Assembly (NCBI GenBank): GCA_025362795.1
Contig: JANYFE010000069.1
Span: forward strand, 1-62,768
Source: Rhodobacterales bacterium
GTDB taxonomy: Bacteria; Pseudomonadota; Alphaproteobacteria; Rhodobacterales; Rhodobacteraceae
DNA: 62,768 nucleotides
Direction: 5' to 3'
Shown here: positions 1 to 62,768 of the stretch, one piece after another
How the letters are laid out: every line of letters starts with the position of its first letter
How positions within the stretch are numbered: position 1 is the stretch's first letter
Notes under the pieces: model-generated
What the model was told of the DNA's origin: nothing
Seen by the model: the letters and a program-made list of their open reading frames with translations, nothing else
Databases searched by the model: none
Translations under genes and position numbers: made by a program

Positions 1-78
1 CCGCATTCATCGCTTGACGGTAGAACCCCCGATCAGGCCTACTTCAACCTGCCGCCGCCTGTAACGCTGGCGGCGTAA
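1..78 (+). pseudogene. 3' end of IS3-family transposase (OrfB), cut by window edge
   Basis: Frame 1 reads [16 protein letters not shown] and stops at 76-78. This is the usual C-terminus of the DDE integrase subunit of IS3-family elements ([17 protein letters not shown]). Only the last 25 codons are inside the window, so intactness upstream is unknown. The element end follows about 60 bases later and interrupts an ABC transporter ATPase gene. Confidence 0.8.
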
Positions 79-141
79 TCGAGGCGGAAAACCACTTAGA
101 AAACGCCCAGAACCTGTTCAGATAAACCGAACCACCTCTCA
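1..141 (+). mobile_element. right end of an IS3-family insertion sequence
   Basis: The transposase stop is followed by about 63 non-coding bases ending in ACCACCTCTCA at 131-141. Immediately afterwards the minus-strand ATPase reading frame resumes (residues ...GLAMV). Read from the ATPase side the element starts TGAGAGGTGG, consistent with the TG...CA termini of IS3-family elements. The other end lies outside the window, so target duplication cannot be checked. Confidence 0.7.
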
Positions 142-379
142 CCATCGCCAGCCCGCGTTCCGCCGGGTCCACCGCATTCATCCGTTTGCCGCCGATCATC
201 AGATCGCCGCTGGTGATGTCCTCCAGCCCAGCGATGCAGCGCAACAGGGTGCTCTTGCCACAACCCGACGGCCCGACAAACACGCAGAATTCGCCCTTTT
301 CGATCGACAGCGATACGTCGCGGATCACCTCTGCCCCGCCGAATTTCTTGCTGATGGATTTCAGTTCAATCTGCGGCAT
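142..379 (-). pseudogene. truncated sugar ABC transporter ATP-binding protein (UgpC/MalK family)
   Basis: The start is ATG at 377-379 ([15 protein letters not shown]), typical of UgpC/MalK importer ATPases. Walker A (GPSGCGKST) is intact near residue 38. The protein matches the family up to ERGLAMV, where FQSYALYPH normally follows; instead the frame enters insertion-sequence DNA. The signature motif, Walker B and TOBE domain are absent, so it is non-functional. The tail of a MalG-type permease lies 13 bases upstream, as expected for a permease-ATPase operon. The reading frame continues to 44 through the insertion, but that tail is not homologous. Confidence 0.85.
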
Positions 380-392
380 TGGCGGGCCTCCC

Positions 393-506
393 TCAACCTT
401 TGACCGCGCCGACTGCACTGCCGCCCATGATCTTTCGTTGGAAGAACACATAAATCAGGGTGATCGGGGCAGAGGCGAGGGCGATGCCTGCACACAGCAA
501 GGGCAT
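393..506 (-). pseudogene. C-terminal remnant of a MalG/UgpE-type sugar permease
   Basis: About 37 residues ending [19 protein letters not shown] match the conserved C-terminus of MalG-like permeases (last membrane helix, then FxQRxxxxGxxxGAVKG). Homology stops abruptly at about 506, where GntR-like coding sequence begins on the opposite strand. A deletion has therefore removed the rest of the permease and probably the other transporter genes. Confidence 0.75.
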
Positions 507-511
507 GACGC

Positions 512-1065
512 ATCCTGGACGGGCTTTTTGAACGGCGGGTCCGGTCGGCGCATTCTTGTCGCAAGCCGATCTGTGCGATCTGGTGGGCGTCCCCCTGGCC
601 CCGTTGCACGATACGCTGCGCGTGTAGGAGGCCGAGTGCATCCTGACCATCCATCCGCGTTCGGGCATCCAGTTTGTCCGGCCTGGGCTAGAACTAACCC
701 GCGCCACCTACCAGTTTCGCGTCCTCATCGAACGCGCCGCGGTGCGGATCCTTGCCGAGAATGCGGATGACGCGCTGCTGGCACATCTGGCCGCCGAACA
801 CGCAGCCCTTGTCGACCGGGTCGAACAGCTGATGCACAGTTCAGTGATCGGTACAATGTATAATACATTGATAAATATCAGCTATCGGCAGATCATGAAC
901 CACCTACGGCTGCTTCGGCTGAACCGCAAACTCAGCCGCCAGATCATCCTGCGCGCGCTGCGCGAACACGGCCAGATCATCGAGGCCTGCCAAAGGCGCG
1001 ACGCCGAGGCCGCCTTGCAGGCCCATCTTCAGGCCGCGGTCCAGCGCAACATCGGCTTTCTGTAA
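512..1065 (+). pseudogene. degenerate GntR-family (FCD domain) regulator
   Basis: Three pieces make up one FCD-type GntR protein. The first reads I-L-D-G-L-F-E-R-R; after a frameshift near 545 the second reads G-A-F-L-S-Q-A-D-L-C-D-L-V-G-V-P up to an in-frame TAG in D-T-L-R-V-stop near 626. The FCD ligand domain then continues to 1065 (ERAAVRILAENADDALL, then REHGQIIEACQRRDAEAAL). About 18 residues appear missing between VDRVEQ and LMHSSVIG. The original start is lost at the deletion junction near 510. It was presumably the local regulator of the decayed sugar ABC locus. Confidence 0.75.
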
Positions 1066-1120
1066 GGACAGGCCTGCCGGTCCCAAACCTGCCAATTTGT
1101 CTAAGATTTCGCCCCCATTC

Positions 1121-1150
1121 CCTTGTTCACAAATATCCCGCGGGTGACCA
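1121..1150 (-). repeat. degenerate copy of a GGGATATTT 3'-end repeat
   Basis: On the minus strand this reads CGCGGGATATTTGTGAAC, close to GTGGGATATTTATGAAC downstream of the hairpin at 13862. In both copies AAATTGGCAGG follows a short distance later. It lies in the otherwise featureless stretch 1066-1235. Confidence 0.4.
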
Positions 1151-1235
1151 ATTGAGCGTGCCACTGGTCCGAGCAACCAATGACGCAAGCTCCTCGCACA
1201 GCTAAACGCAGCAATGCGTGAGTTCCGGCAAACCC

Positions 1236-1775
1236 CTATTTGCCGTCGATTTCCGCCACTAGAGCCTCTGTCGGCCTGTCGCCCGCCAAGCGCAGCACCG
1301 GCACTCCCAAGGCCGCCAGCCAAGCCTCATGGCGGCGCAGGCTGCGACCGGTGAAAGCCGGATCGTCATAGCTGGCGGCCCAGGCCATGAAATCGGTGTA
1401 GCTTTGGTGGTGGGTGCCGCCAGGGGCGATGGCCGCGGTGCCGATCCGCAGCGCCTCGCGTCGGTGCAACCGGGCCAGACGGGTGGCAGGGTCAAGGTGC
1501 AGGAACACCACCTGATCAAACGACGCCGCAAACGGTTCACCCCAGCCCATCACGCTGCCGGACAACACCCAGGCTTGGCGCGGCAGGAACATCCGTTCCA
1601 CCAGATCCAGCCGCTCTGCGACGTCACGACGCGCGGTGTAGGGTGGCTCGGTGGGTTGCCAGTAATAATCGTCGCTGTCGTGGAACGGCACTGACCACGC
1701 CCCGGCCACCGCCCGCCCAAGGGTCGAGGTGCCAGAGCCGCTGGCCCCGACGATATGCAGGCGGCATGGTTTCAT
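1236..1775 (-). CDS. P-loop nucleoside/adenylate kinase-like ATPase
   Basis: This 179-residue protein opens with a phosphate-binding loop (HIVGASGSGTST, residues 7-18) followed by HDSDDYYW, the layout of small adenylate-kinase-like P-loop phosphotransferases (FlaR, AAA_18 type) in which the acidic segment binds the acceptor. The region QVVFLHLDPATRLARLHRRE around residues 88-107 looks like the kinase lid and Arg finger. No true acceptor is predictable. It lies 68 bases downstream of the hydantoinase gene on the same strand and may be co-transcribed. The ribosome-binding site is weak. Confidence in the family is good; the function is unknown. Confidence 0.7.
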   Translation of the reverse strand: MKPCRLHIVGASGSGTSTLGRAVAGAWSVPFHDSDDYYWQPTEPPYTARRDVAERLDLVERMFLPRQAWVLSGSVMGWGEPFAASFDQVVFLHLDPATRLARLHRREALRIGTAAIAPGGTHHQSYTDFMAWAASYDDPAFTGRSLRRHEAWLAALGVPVLRLAGDRPTEALVAEIDGK

Positions 1776-1843
1776 GGCCGCAGGACAAAGCGGAAGTCGC
1801 AGCGGGCGTCAAGACCAGCCACGCCCGCCAAGGCCTTTATCCG

Positions 1844-3856
1844 TCAATGCGCAACCCTTGGCCGGCCCGAGGCGGTGGCGCTGACCATTGCTTCGATGAA
1901 CATCTTCCGGCCCTCGACCATCGGGCCGCTGATGTCGCGGGTCACAACGACGCGCAGATCCTCGGCCCCGGCCGCGCGGGCCCGGGCGCGGGCTTCGGCC
2001 ACAACTGCGGCCTCCATCGCGTCAAGCGCGGCTTCGGGGCTGGTAAAGCTTTGCAACCCCTCTGGCAGATGGGCGGTAAAGCGGCCCTCGCCGGGGCTGG
2101 AGACCAGACCCTGTGCCCGCTGGCTGACCTGACCGACCACCGCACCGATCGCATTGGCAACGCCGGCATGGTCAGGCAAGATCATCTCGCAGCCCAGAAT
2201 ATCGCCCACCGCGCCATAATAGCTTGCAGCCGAGGCGCCCAGACCGATCACCGGCACACCCAGCCGCGTGGTGAGTTCCACAACGCCCCGGTGCCGTCGC
2301 AACCCGGCTTGGGTCAAGGGATGCCGCGCCAGCACCTCTGCCGAAGCGCCATCAAAATTGCCATCTTCGTCAAAAGCTGCTTCCAACAGGCAGTCCACGG
2401 TCTGCGCGGTCAGCTGGTCGATGATCCCTTGTGACAGGCTGGCCGCATCCGGCGCAAACCGCTCGCCCGAGCCATTGCGCCGCCGGCCCAGCAGGCGCAC
2501 CGCCTTTTCTGCCGCCACCGCATCCCAGCCATCCTGCCGCCCCAGCACGTGACTGGCATCCGACGGCGTGACGCCCGAAACCATCACCAGGCCCCGTGCC
2601 ACCAACCGCTCCATCGCCGCCACTTCCAACCGCGAGGTCAGCGCAGCGGCAAGCGGCATCGGCCTGACAACCCGCGCCAGCACCGCCGCTTCGCGTGTGG
2701 ACAGCCCGCCGGTCTGCGCCGCAACCAGGCCGGACATTGGCACCACGAAGCGCCCGTCAAATTCACCTGACGCCTCGTTTGACAGGGCGCGGTCCAGGGT
2801 GGCATGGACCATTTCGCCATGCTCCACCGCCAGTAGCGCCACCGGGATCAGCCGCCGCGGCCCCAGGCGCAGGCCACCCGTCAAACCTTCGGCCAATAGC
2901 CGCACTTCGCTGTCGCCACCCAGACCGGTGGTGCGCATCGCCACCGCCTCGACCATCGTGCGAAAGCCGCCGACTCGGGCGCCTTCGGGGTCAATCTCTG
3001 GCAGCCCACCGCGCAGCAGGGCCACGTCAGTGGTGGTGCCGCCGATATCGCTGACCAGCGCATCCGACGCCCCGGTCAGCCAGCGGGCACCGACGATACT
3101 GGCCGCAGGGCCGGACAGGATCGTCTCGATCGGCCGTTCCCGCACCATTGCCGCCGAAATCAGCGCCCCGTCGCCGCGCACCACCATCAGCGGGGCAGAC
3201 ACACCAATCGCCAGAAGATGGCGTTCGCAGGCTGCCACCAGCCGGTCGATCATCCCGATCAGCCGCGCATTCAGCACCGCCGTCAGTGCCCGTTTGGGGC
3301 CGTTCAGTTGCGCTGACAATTCGTGCGAACAGGTCACGGGCCGTCCGGTGATCCGCCGGATCAGGTCACGGGCCGCAACCTCATGCGCCGGATTGCGGGT
3401 GGCAAAACGGGCGGCGACGGCAAAGCCCATGACCTGATCACGTAACTCTGCCACCGCGCGTTCCAGCGCAGCAAGGTCCAGCGCCCCCGCCTCGGTCCCG
3501 GCATGGCTATGGCCGCCATCCAGCAGGATGACGGGATCGCCCTTCAGCGCCTCGGTCAGACCGCCGCGTTCCAGATCACCCGGATCAAAGCCGATGAACA
3601 CCAGCGCGACCCGGCCACCCTGACCTTCGACCAAAGCATTGGTCGCCAAAGTGGTGGACAGGGACACCAGCGCCACCTGCGCCGCCGCAATCCCTGCACC
3701 CGCCAGCGCCGCATCCACCGCCCGCCCGATGCCCAAAGCCAGATCGCCGCGCGTGGTCAGGGACTTGGCCGATCCGATCACCGCATCCGCCGCCTCGTCC
3801 AGGATCACCGCATCGGTATAGGTGCCGCCGGTATCGACACCCAGAAAATAAGCCAT
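1844..3856 (-). CDS. hydantoinase/oxoprolinase family protein (HyuA-like)
   Basis: The 670-residue product has the length of HyuA/N-methylhydantoinase A subunits, ATP-dependent enzymes opening hydantoin or oxoproline rings. The Hydant_A_N domain starts FLGVDTGGTYTDAVI. The second actin-like ATPase phosphate loop SDIGGTTTDVA is near residue 270. I chose the ATG at 3856 because GGGACGG precedes it and the family N-terminus begins there; a longer in-frame start at 4009 adds an unrelated 51-residue stretch. No HyuB partner is adjacent, so it may act alone or with a distant partner. It is divergent from the PAP2 gene across 216 bases. Confidence 0.85.
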   Translation of the reverse strand: MAYFLGVDTGGTYTDAVILDEAADAVIGSAKSLTTRGDLALGIGRAVDAALAGAGIAAAQVALVSLSTTLATNALVEGQGGRVALVFIGFDPGDLERGGLTEALKGDPVILLDGGHSHAGTEAGALDLAALERAVAELRDQVMGFAVAARFATRNPAHEVAARDLIRRITGRPVTCSHELSAQLNGPKRALTAVLNARLIGMIDRLVAACERHLLAIGVSAPLMVVRGDGALISAAMVRERPIETILSGPAASIVGARWLTGASDALVSDIGGTTTDVALLRGGLPEIDPEGARVGGFRTMVEAVAMRTTGLGGDSEVRLLAEGLTGGLRLGPRRLIPVALLAVEHGEMVHATLDRALSNEASGEFDGRFVVPMSGLVAAQTGGLSTREAAVLARVVRPMPLAAALTSRLEVAAMERLVARGLVMVSGVTPSDASHVLGRQDGWDAVAAEKAVRLLGRRRNGSGERFAPDAASLSQGIIDQLTAQTVDCLLEAAFDEDGNFDGASAEVLARHPLTQAGLRRHRGVVELTTRLGVPVIGLGASAASYYGAVGDILGCEMILPDHAGVANAIGAVVGQVSQRAQGLVSSPGEGRFTAHLPEGLQSFTSPEAALDAMEAAVVAEARARARAAGAEDLRVVVTRDISGPMVEGRKMFIEAMVSATASGRPRVAH

Positions 3857-4072
3857 GTCCCGCCGTCCCTTGTTCTTTTGCAATGACATAGGCCGGGCAG
3901 GCCGGAAGGTCACGCCCTCGCTCGACCTATTTTCGTCGGTGCAGGGCAACGGCAACAGGTCCGCGCAACCCAAGGTAAGGTAGCGCTGCCGATGGGTCAG
4001 TTTCGCCATGACATCACAAGCCCAAATGGGGTAAGGGCTGCACGGCCTGAACCTGGCAAAAGGATATCACGG

Positions 4073-4615
4073 ATGGACGCAGCACTGACCCAATGGATCA
4101 ACAGCTTCGCCGGGCTGAACCAGGCGCTGGATGCAACCATGCTGGCCATCACCAATTTTGGCGTCCCGCTGATCATTGCCTGCGTGGCGCTGCAATGGTT
4201 TGCCCGCCGCGACCGCCCGCATGTGCGGCACGCGGCGGTCAGTGCCGGGCTGGCCTTCGTCCTGGGCCTGGCGCTCAACCAAATCATCCTGTTGGTGGTC
4301 CACCGCATCCGCCCCTATGACGCGGGCCTGACCCATCTGCTGCTGCCGCGAAGTGCGGATTGGTCGTTCCCGTCCGACCATGCCACCGCCGTCGTCAGCA
4401 TCGTTGCGGTCTTCCTGCTGCACCGCCTGCCGCGCCGGGCGCTTGCCTTGACGGTGCTGGCGGCGCTGATCTGCCTGTCGCGGGTCTATGTCGGCACGCA
4501 TTATGTCTCCGACATCCTGGGAGGTGCCGCGACCGGGATTGCGGCGGCGGTCATCACTAAATTCGCCTACCGCGAAGGCAGCCGTCTCGACCGCTTTGTG
4601 ACCACGATCCTCTGA
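4073..4615 (+). CDS. PAP2-family membrane phosphatase
   Basis: The product has 180 residues and several hydrophobic helices. It shows PAP2 motif 2 (SFPSDHATA) and motif 3 (SRVYVGTHYVSDILGG, with Arg, His and Asp). The first motif is HRIRPYD; the Lys expected seven residues before its Arg is not evident. Such proteins dephosphorylate lipid phosphates such as undecaprenyl diphosphate or phosphatidic acid at the inner membrane. The start is ATG at 4073, preceded by AAAGGA; an upstream in-frame ATG at 3992 lacks family similarity. The gene converges on rpoN with a 16-base gap. Confidence 0.8.
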   Translation: MDAALTQWINSFAGLNQALDATMLAITNFGVPLIIACVALQWFARRDRPHVRHAAVSAGLAFVLGLALNQIILLVVHRIRPYDAGLTHLLLPRSADWSFPSDHATAVVSIVAVFLLHRLPRRALALTVLAALICLSRVYVGTHYVSDILGGAATGIAAAVITKFAYREGSRLDRFVTTIL

Positions 4616-4631
4616 CCGCGCGGCAAAGACC

Positions 4632-5912
4632 TCAGCGCCCGCGCCGTCGCCGGTGCGCCGGGGGAATGTTCAACATGGCGCGGTATTTCGCCACAGTCCG
4701 CCGCGCCACGACGGCGCCGCCCTGCGCCAGTGCCGCAGCCAAAACCTCGTCCGACAGCGGCGCACCGGCAGGCTCGCCCGCCACCAGCCGTACCAGCCTG
4801 TCGCGCAGGGCAGCCGCCGCGACGCCGCCCCCATCCGCGCCGCCGACCGCCCCGCTGAACATCAGTCGCAGCCACCAGGTGCCGCGCGGCGTGTCGACGG
4901 AGCTGCCCGCCACCACACGGCTGACCGTGCTTTCGTGCAGGCCTAGCGCCTCGGCCACCTCTGCCATCGTCATCGGCACCAGTGCGGCGGGCCCCTGCGC
5001 CAGGGCCGCCTTCTGCCGCGCCAGGATCTCGCCGCCGACCCGCAGCAAGGTCGAATTCCGCGCTTCAAGCATGTTGCGCAACACTTTGGCCGCTGTCAGC
5101 CCGGCGGGCGTTCCGGCATCGCTGTCCACCACATGCAGCGTCGGCAGGCAGGACCGGTTCAGCGTGACATCCCAGCCCCCGGCAGCCGCCAACCGCACGA
5201 TCAGGTCAGGCTCTTTTGGATGCGCCACCGCCAGTGATTCGAATTCGGTGCCCGGTTTGGGGTTCAGCGCCCGGATAAGCTTGAACCGCCGCAAGACCTC
5301 GGCTTCGCTGACCTTGGTCAGCCGCGCCAGCCGTGCCATGTCGCCCGAAGCCAGCAGGTCCAGCCGCGCCAGCATCACCGCCATCACCGGATCATAGCAG
5401 CCCTCGTCTTGCGCTTGCAGCCGCAGGCATTCGGTCAGATCGCGGGCGAACAGCCCCACCGGTTCGATTTGCTGCAACCGCAGCAGCACTGCGTCAACCT
5501 CGCGCGGCTTCAGATCCAACTCGCGCGCAATCACCATGACCGGGCGGCCCAGCCAGCCCGACGGCTCCAGCGCTTCGGCCAGAGCCAGCGCAATCCGGCG
5601 GTCCTGCGGGTCACTGATCCGGCGATCAATTGCGGCCAGAACATGGGCCATCAGGCTTGGCCCTGCTCCCTCGTGTTCAACCGCGTCTGCGATTGCGCCG
5701 GGCAGCACCCGGGTCCAGCGCGGCAACCATTCGCCCGGCGCGGGCAAAGGCGGCGGGTCCAGCCGGACATGCGGGTTGTCGGCCGCCTGTTCTTCAAGAT
5801 AGCGCACGAGCCCCGCGGCATCCGCCCGCAGCATGCGGATCGACACTTGCAGGCCCGCGTTCAGCTGCAACCTTTGGGTCTGCGTGACCTGAATGCGGGG
5901 ACGCTGGCTCAT
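4632..5912 (-). CDS. rpoN: RNA polymerase sigma-54 factor
   Basis: This 426-residue protein has the sigma-54 layout. The Gln/Leu-rich activator-interaction region I is at the N-terminus (QTQRLQLNAGLQVSIRML). The core-binding domain follows (LEPSGWLGRP..., QQIEPVGLFARDL, NPKPGTEF). Near the C-terminus are an HTH (VAEALGLHESTVSRVVA) and the RpoN box ARRTVAKYR at residues 403-411, which binds the -24 element. The chromosomal rpoN neighbours I know from other proteobacteria (lptB, hpf, ptsN) are absent, so this may be an accessory copy of the kind described in Rhodobacter. It is divergent from selD. Confidence 0.93.
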   Translation of the reverse strand: MSQRPRIQVTQTQRLQLNAGLQVSIRMLRADAAGLVRYLEEQAADNPHVRLDPPPLPAPGEWLPRWTRVLPGAIADAVEHEGAGPSLMAHVLAAIDRRISDPQDRRIALALAEALEPSGWLGRPVMVIARELDLKPREVDAVLLRLQQIEPVGLFARDLTECLRLQAQDEGCYDPVMAVMLARLDLLASGDMARLARLTKVSEAEVLRRFKLIRALNPKPGTEFESLAVAHPKEPDLIVRLAAAGGWDVTLNRSCLPTLHVVDSDAGTPAGLTAAKVLRNMLEARNSTLLRVGGEILARQKAALAQGPAALVPMTMAEVAEALGLHESTVSRVVAGSSVDTPRGTWWLRLMFSGAVGGADGGGVAAAALRDRLVRLVAGEPAGAPLSDEVLAAALAQGGAVVARRTVAKYRAMLNIPPAHRRRRGR

Positions 5913-6036
5913 GGTTCAGGATTAGTAGAGCTGCAGAGGTCTGGCAAGGACGCCCCTCGCCATCGGCCGGTGCTGCGGATAGAGGATGGGGCAGATCCTG
6001 CGGCAAGACCCGACCGCCCCAAGTGAATGACCTGCG

Positions 6037-8226
6037 ATGCAAGACCCCAATATCCCGCTGATACGCGACCTGGTCCTGATCGGCGGCGGGCACAGTCATG
6101 CGCTGGTGCTGCGGATGTGGGCGATGAACCCTCTGGCCGGCGTGCGGTTGACCCTGATCAACCCCGATCCCATCGCGCCCTATACCGGAATGCTGCCCGG
6201 CCTGATCGCAGGGCACTACTCCAGACCCGAGATGATGATCGACCTCGTCCGTCTGGCCCGGTTTGCCGGTGCAAGGCTGATCCTTGACAGTGCCACCGGC
6301 ATTGACCGAGCCGCGCGAGAAATCCAGCTGCAAAACCGCCCAGCTTTGGCCTATGACCTTGCCAGCCTTGATATCGGCATCACCTCGGACCTGCCTGATA
6401 TGCCGGGTTTTGCCGAGCACAGCGTGTCCGCCAAACCCTTGGGCCACTATGCAGCCCGCTGGCAGGACTTCGTCAGCCGCGCCCTGACCGCGCCGCAACT
6501 GGTGATCATCGGCGGTGGGGTCGGCGGCATAGAACTCGCCCTGGCCTCGTCTCACCGCTTGCGCACAACCGGCACGCAAGCCCGGATCACCGTCCTGCAA
6601 TCCGGGCCGGTGGCGTTGCCCGCCGTTGGCGCGAAAGCCCGCGATCAGCTGCTGGCGACGTGCCGCGCCCGGGGCATCACGGTCCTTCTGAACGCCCGTG
6701 CGACCTTGGCCGATAGCGCGGGCGTCACCCTGGAGGATGGCAGCCGCATTCCGTCAGATTTTACCCTGACCGTCGCGGGCGCTCGCCCCCATCGGTGGCT
6801 GACTGCGACCGGCCTTGCCCTGCACGAGGGCTTTGTGACCGCAAGTGAAACGCTGCAATCCTCTGACCCGCTGATTTTCGCGAGCGGCGACTGTGTCCAC
6901 TTGCCGCACGCCCCGCGCCCCAAGGCCGGGGTCTATGCCGTACGTGCCGCGCCAATCCTGCTGCACAACCTGCGCGCCAGCCTGAGCGGTGCCGCCCTGC
7001 GCCCGTTCCAGCCGCAAAAGGACTACCTCAAGCTGATCTCGCTGGGGGACCAAACCGCACTGGCCGACAAATGGGGGCTGCAAGGCGGCGGCAACTGGTT
7101 GTGGCGGTTGAAAGACCGCATTGACCGCAAATTCATGGCCAAATTCGCGGATTACCCGGCGATGGAAACTGCGACCCTGCCCGCCCACGCAGCACAAGGG
7201 CTGGCCGCGGCGATGGAAGAAAAGCCGCTGTGCGGTGGCTGCGGCGCGAAAGTCGGGCCGTCGGGCCTTGCCGCCACCCTGGCCGCGCTGCCCGCACCAC
7301 GCCGCGCCGATGTGCTGTCTGGTCCGGGCGACGATGCCGCCCAACTGCGGGCAGGCGACGCCATTCAGGTCATCACGACCGACCATCTGCGCACGTTCAC
7401 CTGCGATCCGCGCCTGATGACCCGGATCACCGCCATTCATGCGCTGGGCGATATCTGGGCGATGGGGGCCGCGCCACAAGCCGTCCTTGCCCAGATCACC
7501 CTGCCGCGCCTGTCACCAGAGTTGCAGTCGCGCTATATGACCGAAATCATGGCAGAAGCGGCGCAGGTTTTTGCGGCTGCCGGGGCGGATATCATCGGCG
7601 GTCACACCTCACTTGGGGCCGAGCTGACCATCGGCTTTACCATCACCGGTCTGACCCGGCACCCGATCACCAAAGGCGGGGCACTAGCCGGTGACGCGCT
7701 GATCCTGACCAAAGCGATTGGCTCGGGCACCATCATGGCCGCCGAAATGGCCACGGCCCGCCTGCCAGACATGATGTTGGGCGAGGCGGTCGCCACCGCC
7801 TTTTCCACCATGACCCGCCCCTCAGCGCAGGCGGCTGCGATCCTGACGCCGCACGCCCATGCCATGACCGACGTCACCGGGTTTGGCCTCGCCGGTCATC
7901 TGATGGAGATCCTCGACGCCTCGCAATGTGCGGCTGTCCTCACACTGGCGGATATCGCGGTGCTGGCGGGCGCCGAACCCCTTGCCGCCGCAGGTCATGC
8001 CTCAAGCATCGCCCCCGCCAACCGCGCCAAACTGCTGGGCCGCATCACCGGACCCGTTACTGCCAGGACTGCCCTGCTGTACGACCCGCAAACCAGCGGT
8101 GGCCTGCTTGCCGCCGTGCCCGCCAAGATGGCCGGAATGCTGCTAATGGCGCTGCGCGAAGCCGATCCCGACGCCGCCATCATCGGCCATATCACCGCAG
8201 GCTCACCGCGCATTACCCTCGCGTGA
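6037..8226 (+). CDS. selD: NADH dehydrogenase-like domain fused to selenide, water dikinase
   Basis: The 729-residue product is a fusion. Residues about 10-330 form a pyridine-nucleotide-disulfide-oxidoreductase-like flavoprotein (VLIGGGHSHALVL at the N-terminus, a second nucleotide loop VIIGGGVGGIELAL near 155, FASGDCVHL near 280). Residues about 395-729 are SelD, which makes selenophosphate from selenide and ATP. The SelD active segment CGGCGAKVG starts at residue 399; Cys402 and Lys405 align with E. coli Cys17 and Lys20. Ala replaces the non-essential second Cys. The flavin half probably supplies reductant or reduced selenium, but that is inference. It converges on mnmH with a 12-base gap. 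Confidence 0.92.
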   Translation: MQDPNIPLIRDLVLIGGGHSHALVLRMWAMNPLAGVRLTLINPDPIAPYTGMLPGLIAGHYSRPEMMIDLVRLARFAGARLILDSATGIDRAAREIQLQNRPALAYDLASLDIGITSDLPDMPGFAEHSVSAKPLGHYAARWQDFVSRALTAPQLVIIGGGVGGIELALASSHRLRTTGTQARITVLQSGPVALPAVGAKARDQLLATCRARGITVLLNARATLADSAGVTLEDGSRIPSDFTLTVAGARPHRWLTATGLALHEGFVTASETLQSSDPLIFASGDCVHLPHAPRPKAGVYAVRAAPILLHNLRASLSGAALRPFQPQKDYLKLISLGDQTALADKWGLQGGGNWLWRLKDRIDRKFMAKFADYPAMETATLPAHAAQGLAAAMEEKPLCGGCGAKVGPSGLAATLAALPAPRRADVLSGPGDDAAQLRAGDAIQVITTDHLRTFTCDPRLMTRITAIHALGDIWAMGAAPQAVLAQITLPRLSPELQSRYMTEIMAEAAQVFAAAGADIIGGHTSLGAELTIGFTITGLTRHPITKGGALAGDALILTKAIGSGTIMAAEMATARLPDMMLGEAVATAFSTMTRPSAQAAAILTPHAHAMTDVTGFGLAGHLMEILDASQCAAVLTLADIAVLAGAEPLAAAGHASSIAPANRAKLLGRITGPVTARTALLYDPQTSGGLLAAVPAKMAGMLLMALREADPDAAIIGHITAGSPRITLA

Positions 8227-8238
8227 TACCGCCATACA

Positions 8239-9294
8239 TCAGGCCCGCTGCCCCAGAACCTGCGCCGCCACCGCATCGGCCAGAGCAGGCAGATCATCCT
8301 CTGCCAGACCGTCTGCCGGCACCTCGACAAACGGCACTGCCATCCGCGCCCGGTGTTTTTCGTAGCGCGGATCGTAATGCAACTCCATCAGACTGTCCGC
8401 CAGCGCCCCAAAGGCACCGCCGTCCGCCAGTCTCAACCATTCGTCCACCACATCATGGGCCTGCGCCCCGCGCAGCAGGTTGATGACGCCCGCCAGCCGG
8501 TCGCGGTCCGCCACCATATCGCCATAGGCCCGCACCAGATATTCCGCCCGGCACCCTCTTGTCGCGGCAATCACCACGCGCGGCGCCATCCGCATCGCTT
8601 TCCACAACTCCGGTGGCAAACGGCAATCCCCCACCTTTGAACTTTCCGCCTCCACCACCACCGGACGGGACGGATCCAGCTTGGCCAGTGCCAAAGCCAG
8701 CGCCATCTCAAACGCCTTTTGCGACGGCTGCCCGCCCGGCATATGGCCGAACAGCGACCCGCGATGCCGCGCCAGCCCCTCCAGATCAATGACTTGCACG
8801 CCGCGTTCCGGCAGCAGGTTCAGGATTGCGGTCTTGGCCGATCCGGTATTGCCGTCCAGCACCACCACCCGCGACGCCAGCGGCGTGTCGTATAATTGCT
8901 TGACCACCAGCGCCCGCCAGCTTTTGTAACCGCCCGCAATCGTATCCACCCGCCAGCCGATCTGCGCCAGAATGGAGGCAAACGACCCCGACCGCTGCCC
9001 GCCGCGCCAGCAATAGACCAAAGGCTTCCACGCCCCGGTCTTGTCGGCCAATGGCCCCTGCAAATGCGCCGCCGCATTCTTGGCCACCAGCGCCGCGCCG
9101 ACTTTCCGCGCCTTGAACGGGCTGACTTGCTTGTAGATTGTGCCCACCTCCGCCCGCTCGGCATCGCTCAGAACCGGCAGCGAAATCGCGCCCGGCAGAT
9201 GATCCTCGGCAAACTCCGCAGGCGCCCGCACATCAATGATGTCGTCAAACCCAAGGGTATAAATGTCCGACAGCGAGGTAAGGGTGATGGCCAT
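8239..9294 (-). CDS. mnmH: tRNA 2-selenouridine synthase
   Basis: This 351-residue protein (also SelU/YbbB) replaces sulfur by selenium at U34 of tRNAs for Lys, Glu and Gln, using selenophosphate. The N-terminal rhodanese domain (DIIDVRAPAEF...) carries its catalytic Cys95 in YCWRGGQRSGS. A P-loop GNTGSAKT follows at residues 148-155, and the rest matches the C-terminal domain of the family. It is convergent with the selD fusion that supplies its substrate. With no selA, selB or selenocysteine tRNA in the window, local selenium use points to tRNA modification. Confidence 0.95.
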   Translation of the reverse strand: MAITLTSLSDIYTLGFDDIIDVRAPAEFAEDHLPGAISLPVLSDAERAEVGTIYKQVSPFKARKVGAALVAKNAAAHLQGPLADKTGAWKPLVYCWRGGQRSGSFASILAQIGWRVDTIAGGYKSWRALVVKQLYDTPLASRVVVLDGNTGSAKTAILNLLPERGVQVIDLEGLARHRGSLFGHMPGGQPSQKAFEMALALALAKLDPSRPVVVEAESSKVGDCRLPPELWKAMRMAPRVVIAATRGCRAEYLVRAYGDMVADRDRLAGVINLLRGAQAHDVVDEWLRLADGGAFGALADSLMELHYDPRYEKHRARMAVPFVEVPADGLAEDDLPALADAVAAQVLGQRA

Positions 9295-9312
9295 GCCGCC
9301 TTCTAGCAGGGC

Positions 9313-10878
9313 TTACCCCGCCAACGCCAGCGCCGCCGCCTTTTCGCCAATCATGATGCAGGTCGCGTTGGTGTTGCCGCTGACTATGTTCGGCATGACC
9401 GACGCATCCGCCACCCGCAAGCCGTCAACCCCACGCACCCGCAGCCCCGGGTCCACCACGGCCATCCCGTCCACGCCCATCCTGCAACTGCCGCAGGGGT
9501 GCCAGATCGTCGATCCCATCGCCCGCACGAAAGCCGCCACATCGCCCCGCGACTTCGCCGCCTCCCCCGGCCAGATTTCCCGCGTGCCAATCCCCTGAAA
9601 CGCTTCGGCCATCGCAATCTCCCTACACGCCAGCACGCCCTCCACCGTCAAGTCCAGATCGGCAGGGTCCGATAGATAGCGCGGGTCCACCGCAGGCTTG
9701 TCGAACGGATCGCCCGACCGCAGCCGGATCTCGCCCCGGCTTTTGGGGCGCGAGACGTTGATCCACATACCGAACCCATGCCGGTCCGCGACCGACCCAT
9801 CGGTGCGGTCCGGTCCATAATCCGGCTCGAAATGCACCTGCACATCGGGGTATTCCTCACCACCACAGCGCAAAAACGCCCCCGCTTCCGCCATATTCGA
9901 CGCATAGGGCCCACCGCCATCCGTGAGAAATTGCGCCGTGGCGGCATCACTTTCCGCCCCCGTCATGCCGTACAGCGACAAGGGCGCGTCCACCTGACAC
10001 CGATACCCGACCTGCAAATGGTCCTGCAAATTCTGCCCCACTCCCGGCAGATCGGCCTGAACCTTCACCCCGTACTCCGCCAGATGCGCCGCAGGCCCGA
10101 TCCCCGACAGCATCAAGAGATGAGGGCTGTTCAAAGCCCCACCGCACAAAATCACCTCCCCCGCCATCGCTCGGTGCCCCGAACTGCCGCTGACATATTC
10201 CACTCCAACCGCGCGGCCACGCTCCACAATCACCCGCGTCACCAAAGCATTCGTCACGATCCGCAAGTTGGGCAAATGTTTCACCGGATCAAGGAAAGCC
10301 CGGTCGGTGTGACAACGCCCCTTGGCATCCGCCGTCATCTGGAAAAAGCCATAGCCTTCTTGTGACGCCCCGTTCACATCGTCATTCCGCCGCAACTGGT
10401 TCTGCGCACAAGCCTCCAGAAACATGCCCGTCATCGGGTTGCGGTTCGGCTGGTCGCTGACAATCAACCCGCCTGACGTCCCGTGAAACGGCTCCCCCAG
10501 CCGCGCATTCCGCTCCGCCCGCTTGAACAGCGGCAGCACATCGTCATAGCCCCAGCCGACATTCCCCGCATCGCGCCAGCCGTCGTAATCGCCCCGGTTG
10601 CCGCGCATGTAAACCATTGCGTTCATCAGGCTGGTGCCGCCCAAGCCCCGCCCCCGGGTCAGGAATATCCGCCGGTTGTTCAACTCCACCTGCGGCACGG
10701 TGCGAAAGCCCCAGTCCAACTCGGTGTCCATCAGGTTGTAATACAAAGCCGGCACCCGCACCGCCGGCTGATGCGCGGCAGCCCCCGCTTCGATCAGCGT
10801 CACCTCTGCCCCGGCCTCCGCCAGCCGCGCCGCCACCACAGCCCCCGCCGAACCCGCGCCCACAACGACATAATCCAT
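9313..10878 (-). CDS. GMC-family FAD-dependent alcohol/choline dehydrogenase
   Basis: The 521 residues start with the FAD dinucleotide fold (DYVVVGAGSAGAVVAARLAEAG). They contain the GMC signature segment (RGRGLGGTSLMNAMVYMRGN) and end with the catalytic His region W-H-P-C-G-S-C-R-M-G and NIVSGNTNATCIMIGEKAA. The family includes choline dehydrogenase BetA and other alcohol dehydrogenases; no betaine genes are nearby, so the substrate is open. Its ATG overlaps the argE-like stop as ATGA at 10878, so translation is coupled to the upstream deacylase. Confidence 0.9.
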   Translation of the reverse strand: MDYVVVGAGSAGAVVAARLAEAGAEVTLIEAGAAAHQPAVRVPALYYNLMDTELDWGFRTVPQVELNNRRIFLTRGRGLGGTSLMNAMVYMRGNRGDYDGWRDAGNVGWGYDDVLPLFKRAERNARLGEPFHGTSGGLIVSDQPNRNPMTGMFLEACAQNQLRRNDDVNGASQEGYGFFQMTADAKGRCHTDRAFLDPVKHLPNLRIVTNALVTRVIVERGRAVGVEYVSGSSGHRAMAGEVILCGGALNSPHLLMLSGIGPAAHLAEYGVKVQADLPGVGQNLQDHLQVGYRCQVDAPLSLYGMTGAESDAATAQFLTDGGGPYASNMAEAGAFLRCGGEEYPDVQVHFEPDYGPDRTDGSVADRHGFGMWINVSRPKSRGEIRLRSGDPFDKPAVDPRYLSDPADLDLTVEGVLACREIAMAEAFQGIGTREIWPGEAAKSRGDVAAFVRAMGSTIWHPCGSCRMGVDGMAVVDPGLRVRGVDGLRVADASVMPNIVSGNTNATCIMIGEKAAALALAG

Positions 10879-12026
10879 CAGAACCCCGCCTCACATCTCG
10901 CCACCAGCGCCGCCAGCATCGCCTCGCAACGCGCCATCTGCTCCACCGTCACGAACTCGTCCGGCTTGTGGCCCTGCGCCATCGACCCCGGTCCGCAAAT
11001 CACCGTCGGTATCCCCAACCGCGCATCAAACAAGCCGCCCTCGGTGCCAAACGCCACCTTGATCGTGCCATTCGCCCCGGTCAGCCCCTTGACGAAATTC
11101 ACCACCCCCGCGTCAGACCGCGTCCCCAACCCGGGATAATCCCACAGCCGCTCCACCGTAATCGCGGCCTCCGGAAACTCCCCCCTCAGCGGCGCACAAA
11201 TCCCCTCCGCAGCCGCCCGCAACGCCTCGATCAGCCCCACGGTATCCTCCCCCGCCAGCGACCGTATCTCGAAATCCACCACCGCCTTGTTCGGCACGAT
11301 GTTCACCTGCACCCCGCCGTTCAGCAGGCCCACATGCAAGGTCGTATACGGCACATCATAATCGCCATCCTGCGGCCCCGTCGCTGCCACTTGCGCCTGC
11401 AACCCGCGCACCGCATTCACGAAATCCACCGCCAGATGCAACGCGTTCAGCGCCATTGGCGCCAGCGCAGAATGCCCTTCACGCCCAACACAGGTCGCCC
11501 GCAACGCCACCTTGCCCTTGTGCCCGGTCGCCACCTGCATGCCCGTAGGTTCGCCCACAATGCAAAAGCGGGGCCGCACCGGCGCCGCCTCCAGCATGTC
11601 GATCAAAGACCGAACCCCCATGCAGCCGATCTCTTCGTCATAAGACAGCGCCAGATGCAGTGGCACGCGCAGCGGCCGCCGTGCCGCCCCGATCACACAA
11701 GCAATTGCCGCCGCCACAAAGCCCTTCATATCCGCCGTGCCGCGCCCATACAGCCGTCCGTCCGCTTCGGTCAAAGCAAACGGCGGACAGGTCCAAGTTT
11801 GCCCCTCCACCGGCACGACATCGGTATGCCCCGACAGCATGACACCCGCACCCTGCCCCACGCTCGCATACAGATTGGCCTTGCTGCCCGCCGCATCCGG
11901 GATCAGCGCACAATCCACCCCCGCATCCGTCAGCAAACCCCGCACATACTGCATCAACGCCATGTTGGGGCGCGAACTTACCGTGTCAAAAGCGATCAGA
12001 CGCTTCAGGATTTCGCGGCTTTGCAT
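10878..12026 (-). CDS. argE: M20-family deacylase, acetylornithine deacetylase type
   Basis: The 382-residue di-zinc amidohydrolase has M20 motifs in order: SGHTDVVPVEG (His ligand), YGRGTADMKGF (bridging Asp), SYDEEIGCMG (catalytic Glu pair) and FCIVGEPTGM. It resembles alphaproteobacterial ArgE, which removes acetyl from N-acetylornithine, but related M20 enzymes act on other N-acyl amino acids. ATG at 12026 follows GGAAGGA; the upstream in-frame extension looks non-coding. It is first gene of a two-gene operon with the GMC oxidoreductase, unusual for arginine biosynthesis and possibly hinting at catabolism of an N-acylated compound. The exact substrate is unsure. Confidence 0.78.
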   Translation of the reverse strand: MQSREILKRLIAFDTVSSRPNMALMQYVRGLLTDAGVDCALIPDAAGSKANLYASVGQGAGVMLSGHTDVVPVEGQTWTCPPFALTEADGRLYGRGTADMKGFVAAAIACVIGAARRPLRVPLHLALSYDEEIGCMGVRSLIDMLEAAPVRPRFCIVGEPTGMQVATGHKGKVALRATCVGREGHSALAPMALNALHLAVDFVNAVRGLQAQVAATGPQDGDYDVPYTTLHVGLLNGGVQVNIVPNKAVVDFEIRSLAGEDTVGLIEALRAAAEGICAPLRGEFPEAAITVERLWDYPGLGTRSDAGVVNFVKGLTGANGTIKVAFGTEGGLFDARLGIPTVICGPGSMAQGHKPDEFVTVEQMARCEAMLAALVARCEAGF

Positions 12027-12087
12027 CTTGTGATCCTTCCGTTCCGGCCAGATAACCTGAACCCAGTCTCCAGCGAAAGACACCAAG

Positions 12088-12738
12088 ATGCGGCATCTGA
12101 CCCTCACGCTGATCCTGCTCGCCGCACCAGCGCTGGCCGAGGACAAGCCGAACCTTGACGCCGGGGCCCCCGCCATGCCGGGTTCCGTCGCCTTGCTGCT
12201 GTCCGCGCAAAACCTCTACACGCTTGGCCAGTCTGACAAAGACCCGCTCATGGTCCTGACCGCCGCCCGCATGATGGGTAGCCTGACGCTGATCCCTGCC
12301 ACCCGCACGCCCGAAACCAAAGGCAAACCGCAGTCCGCCACGCTGACCCTGCCGGACTCAAATTCCATGATGGCAACCGCCCGCACCCTCGCAGCAGGCG
12401 ACGACATGCTTCCCGACCTAATCGAGCGCATCGGCCGCGAAATCCCGCCGCAGGCCAAATCCCTGCGCGTAACGCTGTCCCAACTCGATGCCGGCGTGAC
12501 TGACATCTGGACCCTGCCATTCTACGGCAGCAGCTATGCGGAATTGGCGATCCTAGGCAGCGGCCAAGGCAATCTCGACCTCCTCGTCCAGGACGCCAAT
12601 GGCAATCGGATCTGCCAGGACAACGGCAGCGCCGACCGTGCCACCTGTGGCTTCACGCCCAAAGACAACGGCGATTTCACGGTGATCGTTACCAATTCCG
12701 GCAGCGCCCCAGACGCCTACCAATTGGTGACAAACTGA
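12088..12738 (+). CDS. secreted protein of unknown function
   Basis: This 216-residue product has a clean signal peptide (MRHLTLTLILLAAPALAED, cleavage after ALA). The C-terminal third (LAILGSGQGNLDLLVQDANGNRICQDN...FTVIVTNSGSAPDAYQLVTN) resembles a small beta-sandwich of the pre-peptidase C-terminal type. I recognise no catalytic motif. It is divergent from argE over 61 bases and is directly followed by an IS630 element, which lies beyond its stop and does not interrupt it. A periplasmic or extracellular location is inferred. Confidence 0.7.
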   Translation: MRHLTLTLILLAAPALAEDKPNLDAGAPAMPGSVALLLSAQNLYTLGQSDKDPLMVLTAARMMGSLTLIPATRTPETKGKPQSATLTLPDSNSMMATARTLAAGDDMLPDLIERIGREIPPQAKSLRVTLSQLDAGVTDIWTLPFYGSSYAELAILGSGQGNLDLLVQDANGNRICQDNGSADRATCGFTPKDNGDFTVIVTNSGSAPDAYQLVTN

Positions 12739-12775
12739 TCCCAAACTTCTAAAATTTGCCTAAAGCATTTTGCGT

Positions 12776-13306
12776 TTAATCTGAGGCATATCCTGCAGCC
12801 TTGAAGAAGTTCCAGCATTCGTCGGGGTTGAAGAGCGCGCATGTGTCGCCGCGGGCCTGGATGAGCTGGTCGAAGGTTCGCGCTTCGATCCGTCGGAGAT
12901 GGGCCTTGAGTTTGGCGAACGCCATCTCGATCGGGTTGAGGTCGGGGGAATAGGCGGGAAGGTAAAGGAGCCAGCATCCGGTTGCTTTCAGGATTTCCGC
13001 CGCCCGCGGGCTTTTGCGGGTTGCCAGGTTGTCCAGAATGACGACGGTGCCGGGTTCCAGCGACGGGGCGAGCTGGGTCTCGATGTAGGTGTCGAAGGCG
13101 GTGCGGTCCATGGCGCCCTTGATGACCCAGGGTGCCACGAGATCGCTGCAGGTCAGCCCGGCGATGAAGGTCTGGGTCTGCCACTTGCCGAACGGCGCGG
13201 TGCCGAACAGGCGCGTGCCAACCGGACAGCGGCCGCGCAGCCGTGTCATGTTGGCCTTCACGCTGGTTTCGTCAATGAACACAAGGCGATGCGGGGCCGC
13301 GCGCAT
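12776..13306 (-). CDS. IS630 transposase, catalytic DDE part (second frame)
   Basis: It carries the catalytic acids of IS630 transposases: Asp in L-V-F-I-D-E-T-S, Asp in V-V-I-L-D-N-L-A-T, and Glu in S-P-D-L-N-P-I-E-M-A-F. The frame stays open upstream to about 13390, so it is naturally read as an extension of the first frame by a -1 shift at the A7G run (seven T at 13385-13391 on the plus strand). A separately initiated product from 13306 is possible but less likely. Confidence 0.85.
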   Translation of the reverse strand: MRAAPHRLVFIDETSVKANMTRLRGRCPVGTRLFGTAPFGKWQTQTFIAGLTCSDLVAPWVIKGAMDRTAFDTYIETQLAPSLEPGTVVILDNLATRKSPRAAEILKATGCWLLYLPAYSPDLNPIEMAFAKLKAHLRRIEARTFDQLIQARGDTCALFNPDECWNFFKAAGYASD

Positions 13307-13331
13307 CAGGGGCTGACGGCGCGCGGTCCAG

Positions 13332-13736
13332 TCATGCCGGGCGCGGATCAGGGCCGCGCGCCCGCGTTCCTGCGCGATCAGGCCTTTTTTTATATGACAG
13401 ACCGGCGCGGACCAGCGCCCGGTGGACCGAGGAGAGATCGACCGTCACGCCATAGGTATCCGCCAGGGCCCGCGCCAGTTCGGCCAAGGTGATGTCCGGC
13501 TCCGCCGCCACGATCTCGCAGAGAAACGCCCGGTGCGGGGCCAGTTTCCCCGCCGTGCCCGGCACACGGCCCTGCCGTTTCGGGGCAAGCGTTCCCGACG
13601 CCCGGTGCTCCGCCGCCAGCCGGATCGCCGTGCTGGCGCTCACCGCGAAGACACGCCCCGCCGCCCGGCGGGAATGGCCCGATGCGATATAGTCGAAAAC
13701 CCGGCGGCGAAGGTCCTGTGAATAGGCTTTCCCCAT
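13332..13736 (-). CDS. IS630 transposase, N-terminal helix-turn-helix part (first frame)
   Basis: The product starts MGKAYSQDLRRRVFDYIASG, the standard IS630 N-terminus with tandem HTH DNA-binding units (SRRAAGRVFAVSASTAIRL; DITLAELARALADTYGVTVDLSSVHRAL). The start at 13736 follows GAGGCGG. After LSYKK the frame reaches an A-AAA-AAG slippery heptamer; without a shift it ends uselessly in an Arg/Pro-rich tail. A -1 frameshift would join it to the catalytic part, as known for many IS630 members. Confidence 0.82.
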   Translation of the reverse strand: MGKAYSQDLRRRVFDYIASGHSRRAAGRVFAVSASTAIRLAAEHRASGTLAPKRQGRVPGTAGKLAPHRAFLCEIVAAEPDITLAELARALADTYGVTVDLSSVHRALVRAGLSYKKRPDRAGTRARGPDPRPA

Positions 13737-13861
13737 GTGACACCGCCTCACAGAAGTGAATCACAAAACCAGACCCTTGGGAATCCTCAGCGATTCACGT
13801 CAAACCCAAACCGCTTTAACCGCATTTTCAGTTTTGCGGAGGGATTGAGCGTGGCTTGCAC

Positions 13862-13905
13862 CCGGGGGTTTCACACCCCCGGACCCCTGTGGGATATTTA
13901 TGAAC
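13862..13905. terminator. GC-rich hairpin with GGGATATTT tail (Rhodobacterales 3'-end repeat)
   Basis: CCGGGGGT (13862-13869) pairs with ACCCCCGG (13875-13882) around a 5-base loop and is followed by ACCCCTGTGGGATATTTATGAAC. It lies 48 bases past the stop of the minus-strand cupin gene. I associate this kind of hairpin plus GGGATATTT with gene ends in Rhodobacterales. No T-run follows on either strand, so it may be an mRNA-stabilising or Rho-assisted end rather than a classic terminator. Confidence 0.5.
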
Positions 13906-13930
13906 GGATGAAATTGGCAGGGAAGTTTTG

Positions 13931-14344
13931 TCAACCTTTGGGCGGGATCACCCTGAAATCCGGCAGGTCGCGCAGGGCCAGTTCCGGGCCGGTGGGGGAG
14001 TAGACGACGAACAGGGTCATGGGGGTCTTGCCGGTGTTCAGGGTGGCGTGATAGCGGCTTTCGGGGACGTAGATGGTGGTCTGCGGGCCGACGTTCTGGG
14101 TGATCGGGTTGCCCGCCGCATCCTCGACCATCTGCTGACCGGTGCCGGACAGGACAAGGATGATTTCCTCGGCTCCGGGATGGTTGTGGCGGCTGTGACC
14201 CATGCCGGGTTTCACGGTGACGATTCCGCCAGAGAAGCGTTGCGCCGCATTGACTTCAGGAGCGACAGTCAGGGCGAGTTGGCCCCAGTCAAAACCGAAG
14301 GCAGCGACCTGGTCGGGGTGGGTGAAATAGGGGGATTTGGTCAT
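13931..14344 (-). CDS. cupin-domain protein
   Basis: The 137-residue single cupin barrel has motif 1 [20 protein letters not shown] (metal-ligand His and Glu) and motif 2 [14 protein letters not shown]. Such proteins are metal-dependent isomerases, oxygenases or ligand sensors. The ATG at 14344 overlaps the stop of the PEP-hydrolase-like gene (ATGA), so it is the third gene of a coupled operon. A role in handling the same small molecule is inferred from position only. Confidence 0.8.
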
Positions 14345-15177
14345 GGTTTCCTCGTTAGCGCCTTGAAGGCACGGGTCTGCGCAGCGATGGCGGTTTCGAC
14401 GGGCAAACGCTCCATCGACGAAGCGCCGTAAAAGCCGTGGCAGGTTGCGGCGTTTTGCAGGACATAGGCGGCGTCGTCGGGCATGGCGATGGGGCCGCCG
14501 TGGCACAGGATGATCACATCATCGCGGACTTTGCGGGCGGCGGCGGCGATGGCGTCGATTTCGGTCACGCAATCGGCCAAGGTCTTGGCGGAGGTGGCCC
14601 CGATGGCGCCGCCCGTGGTGACGCCCATATGGGCGACGATGATGTCGGCTCCTGCGCGGGTCATGGCCTCGGCTTCGGACGGGTTGAAGACATAGGGGGT
14701 TGTGAGGAGGTCGAGCGCGTGGGCGGCGGCGATCATGTCCACCTCTAGCCCGTAACCCATACCGGTTTCTTCGAAACTCTGACGCATGGCCCCGTCAAAC
14801 AGGCCGATGGTGGGAAAGTTCTGCACGCCGGAAAAGCCCATGCGTTTGAGATCGTTCAGGAAAGGCTCCATCAGGATGAACGGGTCTGTGCCGTTGACCC
14901 CGGCGAGGACGGGGGTGTGTTTGACGATCGGCAGAACCTCGACGGCCATTTCGCGGACGATGTCGTTGGCGTTGCCATAGGCGAGCAGGCCAGAGGCGGA
15001 ACCGCGACCGGCCATGCGGTAGCGGCCGGAGTTGTAGATGATGATGAGGTCGATGCCGCCTGCTTCCTCGGATTTCGCGGACAGGCCGGTGCCTGCGCCG
15101 CCGCCGATGATGGGCACGCCCTGCGCTTTGAGGTCATGCAGGCGGGTCAGGATTTGGGCGCGGGGAATGGCGGGCAT
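14341..15177 (-). CDS. phosphoenolpyruvate-hydrolase-like TIM-barrel protein
   Basis: The 278-residue protein belongs to the PEP hydrolase/Tm-1 C-terminal TIM-barrel family. Diagnostic stretches are [22 protein letters not shown] near the N-terminus, [40 protein letters not shown], and [15 protein letters not shown]. Members resemble PEP mutase/isocitrate lyase barrels, but the biological substrate is not established. The ATG at 15177 immediately follows the TAA of the upstream UPF0261 gene. In the tomato virus-resistance protein Tm-1 these two domains are fused; here they are adjacent genes. Confidence 0.85.
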
Positions 15178-16365
15178 TTATGAAATCTCTCGGTAGGTTT
15201 GCACGCAGGCGGCGGCGAAGGCGGGATCATTGATGTGCAGCGGCAGTCGGGTGATCTTGCGGTTGAAGGTGGGGATCAGCCGATCCTCCAGCGCGGTGAA
15301 CAGGGCGGTGTTGGCGGCTGGATCGTGGAAGGGGCCGCCGGCGATGTCCAGTGCAGAGATGCCCAGCTCGGGGATCAGCAGATGGACGGGGCCGCTGCAC
15401 TGGTTGAGTTTGGTGGCGATCCAGTGGCCGATCCGGGCATTCTCGGCCGGGGTGGTGCGCATCAGGGTGACCTGTGGGTTGTGGTGGTAGAACAGGCGGC
15501 CTTTCAGGTGCGGGGGGACGGTTTCGGGGGCACCGAAATTGACCATGTCCAACGCGCCGACACTGCCGACCCAGGGAAGTTTCGTCCGGGCGACCGCGCC
15601 GAGCCGATCCTCGGTGCAAGCGAGGACGCCACCAAACAAAAGGTCTGCAACCTCGGTCGTGGTGATGTCGATGAAGGCGGTCAGCAGGCCAGAGTCGGCC
15701 AGTTTCTCCATCGTGCGGCCGCCCGTGCCGGTGGCGTGGAAGGTGAGGCAATCGCGGTCCGGCAGGGCGGCGGTGATGGCGGTGACGCAGGACGTGGTGA
15801 CGCCGAACATGGTCAGGCCGACGGCGGGCAGGCCCTGCTGTTTTGGTGCAGGGTTGGCGGTCATGCCCAGCATCGCCTGAGCCGCGTTGTGCAGGATCAT
15901 GCGGTTGAGCGTGTTGAGGCCCGCGAGATCGGTGACGGAGGGCATCAGGATCAGGTCGGATATGCCGATGTAGGGGGCGGTCTGGCCGGAGGCGAGGGTC
16001 GAGACCATGATCTTGGGCAGGCCATAAGGCAACTCACGCATGCCGGCGGTGATGATGGCCGTGCCGCCGCCGCCGCCGATGCCGATTATTCCGGCGATGT
16101 CGGGTTGTTTTGGCAGATACTGCGCGAGGGCGGTGGCCATTGCGCCGACCGCCTTGCCCCGGTCGGTAAGGTTCAGCACCGCCTGCGGGCCGTCCGGGTG
16201 GTGGGCCGCGATGGTTTCTGCGGCAATGTCACAGGCCATGGCGGCAGTGCGGGTTCCGACATTCACCGTCAGGACCGGGCATGGGCCGGCGCGGAGGAGC
16301 GTGGCGAGACAGGCCAGTTCCTGCGGTTTGGTGTCGGCGGTCCCGATGACGAGGATATGAGGCAA
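15178..16365 (-). CDS. Tm-1-like ATP-binding protein (UPF0261)
   Basis: The product is about 395 residues from a TTG start at 16365 (family N-terminus PHILVIGTADTKPQEL), with GGAA seven bases upstream; an upstream ATG at 16428 adds an atypical leader crossing the operator. Family stretches include GIIGIGGGGGTAIITAGMRELP, MVSTLASGQTAPYIG, FHATGTGGRTMEKLADSG and GSVGALDMVNFG. This family binds ATP in tomato Tm-1; its bacterial reaction is unknown. It heads a three-gene operon with the PEP-hydrolase-like barrel and cupin, divergent from a sugar ABC importer. A FadR-like operator lies about 40 bases upstream. Confidence 0.85.
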   Translation of the reverse strand: MPHILVIGTADTKPQELACLATLLRAGPCPVLTVNVGTRTAAMACDIAAETIAAHHPDGPQAVLNLTDRGKAVGAMATALAQYLPKQPDIAGIIGIGGGGGTAIITAGMRELPYGLPKIMVSTLASGQTAPYIGISDLILMPSVTDLAGLNTLNRMILHNAAQAMLGMTANPAPKQQGLPAVGLTMFGVTTSCVTAITAALPDRDCLTFHATGTGGRTMEKLADSGLLTAFIDITTTEVADLLFGGVLACTEDRLGAVARTKLPWVGSVGALDMVNFGAPETVPPHLKGRLFYHHNPQVTLMRTTPAENARIGHWIATKLNQCSGPVHLLIPELGISALDIAGGPFHDPAANTALFTALEDRLIPTFNRKITRLPLHINDPAFAAACVQTYREIS

Positions 16366-16405
16366 GCGGAATTTCCGGGGTTGAAACGAGGTTTTAAGCC
16401 AGCGT

Positions 16406-16422
16406 AACTGGTTGGACCAGTT
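16406..16422. promoter_or_regulatory. FadR/GntR-type operator upstream of the Tm-1-like operon
   Basis: AACTGGT-TGG-ACCAGTT, seven-base perfect arms around three bases. It matches the TGGT-N3-ACCA plan used by FadR-subfamily GntR regulators. It lies in the divergent region 16366-16677 about 40 bases before the likely TTG start of the UPF0261 gene. Confidence 0.75.
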
Positions 16423-16585
16423 TTGCAATGGTTGATCTGGCCGTCATGCCGCGCGAGGCGTGCTGCACAGCAGTGTTCCGGGCTGATTTCGTTGAAATCT
16501 ATGCGGCGTTGCAGCATTTCGCCCGGCACAGGCTGCCTGCAGATTTAGGGTGTCATCCGACATTCATCTTGACTGACTTCGCCTC

Positions 16586-16598
16586 TTGGTAATACCAG
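16586..16598. promoter_or_regulatory. second FadR-type operator, sugar ABC promoter
   Basis: TTGGT-AAT-ACCAG, a weaker copy of the same inverted repeat (TGGT-N3-ACCA), 80 bases before the substrate-binding-protein start. Apart from this and the site at 16406, I see nothing else defined in the 312-base divergent region 16366-16677. Confidence 0.6.
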
Positions 16599-16677
16599 TT
16601 TGACCTATCCACTCCGAATCTGCCCAATCAGAAGGCGGATGGGTTGGGGAGGCGCTTGATCAAAGGGAGGAATGCTG

Positions 16678-17988
16678 ATGCACAGTAAAATGGCAGGGTT
16701 GCTTGCCGGGGCCGTGATGACGCTTTTTGGAACGTCGCACGCCTATTCACAAGAGCTGACGATCTTCTGGGCGGAATGGGATCCGGCCAACTATCTGCAG
16801 GAACTGGTCAACGATTACGAGGCGGAGACCGGCGTCAAAGTGACGGTGGAAACCACGCCTTGGGCGGATTTCCAGACCAAGGCGTTCACGGAATTCAACG
16901 CCAAGGGCAGTGCCTATGACCTGATCGTCGGCGACAGCCAGTGGCTGGGGGCGGCGTCTGAGGGTGGCCATTATGTCGATCTGACGCAATTCGTGAAGGA
17001 CAACCACGTTCTGGACACGATGGCGCCTGCGACGGTGAAATTCTATTCGGAATACCCCGGCAACAGCGGCAAATACTGGTCGATCCCGGCCGAGGGCGAC
17101 GCGGTGGGCTGGTCTTATCGCAAGGACTGGTTCGAAGACCCGACCGAAATGGCGAATTTCAAGGCCAAGTATGGCTATGACCTTGCCGTGCCGAAGGACT
17201 GGAAAGCGTTGCGCGACATCGCGGAATTCTTCTACCGGCCTGATCAAAAGCGCGCAGGCGTCGCGATCTACACCGACAATTCCTATGACGCGATGGCGAT
17301 GGGCTTCGAGAACGCGCTGTTCTCGTTTGGCGGCGAACTGGGTGACTTTGGCACTTACAAAGTCGATGGCATCGTCAACTCTGAAAAGGCCATCGCCGCG
17401 CTGGACGCCTACCGCGAACTGTACAAGTTCACCCCGCCCGGCTGGGCCAAGTCCTTTTTTGTCGAGGACAATCAGGCCATTACCGAAAATCTGGCGGCGA
17501 TGTCGATGAACTACTTCGCCTTCTTCCCGGCGCTGTTGAACGAGGCGTCGAACCCGAATGCCAAGAACACCGGCTTCTTTGCCAACCCGCCCGGACCCGG
17601 TGGCGACCAGTTTGCCGCACTAGGCGGTCAGGGCATCTCGATCGTGTCCTACAGCCAGAACAAGGACGAAGCGTTCAAGTTCCTGCAATGGTTCATCAAG
17701 GACGAAACCCAGAAGAAATGGGCCGCTTTGGGGGGCTATACCTGCAACAAGTCCGTGCTGGAAAGCGCAGACTTCCAGAACGCCACACCCTACAACAAGG
17801 CGTTCTATGACACGATGTTCAAGGTCAAGGACTTTTGGGCAGTGCCGGAATATGCCGAACTGCTGAGCCAGATGAACACCAGGCTGTACCCGTTGATCGT
17901 GGGTGGCGAAGGGTCGTCCAAGGACACGCTGGATGCGTTGGCGGCGGACTGGAAGGCGACGTTTGCCAAGTATGGCCGCGGCGGCTGA
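16678..17988 (+). CDS. sugar ABC transporter substrate-binding protein (family 1)
   Basis: The 436-residue periplasmic protein has a signal peptide (MHSKMAGLLAGAVMTLFGTSHAYSQ, cleavage near SYSQ/E). It shows the family-1 solute-binding layout (LTIFWAEWDPANYLQELVNDYEAETGVKVTVE, PADFQTK-like segment, DLIVGDSQWLG). The AGGGAGG at 16664-16670 is too close to the ATG at 16672 and well placed for the ATG at 16678, so I use the latter. It captures a carbohydrate for the permeases and ATPases that follow. A strong hairpin (17997-18022) after the stop probably protects its mRNA. The sugar is unknown. Confidence 0.9.
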   Translation: MHSKMAGLLAGAVMTLFGTSHAYSQELTIFWAEWDPANYLQELVNDYEAETGVKVTVETTPWADFQTKAFTEFNAKGSAYDLIVGDSQWLGAASEGGHYVDLTQFVKDNHVLDTMAPATVKFYSEYPGNSGKYWSIPAEGDAVGWSYRKDWFEDPTEMANFKAKYGYDLAVPKDWKALRDIAEFFYRPDQKRAGVAIYTDNSYDAMAMGFENALFSFGGELGDFGTYKVDGIVNSEKAIAALDAYRELYKFTPPGWAKSFFVEDNQAITENLAAMSMNYFAFFPALLNEASNPNAKNTGFFANPPGPGGDQFAALGGQGISIVSYSQNKDEAFKFLQWFIKDETQKKWAALGGYTCNKSVLESADFQNATPYNKAFYDTMFKVKDFWAVPEYAELLSQMNTRLYPLIVGGEGSSKDTLDALAADWKATFAKYGRGG

Positions 17989-17996
17989 TACCTTTG

Positions 17997-18022
17997 GGAG
18001 GGGCGGCGGATGACGCCCCTCC
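17997..18022 (+). terminator. intercistronic hairpin after the binding-protein gene
   Basis: GGAGGGGCG (17997-18005) pairs perfectly with CGCCCCTCC (18014-18022) around 8 bases, directly after the binding-protein stop and before the first permease. Such hairpins partly terminate or block 3' exonucleases, raising binding protein over permease. No T-run follows, so stabilisation is the likelier role. Confidence 0.6.
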
Positions 18023-18059
18023 ACTTTCCCATTCGCGCACAATGAACCCGGAGGCCCGT

Positions 18060-18953
18060 GTGGCTCAACAAACCTTGGCCCCAACGGCACCGCGTGCGCA
18101 TGGGATGAGTGATCTGGCGATACGCAATCTGTTCATCATACCAACCATTGTTTTCCTGATCGTTTTCAACATCTTCCCGCTGATTTATTCGCTGGGATAT
18201 TCGTTCACCGACTTTCGCGCCTCGTCCAATGACCCCGCACATTTCGTGGGACTGGACAATTACCGCACCCTGCTGTCTGACCCCAACATCTGGAGCAATT
18301 TTACGATCACGGCGAAATACGTGATCATTTCGGTGACGGGTCAGGTGATTGTCGGCTTTGGCGTGGCGATGCTGCTCAACCGCAACATCCCGTTCAAGGG
18401 GCTGCTGACGACGCTGTTGCTGTTGCCAATGATGCTGTCTGCGGCGGTGGTCGGGCTGTTCTGGAAGCTGCTGTATGACCCCAGTTTCGGCATCATCAAC
18501 TATGCGTTTGGCCTGGGCACATTTGAATGGTTGGCCGATCCCAAGATGGCGCTTTATGCGATTGCGATTGCCGATATCTGGATGTGGTCGCCGTTTGTGA
18601 TGCTGTTGTCGCTGGCGGGCCTGTCGGCGGTGCCAAAGCACCTGTACGAAGCGGCGGCGATAGACCGGGCGTCCGGCCTGTATGTCTTTTTCCGCATTAC
18701 GCTGCCATTGGTGGCACCGATCCTGATGATCGCCGTCATTTTTCGAACGATGGAGGCGTTCAAGACCTTTGACCTTGCCTATATCCTTGCCTCGCAGCCG
18801 ACTACGGAAGTCATCTCGATCCGGCTGTACAAGATGGCGTTCCAGGAGTGGCAGACGGGGCTGTCCTGCGCCTTTGCCTATATCGTGCTGGTCATGGTGC
18901 TGGCAATCACCAACATTTATGTCAAATACCTGAACAAAGTGAAGGAACGCTAG
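18060..18953 (+). CDS. sugar ABC transporter permease (MalF/UgpA type)
   Basis: The 297-residue inner-membrane protein has six predicted helices, starting FIIPTIVFLIVFNIFPLIYSLGYSF. The EAA loop that docks on the ATPase is L-Y-E-A-A-A-I-D-R-A-S-G near residue 200. I favour GTG at 18060 because GGAGG sits five bases upstream; ATG at 18042 is an in-frame alternative. It ends at TAG one base before the second permease ATG. Confidence 0.9.
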   Translation: MAQQTLAPTAPRAHGMSDLAIRNLFIIPTIVFLIVFNIFPLIYSLGYSFTDFRASSNDPAHFVGLDNYRTLLSDPNIWSNFTITAKYVIISVTGQVIVGFGVAMLLNRNIPFKGLLTTLLLLPMMLSAAVVGLFWKLLYDPSFGIINYAFGLGTFEWLADPKMALYAIAIADIWMWSPFVMLLSLAGLSAVPKHLYEAAAIDRASGLYVFFRITLPLVAPILMIAVIFRTMEAFKTFDLAYILASQPTTEVISIRLYKMAFQEWQTGLSCAFAYIVLVMVLAITNIYVKYLNKVKER

Positions 18954-18954
18954 A

Positions 18955-19914
18955 ATGGCCGCGGTCCGCACCAAAGGCGAAATGCTGCGCCACCGGCTGT
19001 CGATCATCAGCCTGCTGGTGATATTGGCGCTGTTTCTGGCCCCGATCTTCTGGATCACCGCGACGGCGTTCAAGCCGCGCAATCTGGCGACGACGGTGCC
19101 GCCCACGGTGTTTTTCCAGCCCGAGTTCAGCCCGTTCGTCAAGCTGATGACCAAGCGCAGCCAGCTGCGGTCAGCCCCCACCGCGGAGGTTTACAACGCC
19201 GCCCCATGGTGGGAGCAGACGGTGTTTGACGGCGGTGAAAAGGTGGTGCGGTCTGGCAAGGGCGAGGTGCAATTGTCGGGCTTTCCGAGCCGGTTCCTGA
19301 ACTCGCTGATCATTGCCATCACGTCGACGGTGCTGGCGGTGGGCATGGGCACGATCACGGCCTATGGATTCTCGCGGTTCAAGGTGGCGGGCGAGGATGA
19401 CTGGCTGTTCTTCATCCTGTCGACCCGAATGTTGCCACCCGTGGTGGTGGCGATCCCGATGTTCCTGATGTACCGGGTTGTGGGGTTGAACGACACCCAT
19501 CTGGGGCTGATCATACTATACACTGCGTTCAACCTGTCTTTCTCGGTCTGGCTGATGAAGGGGTTCATCGACGAGATCCCCAAGGAATACGAGGATGCGG
19601 CGCTGGTCGATGGCTATACCCGCATGCAGGCGTTCTTTCGCATCGTGCTGCCAGAGGCGGCGACCGGGATCGCGGCAACAGCGGTGTTCTGTTTCATCAC
19701 GGCGTGGAACGAGTATGCCTTTGCGCTGATCATGACCAACAAACGGGCGCAGACCGCGCCACCGTTCATCCCGTCGCAGGTGGGGTCGGGCCTGCCCGAC
19801 TGGACCGTGATTGCGGCGGGGACGTTCCTGTTTCTGGTGCCCGTCGCCATCTTCACTTTCCTTCTGCGCAACCACCTGTTGCGCGGCATGAGTTTCGGGG
19901 CGATCCGCAAATGA
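18955..19914 (+). CDS. sugar ABC transporter permease (MalG/UgpE type)
   Basis: This 319-residue permease has the EAA loop Y-E-D-A-A-L-V-D-G-Y-T-R near residue 215 and the terminal NHLLRGMSFGAIRK. Between helix 1 and helix 2 it carries a periplasmic loop of roughly 80 residues (KLMTKRSQLR...WWEQTVFDGGEKVVRS), longer than in plain MalG, a trait of one subfamily. It pairs with the preceding permease to form the channel. Its stop overlaps the next start (ATGA). Confidence 0.9.
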   Translation: MAAVRTKGEMLRHRLSIISLLVILALFLAPIFWITATAFKPRNLATTVPPTVFFQPEFSPFVKLMTKRSQLRSAPTAEVYNAAPWWEQTVFDGGEKVVRSGKGEVQLSGFPSRFLNSLIIAITSTVLAVGMGTITAYGFSRFKVAGEDDWLFFILSTRMLPPVVVAIPMFLMYRVVGLNDTHLGLIILYTAFNLSFSVWLMKGFIDEIPKEYEDAALVDGYTRMQAFFRIVLPEAATGIAATAVFCFITAWNEYAFALIMTNKRAQTAPPFIPSQVGSGLPDWTVIAAGTFLFLVPVAIFTFLLRNHLLRGMSFGAIRK

Positions 19915-20105
19915 GTTTTCGCGACACCAACCAGCGGGTGCTGATCCCCGTGGCGCAGACCGTGATGATTTTGGGGATCGTGGCGCTGTGCCAGCCCTGG
20001 GTCGAGGTGCTGCACCGCTATGGCATGACGCTGACGCTGATCGGGTTGGTCAGTTTCATGATCACCACCAAGATACCTGCCTCCGCGCCGAGGGGCGACG
20101 AATGA
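19911..20105 (+). CDS. small two-helix membrane protein of the sugar ABC operon
   Basis: The 64-residue product is MSFRDTNQRVLIPVAQTVMI..., with two hydrophobic segments (VAQTVMILGIVALCQPWV and MTLTLIGLVSFMITT) and a short polar tail. Both ends overlap neighbours by ATGA (permease stop at 19912-19914; ATPase start at 20102), strong evidence that it is translated within the operon. I recognise no named domain. It may be an accessory subunit stabilising the permease-ATPase complex. Confidence 0.8.
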   Translation: MSFRDTNQRVLIPVAQTVMILGIVALCQPWVEVLHRYGMTLTLIGLVSFMITTKIPASAPRGDE

Positions 20106-21178
20106 CCCAGATTGAATTGCGCAATGTGAACAAGTTTTTCGGGGCGGTTCAGGTTATCAAAGATGTCAGCCTGACGGTGAATGACCGGGAATTCGTGGTG
20201 TTTCTGGGCCAGTCGGGCTGCGGCAAGACCACGACGTTGCGGGCCATTGCCGGGCTGGAGACGGTGGATTCGGGCGAGATTCTGGTAGGCGGCGTGCCGG
20301 TGCAGGATACGCGGGCAGAGGATCGGGACATCGCCTTTGTGTTCCAGAGCTTTGCGCTCTATCCGCATCTGACGGTGTACGAGAACATGGCCTTTCCGCT
20401 GCGCGCGGTGGGAACGCCCAAGGCAGAGGTTGATGTGACGGTGCGACGGGTGGCGGGCGTCTTGCAGATCAGCGGGTTGCTGAAGCGGCGGCCTTCGGCC
20501 CTGTCGGGCGGCGATTTGCAGCGGGTGGCGATTGGGCGGGCGCTGGTGCGCAACCCCAAGGCGATGCTGATGGACGAGCCGATCGGCAGTCTGGACGCCA
20601 AGCTGCGCGAGGAAATGCGGGTGGAGTTGAAGCGCCTGCATGTCGAACAGGGCTCGACCACGATCTATGTGACGCATGACCAGATCGAGGCGATGGCGCT
20701 GGCCGACCGCATCGTGGTGATGCATGCGGGCGTGTTGCAGCAGGTGGGCACGCCGGAAGAGATTTACACTAACCCGGTGAACCTGTTCGTGGCGCAGTTT
20801 GTCGGCAGCCCGGTGATGAATGTTTGCGATGTTGTGGTTGGCGATGGGGTGGTGACGCTGGCGGGCGCGGCAGAGGGGTTTGCGATGCCGCAAGCCTTGA
20901 CGCAGCAGTTACAAGCCAAGGTGACGCTGGGGATAAGGCCGGAAGCGTTGGAAGTGGTACTGGAGCCAAGCGCGGGTGCCATTGGGGCGGAGGTGCATCT
21001 GGTGGAGAGTTTGGGGTCACATGACATTGTGGATCTGCGGATAGGCCAGGCGTTGGTGCGGGCGCGGACCCGGGCCGGGCTGGTTTCAGGACCGGGGTTG
21101 CGGGTGTACGTGAAGGCCGATGCCAGCCGCGCCCATTTTTTTGACGAGGCCGGTCAGTCTTTGGGGATCAGGGTCTGA
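20102..21178 (+). CDS. sugar ABC transporter ATP-binding protein 1 (UgpC/MalK family)
   Basis: The 358-residue ATPase starts MTQIELRNVNKFFGAVQVI. It has Walker A GQSGCGKTT, Q-loop VFQSFALYPHLTVYENM, signature LSGGDLQRVA (Asp replacing the usual Gln), Walker B AMLMDEPIGSLD and switch His in VTHD. A TOBE-like regulatory domain fills the last 120 residues. Its ATG overlaps the small membrane protein stop, and its own stop overlaps the second ATPase start by one base. Two different ATPases suggest a heterodimer. Confidence 0.92.
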   Translation: MTQIELRNVNKFFGAVQVIKDVSLTVNDREFVVFLGQSGCGKTTTLRAIAGLETVDSGEILVGGVPVQDTRAEDRDIAFVFQSFALYPHLTVYENMAFPLRAVGTPKAEVDVTVRRVAGVLQISGLLKRRPSALSGGDLQRVAIGRALVRNPKAMLMDEPIGSLDAKLREEMRVELKRLHVEQGSTTIYVTHDQIEAMALADRIVVMHAGVLQQVGTPEEIYTNPVNLFVAQFVGSPVMNVCDVVVGDGVVTLAGAAEGFAMPQALTQQLQAKVTLGIRPEALEVVLEPSAGAIGAEVHLVESLGSHDIVDLRIGQALVRARTRAGLVSGPGLRVYVKADASRAHFFDEAGQSLGIRV

Positions 21179-22242
21179 TGGCGCATATCGAACTAAAGGG
21201 TGTATCGAAAAGTTTTGCCGGGGTTCCGGCGATCCGGGATATCGATCTGGACATCGCGGACGGCGAGTTTTTCGTTTTGCTTGGCGAGACGGGCGCCGGG
21301 AAAACCACGACGCTGCGGATGATTGCGGGGCTGGAAAAGCCCACGACCGGGCGGGTGTGGATTGACGGGCAGGACGTGACAGACTGGGGGGCGGCGGCGC
21401 GGGATGTGGCGCTGGTCTTGCAGCAATACTCGCTGTACCCGCGCTATACCGTGCGGCAGAATCTGGAATTTCCGCTGCGCTCGCCGATCCGACCCATCGC
21501 GGAGGCAGAGATTGCGACACGGATTGCCAAGGTTGCGGCGACGCTCAGGATCGAGCATCTGCTGGACCGCAAGACCGACCGGTTGTCGGGCGGCGAGATG
21601 CAGCGGGTGTCGATCGGGCGGGCCATTGTGCGAACCCCCAAGGTGTTCCTGATGGACGAACCCTTGTCGGCGCTGGACGCAAAACTGCGCGAGGCGCTGC
21701 GGGGCGAATTGAAAAGCTTGCAGATGGATTTGGGCGAGACGTTTCTGTTCGTCACCCATGACCAGGTTGAGGCCATGTCGATGGGCGACCGGGTCGGCGT
21801 CCTGAACAAGGGGGCGCTGGTGCAAGTGGGCAGCCCGCAAGAGATTTACGGCAATCCGGTCAATACCTTTGTTGCAAGGGCTGTGGGGACGCCGGCGATG
21901 AATTTGCTGACGGGGGTCTGGGCCGGCGGGCGGGCAGAGTTGGGTGCGATGGTGTTTGATCACCCGGGCGGTCAGGGCGCTGCGGGGCGCGGGCTGGTGT
22001 TTGGGGTGCGACCGGAGGATCTGGTGCTGGGCGGGGATGGTGTGGAAGCCGTCGTTACCGACATCGAGAATCACGGGGTTGAAAAGATCATCTCGCTTTC
22101 GGCGGGAGGGCAGGCGTTGCGAGCAACGGTGCCGGTCACGGTAAAATTCCTGCGCGGTGACACGGTGCCGGTCGGCTGGCAGGCGGCGCGGGTGGTGGTG
22201 TTTGACGCGAAAAGCGGGCAGTCGCTGCGGCACGGCGGGTAA
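21178..22242 (+). CDS. sugar ABC transporter ATP-binding protein 2 (UgpC/MalK family)
   Basis: The 354-residue ATPase has Walker A GETGAGKTT, Q-loop VLQQYSLYPRYTVRQN, signature LSGGEMQRVS, Walker B VFLMDEPLSALD and a C-terminal TOBE domain. It starts inside the TGATG overlap with ATPase 1. It is the last gene of the importer operon and converges on the hydroxyacid dehydrogenase with a 20-base gap. Together with ATPase 1 it would power the permease pair. Confidence 0.92.
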   Translation: MAHIELKGVSKSFAGVPAIRDIDLDIADGEFFVLLGETGAGKTTTLRMIAGLEKPTTGRVWIDGQDVTDWGAAARDVALVLQQYSLYPRYTVRQNLEFPLRSPIRPIAEAEIATRIAKVAATLRIEHLLDRKTDRLSGGEMQRVSIGRAIVRTPKVFLMDEPLSALDAKLREALRGELKSLQMDLGETFLFVTHDQVEAMSMGDRVGVLNKGALVQVGSPQEIYGNPVNTFVARAVGTPAMNLLTGVWAGGRAELGAMVFDHPGGQGAAGRGLVFGVRPEDLVLGGDGVEAVVTDIENHGVEKIISLSAGGQALRATVPVTVKFLRGDTVPVGWQAARVVVFDAKSGQSLRHGG

Positions 22243-22262
22243 GGTGCGCGACATCACGCGCC

Positions 22263-23231
22263 TTAGCGGGGGAAGCGTTTGCGATAGTGACCTTCGACGT
22301 CGGGGTTGCAGAAATTCTGCGGCAGGTCGCCGTCCAGGATGCGCAGGACTTCGTCGGCAGTAACCTGACCCATGCGCCACATGCTGTCTTGGGTGATGCC
22401 GGCGACATGCGGGGTCAGCATGACGTTGGGCAGGGACCAGAGCGGACTGTCGGTTGCCAGCGGCTGGACGTCGAACACGTCCAAGGCGGCGCTGATACGG
22501 CCCGATTGCAGGGCGGGGATCAGGGCGGCGGTGTCGATGATGGGGCCCCGCGACACGTTGATCAGGATGGCCCCGGGTTTCAAGCTCGCGATGCGGGCGG
22601 CATTCAGGGCGCCCCGGGTGTCGTCGGTCAGGGGCGCACAAAGGACCAGCACATCGGCGGTTGCGACCAGATCGTCGAGGCTCAGAGGCGTCACGTCGGA
22701 TGGCAGGCTATCGGGGCGGCGGGTGTGGCTTGCGATTTTCACACCAAACCCCTGTGCCATGCGGTGCAAAGCGCGGCCTATGTTGCCAAAACCGAATATC
22801 CCGAGCGTGCGGCCGCGCAGATCGCGGTTGTGATCCGAAGTGTTCCGCCCTGCCGTCCAGCCTTGGCTGCGCAGGGTCGCATCCATCACGCGGAACTGGC
22901 GCAGCAAGGCTATGGCTGCGAAAATGGCGTGTTCCGCGACGGTGCTGGCGTTGGCACCGGGCACATTGGCGACCAGCACGCCCGCGGCGGTGGCAACCTG
23001 CATCGGCACCATGTCGAGGCCAGCGCCGTGGCGGACCGCGGCGCGGAGGTTGCGGGCTTGGGCGAAGTATGCGGGCGGGATGTTGGTGCGGACGATCAAC
23101 ACGTCTGCCGCCAGCCCTTCGGCCATGATCGCAGCGGCCGTGGGGGCAGAGGCCACGCCATATTCTGTCGCGGCAATCAGCCGTGCTGTCACGTCCGGGT
23201 GGAGCGGATGGGTGGAAAAAACCCGTCGCAT
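22263..23231 (-). CDS. D-2-hydroxyacid dehydrogenase family protein
   Basis: The 322-residue NAD-dependent dehydrogenase has a Rossmann loop TLGIFGFGNIGRALHRMA around residue 145. Catalytic Arg lies in INVSRGPIIDT and catalytic His in MLTPHVAGITQD. The usual acidic Glu segment reads ALDVFDVQPL. It interconverts a 2-hydroxyacid and 2-oxoacid, fitting a sugar-acid pathway. It is the last gene of the operon that begins at 25986, one base after the regulator gene. The precise substrate is unknown. Confidence 0.85.
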   Translation of the reverse strand: MRRVFSTHPLHPDVTARLIAATEYGVASAPTAAAIMAEGLAADVLIVRTNIPPAYFAQARNLRAAVRHGAGLDMVPMQVATAAGVLVANVPGANASTVAEHAIFAAIALLRQFRVMDATLRSQGWTAGRNTSDHNRDLRGRTLGIFGFGNIGRALHRMAQGFGVKIASHTRRPDSLPSDVTPLSLDDLVATADVLVLCAPLTDDTRGALNAARIASLKPGAILINVSRGPIIDTAALIPALQSGRISAALDVFDVQPLATDSPLWSLPNVMLTPHVAGITQDSMWRMGQVTADEVLRILDGDLPQNFCNPDVEGHYRKRFPR

Positions 23232-23232
23232 G

Positions 23233-23919
23233 TCAGGTTTTCTGACCGGAGATCAGCCCCTTCCAGTAGCCTTCGACACCTTGCAGATGGCTGCTCATAA
23301 GGGCCTGCGCAAGATTGGCGTCACGGCGTTGCAACGCGTCAAAGATTTGCAAGTGTTCGGCATGGCTGCGTTTTCCGCGTTCAGGGTCAGCGAAATAGAT
23401 CGGCAGCCGACGTTCGCCCATTGCGTAATAGACCGAACAGACCCGAAAAAACACGGTATTCTGGGTGGCGCGGACAATTTCGAGGTGGAAATCGCGATCC
23501 TCTTCGGCCAGCGGTTCACCGGCGGCAAGGCGATGTTCGGAACGCGAGAGAATCTCTGCAAGCCGGGCGAAATTTTCGTCCGTAGCACGGATCGAGGCGA
23601 GTTCGGCGGCCTTGATTTCGTGGATTTTCCGCAGCTCGACCGCTTCGTAAATCTGGATCGGATCCAGCGGGAGCCCGGCCTTGGCGAACAGCGCAAGTGC
23701 TTCGACCGAGGCGGTGCGCGTGGTCAGGTAGATGCCGCTTTTGGCGCGGCGTTCGACGATGCGCATCGCTTCCAGAATCGCAAGGGTTTCGCGGATCTGG
23801 CCGCGGCTGACGCTGAAATGTTCGGCAAGTTCACGCTCTGACGGGGTGCGGCCGCTGTCAGCGGTGGAGGTCGCGTACAGATACGCGGCGAGGTCCGGCA
23901 GCAGGTTCTTTTCGGACAT
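23233..23919 (-). CDS. FadR-subfamily GntR transcriptional regulator (FCD domain)
   Basis: The 228-residue protein has a winged HTH (SERELAEHFSVSRGQIRETLAILEAMRIVERR...GIYL) at residues about 24-68. The alpha-helical FCD ligand domain follows, with metal-binding-type positions in EEDRDFHLEIVRA and HAEHLQIFDALQRRD. FCD regulators usually repress catabolic genes until a sugar acid or carboxylate binds. It is encoded inside the operon it probably controls. The TGGT-N3-ACCA operators at 16406, 16586, 26052, 26215 and 48564 have the half-site plan of this subfamily, so it is the best candidate to bind them. Confidence 0.88.
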   Translation of the reverse strand: MSEKNLLPDLAAYLYATSTADSGRTPSERELAEHFSVSRGQIRETLAILEAMRIVERRAKSGIYLTTRTASVEALALFAKAGLPLDPIQIYEAVELRKIHEIKAAELASIRATDENFARLAEILSRSEHRLAAGEPLAEEDRDFHLEIVRATQNTVFFRVCSVYYAMGERRLPIYFADPERGKRSHAEHLQIFDALQRRDANLAQALMSSHLQGVEGYWKGLISGQKT

Positions 23920-23922
23920 CGC

Positions 23923-25092
23923 TCAAGCGTTCCTGATATGGGCCCTCAACACGGGTTCCGATAGCGAAAATCCAAGGCCCGGTCCATCGGGGATCGAGAT
24001 CATTCCATCCGCCAGTTGAATCTTGCCTTCGGTCAGATCGTGGATCATCGGATTGGCCCCGCTGGAGTATTCCACGATGAAACTTGCGGGCGATGCGGCG
24101 CAGAGGTGCAGTCCGGCAAAGAAGCACGGAGCGCCGGCCCACAGATGCGGCGCAAAGCGCAGGTTGAAGGCGGCTGCGATGGCGGCGATGCGCAGGGATT
24201 CGGTGATGCCGCCGCAAAACGCCGGGTCAGGCTGAAAAATGTCGCAGGCGCGCAGGGTTGCGAGGTCGCGGAAATCAAACCGGGTGCATTCGGATTCGCC
24301 GGCGGCGATGGGAATGTTGGTGGCGGCGCGAACTTCGGCCATGCCTTGCTTGTCGTCGCCGATGACCGGCTCTTCAAACCACGCCAGGTCGCAATCCCGG
24401 ACAAGGTAGGCAAAGCGTTTGGCCTCTGCGACGGTATAGGTGCCATGCGCGTCGACGGCGATTTCGATGTCGGGGCCAAGGGCGGCGCGGGCGGCTTTGA
24501 CCCGTTCGGCGCTGGTGTGGACGTTGGCATCCATCGAGCCTATGCGCATCTTGACGGATTTGAAGCCACCCTGGTCGATGTAGCCTTGCAGCTGTGCGCC
24601 GATTTCGGCCGCGTTGGCCCAGCCGCCCGAGGCATAGGCAGGCAGGCGGTCGGCCATGCGGCCACCGATCAGTTGCCACACGGGCTGGTTCAGGTGCTTG
24701 CCCAGAATGTCCCAAAGCGCGATATCGACGGCGGAAATTGCGGCGATTGTCAGCCCGCGCCGGGCCAGTGCGGGCATGGCATGACCAGAGGTCGCGGCCT
24801 TTGCGGCGCGGACCCCGTTGTACAGCATCTCCCAGATCGCGGTAATGTCGCCGGGGTTGCGGCCGATCAGTTTGGGGGCCACTTCGACATTCAGCAAATG
24901 GACCAACGCGGCATATTCGCCAGCGGACCCGGCCGCATTCTTGCCCTCGCCCCAGCCGACCAGACCGTCATCGGTTTCGATCCGCAGGATCGCCGCGTCA
25001 AACGTGGTCAGCGTGCCAAAATCGCTGCGGTGCTGACGCGCCGTTTCGATCGGAATGCTGACCCACCATGCCTGAACGCTGACGATCTTCAT
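23923..25092 (-). CDS. mandelate racemase/muconate lactonizing-type enolase-superfamily enzyme
   Basis: The 389-residue product shows the superfamily Mg ligands: Asp214 in IAVDAHGTY, Glu240 in AWFEEPVIG and Glu266 in IAAGESECTR. Lys181 and Arg183 (VKMRIG) sit where the KxK general-base motif falls. FAPHLWAG carries a C-terminal His. Members dehydrate or racemise sugar acids or cycloisomerise lactones. Its place between a sugar-isomerase-like gene and a hydroxyacid dehydrogenase supports an acid-sugar dehydratase, but the replaced second Lys leaves the reaction open. It ends three bases before the regulator start. Confidence 0.87.
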   Translation of the reverse strand: MKIVSVQAWWVSIPIETARQHRSDFGTLTTFDAAILRIETDDGLVGWGEGKNAAGSAGEYAALVHLLNVEVAPKLIGRNPGDITAIWEMLYNGVRAAKAATSGHAMPALARRGLTIAAISAVDIALWDILGKHLNQPVWQLIGGRMADRLPAYASGGWANAAEIGAQLQGYIDQGGFKSVKMRIGSMDANVHTSAERVKAARAALGPDIEIAVDAHGTYTVAEAKRFAYLVRDCDLAWFEEPVIGDDKQGMAEVRAATNIPIAAGESECTRFDFRDLATLRACDIFQPDPAFCGGITESLRIAAIAAAFNLRFAPHLWAGAPCFFAGLHLCAASPASFIVEYSSGANPMIHDLTEGKIQLADGMISIPDGPGLGFSLSEPVLRAHIRNA

Positions 25093-25098
25093 GGGCTG

Positions 25099-25986
25099 CT
25101 ACTTTATCAGCGGCAGGATGGTTTCGGCTGTGATCCGCATCTGGCTGTCGTAGAAGTCTTCGGTCAGAAGGCTGGAACCGTGGTCCTGGATGAACTTGAG
25201 CTGTTCGGGCGAAATGTCGACCGGGTTGCGTTCGACCATGTCAGGATACATCGCGGCAGGGGTGCGGTCGACGGGTGCCACGAATTCGTTGGTCAGCGCC
25301 CCGTCATAGCCGATTTCGCGCAGGGTTGCGATGATCTTGGCCCATTCCAGATGACCCAGACCAGCGGCAAAGCGGTTGTTGTCGGCGATGTGGAAATCGA
25401 AAAGACGCTTGCCCGCAGAGCGGATGGCGTCATGGATGTTCGATTCCTCCATGTTCAGGTGATACGCGTCGAGGCAGACGCCGCAATCCGGGTGGACGGC
25501 GTCGGCCAGCGCCAGCGCCTGGGCGGCGCGGTTGAAGAAATAAGTTTCGAAACGGTTCAGCGGCTCGATTGCGACTTTGACGCCGACCTTCTGGGCATGC
25601 GCAAAGCATTCCTTGGTGGCATCTACGACCCATTTCCATTCCTCGGCCTCGGTGCCATCGGGCACAACCTTGCCGACGGTCGCGGGCACCAGCGTGATGA
25701 TCTGGCCTTCCAGTTCCGACACCATCGTCAGCACCGATTTCACATAGTCGACCGACCGCGCCCGCTGACCTTCATCACGCGCGGCGAGGTTGCGTTGGCC
25801 CAGCGTCAGCGTCACGGCACCCCAGCAGCGGATGCCATGCTCTTTCAGCAGCGCGCGGGTTTCCTTGACCGGATACTGCGTTGGCTCCCCCGAGATTTCG
25901 ATGCTCTCATAGCCGTATTTCTTGATCCGGCGCAGCGTGACCGCCAAGGGCTCTGCCCGCATCCAGTTGTGTGTTGAAAGGTGCAT
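25099..25986 (-). CDS. sugar phosphate isomerase/epimerase-like TIM barrel
   Basis: This 295-residue AP-endonuclease-2/xylose-isomerase-like barrel starts MHLSTHNWMRAEPLAVTLRRI. Metal-ligand type segments are VAIEPLNRFE, CGVCLDAYHLNMEE and FDFHIADNNRFAAGLGHLEW. These enzymes isomerise, epimerise or dehydrate keto-sugars such as inosose. A very good AGGAGG lies seven bases before the ATG. It is the first gene of a four-gene operon (barrel, enolase-type enzyme, FadR-like regulator, hydroxyacid dehydrogenase) with two operators upstream. Confidence 0.87.
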   Translation of the reverse strand: MHLSTHNWMRAEPLAVTLRRIKKYGYESIEISGEPTQYPVKETRALLKEHGIRCWGAVTLTLGQRNLAARDEGQRARSVDYVKSVLTMVSELEGQIITLVPATVGKVVPDGTEAEEWKWVVDATKECFAHAQKVGVKVAIEPLNRFETYFFNRAAQALALADAVHPDCGVCLDAYHLNMEESNIHDAIRSAGKRLFDFHIADNNRFAAGLGHLEWAKIIATLREIGYDGALTNEFVAPVDRTPAAMYPDMVERNPVDISPEQLKFIQDHGSSLLTEDFYDSQMRITAETILPLIK

Positions 25987-26024
25987 TCGTTCCTCCTAAG
26001 CGGCGAGTCCGATCGGTCACGATA

Positions 26025-26052
26025 GATAAACGGAGGCGATTGTCCGTTTATC
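26025..26052. promoter_or_regulatory. 28-base dyad in the sugar-acid operon promoter
   Basis: GATAAACGGA (26025-26034) and TCCGTTTATC (26043-26052) form perfect 10-base arms around 8 bases, about 40-65 bases before the operon start at 25986. It abuts the FadR-type operator. It may bind a second regulator or form a hairpin in the 5' leader. Confidence 0.5.
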
Positions 26053-26064
26053 TGGTTAGACCAG
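26052..26064. promoter_or_regulatory. FadR/GntR-type operator, sugar-acid operon (proximal)
   Basis: CTGGT-TAG-ACCAG, perfect five-base arms and the same plan as the site at 16406. It lies 66 bases upstream of the start at 25986, within the 334-base gap 25987-26320 after the ABC exporter. Confidence 0.72.
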
Positions 26065-26214
26065 TTATCCTGATTCCAAGACCTATCTCAGCAAGGTCAT
26101 TTTCGCAAGCCAGATGCGCCGTGGGTAAATTCGCCGTTATTTCCTTGCAATTTCGGCATTTTGCCGCGAGTCTCCGAGCGACGCAGCGTTGCGCGAGGGG
26201 AATGGCAGGGACAT

Positions 26215-26227
26215 TTGGTCTGACCAA
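26215..26227. promoter_or_regulatory. FadR/GntR-type operator, sugar-acid operon (distal)
   Basis: TTGGT-CTG-ACCAA, a perfect inverted repeat 163 bases from the proximal site. The spacing could allow a repression loop. The rest of the 25987-26320 gap holds the 28-base dyad and no credible gene. Confidence 0.62.
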
Positions 26228-26320
26228 CACGGGGCGTGTCAGGTGGCGAGGGCTGCGCATCGGAAACGCAGTGAGCAAGTGATCGAGGGCAAAGACCCAT
26301 TGCCCGGCGCCCTGGCTGGC

Positions 26321-28189
26321 TTAGCCAACATCATCAAAGCTGGCGTAATTGGCGCGGTACAGTCCGGCATACAGCCCTGCCTCGCGCAGCAATTCGGCAT
26401 GGGTGCCGCTTTCGACCAGCCGCCCGGCTTGCAGCACCATGATCTTGTCGGCATGGCGGACCGTCGCCAGGCGGTGGGCAATGACCAGACCCGTGCGGCC
26501 CCTGAGCAGGATCGCCAATGCGCGCTGGATCACCTGTTCGGTGGCGCTGTCGATGCTGGCCGTGGCCTCGTCCAGCACCAGAATACGGGCATCTGCCACC
26601 AGCGCCCGGGCGAAGCTGAGCAGTTGGCGCTGCCCGGTGGACAGGCTGCCGCCCCGTTCGCCCAGCATGGTGTCATAACCCTGCGGCAAGGCGCGGATGA
26701 ACGGATCGGCCCCAAGTGCCGTGGCGGCGGCGATGATGTCGTCGCGGCTGGCGCTGTCCTTGTTGTAGCGGATGTTGTCCAGAATGGTGCCGGTGAACAG
26801 GAACGGTTCTTGCAGGACCATCGCGATCTGACGGCCCAAGGAGGCTTGCGTGACCTGCCGCACATCGTGGCCGCCGACCAGAACCGCGCCTTCGGTCACG
26901 TCGTAGAACCGATGGATCAGCGCCATCGCACTGGATTTGCCCGACCCTGTGGGCCCGACCAGCGCGACGGTTTGCCCCGGCTCTACCCGAAAGGAAATGT
27001 CCTGGAGGACCAGTTGGTTCGGTTCATAGCCGAAACTCACCTGCCGGAATTCGACAGAGCCGTCGGTTTCAGGCAAATCCACCGCGCCGGGCTGATCCTG
27101 GATCGAGATTGCGACGTCCAGCACTTCGATCAGCCGCTGACCAGAGGCCATGGCGCGCTGCATCACCGAATACTGGATGGTGAGGGACCGGATCGGATCA
27201 AAAAACCGCTGGATGTAGAACAGGAAGGCGACCATGACGCCCACATCCAGACGGTGATCCAGCACCATCGAGCCGCCCAGCACCACGACAAGCGACATGG
27301 CAAGGCCGGTCAGCGTATCGACCACCGGCACCAGAATCTGGGCCAGTTTGGCGGCCCACAGATGCGTTGCAAGATTGGCCTGCACCTTTGCGTCATAGAG
27401 TTGCGCGTTCAGGGTTTCGCGCCCCATCGCCTGCACGGTGCGCACGGCGTGGATGCCTTCGGCCAAGGCGCCATTGACGGCCGAATTCGTCTCATGTGCC
27501 TTGATGAAGGCGTCGCGCGCCATGGGCAGCCAGAAAATCCGCACCACGAACAGCACCGGCAAGACCGAGAGTGTGATCAGACCCAGCCCGGGGTCCAGAT
27601 ACAGCATCAGGGTGATGATGCCGAACAGCAGCACGATGTCACCGACCGAAAGGACGGAGGTTTCCAGAAACTCTTGCATAGAGCCGACATCACCTTGCAG
27701 GCGCGACATCAGGCGGCCCACTTCGGTCTTGTCCATGAACGACAGCGACACCCGTTGCAGATGGGCGAACATGGCGCGGCGGATGTCAAACAGGACGTTT
27801 TCGGCGGCCTTGCCGACCACGGTTTCCTGCACATGGCTGGCGACAAAGTTCAGGGCGATGACGATGCCGAAGGCGACAAGGGACTGATACAAGACCGGCA
27901 TTCCGGCCGGTCCCACCATGACGCCCTTGTCGATGGCGCGGCGGATGATCATCGGAATGGCCAGCTGTGTCACGGTAAAGACCAGCACCGCCACGACGGA
28001 AATCACGAATTGCCGGCGGTAGGGCCGCACGAAGGCACCGATCCGCCGGATGATCTGGGGATCGAACACCCGCCCGAACATCTCTTCCTCAATCCGGTGC
28101 GAGCCTACGACGGCCCGCAAGGTCGGGGCACCCGGCGCGGATTCGCGGTCGGACTGGTAGTCTTGTTCCACGGCGGTCTGGTCGATCAT
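26321..28189 (-). CDS. ABC exporter half-transporter 2 (membrane + ATPase)
   Basis: The 622-residue protein has an N-terminal six-helix exporter domain (RQFVISVVAVLVFTVTQLAIPMIIRRAIDKG...). The ATPase domain has Walker A GPTGSGKSS, signature LSTGQRQLLSFARAL and Walker B ILVLDEATASID; Thr replaces the usual second-position Gly of LSGGQ. It overlaps the upstream half-transporter by four bases, so the two probably form a heterodimeric multidrug/lipid-type exporter. The substrate is unknown. Confidence 0.9.
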   Translation of the reverse strand: MIDQTAVEQDYQSDRESAPGAPTLRAVVGSHRIEEEMFGRVFDPQIIRRIGAFVRPYRRQFVISVVAVLVFTVTQLAIPMIIRRAIDKGVMVGPAGMPVLYQSLVAFGIVIALNFVASHVQETVVGKAAENVLFDIRRAMFAHLQRVSLSFMDKTEVGRLMSRLQGDVGSMQEFLETSVLSVGDIVLLFGIITLMLYLDPGLGLITLSVLPVLFVVRIFWLPMARDAFIKAHETNSAVNGALAEGIHAVRTVQAMGRETLNAQLYDAKVQANLATHLWAAKLAQILVPVVDTLTGLAMSLVVVLGGSMVLDHRLDVGVMVAFLFYIQRFFDPIRSLTIQYSVMQRAMASGQRLIEVLDVAISIQDQPGAVDLPETDGSVEFRQVSFGYEPNQLVLQDISFRVEPGQTVALVGPTGSGKSSAMALIHRFYDVTEGAVLVGGHDVRQVTQASLGRQIAMVLQEPFLFTGTILDNIRYNKDSASRDDIIAAATALGADPFIRALPQGYDTMLGERGGSLSTGQRQLLSFARALVADARILVLDEATASIDSATEQVIQRALAILLRGRTGLVIAHRLATVRHADKIMVLQAGRLVESGTHAELLREAGLYAGLYRANYASFDDVG

Positions 28190-30027
28190 TGCGCCGCCTC
28201 GCGATCCGAGCCGTGGGTTTGCAGGTCATACAAGGCCCGGTAGCGGCCCCTCAAGGCCAGCAGCTCGGCGTGGGTGCCCTGTTCGATCACATGGCCCTTG
28301 TCCAGAAACAGGATGCGGTCGGCATGCAGCAGCGAATTCAGACGATGCGCCACGATCAGCGTGACCCGGTCCGCCGCACCCTTTTGCAGCGCGGTGCGGA
28401 TGCGCGCCTCGGTGTTCGCATCGACCGCTGCGGTGCTGTCGTCGAATACCAGAACGGCCGGATTGGGCATCAAGGACCGGGCGATTGCCACCCGCTGTTT
28501 TTGCCCGCCGGACAACGAGGCACCACGCTCGCCGACGATCGTGCGATAGGTGCGCGACAGACCGGAGATATGGGCGTGGATTTGCGCGTGTTGCGAAGCT
28601 TGCTCGATCTGGTCCGGCGCGGCCCAGGGGTCAGCGTAGGCGATGTTGTTTTCCAGCGTCGTGGTGAACAGGAACACATCTTGCGCCACCACCGACACGG
28701 CATTGCGAAGGCTGGCAAGGGTAACGCCGCGAATGTCCTGCCCGTCCAGCGTGATCCGCCCGCCGGTCACGTCGTAAAACCGCGGGATCAGGTGTGACAA
28801 GGTGGATTTGCCGCTGCCCGGTGGGCCGATCAGGCCGATGGTCTGGCCGCGCGCTGCGGTGAAGCTGAGGTTCGAGATCACCTTGGTGGCGGGGGCCGAG
28901 GGATAGGCGAAATCGACATTCTCGAACCGCAGCACACCGTCGGTCAGGGTCAGAACTTTGGCATCCGGTGCATCGGCGATGGCGGGGTCAAGGTCCAGAA
29001 ACGCAAAGACCCGCGCCCCGCATGTCGAGGTTCTGGCGAAGGAATTGACCAGCAGTCCCAACTGGCGCACCGGCATTTGCAGGATCGTCATGAAGGTCAG
29101 AAACGCGGTCAGCGTGCCGACCGACATCTGCCCTGCCATCACCTTGGCGCCGCCGACCCACAGCACCAGCCCCATCGCCACCAGAAACGACAGCGTCATG
29201 ATCCCGGTCGAGCGCACCCGGATATCCACCCGCTCATGCGCCAGATCGAGCGCTGAGTCCGAAGCTTTGTCGAACTTTTCCTGCTCATGCGCCCCGGCAT
29301 AGAAAGCCCGCACCACGCGGATACCGCCCAGATTTTCCTCCATCACGCGGCTAAGCACCGACATGCGGTCTTGCAGGTCGCGCCATGTCAGCCGCAGCCG
29401 CAATTGCGCGATGGACGAGGACCAGCCGACGATGGGCACGAAACTGAGGGACATCAGACCCAGCACGGGGTCGATGCGCAGCAGCATCACGCCGCCAAAG
29501 CCGATGAGGATGGTCAGAAGGACAAGCCGGTTGAGGCCGGTCGAGAAGTACTGGCGCGCACCGTCCACGTCCAACAGGCCCAGGGTGATCAAGTCGCCGG
29601 AATGGACGGAATCGTGGAAACCATAGCTTAACCGCTGCACCTGTTCGTAAAACCGCAGCCGCAGTTCAACGCCCGAGTGATGGTTCACCGCCTCGCTGAA
29701 ATAGTTCTGGAAAGTGGTGAACACGCCGCGCAGCGCCGACACGATCAGCACAAGGACGGCAGTGGCCATCAGCGCCGATTTGGCCGCAGCAGGGTCACTC
29801 GCAAAAAGCTGCGTCTGGTCAATCGCCCGACCCAAGAGGCGCGGGATGATCAGCTGCATGGTGGCGGAAAACAGGGTGGCGACCAGCGCGAATGTCACCT
29901 GCCACGGCGTCAGCCAGGCGATCCGCGTCATGCGCCACAACGTGATCAGCCCCGCCCGCCAGCTTTTGGCGTCGTCGATGGCCATGACCTCTAACGGGCG
30001 GCGGATCGGGAAGTTCGGCGGAGTCAC
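28186..30027 (-). CDS. ABC exporter half-transporter 1 (membrane + ATPase)
   Basis: The protein is up to 613 residues: an exporter membrane domain followed by an ATPase with Walker A GPPGSGKST, signature LSGGQKQRVAIARSL and Walker B VLVFDDSTAAVD (the usual catalytic Glu is Asp-Ser). Its partner carries normal Walker B but a changed signature, a pattern typical of heterodimers with one degenerate site. The start is uncertain: GTG at 30027 gives the longest form, while ATG at 29985 (AGAGG upstream) gives 599 residues. Confidence 0.88.
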   Translation of the reverse strand: MTPPNFPIRRPLEVMAIDDAKSWRAGLITLWRMTRIAWLTPWQVTFALVATLFSATMQLIIPRLLGRAIDQTQLFASDPAAAKSALMATAVLVLIVSALRGVFTTFQNYFSEAVNHHSGVELRLRFYEQVQRLSYGFHDSVHSGDLITLGLLDVDGARQYFSTGLNRLVLLTILIGFGGVMLLRIDPVLGLMSLSFVPIVGWSSSIAQLRLRLTWRDLQDRMSVLSRVMEENLGGIRVVRAFYAGAHEQEKFDKASDSALDLAHERVDIRVRSTGIMTLSFLVAMGLVLWVGGAKVMAGQMSVGTLTAFLTFMTILQMPVRQLGLLVNSFARTSTCGARVFAFLDLDPAIADAPDAKVLTLTDGVLRFENVDFAYPSAPATKVISNLSFTAARGQTIGLIGPPGSGKSTLSHLIPRFYDVTGGRITLDGQDIRGVTLASLRNAVSVVAQDVFLFTTTLENNIAYADPWAAPDQIEQASQHAQIHAHISGLSRTYRTIVGERGASLSGGQKQRVAIARSLMPNPAVLVFDDSTAAVDANTEARIRTALQKGAADRVTLIVAHRLNSLLHADRILFLDKGHVIEQGTHAELLALRGRYRALYDLQTHGSDREAAQ

Positions 30028-30074
30028 GGCAAATCTGCTTGGTCAGGATTGGTGAGATGAATCGCGGATCGGAT

Positions 30075-30088
30075 GCGTTACGTAACGC
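30075..30088. promoter_or_regulatory. 14-base perfect palindrome GCGTTACGTAACGC
   Basis: A fully symmetrical 14-mer in the 227-base divergent gap between the ABC exporter and the formamidase operon, 48 bases from the exporter start and 167 from the formamidase start. It is a candidate operator; no regulator is adjacent. Nothing else definite is seen in 30028-30254. Confidence 0.45.
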
Positions 30089-30254
30089 CAATTCGGGGGG
30101 AGGTTCCAGCGGATAGGGCGGGTTATGCTAATAATCTTTATCAGAATATGCCCGATCTGAATGTGGGGATCCTGGTCCGTCAGCGCCAGCGCTTGAACCC
30201 CGCGCCGGATGGGGCGTAACCTTGCGGCTGCAACCGTTCGGGAAAGGTGCTGCG

Positions 30255-31199
30255 ATGTGCAGGGACTGCAATTATACGATCCACGGGGCGCAGCACCATT
30301 TTGGCTGGGACAATGCGCTGCCGCCGGCAGAACGGGTGGAGCCGGGGTCAACGATCCTGTTCCATTGCCTTGACTCGTCGGCGGGCCAGTTCAGCCCAGC
30401 CTCCACGGTTGCCGATGTCGGCACACTGGATTTCGGCAAGGTCAATCCGGTCAGCGGCCCGATCTATGTGGCGGGGGCCGAACCCGGTGACGCCCTGAAA
30501 ATCACGATCGACAGTTTTGCGCCGTCAGGCTGGGGCTGGACCGCGAACATTCCGGGCTTTGGTCTGCTGGCGGACCAATTCCAAGACCCGGCATTGGCCT
30601 TGTGGAAATATGATCCGGCAAGTCTTGCCCCTGCCCTGTTCGGTGCCCATGCCCGCGTGCCGCTGAAACCCTTTGCCGGGACGATTGGCAACGCGCCTGC
30701 CGAGAAGGGCCTGCATTCTGTCGTTCCGCCGCGCCGGGTTGGCGGCAATCTGGATATCCGCGATCTGGCGGCGGGCACCACGCTGTATCTGCCGGTCGAG
30801 GTGGCGGGGGCCTTGTTCAGCGTGGGTGACACGCATGCCGCACAAGGCGATGGCGAGGTCTGCGGGACGGCGATTGAAAGCCCGATGGATGTGGTGCTGA
30901 CGCTGGATCTGGTGAAGGGGGCAAACCTGAAAACGCCGCGCTTCACCACGCCCGGGCCGGTGACGCGCCATCTGGACGCCAAAGGATACGAAGTCACGAC
31001 CGGCATTGGCCCTGACCTGTTCAGCGGGGCGCGGGATGCGGTGTCGGGCATGATCGACCTGTTGTGCGCCACGCGTGGGCTGTCGGCGGTGGACGCCTAT
31101 ATGCTGGTCTCGACCTGTGGGGATCTGCGGATTTCGGAAATCGTCGACATGCCAAACTGGGTGGTCAGCTTTTATTTCCCGCGCTGCGTGTTTGAATAG
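30255..31199 (+). CDS. acetamidase/formamidase family protein
   Basis: The 314-residue protein matches the FmdA/AmdA family: HHFGWDNALPP near the N-terminus, PGDALKITI, HSVVPPRRVGGNLDIRDLAAGTTLYLPVEVAGALFSVGDTHAAQGDGEVCGTAIE and the terminal region. Members hydrolyse formamide, acetamide or related short amides to ammonia and acid. ATG at 30255 follows AAAGG at seven bases. It heads a same-strand cluster with an aminopeptidase-like hydrolase and a Dpp-type importer, suggesting breakdown of imported amides or peptide-like nitrogen compounds. Confidence 0.88.
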   Translation: MCRDCNYTIHGAQHHFGWDNALPPAERVEPGSTILFHCLDSSAGQFSPASTVADVGTLDFGKVNPVSGPIYVAGAEPGDALKITIDSFAPSGWGWTANIPGFGLLADQFQDPALALWKYDPASLAPALFGAHARVPLKPFAGTIGNAPAEKGLHSVVPPRRVGGNLDIRDLAAGTTLYLPVEVAGALFSVGDTHAAQGDGEVCGTAIESPMDVVLTLDLVKGANLKTPRFTTPGPVTRHLDAKGYEVTTGIGPDLFSGARDAVSGMIDLLCATRGLSAVDAYMLVSTCGDLRISEIVDMPNWVVSFYFPRCVFE

Positions 31200-31417
31200 G
31201 GTGGCGGTGACACAATGCTGCACAATGTTCAGGCTTGGCCCGGTGGATCAAGCGACTGTGGTCGGTGGCTGGCGTCACGTCAGCTTGACTCAAACTATTT
31301 CAGGGTTAAAGTTTCTTCTGCAAGCCGTTCTGCCCGAAAACTTGGCAGCTGCAACAAGATGGGCCCAAGCTGTCGATCAAAGGCTATGCAAGCTGCAGGG
31401 ATGAACAGGGGTCGGCG

Positions 31418-32320
31418 ATGAATTTAGCGACGAAAATGGTCGAGGGGCGCGCCCCGTTCGGGCCATATGAAACGTGGTACCGGGTGACGGGCGATCTGAA
31501 GTCCGGCAAGGCACCGATCTTCCTGCTGCACGGCGGGCCGGGTGTCGCCCATAACTATATCGACAGCTACAAGCTGCTGGCAGAGGACGGGCGGGCGGTC
31601 ATCCATTACGACCAGATCGGCTGCGGACTATCCACCCATCTGCCGGACAAGACCGGCGCGTTCTGGACACCGCAGTTGTTTGTGGACGAGTTGGAAAACT
31701 TGATCGATCACCTGGGCCAAAGGGCGGGTTTTCACGTTTTGGGGCAAAGCTGGGGCGGGATGCTGGGTGCGGAATACGGGGTGCGGCGGCCACAGGGCCT
31801 GAAAAGCCTGACCATCGCCAATTCGCCCGCGTCACTGGCAACCTGGAGTCGCGAAGCGATGCGCCAGCGCAAAGACATGCCGCAGGACATTCAGGATGCG
31901 CTGAACACGCATGAAGCCAGCGGGGATTATGACGACCCGGCATATAAAGCGGCAACCGACTGGGTTTATGCCCGTCACGTCTGCCGGGTCGTGCCAAATC
32001 CGCCCGAAGTGGCTGCGAGTTTTGCGCAGATGGCCCTTGATCCCACAGTCTACCACACGATGAACGGGCCGAATGAGTTCTTTGTCGTCGGCACGCTGAA
32101 AAACTGGGATATTACGCCTGAACTGCACAAGATCAATGTGCCGACGCTGATCATCTCGGGCCGCCATGACGAAGCGACGCCGACCTGTGTGCAGCCCTAC
32201 AAGGACCATATCAAAGGGTCAAAATGGGTGATCTTTGAAGACAGCAGCCACATGCCTCATGTCGAGGAAAAGGCGCTGTGCATGGCGACTGTCGGGGCTT
32301 TTCTGGACGAAAACGACTAA
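31418..32320 (+). CDS. proline iminopeptidase-like alpha/beta hydrolase
   Basis: The 300-residue hydrolase has the oxyanion motif HGGPG (38-42), nucleophile Ser111 in GQSWGG, and likely Asp251 (SGRHDEATP) and His278 (SSHMPHVE) to complete the triad. This subfamily comprises proline iminopeptidases and L-amino-acid amidases. It has no signal peptide, so it is cytoplasmic. It lies 31 bases before the peptide-binding-protein gene and probably processes imported short peptides or amino-acid amides. The 31200-31417 gap upstream shows nothing definite. Confidence 0.85.
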   Translation: MNLATKMVEGRAPFGPYETWYRVTGDLKSGKAPIFLLHGGPGVAHNYIDSYKLLAEDGRAVIHYDQIGCGLSTHLPDKTGAFWTPQLFVDELENLIDHLGQRAGFHVLGQSWGGMLGAEYGVRRPQGLKSLTIANSPASLATWSREAMRQRKDMPQDIQDALNTHEASGDYDDPAYKAATDWVYARHVCRVVPNPPEVAASFAQMALDPTVYHTMNGPNEFFVVGTLKNWDITPELHKINVPTLIISGRHDEATPTCVQPYKDHIKGSKWVIFEDSSHMPHVEEKALCMATVGAFLDEND

Positions 32321-32351
32321 CCAAAAAAACCAAACCAACCGGGAGACTGAA

Positions 32352-34010
32352 ATGAAGCAATTTTTGATGGCCACGGCTGCGGTCGGTCTGCTGGCTGGCA
32401 CGCTGGCGCCGGCCAATGCGGAATATCTGCCCGAACATCGCGGCGGCACGATGCGTCTGGTGGCACGGTCTGCCGCCGGCACCATAGATCCGCAAATCAA
32501 CTACACGTTGCAATACTGGCAGATCTATCAGAATCTGTATAGCGGGCTTTTGGCCTTCAAAAAGGCGCCGGGTGAGGCGGGGTTCAGCAAGGTGCCCAAC
32601 CTTGCAGAGGCGATGCCCGAAGTCAGCAATGACGGCAAAACCTATACGTTCAAGCTGCGCAAGGGTATCAAGTTTTCCAACGGCCAGGACCTGACCACCA
32701 AGGACGTTGTCGCCTCGTTCCAGCGTATTTTCAAAGTGTCCAGCCCGACCGCCGGCGGCTTTTATTCCGTCATTGTCGGTGCGGACAAATGCCTGAAGGA
32801 TGCTGCAACCTGCACGCTGGAAGGCGGCGTTGTGGGGAATGAGGCTGCGGGCACCGTCACCATCAACCTGAACGCGCCGGACGCCGAGTTCTTTGACAAG
32901 ATCGCCCTGCCCCATGCCGCGATCCTGCCGGCCGACACACCGACCCAGGATGTGGGGTCCAGCCCGATCCCCGGCACCGGTCCGTATTACATTTCGGCCT
33001 ATGACCCCAACAAGGGCATGACGATGAGCCGCAATCCCAACTTCAAAGTCTGGAGCGAGGAGGCACAGCCGGATGGCTATCCGGACGTCGTGCAATACGA
33101 CTTTGGGCTGACGGACGAAGCGGAAGTGACCGCCGTGCAGAATGGCGAGGCGGACTGGATGTTCGATCAGCCGCCGACCGACCGTCTGGGCGAGATCGGC
33201 ACGAAATATGCCGATCAGGTGTTTTTGAACACGCTTACCGCGTGGTGGTATGCGCCGATGAACGTGAACCTGCCGCCCTTTGACAATCTGAAGGCGCGTC
33301 AGGCCGTCAACTATGCGCTGGACCGCAATGCCTTGGTCAACCTGTTTGGCGGCCCGGTTCTGGCCAGCCCGATCTGTCAGGTTCTGCCGCCGGGATTCCC
33401 CGGCCATGTCGACTATTGCCCTTATAGCAAGGATCCGGGTGCCAAATGGTCGGCCCCTGATCTGGAGAAAGCCAAGCAACTGGTCGAGGAATCGGGCACC
33501 AAGGGCCAGAAAGTGACGATCATTGCCGAAGATACCGCGGTGTCCAAGGCCATCGGCACCTACATGCAGTCCGTGCTGACCGATATTGGCTATGATGCGC
33601 AGGTCAAGCCGATCTCGCCGAATATCCAGTTCACCTATATCCAGAACACCAACAACAAGGTCCAGATCTCGATCAGCCAATGGTATCAGGACTATCCGGC
33701 GGCGTCGGACTTTCTGAACATCCTGTTCGGTTGTTCGTCGTTCACCCCGGGTTCGGACAGCTCGATCAACATCTCGGGTTTCTGTGACAAGGACATCGAC
33801 GCCAAGATGAAAGCGGCGCTGGCCTTGGGCGTGACCGACCCCGAGGCCGCCAACAAGATGTGGGCGGAAATCGACCGCGCCGTGGTGGACCTGGCGCCGA
33901 TCGCGGCCTTGTTTACCCCAAGGCACGTGGACTTTACCTCCAAGCGGGTCGGGAATTTCCAGTTCAACTCGCAGTTCTACTGGATGATCACGCAGTCCTG
34001 GGTTCAATGA
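32352..34010 (+). CDS. peptide/amide ABC transporter substrate-binding protein (family 5)
   Basis: The 552-residue periplasmic protein has a signal peptide (MKQFLMATAAVGLLAGTLAPANA). The family-5 layout is GTMRLVARSAAGTIDPQINY, PNLAEAMPEVSNDGKTYTFKLRKGIKFSNGQDLTTKDVVASF, then ARQAVNYALDR. The ATG at 32352 follows GGGAG. It delivers oligopeptides, dipeptides or similar compounds to the DppBCDF-type complex encoded next. Ligand preference cannot be read from sequence, although the adjacent amidase and peptidase suggest nitrogenous compounds. Confidence 0.92.
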   Translation: MKQFLMATAAVGLLAGTLAPANAEYLPEHRGGTMRLVARSAAGTIDPQINYTLQYWQIYQNLYSGLLAFKKAPGEAGFSKVPNLAEAMPEVSNDGKTYTFKLRKGIKFSNGQDLTTKDVVASFQRIFKVSSPTAGGFYSVIVGADKCLKDAATCTLEGGVVGNEAAGTVTINLNAPDAEFFDKIALPHAAILPADTPTQDVGSSPIPGTGPYYISAYDPNKGMTMSRNPNFKVWSEEAQPDGYPDVVQYDFGLTDEAEVTAVQNGEADWMFDQPPTDRLGEIGTKYADQVFLNTLTAWWYAPMNVNLPPFDNLKARQAVNYALDRNALVNLFGGPVLASPICQVLPPGFPGHVDYCPYSKDPGAKWSAPDLEKAKQLVEESGTKGQKVTIIAEDTAVSKAIGTYMQSVLTDIGYDAQVKPISPNIQFTYIQNTNNKVQISISQWYQDYPAASDFLNILFGCSSFTPGSDSSINISGFCDKDIDAKMKAALALGVTDPEAANKMWAEIDRAVVDLAPIAALFTPRHVDFTSKRVGNFQFNSQFYWMITQSWVQ

Positions 34011-34023
34011 CCGGTCCAGACGC

Positions 34024-35040
34024 ATGACCGCTGCGGGCCCAACCGTCCCTGCAACCAGCCGTGGCCCCTGGGCCACGGCGCTGAACCGGCTGGCACATGA
34101 TCGCACCGCGCTGGTGGCGCTGGCGGTGTTTGTTCTGGTGGTAATCGCTTGCCTGCTGGCCCCGGTTTACGCCTGGTGGGCCGGGGTGGAGCCGTTCAAA
34201 TCGACGCTCGACGCCGTTCTAACCATTGACGGCGTGCAACAGCCGGTGATGGAGCTGCCGACGACCGGCCTTGCTTTGGGCTATACTCCGATCGGTCCAA
34301 CCTGGCGGCCCGGCAACTATTTTCTGGGCGCCGACAATCAAGGCCGCGATGTGATGGCACGGCTGCTGTATGGCGGGCTGAATTCGATCATCATCGCGGG
34401 AACGGCGACTGGGTTCACGCTGATCTTCGCCACATTGTTCGGGCTGCTGGCGGGCTTTTTTGGTGGCGTTATCGACATGATCCTGTCGCGCATCCTGGAT
34501 GTGCTATGGGCTTTTCCGGTCTATCTGCTGGCCATCTCGCTTTCGATCGTGCTGATCACACAAGGTCTTTCCATCGGGCCGTTCGTTATCGATTCAGGGT
34601 CGTTGTGGCTGCCGATCTTCATCATAGGCGTAATCTATATCCCCTATATTGCGCGGCCGGTCCGGGGTCAGGTCATGGCGCTGCGCAACAGCGATTTCGT
34701 GATGGCCGCCATTGGATTGGGTGCGCCGAGTCACCGCATTTTGTGGAAAGACATCCTGCCCAACATCTCTACCACGCTGATCGTCTTCGTGCCGATCATG
34801 ATGGCGCTGAACATGCTGACGGAAAGTGCGCTGTCCTTTCTGTCAATCGGCGTGCAGCCGCCGGACGCAAGCTGGGGTACGATCATTCAGGATGGTCAGG
34901 GATTGCTCTATACCCGCCCCGCCGTCGCCCTGGCCCCCGGCTTCATGATCGTGATTTCGGTCCTGTCTCTGAATGTCTTTGGGGATGGCTTGCGCGACGC
35001 GCTGGACCCGAAGTCCAAGATCAAACTGGGGCGCGCCTGA
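34024..35040 (+). CDS. dppC: peptide ABC transporter permease (DppC type)
   Basis: The 338-residue inner-membrane protein has the DppC N-terminal segment and GxDxxGRDVMARLLYGGLNS motif (FLGADNQGRDVMARL). The EAA-like docking loop FVMAAIGLGAPSHRIL is near residue 225, and the end is SLNVFGDGLRDALDPKSK. The large periplasmic loop after helix 1 (PFKSTLDAVLTIDGVQQP) is a subfamily trait. Its gene precedes dppB, the reverse of the common dppBC order. Gene symbol by family only. Confidence 0.88.
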   Translation: MTAAGPTVPATSRGPWATALNRLAHDRTALVALAVFVLVVIACLLAPVYAWWAGVEPFKSTLDAVLTIDGVQQPVMELPTTGLALGYTPIGPTWRPGNYFLGADNQGRDVMARLLYGGLNSIIIAGTATGFTLIFATLFGLLAGFFGGVIDMILSRILDVLWAFPVYLLAISLSIVLITQGLSIGPFVIDSGSLWLPIFIIGVIYIPYIARPVRGQVMALRNSDFVMAAIGLGAPSHRILWKDILPNISTTLIVFVPIMMALNMLTESALSFLSIGVQPPDASWGTIIQDGQGLLYTRPAVALAPGFMIVISVLSLNVFGDGLRDALDPKSKIKLGRA

Positions 35041-36011
35041 TGACCTATGCCGTGCTGCAACGTCTGGGGCAGATGATTTTTGTCATGGTCGGCATTTCGA
35101 TGCTGGTGTTCCTGATCTTTTTCGGGACACCCGGCGTGGACCCTGCGGCGCGGATTGCGGGGCGCAATGCCTCGCCAGAGGTACTGCAGGCGGTGCGGAT
35201 CAGCTTTGGCTTTGATCAGCCATTTTACGTGCAATACCTGACCATGATGAAGAAAATCTTCGTCACCGGCGATCTGACATCCTTCGTCAACCGCGGCTGG
35301 AAAGTTGTGCCCGCCGTGCTGGACACCGTCCCGGTCACGCTGTCCTTGGTGATCGGTGCCGCCATATTGTGGATCATCTTCAGCCTGATCATCGGTGTGC
35401 TGGCCGCCGCCTACCGCGACACCTGGGTTGACAAGGTGCTGATGATCGCCGGCCTGATCGGGATTTCGATGCCGGTCTATTGGCTGGGCGAGGTCATGAA
35501 CCTGGTCACCCAGAGCCGGTTTCACGATACCTGGCTGTTTTCCTGGGTGCCGCCGCTGGGATACAAGAACCTGATGGATGATCCGAAGGGCTGGTTCCTG
35601 ACGCTGATCATCCCCTGGATCACGCTGTCGATCCTGTACATCGGCCTTTATGGCCGCGTCCTGCGCGCCGCGATCACCGAGGCGCTGCAAGAGGATTACA
35701 TCCGCACCGCCCGCGCCAAGGGGCTGTCAGAGACCCGCATTCTGCTGCGCCATGCCCTGCGCACCTCGCTGATCGGGTTCGTGACGTTGTTCGGGCTGGA
35801 TTTTGGGGCACTGGTCGGCGGATCGGCTTTGTTGACCGAGGTGGTGTTCGGCCTTCAGGGCGTCGGCAAGCTGACCTTCGACGCGCTGCAAAACCTTGAC
35901 CTGCCGGTGATCATGACGACCGTCCTTTATGCCAGCTTTTTCGTCGTCCTGGCCAATGCCGTGGTCGATGTCGTCTACATCATCCTTGATCCGCGCGTGC
36001 GCGCCCCATGA
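35040..36011 (+). CDS. dppB: peptide ABC transporter permease (DppB type)
   Basis: The 323-residue permease starts MTYAVLQRLGQMIFVMVGISMLVFLIFF. The DppB docking loop Y-I-R-T-A-R-A-K-G-L-S-E-T-R-I-L-L-R-H-A-L-R is near residue 220 and the LLTEVVFGLQGVGKLTFDALQNLDLPVI region follows. The start is in the TGATG overlap with dppC, confirming translational coupling. It forms the channel with DppC. Confidence 0.9.
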   Translation: MTYAVLQRLGQMIFVMVGISMLVFLIFFGTPGVDPAARIAGRNASPEVLQAVRISFGFDQPFYVQYLTMMKKIFVTGDLTSFVNRGWKVVPAVLDTVPVTLSLVIGAAILWIIFSLIIGVLAAAYRDTWVDKVLMIAGLIGISMPVYWLGEVMNLVTQSRFHDTWLFSWVPPLGYKNLMDDPKGWFLTLIIPWITLSILYIGLYGRVLRAAITEALQEDYIRTARAKGLSETRILLRHALRTSLIGFVTLFGLDFGALVGGSALLTEVVFGLQGVGKLTFDALQNLDLPVIMTTVLYASFFVVLANAVVDVVYIILDPRVRAP

Positions 36012-36964
36012 TCCTGCAAGTCCGCGACCTGCGTGTGACCTTTCGCACCGAACAAGGCATGGTCCGTGCCATCGACGGGGTGTCTTTTGATGTCGAAGAA
36101 GGCGAAGTCCTGGGGCTGGTAGGCGAGTCCGGTTCGGGCAAGACCGTCACCTTGCTGGCCGTGATGGGTCTGATCACCGATCCAAACTGCGTCATCACCG
36201 GGTCGATCAAGTACCGCGGCCGCGAACTGGTCGGCCTGCCTTCGCGTGAGATGCGCAAGCTGCGGGGCCGCGAGATTGCGATGATCTTTCAAGACCCGAT
36301 GACGGCGCTGACCCCGGTGTACACCATCGGCTGGCAGATATCGGAACAGATCCTGGCCCATCAGAAGGTCAGCAAACGACAGGCCTGGACCCAGGCCATA
36401 GATCTTTTGACCGAGGTTGGAATTCCAAAGCCAGAGGAAGCGGTGCACCGCTATCCGCATCAGTTGTCAGGCGGGATGCGCCAACGCGCCGTAATTGCGA
36501 TGGCCCTGACCTGCAACCCGGCGCTTTTGGTGGCGGATGAGCCAACGACCGCGCTGGACGTGACCGTGCAGGCGCAGATTCTGGACCTGTTGCGCAGTCT
36601 TCAGCAAAAGCACGGCTCCTCCATCATCTTCATTACCCACGATCTGGGCGTCATGGCCGATCTCGCCGACCGCATCATGGTGATGTATGCTGGGCGGATC
36701 GTGGAGCGGTCGACCAATGCGGGCATCTTTACCGAACCGCGGCATCCGTATACTCAGGCGCTGCTCGACTCTATTCCGCCGATGGAAGGGGCGCGGCCCA
36801 ACCGGTTGAAGACGATTTCGGGTGCGCCGCCCTCGCTTTTGAACCTGCCGCAGGGCTGCGCCTTCGGTCCGCGCTGTCCCTACAAGTTCGATGCCTGTGC
36901 CGCCAAACCGCCGCTGGGCGCCGAAGCCCACGCCACCGCCTGTTTTCTGGAAAGCGCCCAATGA
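36008..36964 (+). CDS. dppD: peptide ABC transporter ATP-binding protein (DppD type)
   Basis: The 318-residue ATPase has Walker [10 protein letters not shown], signature [15 protein letters not shown] and Walker [13 protein letters not shown]. The oligopeptide-transporter C-terminal region with Cys positions ([15 protein letters not shown]) is present, as in subunits that can carry an iron-sulfur cluster. It overlaps both neighbours by ATGA. It forms the heterodimeric motor with DppF. Confidence 0.9.
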
Positions 36965-37932
36965 GCGCGTTGTATGACATCACCAATGTCTCGAAACGCT
37001 TTCGCGTTGGCACGCGGTTTTCAAAGCAGGGCGTGCGCACGGTACATGCCGTGGACGGGGTGTCGCTGTCGATTGCGCCCGGCGAAACGCTGGGGCTGGT
37101 GGGCGAGTCCGGTTGTGGCAAAAGCACCCTCGCCCGCTGCCTGTCACGACTGTACGAGATATCAGAGGGTAAGCTGGTGTTCGACGGCACCGACATCTCT
37201 ACCCTGTCGACCCGCGACATGCGCCCCTTGCGGCGCAAGATCCAGATGGTGTTCCAAGACCCTTATGCCTCGTTGAACCCGCGGCGCCGGGTGCATGATT
37301 TGATTGCGGAGCCCCTGCGCATTCATTTGAAACTGACTGCCAAAGAGGTCAACGACCGCGTCGCGGGCCTGTTGGAGCAGGTTGGGTTGCTGCCGGACCA
37401 CGCCCAACGCTATCCGCATGAATTTTCGGGCGGGCAGCGCCAGCGCATCGGCATCGCCCGTGCTATCGCGTTGGAGCCGAAGCTGGTGATCCTGGATGAA
37501 CCGGTATCGGCGCTGGATGTGTCGGTGCAGGCCCAGATCGTGAACCTGCTTGCAGACCTGCAAGAGCGGCTGAAGCTGACCTACGTTTTTGTCGCCCATG
37601 ATCTGAGCGTGGTGCGGCAGGTGTCGACCCGGATTGCGGTGATGTATCTGGGTTCGATTGTGGAAATCGGGCAGGCCGAGGCGATTTTCGACGCGCCGCA
37701 GCACCCTTACACGCAGGCGCTGATCTCTGCCGTGCCCAACGCCCACAACGCGACGGGCACCCGCAAGCGGATCATTCTGACCGGTGATGTGCCCAGCCCG
37801 ATTGCACCGCCCAGCGGCTGTCGTTTCCACCCGCGCTGTCCGGTGGCGCAGGACCGCTGCCGCACCGAACGGCCCCTGCTGATCCCCGGCCAGAACAGCC
37901 GCGCCGTGGCCTGTCATTTCCCGATTGGCTGA
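36961..37932 (+). CDS. dppF: peptide ABC transporter ATP-binding protein (DppF type)
   Basis: The 323-residue ATPase has Walker [10 protein letters not shown], signature [15 protein letters not shown], Walker [15 protein letters not shown] and terminal [15 protein letters not shown]. It is the last gene of the seven-gene amide/peptide cluster beginning at 30255. It converges on the trehalase gene with a 71-base gap that contains only a weak 7-base-stem hairpin. Confidence 0.9.
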
Positions 37933-38003
37933 TCCAAACGCTTGTCGCCTCCTGTCGGGCGCTTTGCGCTTGCAGCCCGCGAGGGTAAAGAACGGCCGCG
38001 GGC

Positions 38004-39437
38004 CTAGTCTGACAGGTCGAGATATACGCCGTTCGACCAGCCGAACCCGTCCTGCAAGGCATATTCGCCACCACCGCTGGCAGCCAGAGGGTCGAGCATG
38101 TTGTATTTCTCGACAAACTTGCCGGTTGCCCGAAACACCGTTTCGCAACTGGCCAGCCAGCGGGTCCGCAAGACCTCTGCCAGATCGTGCAGCCCGTAAC
38201 GCCGCAAGCCCTGCACCGCGATCCATTGCAGCGGGGCCCAGCCATTCGGGCTGTCCCATTGCTGACCGCATGCAACATCGGTGGTCAGCAAACCGCCCGG
38301 CTTCAACAGGTGGGCTTGCATCCACGCCGCCGCCCGTTCGGCCTGTTGCTGGGTGGCCGCACCGGCGTAAAGCGGAAACATCCCGGCGGCGGTGGTGATG
38401 GGGATCAGGCTGCAATCCTGAATCAGGACGTCAAAGAAGTAACCTCGGCTTTCGTCAAAAAACCGCTCTGAAATCGCCGCCCGTCGCGCGGCCGCAGCGG
38501 CCAGGTAGCCCGGCGCCAGGTCCGTATCGGCCGTCGCCTCCGCCAAAATCTCTTCGTAGCGCAGCAGCAGGCAATTCAGGTCCACTGGCCAGATCTGGGT
38601 CGTGCGGATCGTGCCCAGATCCATCGGGTCCACCAGCCAGCGTGACGAGAAATCCCATCCGCTTTCACAGGCCGCCCGCAGATTCCGGTAAAACTGCGGG
38701 TGGGACTGCGCATGATCGGCCCATTCCAGATCGGTGCCATACATCTCGATCCGCGGCGTATTCGCGGCATCCCAGTACCGGCCCAGACCGGCCGCATTGT
38801 GTTCGGTCGCCATGAAATAGCGATACTCCGCCTGCATCGCGGGCAGGTAAGTGGCATAGACGCCCGCCAGATCGCCGATGGCCAGGCCATAATCCTGCAC
38901 CATCGCCGCGAAGAATGGCGGCTGCGACCGGGTCAGGAAATACGATCGGAAGCCGTTGGGGATATGACCAATCTCGGCGATGGCATAAGCGAAATTGTCC
39001 AGCATGTTGCGGACCAGGTCAAACTGCTGCGATTTCAACAGACCGAGTTGGGTGAAATAGCTGTCCCAGTAATAGGCCTCCTGAAAGCGCCCGCCCACCA
39101 CGACGTAGGGATGGGGCAGCGCAAACCGGGTTGAGCGTTCGGTCTGGTCATCGGCGGGCTTGGTCAATTGAGGCCACAACGCCGCGATATGGTCCTTGGC
39201 GGAATGAGCCGGATTGGTGCGGTATCCGTCATCAGAGCTGCCAACGGGCTGGAAGAACCGATCATAAAACCCGCGCAGGTCGTTGACGCCGCGCCGCTTT
39301 GCCGCAGCGTAAGCGCGCAGAATTTCATCGGCCGGGGCCAGCAGAATGGAATCCGATATCGCCTTTTCATCCGGCCAGAGGCCCGAACGATGCAGGTCCA
39401 CGAACAGGCCTTTCAGCGTATGATCCAGATATTCCAT
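38004..39437 (-). CDS. treF: GH37 trehalase, cytoplasmic type
   Basis: The 477-residue protein has trehalase signature 1 as VVVGGRFQEAYYWDSYF (Val replaces the first Pro) and signature 2 as QQWDSPNGWAPLQW. The catalytic Asp is likely in ESGWDFSSRW and the Glu in FVEKYN. It splits trehalose into two glucose units. There is no signal peptide, so a cytoplasmic TreF-like location is inferred. No trehalose synthesis or transport genes adjoin, and its role here is probably recycling of an osmolyte. ATG at 39437. Confidence 0.88.
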   Translation of the reverse strand: MEYLDHTLKGLFVDLHRSGLWPDEKAISDSILLAPADEILRAYAAAKRRGVNDLRGFYDRFFQPVGSSDDGYRTNPAHSAKDHIAALWPQLTKPADDQTERSTRFALPHPYVVVGGRFQEAYYWDSYFTQLGLLKSQQFDLVRNMLDNFAYAIAEIGHIPNGFRSYFLTRSQPPFFAAMVQDYGLAIGDLAGVYATYLPAMQAEYRYFMATEHNAAGLGRYWDAANTPRIEMYGTDLEWADHAQSHPQFYRNLRAACESGWDFSSRWLVDPMDLGTIRTTQIWPVDLNCLLLRYEEILAEATADTDLAPGYLAAAAARRAAISERFFDESRGYFFDVLIQDCSLIPITTAAGMFPLYAGAATQQQAERAAAWMQAHLLKPGGLLTTDVACGQQWDSPNGWAPLQWIAVQGLRRYGLHDLAEVLRTRWLASCETVFRATGKFVEKYNMLDPLAASGGGEYALQDGFGWSNGVYLDLSD

Positions 39438-39518
39438 CGCCGCCTCGTTGCCTGTCGGGGGTCGGGTTCAGCCCTGCCGCCATGTAAGCCATGCCGAATA
39501 GGCGCAACAAGCGCCACT

Positions 39519-39532
39519 TAAAGCGGTTTGGA
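39519..39532. repeat. isolated IS630-like terminal sequence
   Basis: TTAAAGCGGTTTGG at 39518-39531 is identical over 14 bases to the end of the IS630 element at 13816 read inward, including the TA. No transposase is nearby. It may be the scar of a past IS630-type insertion or deletion just downstream of the imelysin operon. Confidence 0.4.
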
Positions 39533-39605
39533 AGAATTCTGAACCTTCTTTTGGTTCGGCGGGAGTTATGGCGCGGCACCCGCGACAGCCACCGCCGTGC
39601 GGCAG

Positions 39606-40574
39606 TCAGTCGCCGTCTGCCGCATTGAACCCTACGGCCACGTCCAGTACGGGGCCAAGTTCCTTGACGGCCGTGTCATGCAGCGCGGTCACGGATTGCT
39701 GCAAAATCTCTACCTTCAAGCGGTCCGCCGGCGTAACAACGCCGGCCAGCACGGGATCGTTCAGTTTGGTCGACAGGGTGAGTGCCCGATCAAAGGCCGC
39801 CATCGTCAGGGGGGCATCCGGGGTCAGGCTGAAAGCCATTGCCTTCATCGCTTGCAGCGACAGCCGAATATTGGTCAGGCTGCGCCCCGATGCCCGCGCT
39901 TCGGCGCGTTCGGGGCGTGGTTTGTCAAAGGTTCCCAAAGGGCGGCCCAGCCGTTGATCGCGCAGAAACTCTATCCCGGTGATCAGTTGAGTGAACAAGG
40001 CCTGCCGCACCTCTGCCTGCGTGAGAAAGGTGGTATTGCCCGGCTCCCCGGCGGTCAGCACGATGTCGGCATAGCCGTCCAGCCAGGCTTTCTGCACCTC
40101 TGACGCCATCCGGGCCAGGTCGGCGGCGGTGGCGCGGATCAAAGGGCATGGCTCAGCGGGCAACGGCTCTGCCGGATAGAGCAGCCGCTCCAGACCGATC
40201 AGGCCGCGTGCTGCCACGGACTGTTCGGCGAAGTGTTCGGGGGTCAAGGCTGCGGCGTCACCCATCAAGATCCCGCGCTGCGCCTTGGCGCCCAAGCCTT
40301 TGGGATCAGGCCAGAATTCGATGGCCAGCGCATCGCCGTTCGCCGCGATCGGGCCGAATTGCACATGCTGCACAGCCACCCAGGCATCAAACGCCAGATT
40401 GAACCCAGGCTGCAACGTCACGGGATCGCAGCTTTGCGCCGCCGCATCCGCCAGCGCCTTGGTGGCGGACGCAAAACTGGCATAGCCCGGAAGGATATGA
40501 TTTTTCACGGTTTCCGGGAAATCGGCCATGGCTGGCGAGGCGAGCGCGAGGGTCAGGAACAGGCTGCGCAGCAT
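39606..40574 (-). CDS. imelysin-like periplasmic protein lacking the motif His
   Basis: The 322-residue protein has a signal peptide (MLRSLFLTLALASPAMA) and an all-helical imelysin (M75/EfeO-like) fold, a family linked to periplasmic iron handling. The family GxHxxE motif reads G-L-I-G-L-E (residues 124-129), with Ile126 in place of His, whereas the upstream paralogue keeps it. It lies one base after the DUF1111 stop, so it is co-expressed. The changed motif suggests altered metal binding or a structural role. Confidence 0.85.
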   Translation of the reverse strand: MLRSLFLTLALASPAMADFPETVKNHILPGYASFASATKALADAAAQSCDPVTLQPGFNLAFDAWVAVQHVQFGPIAANGDALAIEFWPDPKGLGAKAQRGILMGDAAALTPEHFAEQSVAARGLIGLERLLYPAEPLPAEPCPLIRATAADLARMASEVQKAWLDGYADIVLTAGEPGNTTFLTQAEVRQALFTQLITGIEFLRDQRLGRPLGTFDKPRPERAEARASGRSLTNIRLSLQAMKAMAFSLTPDAPLTMAAFDRALTLSTKLNDPVLAGVVTPADRLKVEILQQSVTALHDTAVKELGPVLDVAVGFNAADGD

Positions 40575-40575
40575 G

Positions 40576-42084
40576 TCAAAGGCTTTCCAAAAAGGCGATC
40601 AACGCATCGCGGTCGGCGGTTTGCAGACGTGTGACGTGGTCGCGCGCGGACTGCGCCTCGCCACCGTGCCACAGGATCGCTTCCAGCAGGTTTCGGGCAC
40701 GGCCATCGTGCAAAAACTCGCTGTGGCCGGACACTTGGCGGGTCAGCCCGATGCCCCACAGCGGAGGGGTTTTCCACTCGCTGCCCGACGCGCGGGCTTC
40801 GGGGCGGTTGTCGGCCAGACCCGGCCCCATGTCATGCAGCAACAGGTCGGTATAGGGCCAGATCAGCTGGAAGCTTTGCTCGGGCTGGTCCTTCAGCCGG
40901 TTGGTCACGAATTTCGGCGTATGGCACGCCGGGCATCCGCTGTCGTAGAACACCGCTTTGCCGCGCAGCACGACCGGGTCCGCCAGATTGCGGCGTTCCG
41001 GCACGCCAAGGTTGCGCGCATAGAACGTCACCAGATCAAGGCTTTGGCGGTCCACTTCCAGCCCGTCCCGGATATCCGGCTCTTGCCCGGCTGGCGCTGT
41101 GCGGCAATCGGGCTGTGCCACCGAGCAATCGCCCGACGGATCCGGATGCAGCGGCGTTGACAGCCCCATATCCCCGGAAAATGCCCCGGCCGATTGTTCC
41201 TTGATTGTGGGCGCGCCGCCTTTGAGGCCAAACCGACCCAACATCGGGACGCCATATTCCACGCTTGGCACAATCTGCGCCCGCCCGGAGATGCCGTCGC
41301 CATCCGCGTCGTCGGGGTCTTGATGCGCCAGAATGTCCGCCGCCGGAATGGCCTCCAAGAGGCCCAGACCGATCATCTGGGGTGCCACACGCGGCGACAG
41401 CATGACGGCGGGGTCCATCGGGCCATAGCCGAGGTTGGTCACCGAATAGGTCGGTTGACGCAGGCTGACCACGGCCCCGTCCGCCAATGTCACCGGGACT
41501 TCGGTATAGGCGATCTGCATCCTCCCCTCGGCGGGGTAGCCCTCGGACGCCAGATCCTGCAACTGGCCGCCGTAGACCGGTTCCGGCAGGGTGGACAGGT
41601 AGCCTTCAATCCGGGATGGAGCGGACCCGCCGGGAATCGACAGCCGCAGGAACATCGACACCCGGCTGTCACTGCCCGGCTCGGTTGTGTGGCCGCGCCC
41701 GTCCTTAAGGTGGCAATTCTGGCAACCGCTGGCGTTGTACAAAGGCCCCAGCCCATCAGATGCACGGGTTGATGACGGAGCCGGCACCCAGGTCTTGGTG
41801 AACAACCCATTGCCAAGATTGAAATCGGCCTGCCGTTCAAAGGGCATGTTGCCGGAAAACAACGAAAACGCATCCGCACTGGTTCGCGCCCGCACCGTGG
41901 CGGCGCCGGCAGGTTTGGCCTCGAATGGTTCGGGCTTGCTGAAATCCACCGGCGGGGCCAGCACTTTGGCGATCCGGGCGATCTCTGCGCCAGTGCGCGG
42001 GATGACGGCCAATGCGCGGTCGTCCAGGGTCTGCGACTGGGCAGGTCCGGCAATGGTGGACAGAACCAGAACGGCGCGCAGCAT
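40576..42084 (-). CDS. di-haem DUF1111 oxidoreductase (peroxidase-like)
   Basis: The 502-residue periplasmic cytochrome has a signal peptide (MLRAVLVLSTIAGPAQS). Two haem c sites are seen: C-Q-N-C-H at residues 121-125 and C-P-A-C-H at 384-388. The family (DUF1111, thiol oxidoreductase-like) resembles MauG-type di-haem peroxidases. ATG at 42084 follows GAGG. It is sandwiched between two imelysin genes, an arrangement I recall from other proteobacteria, suggesting redox processing of iron or an iron chelate with the imelysins. Confidence 0.88.
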   Translation of the reverse strand: MLRAVLVLSTIAGPAQSQTLDDRALAVIPRTGAEIARIAKVLAPPVDFSKPEPFEAKPAGAATVRARTSADAFSLFSGNMPFERQADFNLGNGLFTKTWVPAPSSTRASDGLGPLYNASGCQNCHLKDGRGHTTEPGSDSRVSMFLRLSIPGGSAPSRIEGYLSTLPEPVYGGQLQDLASEGYPAEGRMQIAYTEVPVTLADGAVVSLRQPTYSVTNLGYGPMDPAVMLSPRVAPQMIGLGLLEAIPAADILAHQDPDDADGDGISGRAQIVPSVEYGVPMLGRFGLKGGAPTIKEQSAGAFSGDMGLSTPLHPDPSGDCSVAQPDCRTAPAGQEPDIRDGLEVDRQSLDLVTFYARNLGVPERRNLADPVVLRGKAVFYDSGCPACHTPKFVTNRLKDQPEQSFQLIWPYTDLLLHDMGPGLADNRPEARASGSEWKTPPLWGIGLTRQVSGHSEFLHDGRARNLLEAILWHGGEAQSARDHVTRLQTADRDALIAFLESL

Positions 42085-42157
42085 CAAAGACCTCGGCTTT
42101 TGGCCGTCGATGCCAGCTTTTCCGAACCGATTCAATCGCAGACGCTTGCCCAATGGT

Positions 42158-43414
42158 TTACTGGAACACGGCGTTGGGGTTGTCGAGGCTGTCGGAGCCT
42201 TCAAACGCGACCGCCTGCAAGCCCAGTGTGGCAATCGCCCGCTGCACCGACTGGGTCTGCGTCACCAGCGCATCGACACCGCCCATGATCAACGCCTCGC
42301 CCTCTTTGTTGCCCGCCGCCAGCATCTGGTCATAGGCCATGCCCGCCTCGGCGCGGATCTTTATCGCGCCCAATGCGGCGACGGTAGCGTCAAGTTCACC
42401 TTTCAACTGCGTGTCGACCTTGGGATCCACCGAGGCCACAAGGTCGGACACCGATGCACCCGTGACGACCGAGCCATCGACCCTCGTATAGCTGCCGAGA
42501 TAGACGTTCCGCATCCCGATGCCATCATTGTAATAGCTGTTGTGCGTGTTGTCGGAAAAGCAGTCATGCTCTTCTTCCGGGTCGTTCAGCAACAGACCCA
42601 GCTTCATCCGCTGTCCGGCCAGTTCACCGTAAGACAGACTGCCCATCCCGGTCAAAATCGCCAGCACCCCGGCCTTGGGGTCCTGGATCACCGCCGCCCG
42701 CGCCGCGCCGGCGGCAGACCAGTCGTCCGTGATTTCGGTCAGATCCCCGACCAGAAGACCGGTTACCACCCGCAGGTAATCTGCCCTGCGGTCGCAATTG
42801 CCGTTGGTGCAACCAGCACCCTGCACATAATCGGTAAACGGCCGGTTTCCCGCCCCCGGTCCGGTGCCGTTCAAATCCTGGCCCCACAACAGAAACTCGA
42901 TCGCGTGATAGCCGGTTGCCACATTAGCCTCTATGCCGTCAGCTTCTTGCAAAGTGCCGGACAACAGCTCTGGCGTGATCTTGGTGGCGTCAATTTCAGT
43001 GCCTGACAGGGTGAATTTCGGGGTGGCTATGACGTTCAGCTGCGCCAGATCGTTTTCCGCGTTGCCATAGTCGCCTGCGACATAGTCGATCAGCCCTTCG
43101 TCCAGAGGCCAGCTGTTCACCCGCCCCTCCCAATCATCCACGATGGCGTTGCCAAAACGGTAGGCTTCCGATTGCTGATACTGCACACGCGCCAAAATCC
43201 ATACCGCGCGGGCCGCTTTCAGCGTGTCGTCCGACGGGGCCGCAATCAAGGCATCCACCGCCGCCTGCAAGGTTTGGGCGGTGGTCAGGCTGTCGCCATA
43301 GGTGGCCTCGGCAATATCGGCGTAGGTCTTGACGACTTCGGCAGGCGTGGCCGCGAAACCCGGCAGCGCGGACAGGGCCGTGGTGGCGAAAGCCGCCAAA
43401 AGAAGGGGGCGCAT
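42158..43414 (-). CDS. imelysin family protein (IrpA-like)
   Basis: The 418-residue protein has a signal peptide (MRPLLLAAFATTALSALPGFA). The imelysin GxHxxE motif is G-Y-H-A-I-E (His170, Glu173), followed by FLLWGQDLNGTGPG. It resembles cyanobacterial iron-regulated IrpA and the M75 domain of EfeO. It probably binds iron in the periplasm. ATG at 43414 follows AAGGAA. It is downstream of hemP by 77 bases and starts the imelysin-DUF1111-imelysin series. Confidence 0.9.
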   Translation of the reverse strand: MRPLLLAAFATTALSALPGFAATPAEVVKTYADIAEATYGDSLTTAQTLQAAVDALIAAPSDDTLKAARAVWILARVQYQQSEAYRFGNAIVDDWEGRVNSWPLDEGLIDYVAGDYGNAENDLAQLNVIATPKFTLSGTEIDATKITPELLSGTLQEADGIEANVATGYHAIEFLLWGQDLNGTGPGAGNRPFTDYVQGAGCTNGNCDRRADYLRVVTGLLVGDLTEITDDWSAAGAARAAVIQDPKAGVLAILTGMGSLSYGELAGQRMKLGLLLNDPEEEHDCFSDNTHNSYYNDGIGMRNVYLGSYTRVDGSVVTGASVSDLVASVDPKVDTQLKGELDATVAALGAIKIRAEAGMAYDQMLAAGNKEGEALIMGGVDALVTQTQSVQRAIATLGLQAVAFEGSDSLDNPNAVFQ

Positions 43415-43491
43415 CGGTGTTCCTTTTCGTGTTCTGGTGCCAGCCGTAGCCGGATCGGCGGGCGGAATGTCTTGCAAGGACCCCGCGATGT

Positions 43492-43647
43492 TCATTTTGT
43501 CAGGATCAACTTGCCCGCCCTCGTTATGCGGAGCGTGTAAACCTGAGCGTCCAGCGCGATGCGGGCCACGGTCTGGCCTGCGGTCAGCACCCTCGCGTCA
43601 TGGGTTGGATAATCTTCGGCGGCGATGACCGGGCTGCGGATGTTCAT
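43492..43647 (-). CDS. hemP: hemin uptake protein HemP
   Basis: The 51-residue protein ends in the HemP signature Y-T-L-R-I-T-R-A-G-K-L-I-L-T-K (family YRLRxTRxGKLILTK). HemP is a small cytoplasmic protein associated with haem and iron uptake genes and in some bacteria is a transcriptional activator of them. Its ATG overlaps the TGA of a 27-codon upstream ORF. Its presence here supports iron-responsive control of the imelysin operon. Confidence 0.88.
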   Translation of the reverse strand: MNIRSPVIAAEDYPTHDARVLTAGQTVARIALDAQVYTLRITRAGKLILTK

Positions 43648-43727
43648 ACTGCGTCCCGCAACGGGGTCAGGCTTTGCCAGTTTTCGGCGGCAGCGGTGAC
43701 GGTGGCGATTGCGGTGGTCGCGGGCAT
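43644..43727 (-). CDS. 27-residue upstream ORF coupled to hemP
   Basis: The peptide begins MPATTAIATV and ends SLTPLRDAV. Its ATG (43727) has an excellent ribosome-binding site (AAGGAG eight bases upstream), while hemP itself has only a weak one. Its TGA overlaps the hemP ATG as ATGA. Translation of hemP therefore likely depends on this ORF, which may act as a leader or a small protein in its own right. I know no family for it. Confidence 0.6.
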   Translation of the reverse strand: MPATTAIATVTAAAENWQSLTPLRDAV

Positions 43728-43789
43728 TTCGCACTCCTTGGCAAAACAATCCGGGCTTCCCGCGTCAGGGGGTGGCTTGGGTTCAGGAA

Positions 43790-43843
43790 AATAGATGACG
43801 GAAAGAGTAAGATTTGTAAACCCGATTCTTTCCGTCATCTATT
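43790..43843. promoter_or_regulatory. 17-base perfect inverted repeat upstream of hemP operon
   Basis: AATAGATGACGGAAAGA (43790-43806) and TCTTTCCGTCATCTATT (43827-43843) are exact reverse complements around 20 bases. It lies 63-116 bases upstream of the leader ATG. A TTTACA lies in the spacer on the operon strand and CATCTATT follows at about 17-18 bases, so it may span the promoter. Candidate functions are a double operator for an iron regulator or a regulatory RNA hairpin. It does not match the Irr ICE box closely. Confidence 0.6.
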
Positions 43844-43891
43844 CTGTGAGGGAGACGCGACCGTCGTCGAACCTCTGCAAAGGCGAAGACT

Positions 43892-44269
43892 TCAACGCCG
43901 GCGTCTGGCAGTCAGCATGCGGCCCAGTTCAAAGCTGACCTCGAACAAGATGTTTTGCAGCGGGTCGCGGGCTGGTTCGCGCGCAGCCTGCAACTCAGCA
44001 AGTAGAAGCGCCTGCGCGCGGTCGGCATCGCGCCGTTGTCTGCCCAGCACGGCGACGACGAGCGCGGCCAACACCAATCCCCCACCCACCAGTGCTGCGG
44101 CCGCATTCGGGCCGATCTGGTGCGACAGCCAGCCATAGCCTGCCGCCACCAGAAAGCCGCCACCGGTCAGCAGCAGCGCGCCGACTGCGACCGCGCTGGT
44201 CACTTGGGAGACCAACGTTCGGCCGAAAGCTTTGAACTGCCTCGAGGTCTGGCGTGACAGGATCACCAC
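43892..44269 (-). CDS. holin-superfamily-like membrane protein
   Basis: The product is about 125 residues with two adjacent hydrophobic helices (VTSAVAVGALLLTGGGFLVAAGYGWL and AAAALVGGGLVLAALVVAVLG) and a charged tail. It resembles the Phage_holin_3_6/YqjE-type proteins commonly found after DUF883/ElaB genes. Start uncertain: GTG at 44269 or 44266 immediately after the DUF883 stop. It is not evidence of a prophage. Likely an envelope or ribosome-associated stress partner of the preceding protein. Confidence 0.6.
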   Translation of the reverse strand: MVILSRQTSRQFKAFGRTLVSQVTSAVAVGALLLTGGGFLVAAGYGWLSHQIGPNAAAALVGGGLVLAALVVAVLGRQRRDADRAQALLLAELQAAREPARDPLQNILFEVSFELGRMLTARRRR

Positions 44270-44270
44270 C

Positions 44271-44570
44271 TTACCGGCGCGACAACACGCCCAGCAGCAG
44301 GCCCAGACCCGCCGCCAGACCAAGCGCCATGTAGGGATTGGCGGCAACCGCACCTTCAACACGCAAATCGACATCATGGCCCTTGCGCGACACATAGCGC
44401 CGCGCGTCGTTCAGCCCGTCGGTCATATCCTGTGCGATGGCACTGCCGCTTTTGCCGACAGAGGACGCCAGCTTGGCCATTTCGCCGCGCAGACTGGTCA
44501 ACTGCGCCATCAGCGCGTCATAGTCCGGGATTGCGTCGCTGGCTTTGATCGGGGTGGGTTCTTGTGCCAT
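44271..44570 (-). CDS. DUF883/ElaB-YqjD-like membrane-anchored protein
   Basis: The 99-residue protein is MAQEPTPIK..., with an amphipathic helical region (LMAQLTSLRGEMAKLASSV), the conserved DARRYVSRKGHDVDLRVEGAVAANPYMALGLAAGLGLLLGVLSRR ending in one membrane helix and an Arg pair. ElaB/YqjD proteins in E. coli tether ribosomes to the membrane in stationary phase. It is co-transcribed with the holin-like gene (no gap). Confidence 0.78.
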   Translation of the reverse strand: MAQEPTPIKASDAIPDYDALMAQLTSLRGEMAKLASSVGKSGSAIAQDMTDGLNDARRYVSRKGHDVDLRVEGAVAANPYMALGLAAGLGLLLGVLSRR

Positions 44571-44768
44571 GTCAGGCTCCAGTTCTATCAGGATCAAGGG
44601 GTGGACGGTGCGCCGGGTCAGGCGGATGGAGTTAACCACGCCGGGCGTCACCGTTATCCTTATTTGACCCATCTGCGAGTCTTGTGCACTAACCTGTATC
44701 AGGGGGGCCTCTCAGGGGGCTGAAATCAGCCGCGGAATTCTGTTTCGCTGACCGCCCGGAGCATGAAG

Positions 44769-45137
44769 TCAGTGGCGGCGCACCGAATTTCCACCATCGG
44801 TAATCTTTTGAAGAATCGCGGCAACCTGTCGGCGCATATCCTCCTGACCGTCACCGGAGGGGGCGTTGGTAGGGGCGGCAGCGGCATCAATAGGAACCTC
44901 TAACATTTCGATTTCGGGTAAAATCCGGCGATCGTTAAGGGCCAATAGCAGAGATTCGCAGATGGCAAGGGCAGCCCGGCCGGCGGTATAGGGTGCGTTT
45001 GGCGGGTCAGACCTTTTCTGTGCAACTTTTGGGGGAACAGGTTTAATCCGCCTGGCTTCGGAATGACCCGCCGAGGCTGAGGTCAGTGTCACCCAAAATA
45101 TTGCCGAGACGCTAACCTGTATCAGTGTCTTGACCAC
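44769..45137 (-). CDS. small conserved protein of unknown function
   Basis: The reading frame is 122 residues from GTG at 45137. The core Y-T-A-G-R-A-A-L-A-I-C-E-S-L-L-L-A-L-N-D-R-R-I-L-P looks like a helical domain I have seen in small Rhodobacterales proteins. The first 45 residues resemble a signal peptide, but 14 bases of this segment (45112-45125) recur in the DUF883 upstream region, so part may be untranslated leader and the true start may lie later. No function is assigned. Confidence 0.5.
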   Translation of the reverse strand: MVKTLIQVSVSAIFWVTLTSASAGHSEARRIKPVPPKVAQKRSDPPNAPYTAGRAALAICESLLLALNDRRILPEIEMLEVPIDAAAAPTNAPSGDGQEDMRRQVAAILQKITDGGNSVRRH

Positions 45138-45207
45138 TTCGCGCGAGATTGGTCAACCTAGTTGGTGCCCGCTGACGGCGAGTCGGTGGGACGAAAAATT
45201 GACCTGA

Positions 45208-45939
45208 ATGCAGGTGCTGGACAGTCCTTTTGCCCGCAAGCTGACAACTTTTGTCACGCTCGGCGAAACTGATCTGCTGGTGCTGTCCGATCTGTTTCGC
45301 CGCCGTCGCAAATTCGCAACCAGACGCGACATGATCCGTCAGAGTGCAGCCGATCGAGCCGCCTATATTCTGGCCGATGGCTGGGTTTGTTCCTAAATCC
45401 TTTTGCCAAGTGGCAGCCGACAAATCATCGACACCCAGATACCGGGCGATTTTCTTGGCCTGCGAACGGTCTTGTTTCGGACTTCGGACCACAATGTCGA
45501 ACCGATCACCCCGGTCGAGGCGTCAGACGTGCTGGCCAGCGACCTGATCGAGGCCTTTACCCGCACCCGCGCCTTGCCACCGCCGTGCTGTCGGCGGCGT
45601 GGCGCGACGAGGCGATGGTGGTGGGACATCTGGTCGGGATGGGCCGTCGCAATGCCGCCGAACGCACCGCGCATTTCTTGCTGGAACTGTCGGCGCGGCT
45701 GCGCCTGGCCGGTCTGGGCGACAAGACCGGCTAAGCCTGCCCTTTGTCGCAATACCTGTTGGCAGACACGCTTGGCCTGAGCGCGGTACACATCAACCGC
45801 GTCCTGCGCGAGTTGCGCGAAGGCGGGACGGTGACGTTCCAGAACGGCCAGGTGGTGTTCGGCGACTTTGAAAAGCTGGTCGCCTTCGCCGATTTCGACC
45901 GCGGTTATCTTGACCATGACGGGCCGCTGCTGCGTCAGG
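45208..45939 (+). pseudogene. broken Crp/Fnr-family regulator, paralogue of the next gene
   Basis: It aligns along its whole length with the intact regulator at 46218. MQVLDSPFARKLTTFVTL opens the frame, which stops at 45396 after LADGWVCS. The homologous sequence then continues in other frames: RQIIDTQIPGDFLGLRTVLF, EPITPVEASDVLASDLIEAFTRT, AAWRDEAMVVGHLVGMGRRNAAERTAHFLLEL, and SQYLLADTLGLSAVHINRVLRELREGGTVTFQNG. At least three frameshifts disable it. It is a decayed tandem duplicate about 1 kb upstream of the functional gene. Confidence 0.88.
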
Positions 45940-46002
45940 GAACCCGTCTCGTCTTTTCCATTATACATAACAAAAACAGTTGCTTATTGACATTTCTGCG
46001 CA

Positions 46003-46023
46003 TTCGTTACCTGACGTAACGAA
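46003..46023. promoter_or_regulatory. dyad TTCGTTAC-N5-GTAACGAA
   Basis: Perfect eight-base arms around CTGAC in the 278-base gap between the Crp pseudogene and the intact Crp/Fnr gene. A TTGACA (45987-45992) precedes it in an AT-rich patch but no good -10 is placed. A weak hairpin (46025-46045) follows. Candidate operator; regulator unknown. Confidence 0.45.
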
Positions 46024-46217
46024 ACCGGGTGCAGTGCAAACCCGGCCAAATGTCGCCGATTTTGGGGCGCTGTAAACCGCTCAAATCCGCGCAAGTTTGG
46101 CGGAAATACGCGCATTCATCCTGATCGAGATTAAGTTTGGGTTTCGCAGTGTCGTGGTTGCCGGGTCTTTTTTCGGCGGTCGCATTCAGAAGTCGCAGAT
46201 AGCAAGGAGAGCAAACA

Positions 46218-46949
46218 ATGCAGATGCTCGATAGTCCGTTCGCCCGTAAATTGACCAGTTTTGCCACCCTGTCCCACACCGACCTGAACATCCTGTCCGA
46301 TTTGCACCAGCGCCGCCGCAAGTTTGCCATGGGGCGTGACATGGTGCGGCAGGGTCACCCCAACCGCACCGTCTATGTGCTTGCCGATGGCTGGGCGTTT
46401 TCCTATGTGCTGTTGCCCAGCGGTGCCCGGCAGATCGTCGATTTTCGCATTCCCGGCGATTTTCTGGGCCTGCGCTCGATCCTGTTTCGCAGATCGGACC
46501 AGAACGTCGAGCCGATCACCCCGATCGAGGCGTCAGAAGTGCTGGCCAGCGATCTGATTGATGCGTTTTCCAAAACGCCCGCACTCGCCAAGGCCGTGCT
46601 GTGGGCGGCGTCGCGGGACGAATCGATGGTGGCTGACCATCTGGTGGGCCTTGGCCGCCGCAATGCCGCCGAACGGATCGCGCATTTCCTTTTGGAACTG
46701 GGTGCGCGACTGCGGCTGGTCGGGCTGGCCAGCAATGCGGGCTATGCCTGCCCCTTGACGCAATATCATCTGGCCGATGCGCTGGGGCTGAGCGACGTGC
46801 ATGTCAACCGGGTCTTGCGCCAATTGCGCGAAATGGGGCTGGTGACGTTCCAGAACGGCCGCGTGACCTTTGACGATTTCGCGGCGTTGGTGACATTCGC
46901 CGATTTCGAGGGCGACTATCTGGACCATAATGGCCCAGCGCGACAGTAG
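46218..46949 (+). CDS. Crp/Fnr-family transcriptional regulator
   Basis: The 243-residue regulator has an N-terminal cyclic-nucleotide-type beta roll (residues about 20-120, including DFRIPGDFLGLRS) and a C-terminal winged HTH (TQYHLADALGLSDVHVNRVLRQLREMGLVTFQNGRVT). It lacks the N-terminal Cys cluster of FNR, so direct iron-sulfur oxygen sensing is unlikely. AAGGAG precedes the ATG. Targets are unknown. Confidence 0.9.
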   Translation: MQMLDSPFARKLTSFATLSHTDLNILSDLHQRRRKFAMGRDMVRQGHPNRTVYVLADGWAFSYVLLPSGARQIVDFRIPGDFLGLRSILFRRSDQNVEPITPIEASEVLASDLIDAFSKTPALAKAVLWAASRDESMVADHLVGLGRRNAAERIAHFLLELGARLRLVGLASNAGYACPLTQYHLADALGLSDVHVNRVLRQLREMGLVTFQNGRVTFDDFAALVTFADFEGDYLDHNGPARQ

Positions 46950-47084
46950 CCGCCCGATCCAGGCATGTGGGGCGAAATTTATTCGGGCCTGATCCACATC
47001 AGCATGGCGTCTTGCGACTGGGTCTATGGAGAGCCATCGCGCGAAAATCCAACTGCAATCCGCGCTTAAATCAGGAGAGCCGCC

Positions 47085-47573
47085 ATGAAGCGTTTGTTAA
47101 TACCCAGTATCCTTGCCAGCTTGTTCATCGCCGCCGCGTCCTTTGCGGCCACCGATATGGTGTCGTCCGTCGATGTTTCGATTGACCTGCCCGCCGTCAC
47201 CAACAAGGCCGCAGCATTGCGGTACACGCACATCTCTGATGATCTGAAAAATGCGATCATGTCGCGTCTGGTGGACCGTCTGGCGGATGAAGGGATGAAG
47301 GTCGGCGTCGACATTTCCGAAGTCGAGCTGAGCAATTCGTTCAGCGAAACAATCGGTTCGGCCGATACGCATCTGCAAGGCATCGTTTCGATCACCGATG
47401 TGAAGGACAATTCGAACTTCAAATCCTACACGCTGACGGTCGATGTCAATCTTGCCAAAACCTACTTCCCGGCCACTGTCGACATGACCACGCTCAGTGC
47501 AAGCAGCGACGAATATTATCAGGCGATGATTCAGGCTTTTGCCCAGTCCGTCGTGGACCGCCTCGCCAGCTGA
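47085..47573 (+). CDS. secreted protein of unknown function
   Basis: The 162-residue product has a signal peptide (MKRLLIPSILASLFIAAASFA). Mature sequence alternates beta-type stretches (SSVDVSIDLPAVTN; LQGIVSITDVKD; YTLTVDVNLAKTYFP) suggesting a small beta-rich periplasmic protein. AGGAG precedes the ATG. A strong terminator follows, so it ends a transcription unit. I recognise no family. Confidence 0.7.
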   Translation: MKRLLIPSILASLFIAAASFAATDMVSSVDVSIDLPAVTNKAAALRYTHISDDLKNAIMSRLVDRLADEGMKVGVDISEVELSNSFSETIGSADTHLQGIVSITDVKDNSNFKSYTLTVDVNLAKTYFPATVDMTTLSASSDEYYQAMIQAFAQSVVDRLAS

Positions 47574-47639
47574 ACCAGTTTGAATTGAATTTTATCGAGT
47601 GGCATTGTTACCGTTGTTAACGAGTGAGTGTATTGCAAC

Positions 47640-47678
47640 GCGGGGCAGGGCAGATCATCGCCCTGCCCCGCCTTTTTT
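47640..47678 (+). terminator. strong Rho-independent terminator
   Basis: GCGGGGCAGGGC (47640-47651) pairs perfectly with GCCCTGCCCCGC (47660-47671) around 8 bases, followed by CTTTTTTG. It is placed 66 bases after the secreted-protein stop. It is the best intrinsic terminator in the window. Confidence 0.92.
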
Positions 47679-47722
47679 GTTCTAAAACTGCTTTCTTGGC
47701 ACGGGTGCGGGCGCCGGAACTG

Positions 47723-48475
47723 TCAGGACAATCCGGCCGCCCAATCCGCCATCTGCGCCCACAGCCGGCCATAGCCCGGCCAGTCGACAAACGGCTGCGG
47801 TGCCCAGTGCGGCCCGCAATCCGACGTGAAGGCGATGCTGCGGCCCTTGCCGTAGCTGCCTGCCACGATCAGCGGATCATCCCCGACATGCGCCACCACG
47901 GTGGCCCCCGGTTTCGGCGTGACGCGGTTATAGCCCAAAAGATAGGGCCAGTCCGTCCCCAGTCCGGCCACAACCGGATGCGCAGCCTCGACCAGTGGTT
48001 TCACGCTTTGCGGGCATTCGATGCGGTCATCATGCCGAGACAATATGACCGGCAGCGCCTCTTCCACCGGACTGCCGGCATATTGGCCTTTCGCATCAAT
48101 GCCCTGAAACGTCAGATAGCCGCCGCACATGATCAGGCCGCCACCCTGCGCCACGTAGTCACGCACCGCAGCCAGCCGGTTCGGAAATACCCGGCCCCGA
48201 ACGAATGTATCGGGATGCAGAAGCAGCGTATTGGCCCCGATGTCAGACAGGATCACGCAATCATACGCCTGCAGCGCCACTGCGGTGGATGGAAACTCCC
48301 GCGCCGCGATATGCGACGGTTGATACGTGATGTCCCAGCCAGCTCGCGTCAACGCCTGTTTCATCCAGAAGCCGCCCTCTGCATATTCCGTGGTCGTGAA
48401 GCTGTCGAAACCCTTCTGGTGAATGGAATGGGTGATCCAGCTTTCACCGGCGAACAGGACGGAACGGCGCGTCAT
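47723..48475 (-). CDS. glutamine amidotransferase-like (PF07090/ThuA-like) protein
   Basis: The 250-residue class-I amidotransferase-like fold starts RRSVLFAGESWITHSIHQKGFDSFTT. The nucleophile-elbow position is GGGLIMCGGYLTFQG (Cys near residue 117), and the end has GSYGKGRSIAFTSDCGPHWAP. No ammonia-using partner is evident, so a hydrolytic or signalling role is possible. AGGAG favours ATG at 48475 over 48481. It is divergent from an MFS gene, with a FadR-like operator between them. Confidence 0.78.
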   Translation of the reverse strand: MTRRSVLFAGESWITHSIHQKGFDSFTTTEYAEGGFWMKQALTRAGWDITYQPSHIAAREFPSTAVALQAYDCVILSDIGANTLLLHPDTFVRGRVFPNRLAAVRDYVAQGGGLIMCGGYLTFQGIDAKGQYAGSPVEEALPVILSRHDDRIECPQSVKPLVEAAHPVVAGLGTDWPYLLGYNRVTPKPGATVVAHVGDDPLIVAGSYGKGRSIAFTSDCGPHWAPQPFVDWPGYGRLWAQMADWAAGLS

Positions 48476-48563
48476 TGGCATCTCCTGACATGGTTTGTGA
48501 AGGGGGATCGGATTGTATGATGTTTAGCCTGTTGACCTGCCCCGCGCTAGGGATCAAGCCTCG

Positions 48564-48576
48564 CTGGTCAGACCAG
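48564..48576. promoter_or_regulatory. FadR/GntR-type operator between amidotransferase and MFS genes
   Basis: CTGGT-CAG-ACCAG, a perfect inverted repeat of the same plan as those at 16406 and 26052. It is followed by a repeated half-site CAGACCAG at 48581-48588. It lies 28 bases upstream of the MFS start in a 128-base divergent gap. Confidence 0.65.
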
Positions 48577-48603
48577 AGTTCAGACCAGTTCCCGGGGCCA
48601 CCG

Positions 48604-49809
48604 ATGACCGCACCTGCCACCGCAACGGCAACCGCCAGCCGTTTTGGCAAAACCACGTTGTCGATCCTGATTCTGGTGAGTTGCGGGCATCTGCTCAATG
48701 ACATCATGCAGTCGCTGCTGTCGTCGCTGTATCCGCTGTTCAAGGCCAACTACGGGCTGAGCTTTGTGCAGATCGGTCTTCTGACGCTGACATTTCAGGT
48801 CACCGCATCCGTGTTGCAACCTTTGGTCGGCATGGCGACCGACCGTTGGCCGTTGCCATATTCGCTGCCAGTCGGCATGGCTTCGACATTCATGGGGCTG
48901 CTTTTTCTGGGCAATGCCGCCAGCTATCCGGTGCTGCTGCTGGGTGCGTCACTGATTGGCGTCGGGTCATCGGTGTTCCATCCAGAGGCATCCCGTGTGG
49001 CGCGTCTGGCCTCGGGCGGGCGACACGGGCTGGCGCAATCGCTGTTTCAGGTTGGCGGCAATGTCGGATCGACGATTGGCCCTTTGCTGGCAGCCTTTGT
49101 CGTGCTGCCTTTCGGCCAGCACAGCGTGGCCTGGTTGTCGGTTCTGGCGATGATCGGCATCATCCTGTTGGCCCGCGTGGGCGGCTGGTACGCCATCCAG
49201 AACCGCCAGAGCAAAGGCAAGTCTGCGCCGTCCCGCGTTCTGCCGTTCGCGCGCCGCAAAGTGGCGCAAACGCTTGTCGTTCTGGTGCTGCTGACCGCCA
49301 CCAAGAACATCTATATGGCCAGCATTTCCAGCTATTTCACGTTTTACGTGATCGAGCGGTTTGCGATGACCACGCAACAGGCGCAGTTGATGCTGTTCCT
49401 TTTTCTTGGCGCTGCTGCCGTGGGGACCATCCTTGGCGGCCCGATCGGCGACCGGTATGGCGCCCGCTTTGTGATCTGGCTGTCGATCCTGGGGGTCATT
49501 CCTTTCGCGCTGCTGCTGCCCTATGCCGACCTGTTATGGACCGGCGTCTTAAGCGTGCTGATCGGTCTGATATTCGCCTCGGCCTTTCCGGCGATCATGG
49601 TCTTTGCCCAGCAACTGGTGCCAGGCCGGGTCGGGCTGATTGGCGGGCTGTTCTTTGGCTTTGCTTTTGGCACAGGTGGTCTTGGGGCGGCAATTTTGGG
49701 CACGCTGGCCGATGCGCATGGCATTGAATATGTCTACTGGCTGTGTTCGTTCCTGCCGCTGCTCGGCCTGTTGACCATTCTGTTGCCGCGCTTGCCGGAA
49801 AAGACCTGA
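48604..49809 (+). CDS. MFS transporter, fosmidomycin-resistance (Fsr) type
   Basis: The 401-residue inner-membrane protein has about twelve helices and begins LILVSCGHLLNDIMQSLLSSLYPLFKANYGLSF, the Fsr-type first helix. It contains GVGSSVFHPEASRVARLASGGRHGLAQSLFQVGGNVGSTIGP. Members export small drugs or metabolites by proton antiport. The start at 48604 is chosen because the upstream extension crosses the operator; GGGG lies just upstream. Co-regulation with the sugar-acid island is possible. Confidence 0.87.
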   Translation: MTAPATATATASRFGKTTLSILILVSCGHLLNDIMQSLLSSLYPLFKANYGLSFVQIGLLTLTFQVTASVLQPLVGMATDRWPLPYSLPVGMASTFMGLLFLGNAASYPVLLLGASLIGVGSSVFHPEASRVARLASGGRHGLAQSLFQVGGNVGSTIGPLLAAFVVLPFGQHSVAWLSVLAMIGIILLARVGGWYAIQNRQSKGKSAPSRVLPFARRKVAQTLVVLVLLTATKNIYMASISSYFTFYVIERFAMTTQQAQLMLFLFLGAAAVGTILGGPIGDRYGARFVIWLSILGVIPFALLLPYADLLWTGVLSVLIGLIFASAFPAIMVFAQQLVPGRVGLIGGLFFGFAFGTGGLGAAILGTLADAHGIEYVYWLCSFLPLLGLLTILLPRLPEKT

Positions 49810-49926
49810 GTTGCACCCCGTCGCATCGCTGGCGCGCTGACCGGGCGGCCGCGGGGTCCTGTGTCAATCAAACCGTTGCGCTGCCTGTCAAAACCCGGTT
49901 CTGTCTTGGGATGTAGGAGGTGCCGG

Positions 49927-51318
49927 ATGGATAAGGTGGATATGTTGGTGATCGGCTCCGGTCCGGCCGGCAGGCGGGCGGCGGTGCAGTCGGCCAAACT
50001 TGGCAAGTCGGTCTTGGTGGTGGACCGGGGCCGCAGGTTGGGCGGCGTGTCGGTGCACACTGGCACCATCCCGTCCAAAACGTTGCGCGAAACGGTGCTG
50101 AACCTGTCAGGTTGGCGCGAACGTGGGTTTTACGGGCGCGGCTACCGCGTCAAGCAGGACATCTCTGCCGCCGACCTGTTGCAGCGCCTGACCAAAACGC
50201 TGGATCATGAGGTCGAGGTGTTGCAGCACCAGTTCATGCGCAACATGGTGAAAAGCATGTTTGCCGCAGCCCGGTTTTTGGACGGCAATACGGTAGAGCT
50301 GACCACGGATGCGGGCGAGGTCAGCCAGGTCGGCTTCAAGAACGCGCTGATCGCTGTCGGCACCCGCCCGCACCGCCCGCCAGAGGTGCCCTTTGACCGC
50401 AAACGCGTCTTTGACAGCGACGAGTTTCTGGAACTGGAACACCTGCCTCGCACCCTGACCGTGATTGGCGGCGGTGTGATCGGCGTCGAATATGCCACGA
50501 TCTTTTCGGCGCTGGATGTGCCTGTGACCCTGATTGAGAGCCGCGACACGATCCTTGATTTCGTTGACCGCGAATTGGTGGACGACTTCATCCATCAGAT
50601 GCGCGACCGTGGCATGACGATCCGTCTGGGCGCGGCGATCCAGGAAATCACCTCGGGCGATATGGGCGTCAACGTGACCTTGTCGGATGGGCGCAAGGTT
50701 CGTTCGGAATGCCTGCTGTATGCAGCCGGTCGCACCGGCAATGTCGGTTCGCTTAATCTGGACGCGGTGGGCATCGCGGTTGACAGCCGGGGCCGGCTAA
50801 AAGTCGATCAGAAAACCTTTCAGACCAGCGCCGCCAACATCTATGCGGCGGGCGATGTGATTGGCTTTCCCAGCCTGGCGTCGACCTCGATGGAACAGGG
50901 GCGGGTGGCCGCCTGCCACGCCTTTGGCATCACGCTGCCACCACCGCCCGAAACCTTTCCCTATGGGATCTATGCCGTGCCAGAGATTTCGACCGTGGGC
51001 CAGTCGGAAGAACAGGTCCGCGCCAGCGGCGTGGCCTACGAATGCGGCATCGCCCGGTTCCGTGAAACCTCGCGCGGGCATATCATGGGGGTGAACGCGG
51101 GCTTTTTGAAGCTGATCTTCTCCATCGAAACCCGCCGCCTCCTGGGGGCGCATATCGTGGGTGAGGGGGCCACCGAACTGATCCACATCGGTCAGGCGGT
51201 GATCAACCTGCATGGCACGGTCGATTTCTTTGTTGAAAACACCTTCAACTACCCGACTCTGGCGGAAGCCTATAAGGTCGCGGGTCTGGATGCGTGGAAC
51301 CGCATGGGTCAGGCCTGA
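49927..51318 (+). CDS. sthA: soluble pyridine nucleotide transhydrogenase
   Basis: The 463-residue flavoprotein interconverts NADPH and NADH. It has the FAD loop MLVIGSGPAGRRAAVQSAKLG, the segment GGVSVHTGTIPSKTLRETVLNLSGWRERGFYG, NAD loop TVIGGGVIGVEYATIF and AGDVIGFPSLASTSMEQGR. Ser42 replaces the Cys of many relatives; this family has no redox disulfide, and I believe the form is usual in alphaproteobacteria. ATG at 49927 has AGGAGGT upstream. Confidence 0.92.
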   Translation: MDKVDMLVIGSGPAGRRAAVQSAKLGKSVLVVDRGRRLGGVSVHTGTIPSKTLRETVLNLSGWRERGFYGRGYRVKQDISAADLLQRLTKTLDHEVEVLQHQFMRNMVKSMFAAARFLDGNTVELTTDAGEVSQVGFKNALIAVGTRPHRPPEVPFDRKRVFDSDEFLELEHLPRTLTVIGGGVIGVEYATIFSALDVPVTLIESRDTILDFVDRELVDDFIHQMRDRGMTIRLGAAIQEITSGDMGVNVTLSDGRKVRSECLLYAAGRTGNVGSLNLDAVGIAVDSRGRLKVDQKTFQTSAANIYAAGDVIGFPSLASTSMEQGRVAACHAFGITLPPPPETFPYGIYAVPEISTVGQSEEQVRASGVAYECGIARFRETSRGHIMGVNAGFLKLIFSIETRRLLGAHIVGEGATELIHIGQAVINLHGTVDFFVENTFNYPTLAEAYKVAGLDAWNRMGQA

Positions 51319-51383
51319 AAGCTTGGCTTTTGGCAGAACCGCGCCATATACGGGGCGAAACCTGCACCGCGACAGGAACCGCC

Positions 51384-51953
51384 ATGACCGACCGCAGCCG
51401 TATTCACATGCTCGGCGCGCTTGCCACCGTCGCAACCGCCGCAACACTCGGAGTGACCAAAATGCTTGCCGCCAAAACCCAGTCCAACAGCCCCGCCCCG
51501 CATTGGAAGATCGACTCGATCTATGGTGGCACCTACGATTCCGCCGAATTTGCAGGCAAGCCGATCCTCTTGGTCAACACCGCCTCGTTGTGCGGCTTCA
51601 CCCCGCAGTTCAGTGCCCTGCAAAGCCTGTATGACACTTACAAGGCCCGGGGATTGATCGTCTTTGCCGTGCCGTCCGATGATTTCAACCAAGAAAAGGC
51701 TGACAATGCGGCGGTCAAGGATTTCTGCGAAATGACGTTTGGCATCAACCTGCCGATGGCCACCATCTCGAAGGTCAAAGGCAAGGATGCGCATCCTTTG
51801 TACCAATGGCTGCACGATGCGGCAGGATTCACGCCTGACTGGAATTTCAACAAGGTGCTGTTCGACAAGTCCGGCTACGTGGTTGCCACCTGGGACGCCT
51901 ATGCCGAACCGCTTGGCGGCGCGATTCAGGACGCCATTGAAGCCAATCTGTAG
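51384..51953 (+). CDS. glutathione peroxidase-family protein with N-terminal signal/anchor
   Basis: The 189-residue thiol peroxidase has peroxidatic Cys70 in NTASLCGFTPQFSALQ and the conserved Trp-Asn pair in FTPDWNFNKVLFD. The second family motif is FAVPSDDFNQE, so the Gln usually found in CNQF is not in place. Residues 1-30 look like a signal peptide or anchor (HMLGALATVATAATLG), suggesting an envelope location. It reduces peroxides, most likely with thioredoxin-like donors. Confidence 0.85.
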   Translation: MTDRSRIHMLGALATVATAATLGVTKMLAAKTQSNSPAPHWKIDSIYGGTYDSAEFAGKPILLVNTASLCGFTPQFSALQSLYDTYKARGLIVFAVPSDDFNQEKADNAAVKDFCEMTFGINLPMATISKVKGKDAHPLYQWLHDAAGFTPDWNFNKVLFDKSGYVVATWDAYAEPLGGAIQDAIEANL

Positions 51954-52106
51954 CAGGTTGGCGCGGACCCGAGCGGGCAATTGGCGGAGGTCAGTGGGTG
52001 CCAAGGGACAACTGCGGCCCCTTCGCAGTGGTCACGTTAGGCTGGTACTGGCGCTTTGTTATGGGAAGGCGTTCTGTCACTTGGAACATCGCCAGAAAGA
52101 TTGCCG

Positions 52107-53972
52107 TTGAGTCGCGACCAAACCGCCTCTGTGTCCCCCCAAACTTCGTTCCGCGCCCGATGGGCTGCTTTGCGCAACATCGCGCCTTTCCTGAAACTGG
52201 TCTGGAACGCCAGCCCCGGCCTGACCCTCGCCTCGCTTGTGCTGCGCGTGATCCGCGCGGTGCTGCCCATTGCTGCACTTTGGATCGGCAAACTGATCAT
52301 CGACGATGTGGTGCGGCTGTCTGGCTTGACCAACCGACCGGAAACCTTGGCCGACTGGTGGCACGCCGGTCATCTGACGTTGTTGTCAGTCTATGTTGTG
52401 CTGGAGTTCGCGCTGGCGATCCTGTCCGATATACTGGGCCGCGTCGTCGGGCTGGTGGACAGTCTGTTGTCCGACAAGCTGACGATGGCCTCGTCGATCC
52501 GTCTGATGGAACATGCCGCAACGCTTGACCTTGAGGATTTCGAGGATGCCGAGTTTCAAGACAAGCTGGAGCGCGCCCGGCGGCAATCCAGTGGCCGGAT
52601 GGCGCTGATGGGCCAGTTGTTCAGCCAGATGCAGAACCTGTTGACCGTCGCCACCTTTGCCACCGGGCTGCTCGTCTACAACCCTTGGCTGATCTTGCTT
52701 TTGCTGCTGGCGCTGGTGCCCGCCTTTATCGGCGAGGCGCATTTCAACGCACAGACCTATTCTCTGGACTACCGCCGCACCCCAGAACGCCGCGAGCTGG
52801 ATTATGTCCGCCAGACCGCCGCAAGTGTCGAAAGCGCGAAAGAGGTCAAGATCTTTGGGCTCAACCAGTTTCTGACCGACCGTTACCGCACGCTGTCAGA
52901 AAGCTTTTACATCGCCAGCCGCCAGATTGCCCTGCAACGCGCCTTCTGGGGTGGCCTGTTCACCGCCATCGGCACGCTTGGCTATTATGCGGCTTATGGG
53001 TGGATCATATACAGCACGTTGGCGGGCACCCTGACACTTGGCGATCTGACTTTTTTGTCCGGGTCGTTCTTGCGGCTGCGCGGACTGCTGGAAGGGCTTT
53101 TGACCAGCTTTTCCTCCACTGCCGCACAGGCGCTTTACCTTGACGACCTGTTCAGCTTTTTCGAGGTGCATCCCGAAATCCTGTCGCCCGCCGATGCAAG
53201 GCCAATGCCAGCGCCGATCCAGACCGGTTTTGTCTTTGACAACGTCGGCTTTCGCTATCCCGGTGCGGAACACTGGGCGGTGCGCGGCCTGAGCTTCACG
53301 CTTCGTGCGGGCGAAACTCTGGCGCTCGTGGGCGAGAATGGCGCCGGCAAGACCACACTCGTCAAGCTTCTGGCCCGGCTTTACGACCCGGATGAAGGCC
53401 GCATCACGCTGGATGGCCACGACCTGCGCGACTATGATCTGGACGGTTTGCGCGGCGCGATGGGCGTTATATTTCAGGATTTTATGCGATATAACCTGAG
53501 CGCGGCAGATAACATCGCCGTGGGGCGGATCGAGGAACGCGCCAACCGCGCCCGGATCGTGGCGGCGGCCCAGCGCAGCATGGCCGATCCCGTCATCGCA
53601 GGCTTGCCCGACAAATATGACCAGATGATCGGCAAGCGATTTCGCAATGGCGTTGAACTGTCGGGCGGCGAATGGCAGAAAATCGCCATAGCGCGGGCCT
53701 ATATGCGGGGTGCCGAGGTTCTTATACTTGATGAACCCACGGCAGCGCTGGACGCCCGATCCGAATTCGAGGTGTTCCAGCGCTTCAAGGAACTCAGCGC
53801 CGGCAAAACCGCCGTCCTGATCTCGCACCGGTTCAGTTCGGTGCGCATGGCCGACCGCATTCTGGTGCTGTCAGGTGGCCGTGTCGAATCCTCCGGCACC
53901 CATGAGGAGCTGCTCGCCCAATCAGGGCGTTATGCCGAGCTGTTTGAATTGCAGGCGGCCGGGTATCGCTAG
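52107..53972 (+). CDS. ABC exporter (fused membrane and ATPase domains)
   Basis: The product is about 621 residues with a six-helix exporter domain and an ATPase with Walker A GENGAGKTT, Q-loop VIFQDFMRYNLSAADNIAVG, signature LSGGEWQKIAIARAY, Walker B VLILDEPTAALDAR and switch His ISHRFSS. It acts as a homodimer or with a distant partner. The start is unsure: TTG at 52107 (LSRDQTASVSP) or GTG at 52131; no strong ribosome-binding site is seen. It overlaps the convergent oxidase gene by four bases. Confidence 0.87.
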   Translation: MSRDQTASVSPQTSFRARWAALRNIAPFLKLVWNASPGLTLASLVLRVIRAVLPIAALWIGKLIIDDVVRLSGLTNRPETLADWWHAGHLTLLSVYVVLEFALAILSDILGRVVGLVDSLLSDKLTMASSIRLMEHAATLDLEDFEDAEFQDKLERARRQSSGRMALMGQLFSQMQNLLTVATFATGLLVYNPWLILLLLLALVPAFIGEAHFNAQTYSLDYRRTPERRELDYVRQTAASVESAKEVKIFGLNQFLTDRYRTLSESFYIASRQIALQRAFWGGLFTAIGTLGYYAAYGWIIYSTLAGTLTLGDLTFLSGSFLRLRGLLEGLLTSFSSTAAQALYLDDLFSFFEVHPEILSPADARPMPAPIQTGFVFDNVGFRYPGAEHWAVRGLSFTLRAGETLALVGENGAGKTTLVKLLARLYDPDEGRITLDGHDLRDYDLDGLRGAMGVIFQDFMRYNLSAADNIAVGRIEERANRARIVAAAQRSMADPVIAGLPDKYDQMIGKRFRNGVELSGGEWQKIAIARAYMRGAEVLILDEPTAALDARSEFEVFQRFKELSAGKTAVLISHRFSSVRMADRILVLSGGRVESSGTHEELLAQSGRYAELFELQAAGYR

Positions 53973-55267
53973 TGGGCCAGATCGACCGGGCTTTCCATCT
54001 GGTCGCGCAGGTGGCTGACTGGCAATAGCGCATTCGGTGCATGCCGCATTAAGGCGTGCATCGGGATGGGCGAAGGTGGGCTGGCGGGGATCGCAAGCGC
54101 CGCAACCGGCGTCCCCGCTGACCATAGCGCCAGTTCCCGCCCCAGTGCCGTGGTCATGGCAATGCCCCGCCCGTTGCAGGCAAATCCCGCGATCAGGCCC
54201 GAGGCTGGCGTGATCAGACGCGGCAGGAACCCGGGCATCACCGCTGCGGTGCCAGACCACGCATAAGCCAGCGGCGGCAGGTCGGGCAGGTCCAGCATCC
54301 GCGCCATCCGGCGGTGAATGGCACGCGGCACACGGGTCGCCGCCCCCGGTCCGAAGACATGCATCCCCCCGCTGATCAACCGGTTTTCGGCATCGAAGCG
54401 GAAGGTGAACAGGTTACGGCGGCTGTCGGACACGCATTGCCCGCCCGGCAGCAATTGGCGGCGCATCTGTTGCGGCAACGGTTCCGTGGCAACCTGAAAC
54501 ACCCGCAGTGGCAAGAAACACTGCGCCAGTCCCGGCATCAGATCGCCTACATAGGCGTTGGTCGCCAGCACCACCTTTTTGGTGAAAATGCTGGCGTGAC
54601 CGGTTTGCGCCAACCAACCGCCCGGCACCGGACCAAGCGATGTGACCGTTGAACGTTCGAATATCCGCGCGCCCGCCCGCTCTGCCGCGACAGCCAACCC
54701 CCGCGCATAGCCCACCGGATTGAGCACCCCACCCGACCGATCGATCCAGCCGCCCAGCCAGCCGCGCACCCCGGTCAGCCGGTTGATCGCCGCCGCATCC
54801 AGCAAGTCTACAGGACGCCCCAAAGCCGCCCATTGTTGCACCCGGTCCCGCGCCTTGGCCAGCGCAGCGGCTGAATGCGACGGCTGTATCCACCCGGACT
54901 GCAATGCGTCACAGCCAATAGCGTGTCGCCGGATCAGATCAAACACCAGATCGGCACTGCCCGCCGCCATGCGCACCAGTCGGCCGCCTTGATCCTCGCC
55001 CAAAGCCATGCACACGGCATCCGGGTCCACCTTGGCAAAGTTTGGCACCACGAACCCGGCGTTGCGTCCCGATGCGCCCCAGGCGATCCGCTGCGCCTCG
55101 ACCAGGACGACCTGCAGACCGGCCTCGGCGGCATGCAGTGCCGTTGACAGGCCAGCGAAGCCACCGCCCACCACCAGCAAATCCGCCGCTATCTGGCCCG
55201 ACGCCGCTGGCCGCAGGGAAGTAGCACAGCTGGATGCGTGCCACAGGGTGTCCGGATCGAATGTCAT
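53969..55267 (-). CDS. FAD-dependent amine/amino-acid oxidase (DAO family)
   Basis: The 432-residue flavoenzyme starts with a DAO-type FAD fold (LLVVGGGFAGLSTALHAAEAGLQVVLVEAQRIAWGASGRNAGFV), ending in the GLIAGFACNGRGIAMTTALGRELA region. It resembles gamma-glutamylputrescine oxidoreductase (PuuB/OrdL) and other oxidases of secondary amines or imino acids. The ATG overlaps the livM stop by ATGA, so it is the last gene of the LivGFHM operon and probably oxidises the imported substrate. Substrate unknown. Confidence 0.88.
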   Translation of the reverse strand: MTFDPDTLWHASSCATSLRPAASGQIAADLLVVGGGFAGLSTALHAAEAGLQVVLVEAQRIAWGASGRNAGFVVPNFAKVDPDAVCMALGEDQGGRLVRMAAGSADLVFDLIRRHAIGCDALQSGWIQPSHSAAALAKARDRVQQWAALGRPVDLLDAAAINRLTGVRGWLGGWIDRSGGVLNPVGYARGLAVAAERAGARIFERSTVTSLGPVPGGWLAQTGHASIFTKKVVLATNAYVGDLMPGLAQCFLPLRVFQVATEPLPQQMRRQLLPGGQCVSDSRRNLFTFRFDAENRLISGGMHVFGPGAATRVPRAIHRRMARMLDLPDLPPLAYAWSGTAAVMPGFLPRLITPASGLIAGFACNGRGIAMTTALGRELALWSAGTPVAALAIPASPPSPIPMHALMRHAPNALLPVSHLRDQMESPVDLAH

Positions 55268-56193
55268 CCCCGCCGCCGAGCGCTAAAAAATCCCTGTGGC
55301 CGCCACAGCAGTATCAGGCACAGCATCACGCCGATTGCCACGATCTGCAGCGATGCCGCCCGCGCCTGCCAGTCCCCCGGAATCACCGCCGCGCTGAAGG
55401 CCCCGGCGCCGACCCAGATCGACCAGACCACCACCGCCCCCAGCAGGGCCCCCCTGTTCGACCCCGATCCCCCCACCATCAGCATGGCCCAGACCTGAAA
55501 GGTCAGTGTCGGCAGATAGCTGTTGGGTGCGATGAACCCGATGAAATGCGCCTGCACCGCGCCTGCCAGCCCCATCACCGCGCCACCTGCCGCAAAGGCC
55601 TGGATGCGGTAGGAGCGTGCTGATTTGCCCAGCGAAATCGCCGCGCGTTCATCCTCGCGCAGCGCCCGCAGCACCCGTCCCCAGGGGCTGCGCGACACAT
55701 GTTCCAGCGCCAGATACACCGCCAAGGTGACAGCGGCGATGACGCCGAGGTTCAGAAAGTTGAACAAGACCGCCTGATCCTGCACCCCGGCGAATGGTCT
55801 TGGGATGAAGGCCACGCCAAACGGCCCCCCGGTCAGACCTTGCGCATTCAGCGCCACCAGTTGCACCACCACCGCCACGCCAAACGTCGTGATCGCCAGA
55901 TAATCCGCCTTCAGCCGCAAGGTCGCAAACCCGGTCAGTGCCGCCGCCAGCGCCGTCACCACCATCGCCGCCAGCCAGCCCAGCGCGATCGGCATGTCAA
56001 ACCCGCCGACCCGGTCCACCGCATCGGGACTGGTTAAAATCGCCGAGGTATAGGCCCCGATCGCCACGAACCCGGAAATCCCCACATTGAACAGCCCGGT
56101 CAGCCCCCATTGCAGGTTCAGACCCAGCGTGATCAGCCCGAAAATCAGCGCGGTAGACAGGAAAAACGCGCCGTAGCCCATGAGGTCGATCAC
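55264..56193 (-). CDS. livM: branched-chain-type ABC permease LivM
   Basis: The 309-residue permease contains LNLQWGLTGLFNVGISGFVAIGAYTSAIL and the docking segment RALREDERAAISLGKSARSYRIQAF typical of LivM. The start is GTG at 56193 in a GTGA overlap with livH; ATG at 56181 is less likely. It pairs with LivH to import an amino acid-like compound. Confidence 0.9.
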   Translation of the reverse strand: MIDLMGYGAFFLSTALIFGLITLGLNLQWGLTGLFNVGISGFVAIGAYTSAILTSPDAVDRVGGFDMPIALGWLAAMVVTALAAALTGFATLRLKADYLAITTFGVAVVVQLVALNAQGLTGGPFGVAFIPRPFAGVQDQAVLFNFLNLGVIAAVTLAVYLALEHVSRSPWGRVLRALREDERAAISLGKSARSYRIQAFAAGGAVMGLAGAVQAHFIGFIAPNSYLPTLTFQVWAMLMVGGSGSNRGALLGAVVVWSIWVGAGAFSAAVIPGDWQARAASLQIVAIGVMLCLILLWRPQGFFSARRRG

Positions 56194-57098
56194 CGCTCCG
56201 CCCTCCCGAACAGCCCGACAGGCCGCACCAGCAACACCGCCATCAGAATTCCAAACGCCACCGCCGACCGCCATTCCGCACCGATCAACTGCACCGCCGC
56301 CGCCTCTGACAACCCGATGATCAACCCGCCCAGAACCGCCCCCGGCACCGAGCCGATGCCCCCCAAAATCGCCGCCGCGAACATCGGCAGCAGCAGGTCG
56401 AGGCCCATCAGCGGCCGGATCTGCACCAATATCCCCACCATCACCCCCGCCGCGCAGGCCAAGGCCGCACCGATGATCCATGTCGCCCGCACCACGCCGC
56501 TCACATCAATGCCCACCACCCGCGCCAGTGCCGGGTTCTGGCTGTATGCCCGCATCTCGCGCCCGGTCTGGCTGCGACTCATGAACAGGTGCATCGCCGT
56601 CACCAGAACCACCGTTACCCCCAGCAGCACGATCTGATCCGGGGTGATCCGGATGCCAAACCCGATCGGCATCGCCATCTGAATGCCGCGAGAATAGTAA
56701 GCCGGACTGGAGGAAAAGATGAACTCCAAGAGGCTGCGCAAGGCCATCGACGCACCGAACGACGCCATGACCACGATGATTGATTGGCCCTTTTCCCGCA
56801 GCCGTGCGAACAGCAGCCAGTCCAGCAGCAGCGCCAGACAGGCCGTCATCACCATCCCCGCCAGCGCCGCAAGGATCAGCGGCCAGCCAAACGACAACGC
56901 ACCAATCGGCGCGGCCCCGCCCACCACTTCACCGATGCCACCGACCACGGCCAAGGTGCCATATGCCCCCCACGCCATCAGATCGCCATGTGCAAAGTTG
57001 GAAAACCGCAGGATCGAATAGGTCAGCGTGATCCCGATGGCCCCAAGCCCGATCAGACTGCCGGAAATCAGTCCGTCCGCGATGAATTGCAGGGTCAT
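56190..57098 (-). CDS. livH: branched-chain-type ABC permease LivH
   Basis: The 302-residue permease begins MTLQFIADGLISGSLIGLGAIGITLTYSILRFSNFAHGDLMAWGAY, the standard LivH N-terminus. It has the docking segment MRAYSQNPALARVVGIDVSGVV near residue 180. Four-base ATGA overlaps with livF and livM show translational coupling. Confidence 0.92.
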   Translation of the reverse strand: MTLQFIADGLISGSLIGLGAIGITLTYSILRFSNFAHGDLMAWGAYGTLAVVGGIGEVVGGAAPIGALSFGWPLILAALAGMVMTACLALLLDWLLFARLREKGQSIIVVMASFGASMALRSLLEFIFSSSPAYYSRGIQMAMPIGFGIRITPDQIVLLGVTVVLVTAMHLFMSRSQTGREMRAYSQNPALARVVGIDVSGVVRATWIIGAALACAAGVMVGILVQIRPLMGLDLLLPMFAAAILGGIGSVPGAVLGGLIIGLSEAAAVQLIGAEWRSAVAFGILMAVLLVRPVGLFGRAER

Positions 57099-57817
57099 GC
57101 CGACCTCCGCTGGCCCAGATACAGTTCCGCCACCACCGGATCATCCCACAACGTCGCCGCCCGCCCCTCATGCGCCTCGCGCCCCTCGACCAGCACATAG
57201 GCCCGGTCGCCAATCGCCAGCGCCGCCCGCGCGTTCTGTTCCACCAGCACGATCGTCAGCCCGGCCCGCCGGATTTCGCCCAGCCGCGCAAAGACCATCT
57301 CGACGAATTTCGGCGACAGCCCTGCCGACGGTTCATCCAGCATCAGCACCCGTGGATGCACGATCAACGCCCGGCCCACCGCCAGCATTTGTCGTTGCCC
57401 GCCGGACAGACTGCCTGCCGCCAAGCGCCGTTGCCGGGCCAGATCGGGGAACATCACATAGGTTTCGTCGATCCGACCCTGCACCTCGCACCGCGCCAGA
57501 ACACCACCGGCCACCCGCAGGTTTTCATCCACCGTCATCAGCGGAAAGATGTTCTCGGTCTGCGGCACAAACGCCAGTCCCTGCCGCACCCGCAGATGCG
57601 CAGCACCGTGAGTGATGTCGCGACCGTCCAGCAGAACTTGCCCCCCCGTTACCGGAACCAGCCCCGCCACAGCCTTGATCAGACTGGACTTTCCCGCCCC
57701 ATTCGGCCCAAGGATTACCACGATCTCGCGTTCATCGGCCTGGATCGACGCACCTTTGACAATCGACAGCCCCGGCTCGTAGCCCGCAACCAGCCCCTTC
57801 ACCTGCAGGATGCTCAT
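57095..57817 (-). CDS. livF: branched-chain-type ABC ATPase LivF
   Basis: The 240-residue ATPase has Walker A GPNGAGKSS, signature LSGGQRQMLAVGRAL, Walker B LMLDEPSAGLSPKFVE and the terminal HEGRAATLWDDPVVAELYLG of LivF proteins. It overlaps livG by ATGA. It forms the motor heterodimer with LivG. Confidence 0.92.
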   Translation of the reverse strand: MSILQVKGLVAGYEPGLSIVKGASIQADEREIVVILGPNGAGKSSLIKAVAGLVPVTGGQVLLDGRDITHGAAHLRVRQGLAFVPQTENIFPLMTVDENLRVAGGVLARCEVQGRIDETYVMFPDLARQRRLAAGSLSGGQRQMLAVGRALIVHPRVLMLDEPSAGLSPKFVEMVFARLGEIRRAGLTIVLVEQNARAALAIGDRAYVLVEGREAHEGRAATLWDDPVVAELYLGQRRSA

Positions 57818-58578
57818 GCGGGTACACCCCCGAGGTAGGCCTCGATCACGCGCGGATCACGGGCCACATCCTGTGGCGCGCCCTGACACAGCATCCCACC
57901 CGAAGCCATCACGAGGATGCGGTGGCACAGCCGCGTCACCATGTCGATGTTATGCTCGATCAGGACAAACGTGACGCCAGTCGCGTTGATCTCCCTGATC
58001 CGGTCGATCAGCACCTCCAGCAGCGTGGGGTTCACGCCCGCCGCTGGTTCATCCAGCAGCACCACTTTGGGGTCCGCCATCATGACCCGCGCCAGTTCCA
58101 GAAGTTTGCGCTGCCCGCCCGACAAAACCCGCGCCGGATCATCCGCCAGGCGCCGCAGCGCCACCAAATCCAGCAGACCCAAGGCTTTTTCACGTGCCGC
58201 CCGCTCCTCGACGGCCACGCGCCGGGGTGAGGCAAAGTTGATCCACAACCGCTCGCCACTTTGCCCCTGCCGGGCCAGCAGCATATTGTCCACCAATGAC
58301 AGTTCCGGGAACGGCCGCGGGATCTGAAAGGTCCGCCCCATCCCGCCCGACAGCCGCTTGTGCGCGGCGGACTTTGTCACATTCTGTCCCATCAGATGAA
58401 TTTCGCCCGACGACGGCGCCACCGAACCCGCCAACAGATCGAACATCGTGGTTTTGCCCGCGCCGTTCGGCCCGATCAGTCCCAGGATTTCGCCGGGAGC
58501 CACCGCGAAGGACATCTGGTCCACGGCCGTCACGCCGCCGAAGTGTTTGGACACATTGCGCGCTTCAAGGACCGCCAT
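57814..58578 (-). CDS. livG: branched-chain-type ABC ATPase LivG
   Basis: The 254-residue ATPase has Walker [10 protein letters not shown], signature [16 protein letters not shown], Walker [18 protein letters not shown] and [11 protein letters not shown] at 58578 follows GAGGTG; the open frame further upstream is not coding. It is the first gene of the livGFHM-oxidase operon, divergent from the GntR-DUF3830 operon. Confidence 0.92.
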
Positions 58579-58594
58579 GTCACCTCTGATGTTT

Positions 58595-58625
58595 GATCTG
58601 TGATCACACTTGATTTGATCACAAT
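58595..58625. promoter_or_regulatory. TGTGATCACA palindrome with repeated TGATCACA
   Basis: The 90-base divergent gap 58579-58668 holds a perfect palindrome TGTGATCACA (58599-58608). TTGATCACA follows at 58615, so TGATCACA occurs twice about 15 bases apart. The placement suits the adjacent GntR protein as a shared operator controlling both operons. Confidence 0.6.
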
Positions 58626-58668
58626 ATGGTCGTCTAATCCGCCCGGCAAGATGATTCGTGAGGGGCAG

Positions 58669-59373
58669 ATGGCGGACGGTGACGGGGGATTGACGCTGGC
58701 TCCGGTGGGGCGGGAAACGGTGCAGGACCGGGTCTATTCCGAACTGCGCCGCGCCTTGATCAGCGGGGTTTTCGCGCCCGGTCAGGTCCTGACGATCCGG
58801 CAGCTGGCTGACGCCCTGATGACGTCGACCATGCCCGTGCGCGAGGCGTTGGGCCGCCTGATCAGCGAACGCGCGCTGGAGGCGCTGCCCAACCGTTCGA
58901 TCCGCGTGCCGCCAATGACGCTGGACCGCATCAATGACCTGCTCCGTGCGCGTGTCCTGATCGAAGGTGAGGCGATCGCCCTTGCCGCGCCGCGCATGAC
59001 CCCGCAGCGCATTGCAACCCTGCGCGAATACATGGCGCATTGGCAGGTGCTGCGGCTGGACGGCGATCCTGCGACCGTCGATCAGGAAGCGGCACTGAAC
59101 CAGTCCTTCCATTTCGAAATCTATAACGCCTGCGGCTCGCTCGCGCTGATCCCGATGATTGAAAGCCTGTGGCTGCAATCCGGCCCCTGCACCCGCGCGG
59201 CAATCTTTGCCTTTTCCGAGGCGGGCGAAACCGACAGCGCCCGCTTTCACCACAACATGATCGACGCCCTCGTCGCCGGAAAACCCCAGGCTGCCCGCGA
59301 AGCCCTGGTCGCCGATATCAGCCGCCCCTTCACCTATCTGCGCAAGAAACTCCTGTCGAAAGACGCCGCATGA
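58669..59373 (+). CDS. GntR-family (FCD) transcriptional regulator
   Basis: The 234-residue regulator has a winged HTH (VQDRVYSELRRALISGVFAPGQVLTIRQLADALMTSTMPVREALGRL, residues about 17-65) and an FCD domain (NQSFHFEIYNACGS, FHHNMIDALVAGKPQAAREAL). ATG at 58669 has GAGGGG upstream; ATGs at 58600 and 58651 are less well placed, and 58600 lies inside the operator. It probably represses its own and the liv operon until substrate is present. Confidence 0.87.
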   Translation: MADGDGGLTLAPVGRETVQDRVYSELRRALISGVFAPGQVLTIRQLADALMTSTMPVREALGRLISERALEALPNRSIRVPPMTLDRINDLLRARVLIEGEAIALAAPRMTPQRIATLREYMAHWQVLRLDGDPATVDQEAALNQSFHFEIYNACGSLALIPMIESLWLQSGPCTRAAIFAFSEAGETDSARFHHNMIDALVAGKPQAAREALVADISRPFTYLRKKLLSKDAA

Positions 59374-59840
59374 CCACGATCCGCATCACCCACGGCCCCT
59401 CCGGCCTCGACGCCCTCGCCACGATGATCCCCGAAAAGGCCCCGGCCAACGCGGCCTTCCTGTGGCGCTATCTGGAAACCCCGCGCGTGGTGCCCGGCAT
59501 CCATGCCATGTGGACCGGCCCGGAGATATCTTGTCCGATCCCCGCAGCCCACCTGTCCAACGAGCCCGCCCTGCCCCCGGAAAACGCCACCCTGCATCCG
59601 CAGCCAGGTGACATCGTGCTGGCCTATGTCCCGGCCCGTATGTGGGGCGGCAACCCGGACCCGATCTTCGACATCGGCCTGTTCTACGGACCTGGTGCGC
59701 GGATGTTCTTTCCAATCGGCTGGCTTGCGGGCTCTGTCGTTGCTCAGGTTCGTCCGGAGGACCGAGTCAATCTTGCCGATGCCTGCGGCAAAATCCGCCG
59801 CGCGGGGGCGTGCGAGATCACGTTTGAAAGGGTCGCGTGA
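59370..59840 (+). CDS. DUF3830 family protein (cyclophilin-like fold)
   Basis: The 156-residue cytoplasmic protein matches what I know of DUF3830: CGAP-free start TIRITHGPSGLDALATMIPEKAPANAAFLWRYL, then PGDIVLAYVPARMWGGNPDPIFDIGLFYGPGARMFFPIGWLAGSVVAQV. The fold is cyclophilin-like, but no enzymatic reaction is established. The ATG overlaps the GntR stop (ATGA). Its position in an import/oxidation locus suggests it acts on the imported compound. Confidence 0.72.
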   Translation: MTTIRITHGPSGLDALATMIPEKAPANAAFLWRYLETPRVVPGIHAMWTGPEISCPIPAAHLSNEPALPPENATLHPQPGDIVLAYVPARMWGGNPDPIFDIGLFYGPGARMFFPIGWLAGSVVAQVRPEDRVNLADACGKIRRAGACEITFERVA

Positions 59841-60178
59841 TGGACGAGTTTGAACTTTATGACCTGCGCGTCGAACTGGTCGCGCCAGAGGGTGCCAAAA
59901 TCTATTGTGGCAAGGTCGGCGACTGGTTCGAACTGCATGGCGAACAACTGCACATGCCGCCGGGGCAAAGTTTTTCGATCTATTCTCTTTCCGCCATCCT
60001 GCCCCTTCTGCCCGCCAAACAGAGGATGACCCATCCGCACGACTGGATGACCTCGGACGCAGAGGTTGCCTGTCCCGACCCGAACTGCCCCTCTCGCCTG
60101 CGGATCACCCGCATCGGCAAACGCAGCTTTTCACACGCCGACACCACCGCCGTTCCCCTGCCCAAGGATGCGCCATGA
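59840..60178 (+). CDS. TIGR04076 family protein
   Basis: The 112-residue protein has the family features: YDLRVELVAPEGAKIYCGKVGDWFELHGEQLHMPP, then FSIYSLSAILPLLPAKQRM and a Cys-containing ACPDPNCPSRLRITRIGKR. Function is unknown; the Cys pair could bind metal. It begins inside the TGATG overlap with the DUF3830 gene and ends overlapping the aldo/keto reductase start. Confidence 0.7.
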   Translation: MDEFELYDLRVELVAPEGAKIYCGKVGDWFELHGEQLHMPPGQSFSIYSLSAILPLLPAKQRMTHPHDWMTSDAEVACPDPNCPSRLRITRIGKRSFSHADTTAVPLPKDAP

Positions 60179-61227
60179 CTGTTCCCACCCTTACCCTGCG
60201 TCCCGGCTACACCACCTCCCGCGTCATCCGGGGCGGCTGGCAACTGGCGGGCGGTCACGGTCCGGTCGATCCGGCGCAGCAGGTCGATGACATGATTGCC
60301 TTTGCAGATGCGGGGATCACCAGCTTTGACTGCGCCGATATTTATACGGGCGTCGAAGAGCTGATTGGTGCTTTCCGCACCGCCTATGCCAACCAGCGGG
60401 GGGCAGAAGCGCTGGCAAGAATCAAGGTCCACACCAAACTGGTCCCCGACCTTGAAGCCCTTGCAACGGTCGACCGCGCCTATGTCCGCCGTATCGTCGA
60501 AACCTCGCTGCAACGCCTGCGGATGCAGCGGCTTGACCTCGTGCAGTTCCATTGGTGGGACTATGCCGTGCCCCGTTACCTTGAAGCCGCCCAATGGCTG
60601 AACGAACTGCGGACAGAGGGTAAGGTTGACCAGATCGGCGGCACAAATTTCGACACCGGCCGCACGCTGGAAATGATCAGCGCGGGCATACCCATTCTGT
60701 CTATGCAGGTCCAATACAGCCTGCTGGACACCCGCGCCGAACGGCTGCTGGCCCGCGCCGCGCAGGACAACCGGTTCTGGATTCTATGCTATGGCACCGT
60801 CGCAGGTGGTTTTCTGGGCGACCGCTGGCTGGGGCTGCCAGAACCGCAACACCCATTGGAAAACCGCTCGCTTACCAAATACAAACTGATCATCGACGAC
60901 TTTGGCGGGTGGGATCTGTTCCAGTCCCTGCTGCAAACCCTGCGCCAGATTGCCACCCGCCACGACACCGATATCGCCACGGTGGCCAGTGCCGCCATGC
61001 TGGACCGGCCCGCTGTCGCAGCCGTGATCGTGGGGGCACGCAACCGCAGCCATATGGCCCAGAACCTGAAGGTCGCCTCGCTGCATCTGACCGCGCAGGA
61101 CCGTCGCGAGATTGCGGCGATCCTGTCGCAAGGTCGCGTGCCCGAAGGCGACACCTATACGCTGGAGCGTGACCGCAACGGACGGCACGGCCAGATCATC
61201 AAGTACAACCTGAACAAGGCGTCCTGA
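60175..61227 (+). CDS. aldo/keto reductase
   Basis: The 350-residue TIM barrel reductase has the catalytic tetrad Asp52 and Tyr57 (FDCADIYTG), Lys88 (VHTKL) and His126 (VQFHWWDY). NADPH-binding segments are near the C-terminus (VGARNRSHMAQNL). It reduces or oxidises a carbonyl/alcohol, possibly the product of the divergent DAO-family oxidase. ATG at 60175 overlaps the TIGR04076 stop by four bases. Confidence 0.88.
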   Translation: MTVPTLTLRPGYTTSRVIRGGWQLAGGHGPVDPAQQVDDMIAFADAGITSFDCADIYTGVEELIGAFRTAYANQRGAEALARIKVHTKLVPDLEALATVDRAYVRRIVETSLQRLRMQRLDLVQFHWWDYAVPRYLEAAQWLNELRTEGKVDQIGGTNFDTGRTLEMISAGIPILSMQVQYSLLDTRAERLLARAAQDNRFWILCYGTVAGGFLGDRWLGLPEPQHPLENRSLTKYKLIIDDFGGWDLFQSLLQTLRQIATRHDTDIATVASAAMLDRPAVAAVIVGARNRSHMAQNLKVASLHLTAQDRREIAAILSQGRVPEGDTYTLERDRNGRHGQIIKYNLNKAS

Positions 61228-61237
61228 AAGGACTCCA

Positions 61238-61263
61238 CGCGCCGGAATGCCTGATCCGGCGCG
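61238..61263 (+). terminator. intercistronic hairpin before the binding-protein gene
   Basis: CGCGCCGGA (61238-61246) pairs with TCCGGCGCG (61255-61263) around 8 bases between the aldo/keto reductase stop and the solute-binding protein start. No T-run follows. It may be a processing or partial-termination point that separates levels of the two transcripts. Confidence 0.5.
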
Positions 61264-61299
61264 CATAACAAAAGGCCCAAACCAACAGACGAGGATATG

Positions 61300-62550
61300 A
61301 TGAGAAAAACCCTTCTTGCCACTGCAGCCGCGCTGACCCTGCTGCCGTTCGGCGCACAGGCCGCTTGCGATATTACCGTGGGCCTTGTGCTGGAACTGAC
61401 CGGCGAGGCCGGCGAATACGGTCAGGCCGGTGCGAAATCGGTCGAAATGGCCTTTCGTGACCTGAACGATGCGGGTGGTGTCGCGGGTTGCACCTTGAAA
61501 ACCGACACGCGCGACAGCCAGACCCAGGCCAATGTCGCGGTCGATGCGGCCACGCAACTGGTGCAAGTCGCCCATGTGCCCGCCATCATCGGCGGCATCA
61601 TCTCGCCGATGTCGATCCCGATCCTGACCTCCGTGACCGGCCCGGCCAAAGTGCTGCAAGTCTCGCCCGCGTCGTCTTCGCCCACGCTGACGGCGCTGGC
61701 GCGGGATGGCAAGACCAACGGCGTGTTCTTCCGCACCATCACCTCTGACGCGTTGCAAGGGGTCGCTGCGGCAAAGTTCGCGATTGATCAGGGGATGAAA
61801 AAGATCGTCATCATCCACCAGAACAATGACTTCGGCGTCAACCTCGTCAAGGAATTCACCGACCCCTACGTGGCGCTTGGCGGCACCGTGATCTCGGTCA
61901 CGCCCTACAATGCCAAACAATCCAGCTATGCGTCCGAAGTCACCGCAGCGATGGCGGGCAGCCCCGACGCGCTGTATCTGATCTCGGACCCGGTCGATGG
62001 GGCGACGATCGCGCGGACCTGGATCAGCCAGGGCGGCGTGCAGAAATTCCTGCTGAACGACGGCATGAACTCTGATGACTTCGTCACGGCGGTCGGCAAG
62101 GAATATCTGGGCAATGCTTTTGGCACCTCGTCAGGCACGGTTGCATCCGCCTCGACCGAGTATTTCAACGCCAACTACAAGGCGTTCTCGGGCATTGACC
62201 CGGCGGCGCCTGCTGCCGACCGTTCCTATGACGCGGGTGCCCTGGTCGGTCTGGCCATCGCCATAGCCGGCGGGCCTGACGCGGCCAAACTGCCCGACGC
62301 CATCCGCAAGGCCGTCGATCCGAAGGGTGAAGTGATCTACGCCGGCAAGGACGAATTCGTCAAAGCGTTGGCGCTGATCGCGGCTGGGAAAGCAATCCGC
62401 TACGAAGGCGTCATCGGGCCGGTCAACTTTGACCAGTATGGCGACATTGCCGGCCCCTTCCGGCTGTGGCAGATCGTCGATGGCAAGGTGACGACGATTG
62501 GCGAGATGACCACGGCGGACGTCGAGGCGATCAAGGCCAAGGTGAAATAA
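61300..62550 (+). CDS. livK: branched-chain-type ABC substrate-binding protein (LivK-like)
   Basis: The 416-residue periplasmic binding protein has a signal peptide (MRKTLLATAAALTLLPFGAQAAC). It shows the type-I fold core ITVGLVLELTGEAGEYGQAGAKSVEMAFRDLNDAGGVAG and IHQNNDFGVNLVKEFTDPYVALGG. GAGG is better spaced for the ATG at 61300 than for the one at 61297. It supplies the LivGFHM complex encoded divergently. The ligand is unknown and need not be a branched-chain amino acid. Confidence 0.9.
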   Translation: MRKTLLATAAALTLLPFGAQAACDITVGLVLELTGEAGEYGQAGAKSVEMAFRDLNDAGGVAGCTLKTDTRDSQTQANVAVDAATQLVQVAHVPAIIGGIISPMSIPILTSVTGPAKVLQVSPASSSPTLTALARDGKTNGVFFRTITSDALQGVAAAKFAIDQGMKKIVIIHQNNDFGVNLVKEFTDPYVALGGTVISVTPYNAKQSSYASEVTAAMAGSPDALYLISDPVDGATIARTWISQGGVQKFLLNDGMNSDDFVTAVGKEYLGNAFGTSSGTVASASTEYFNANYKAFSGIDPAAPAADRSYDAGALVGLAIAIAGGPDAAKLPDAIRKAVDPKGEVIYAGKDEFVKALALIAAGKAIRYEGVIGPVNFDQYGDIAGPFRLWQIVDGKVTTIGEMTTADVEAIKAKVK

Positions 62551-62554
62551 AGCT

Positions 62555-62587
62555 ATGGGCGCGGCTGTGATGCCGCGCCCATTTAAG
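62555..62587. terminator. hairpin terminator between livK and katG
   Basis: ATGGGCGCGGC (62555-62565) pairs perfectly with GCCGCGCCCAT (62572-62582) around 6 bases, followed by TTAAGTTA. It lies between convergent genes and can serve both strands. Confidence 0.8.
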
Positions 62588-62603
62588 TTAGGCCAGATCC
62601 AAT

Positions 62604-62768
<165 letters not shown>

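Follow-up and report, generated by a model that had tools for sequence, protein, structure and literature searches.

The sugar-acid gene island in this stretch of DNA (62,768 nucleotides, hereafter the window) is probably controlled by a local repressor through two-operator modules, with single-operator M24-peptidase-like and DJ-1/PfpI genes as further targets, a reading to which we give a probability of roughly 0.75. The GntR/FCD protein encoded at 23233–23919 would be this repressor, acting by repression rather than activation, with a sugar-acid or keto-sugar intermediate probably relieving it. It would govern its own epimerase–dehydratase–regulator–dehydrogenase operon and the sugar importer through a two-operator module in each of these two promoter regions, and the Tm-1-like operon beside the importer is probably also under its control in this genome. 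The features concerned are as follows.

13931..14344, minus strand: cupin-domain gene, last of the Tm-1-like operon (Pfam Cupin_2)
14341..15177, minus strand: PEP-hydrolase-like TIM-barrel gene (PF09370)
15178..16428, minus strand: Tm-1-like (UPF0261) gene (PF06792 from residue 23, PF23189)
16406..16422, no strand: predicted operator, second member of the importer pair (core 16409–16419, matrix 23.4)
16569..16595, plus strand: importer promoter TTGACT-N15-TAATAC, its -10 within operator 16587
16587..16597, no strand: predicted operator over the importer -10 (matrix 21.8)
16672..22242, plus strand: sugar ABC importer (binding protein, two permeases, two ATPases)
22263..23231, minus strand: 2-hydroxyacid dehydrogenase gene (PF02826, PF00389)
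23233..23919, minus strand: GntR/FCD regulator, candidate owner of the sites (PF00392, PF07729)
23923..25092, minus strand: enolase-superfamily sugar-acid dehydratase-like gene (PF13378, PF02746; below NCBIfam cut-offs)
25099..25986, minus strand: AP_endonuc_2 sugar epimerase-like gene, first in its operon (PF01261)
26053..26063, no strand: predicted operator near the epimerase operon start (matrix 24.6)
26216..26226, no strand: predicted operator, second of the epimerase pair, apparently orphaned (matrix 18.6)
26321..28189, minus strand: ABC exporter gene, 3′ end toward 26216
47723..48481, minus strand: GATase1-like putative glutamine amidotransferase gene (PF07090)
48565..48575, no strand: fifth site, between the amidotransferase and MFS genes (matrix 13.7, 11th of 49)
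48604..49809, plus strand: MFS transporter gene (PF07690; start from the ORF caller)

The core TGGT-N3-ACCA occurs six times in the window (starts at 16409, 16587, 26053, 26216, 48565 and 42805), compared with a mean of 0.75 and a maximum of 4 in 100 shuffles. The five inverted repeats of the initial annotation are all present among these exact cores, their coordinates matching once one to three outer bases are counted (16406–16422 being AACTGGT-N3-ACCAGTT), and the sixth core, at 42805, is in a gene and was absent from that list. With a matrix trained only on exact-core sites of relatives (194 from islands and 30 single ones, with duplicates merged), the five are also the sole positions in the window that score at least 9, a Markov null giving 0.36 per window. 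Across the 3.84-Mb genome, the bare core occurs 49 times versus 92 for the pattern read backwards, and it shows no significant intergenic enrichment (8/49 between genes, P = 0.22; in 225 kb of sequence fetched from the same genome, the intergenic fraction is 0.118). By contrast, seven of the eight cores scoring at least 17 are intergenic (P = 2e-6), a cut-off set post hoc, close to the value of 17.4 that marks the 5th percentile of the training sites. Both intergenic counts are those of a home-made ORF caller, which was trained on the window genes and used for genes outside annotated records, after C88:18760 had been moved into an ORF and 16409 out of one. The comparison of in-gene with intergenic frequency thus splits: the bare core is not special, and the extended motif is. 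This ranking covers exact cores only; a mismatch-tolerant search of the genome counted 304 places, a part of which was listed. Two high-scoring cores have no sensible target, one near gyrB (C3:13407) and one (C88:18760) within ORF 2933–3574 of L082; an RNA gene under these two sites was considered and rejected, with no Rfam match at the gathering threshold and no tRNA or tmRNA.

Conservation was followed in the best 80 of 225 relatives found, which are mostly Mesorhizobium, so that the loci do not count as independent; figures for thinned sets are quoted wherever thinning was applied. In these best 80 of 225, the fetched loci carry copies of the regulator that are 76–85% identical, two or more cores precede the epimerase operon in 75/77 loci and the sugar importer in 20/21, and the two regions together contain 194 of the 207 cores. 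Palindromic TKGT-N3-ACMA sites are linked to the regulator's own operon in 75 of 77 relatives from the same set. The paired operators lie mostly about 164–180 bp apart, and one member of the pair covers the -10 of a TTGAC-N15/16-TAATAC-type promoter. The single operator family put forward initially is upheld by these paired TGGT/ACCA palindromes, which are conserved together with the regulator, and the four sites at 16409, 16587, 26053 and 26216 look like conserved binding sites of the island-encoded protein. For 48565 no such conservation was seen, as none of the 79 loci compared has an exact core at the corresponding amidotransferase or MFS promoters.

Site 48565 had been taken to bring an exporter about 22 kb away into the regulon, a membership that is only weakly supported: its matrix score is the lowest among the five, and no conserved exact core was found. 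We lean towards the reading that it is a chance match or a site of another regulator, leaving the amidotransferase/MFS unit outside the regulon. Its score of 13.7 is below the 5th percentile of the training sites and is exceeded by two in-gene cores; the exact core is found at none of 20 relatives' GATase1-like genes or 59 MFS promoters, and the two genes are never neighbours in these 79 loci (E 1e-20). Against this, the 13-mer at 48565, CTGGTCAGACCAG, is identical to the site of the M24 gene described below and has three occurrences in the genome, a score of at least 13.5 is expected only 0.06 times per window under the Markov null, and the site is located 28 bases before the called MFS start codon. 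One-mismatch cores are present at 4/59 MFS promoters (L190, L322, L327 and L338), among which only L338 scores at least 6; this site, at 14.6, makes 1/30 MFS promoters in regulator-bearing genomes versus 0/29 in the other set. These MFS checks covered 30 of 33 matching genomes and 29 of 33 non-own places, the rest having no locus. A lineage-specific extra target of the regulator, at slightly less than even odds, could account for the same site. The MFS gene beside the pSymA island was rejected as a counterpart, as it has no significant match to the MFS of the window.

The idea that the regulon leaves the island is nevertheless kept with other members, since it probably reaches two genes elsewhere, one M24-peptidase-like (on C75) and one DJ-1/PfpI (on C36), each with a single operator and each a probable target of the same regulator. 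We compared 23 regulator-bearing and 12 regulator-lacking genomes, all picked by hand, the lack being judged for five genomes among the matches listed (to E 1.7e-18) and for seven by another search. M24 orthologues occur in 23/23 of the former versus 0/12 of the latter, with a core upstream in 18/23 genomes and no exact core at 5/23 best orthologues outside this genome. DJ-1 orthologues occur in 20/23 versus 1/12, and outside this genome a core is seen at 9/23 places and no exact core at 14/23, making the case for membership weaker than for M24. The M24 gene follows the cupin gene of the island in R. lentis and S. meliloti, and the DJ-1 gene adjoins the M24 gene in R. lentis.

In each of the two modules, the operator built into the -10 should allow the bound regulator to block RNA polymerase directly. 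At the importer, a TTGAC lies 14–15 bp from the -10-like hexamer at 20/20 sites and in the window; nothing was found at 16–18 bp, and the range was then widened to 13–20. The other member of the pair, 16409, falls inside the longest Tm-1-like ORF frame (15178–16428, TTG start at 16428), but the Pfam match starts only at residue 23, so the real start is probably near 16365 and 16409 would be upstream of it. The earlier statement that all five sites are intergenic therefore stands for 16409 only with this start. UPF0261 is not the next gene beyond the importer pair in 18/20 loci (14 more than 700 bp off, 4 not located), and in 17 of these 18, with UPF0261 either non-adjacent or not located, the pair spacing is still 167–190 bp. 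Among the located UPF0261 starts, 14/16 are more than 700 bp from the importer pair, and none of these 14 has its own site within 300 bp, suggesting that direct control of UPF0261 is not general.

On the epimerase side, the distal sites of the relatives have a TTGAC 16–18 bp from a -10-like hexamer in 66/75 cases, compared with 0.1% of control positions, and the distal operator faces a hydratase-family gene in 69/75. In the window, this promoter is missing at 26216 and the hydratase-family gene is gone from this place; a search of the window and of further stretches from the same genome (57 sequences) gave no match to it at E 1e-3. Site 26216 is flanked instead by the epimerase operon and by the ABC exporter gene, whose 3′ end points toward it, so the only adjacent promoter that still has its gene is that of the epimerase operon. 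Judged by comparison with relatives, 26216 is what is left, orphaned, of one half of a module that lacks its promoter and its divergent hydratase-family gene here. The earlier assignment of the sites to three promoter regions holds for 26216 with this qualification. The fixed-spacing pairs among the island sites and the position of 26216 as an orphaned member were overlooked in the initial annotation.

The second operator of each module, about 165–180 bp away, would probably reinforce repression, the bound dimers touching across a DNA loop. The competing explanation, which we consider rather unlikely, is that two promoters lie back to back and each has its own operator, which acts independently, with neither loop nor cooperation. 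The gene beyond the epimerase distal operator is on the opposite strand in 73/75 loci, as this explanation would have it, and operon-specific double sites are one of the two classes given for FadR divergons in the excerpts of PMC4494728. No clear helical phase emerged over 46 thinned pairs, R being 0.47 for a period of 10.5 bp and 0.50 for one of 11.5 bp. However, the epimerase spacing stays within 173–180 bp in 17/18 thinned loci, while the intergenic region varies from 324 to 514. This constancy alone is no proof of cooperation, since the distance between the second site and the start of the epimerase gene varies almost as little as the pair spacing, most of the length variation being on the hydratase side. 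At the importer, the second operator keeps the spacing with UPF0261 more than 700 bp away, where no known island gene offers a second promoter on which it could act. Spacing that is held whatever gene lies beyond suggests cooperative, perhaps looped, repression.

To assess the regulator as owner of the sites, we considered its domains and its paralogues. It carries a GntR winged-helix domain (PF00392, 36.5 bits, cut-off 27) and an FCD effector domain (PF07729, 83.3 bits, cut-off 24.3), which place it in the FadR/FCD subfamily of GntR regulators. None of the curated NCBIfam cut-offs is reached: NanR, the nearest model, gives 93.8 bits against 260, UxuR-type 69.9 against 442, LldR 69 against 311, PdhR 51.7 against 330 and GlcC 47.2 against 301, with ExuR also far below. 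No published description of this regulator was recognised among titles and abstract starts, and PMC4494728 gives statistics over many regulators, in passages that do not include this one. Ownership by another FCD regulator of the same genome is very improbable: although FCD matches number 13 in the genome and TKGT/ACMA boxes, in most groups with 3 nt between GT and AC, are common to the FadR subfamily (PMC4494728, in excerpt), no matrix match of at least 9 lies in the flanks fetched for the other 12, which extend about 1.5 kb or as far as the contig end, and wherever the operon was located among the 80 fetched loci, the regulator is encoded inside this site-carrying operon. The protein at 23233–23919, already named as the natural candidate, is thus the likely owner, because it is conserved together with the sites and the fetched flanks of the other FCD matches have none scoring at least 9.

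The sites conform to the FadR-subfamily consensus TKGT-N3-ACMA described in the excerpts of PMC4494728. As in the FadR, PdhR, LldR, GlcC, DgoR and ExuR groups, GntR and FCD domains go with TGGT/ACCA boxes having 3 nt between GT and AC, and the regulator is encoded in the catabolic operon to which the operators belong; unlike in those groups, the operators here form fixed pairs at a distance of about 165–180 bp, one of the two being inside a -10. NanR differs in its operator, which is made of direct repeats (TGGTATAW) in the same excerpts, compared with the inverted repeats here. The cooperative double-site divergons of FadR/HutC-type regulators in that source similarly have two sites at a nearly constant distance in one intergenic region, whereas the importer pair here persists without an adjacent UPF0261 in 18/20 loci. 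The non-hydrolytic 3-keto-glycoside pathway of Agrobacterium provides a counterpart for the divergent hydratase-family gene, whose L086 member matches 8ro4, a solved 2-hydroxy-3-keto-glucal hydratase (E 4e-169). In the parts of PMC10628242 consulted, preliminary evidence leads to the proposal of such a hydratase within a putative operon of four enzymes, and 8ro4 would be the same protein as its AtHYD. In contrast to that pathway, the hydratase-family gene was not found in the window or the fetched stretches of its own genome, and the island encodes a dehydratase of the enolase superfamily together with a 2-hydroxyacid dehydrogenase and UPF0261/PEP-hydrolase-like proteins.

A broader reading, which we offer tentatively, is that of a portable FCD loop module, with an operator fused to the -10 and a partner about 16–17 helical turns off whatever lies beyond, serving an undescribed 3-keto-sugar/sugar-acid pathway with UPF0261, PEP-hydrolase-like, M24 and DJ-1 proteins; here, one module would have lost its hydratase gene and promoter, and the amidotransferase/MFS unit would be newly recruited. 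The proposed sugar pathway extends across Rhizobiales, including a Sinorhizobium meliloti pSymA plasmid. One sugar pathway would join UPF0261/Tm-1-like, PEP-hydrolase-like, M24-peptidase-like and DJ-1/PfpI proteins of unknown function, and tying them to a single pathway would open a way of finding what substrates they act on. Likewise, the pair of operators at fixed spacing would be a natural test case for cooperative repression by an FCD regulator.

The window contains six TGGT-N3-ACCA cores against 0.75 expected: five inverted repeats listed by the initial annotation and a sixth, intragenic core at 42805. The five sites and their neighbours are as follows.

15178-16428, minus strand, Tm-1-like gene (UPF0261)
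16409 and 16587, cores at the importer promoter region
16672-22242, plus strand, sugar ABC importer
23233-23919, minus strand, GntR/FCD regulator gene
25986, minus strand, start of the epimerase operon
26053 and 26216, cores at the epimerase-operon promoter region
47723-48481, minus strand, GATase1-like amidotransferase gene
48565, core between the amidotransferase and MFS genes
48604-49809, plus strand, MFS gene

The window's own genome has 49 such cores, the majority intragenic; with 8/49 intergenic (P = 0.22), the bare core is not enriched between genes and is by itself weak evidence. A scoring matrix trained on sites from relatives only and applied to these 49 cores discriminates better. 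Eight score at least 17 (C36:39178, 26053, C75:1452, 16409, 16587, C88:18760, C3:13407 and 26216; C-numbers are other contigs of this genome), 48565 ranks 11 of 49 at 13.7 with two intragenic cores above it, and within the window the five listed sites are the only ones scoring at least 9, against 0.36 expected (Markov null). The core at C3:13407 (L001:1501, score 20.4) lies in the gap between a gyrB-like and a Fic/Doc gene, where we identified no target gene and no Rfam or tRNA match.

The system appears to be a conserved FCD regulon of the sugar/sugar-acid island with predicted operators, and comparison with relatives confirmed that the island sites are kept. The 80 fetched loci (1.52 Mb) hold 207 cores, 194 of them in the epimerase-operon and importer promoter regions. 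At least two sites were found at the epimerase operon in 75/77 loci with room, the spacing in the 74 loci with exactly two being 180 in 61 and 164-179 in 12, with a single locus at 129. Two sites stand at the importer in 20/21 loci, spaced 167-190 with one at 65. The spacings in the window, 178 bp for 16409/16587 and 163 bp for 26053/26216, lie near these values.

The members of a pair are unlike, one mostly with spacer ATT or AAT (TGG-TATTAC-CA or TGG-TAATAC-CA on one strand) and the other mostly with CGA. TTGAC stands upstream of the -10-like hexamer of the ATT/AAT-spacer member at 66/75 epimerase-side sites (against 0.1% of control positions) and at 20/20 importer sites; the window shows this arrangement at 16569-16595. 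Since TTGAC accompanies a -10-like hexamer that overlaps the operator, the ATT/AAT-spacer operator is fused to a predicted promoter. The CGA-spacer member at the epimerase gene is preceded by a conserved CTTGC/TGNGNTA block.

The gene beyond the distal epimerase-side operator lies on the opposite strand in 73/75 relatives; 69 of the 75 neighbours belong to one large protein family, and four others are AP_endonuc_2 epimerase-like. The large-family member in locus L086 matches 2-hydroxy-3-keto-glucal hydratase of known structure (8ro4, E 4e-169), and for Agrobacterium a passage of PMC10628242 proposes an enzyme of this kind within a putative glycoside operon encoding four enzymes. Beyond 26216, the window has the tail of an ABC exporter gene. 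No hydratase-family gene was found in the window, and the hexamer at 26216 is TCTGAC, with no TTGAC at 16-18 bp. Site 26216 is best read as the orphaned half of an operator module, and may still help the 26053 operator.

In the epimerase region of the thinned loci, the site-to-site distance is 173-180 in 17/18 while intergenic length ranges over 324-514, mostly on the hydratase side; a passage of PMC4494728 takes constant distance as a mark of cooperative pairs. Among the 20 importer loci with exactly two sites, UPF0261 adjoins the pair only in L086 and L087, as in the window. The other 18 differ from the window in the gene beyond the pair: the UPF0261 start and the second operator are 727-837 bp apart in 14, UPF0261 was not located in 4, and in 16 a called gene transcribed towards the importer intervenes, TetR-like in the one locus tested (L243). 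Spacing is 167-190 in 17 of the 18, and because it is kept where UPF0261 is distant or not located, this argues that the second operator would act on the importer promoter from a distance. The 14 distant UPF0261 genes have no site of their own within 300 bp, so control of UPF0261 by the regulator is not general. The paired operators may cooperate, with DNA looping, as we infer, between the members; a helical-phase test of the spacings did not single out 10.5 bp. In many rhizobial loci, L243:857-1417 and R. lentis L341:21827-22465 among them, a regulator gene stands between the importer operators and UPF0261, and those tested or annotated are TetR-like; no such gene occurs there in the window, L086 or L087.

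The gene at 23233-23919, proposed earlier as owner of the sites, remains the candidate on domain and flank evidence: its protein has GntR and FCD domains and, among 13 FCD matches in the genome (3 in the window), no matrix score of at least 9 occurs in the flanking sequence fetched for the remaining 12. No close copy was found in 15 genus-mates (best E 1.7e-18, 34% identity), and 1/40 chosen family genomes has one (83%), yet named genomes hold 225 relatives; the best 80 of these 225, which were fetched (76-85% identity), come mainly from Mesorhizobium and other Rhizobiaceae, with a few Rhodobacteraceae. A relative is also carried by 124 plasmid records, mostly Sinorhizobium and Rhizobium. On this distribution the island looks like an accessory unit in its own lineage. 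On two plasmids, S. meliloti pSymA (L340) and R. lentis p1 (L341), the island is complete from the importer through to the cupin and M24 genes, and its operator pairs are the same. Elsewhere in the window, a GntR/FCD gene on the plus strand at 58600-59373 overlaps a long ORF on the minus strand, 57814-59253; the ABC-ATPase match of that ORF is limited to residues 245-476, and the ABC gene is probably shorter than the ORF. At the left end, a weak FCD match (709-1026, 38 bits) in a 107-aa ORF (742-1065) looks like an incomplete or disrupted regulator.

The initial annotation suggested that the regulon reaches outside the island, to the amidotransferase/MFS promoter. Extension beyond the island is probable in this genome, with other targets: cores lie upstream of an M24-peptidase-like gene (C75:1452) and a DJ-1/PfpI gene (C36:39178), and both genes co-occur with the regulator. 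M24 orthologues (E up to 1e-120) were found in 23/23 regulator-bearing against 0/12 regulator-lacking genomes searched, the best having an exact core at most 260 bp upstream in 18/23; DJ-1 orthologues (E up to 1e-60) were found in 20/23 against 1/12, with a core at 9/23 places outside the own genome. R. lentis and S. meliloti both have the M24 gene after the cupin gene of the island, with the DJ-1 gene as its next neighbour, encoded on the opposite strand, in R. lentis; in these island copies neither the M24 nor the DJ-1 gene has its own site. At M24/DJ-1 promoters in L297, L301, L304, L276 and L278, a second, mostly weaker site accompanies the first at a distance of 74-76 bp, roughly 7 helical turns. 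Single sites also stand ahead of a second AP_endonuc_2 gene (L249:3523, L254:2801, L257:3246, L248:2831); these genes form one family, mutually 75-88% identical, and are a possible further regulon member outside the island.

For the amidotransferase/MFS unit itself the evidence is divided. The 13-mer at 48565, 28 bases ahead of the called MFS start, is identical to the M24 site (exact CTGGTCNGACCAG was found three times in the genome), and among the 30 MFS promoters in regulator-bearing genomes one, in L338, carries a site (score 14.6). Against this stand the low matrix score of 48565 and the lack of an exact core at GATase places (0/10 in the family, 0/10 in regulator-bearing genomes) or MFS homologues (0/29 among relatives, 0/30 in regulator-bearing genomes); GATase-MFS adjacency occurs in none of these 79 loci. 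The unit may belong to the regulon, although we regard its membership as somewhat doubtful. The chief interest of the system lies in the fusion of an operator pair with a predicted promoter, and in several uncharacterised enzymes linked through one predicted regulon.
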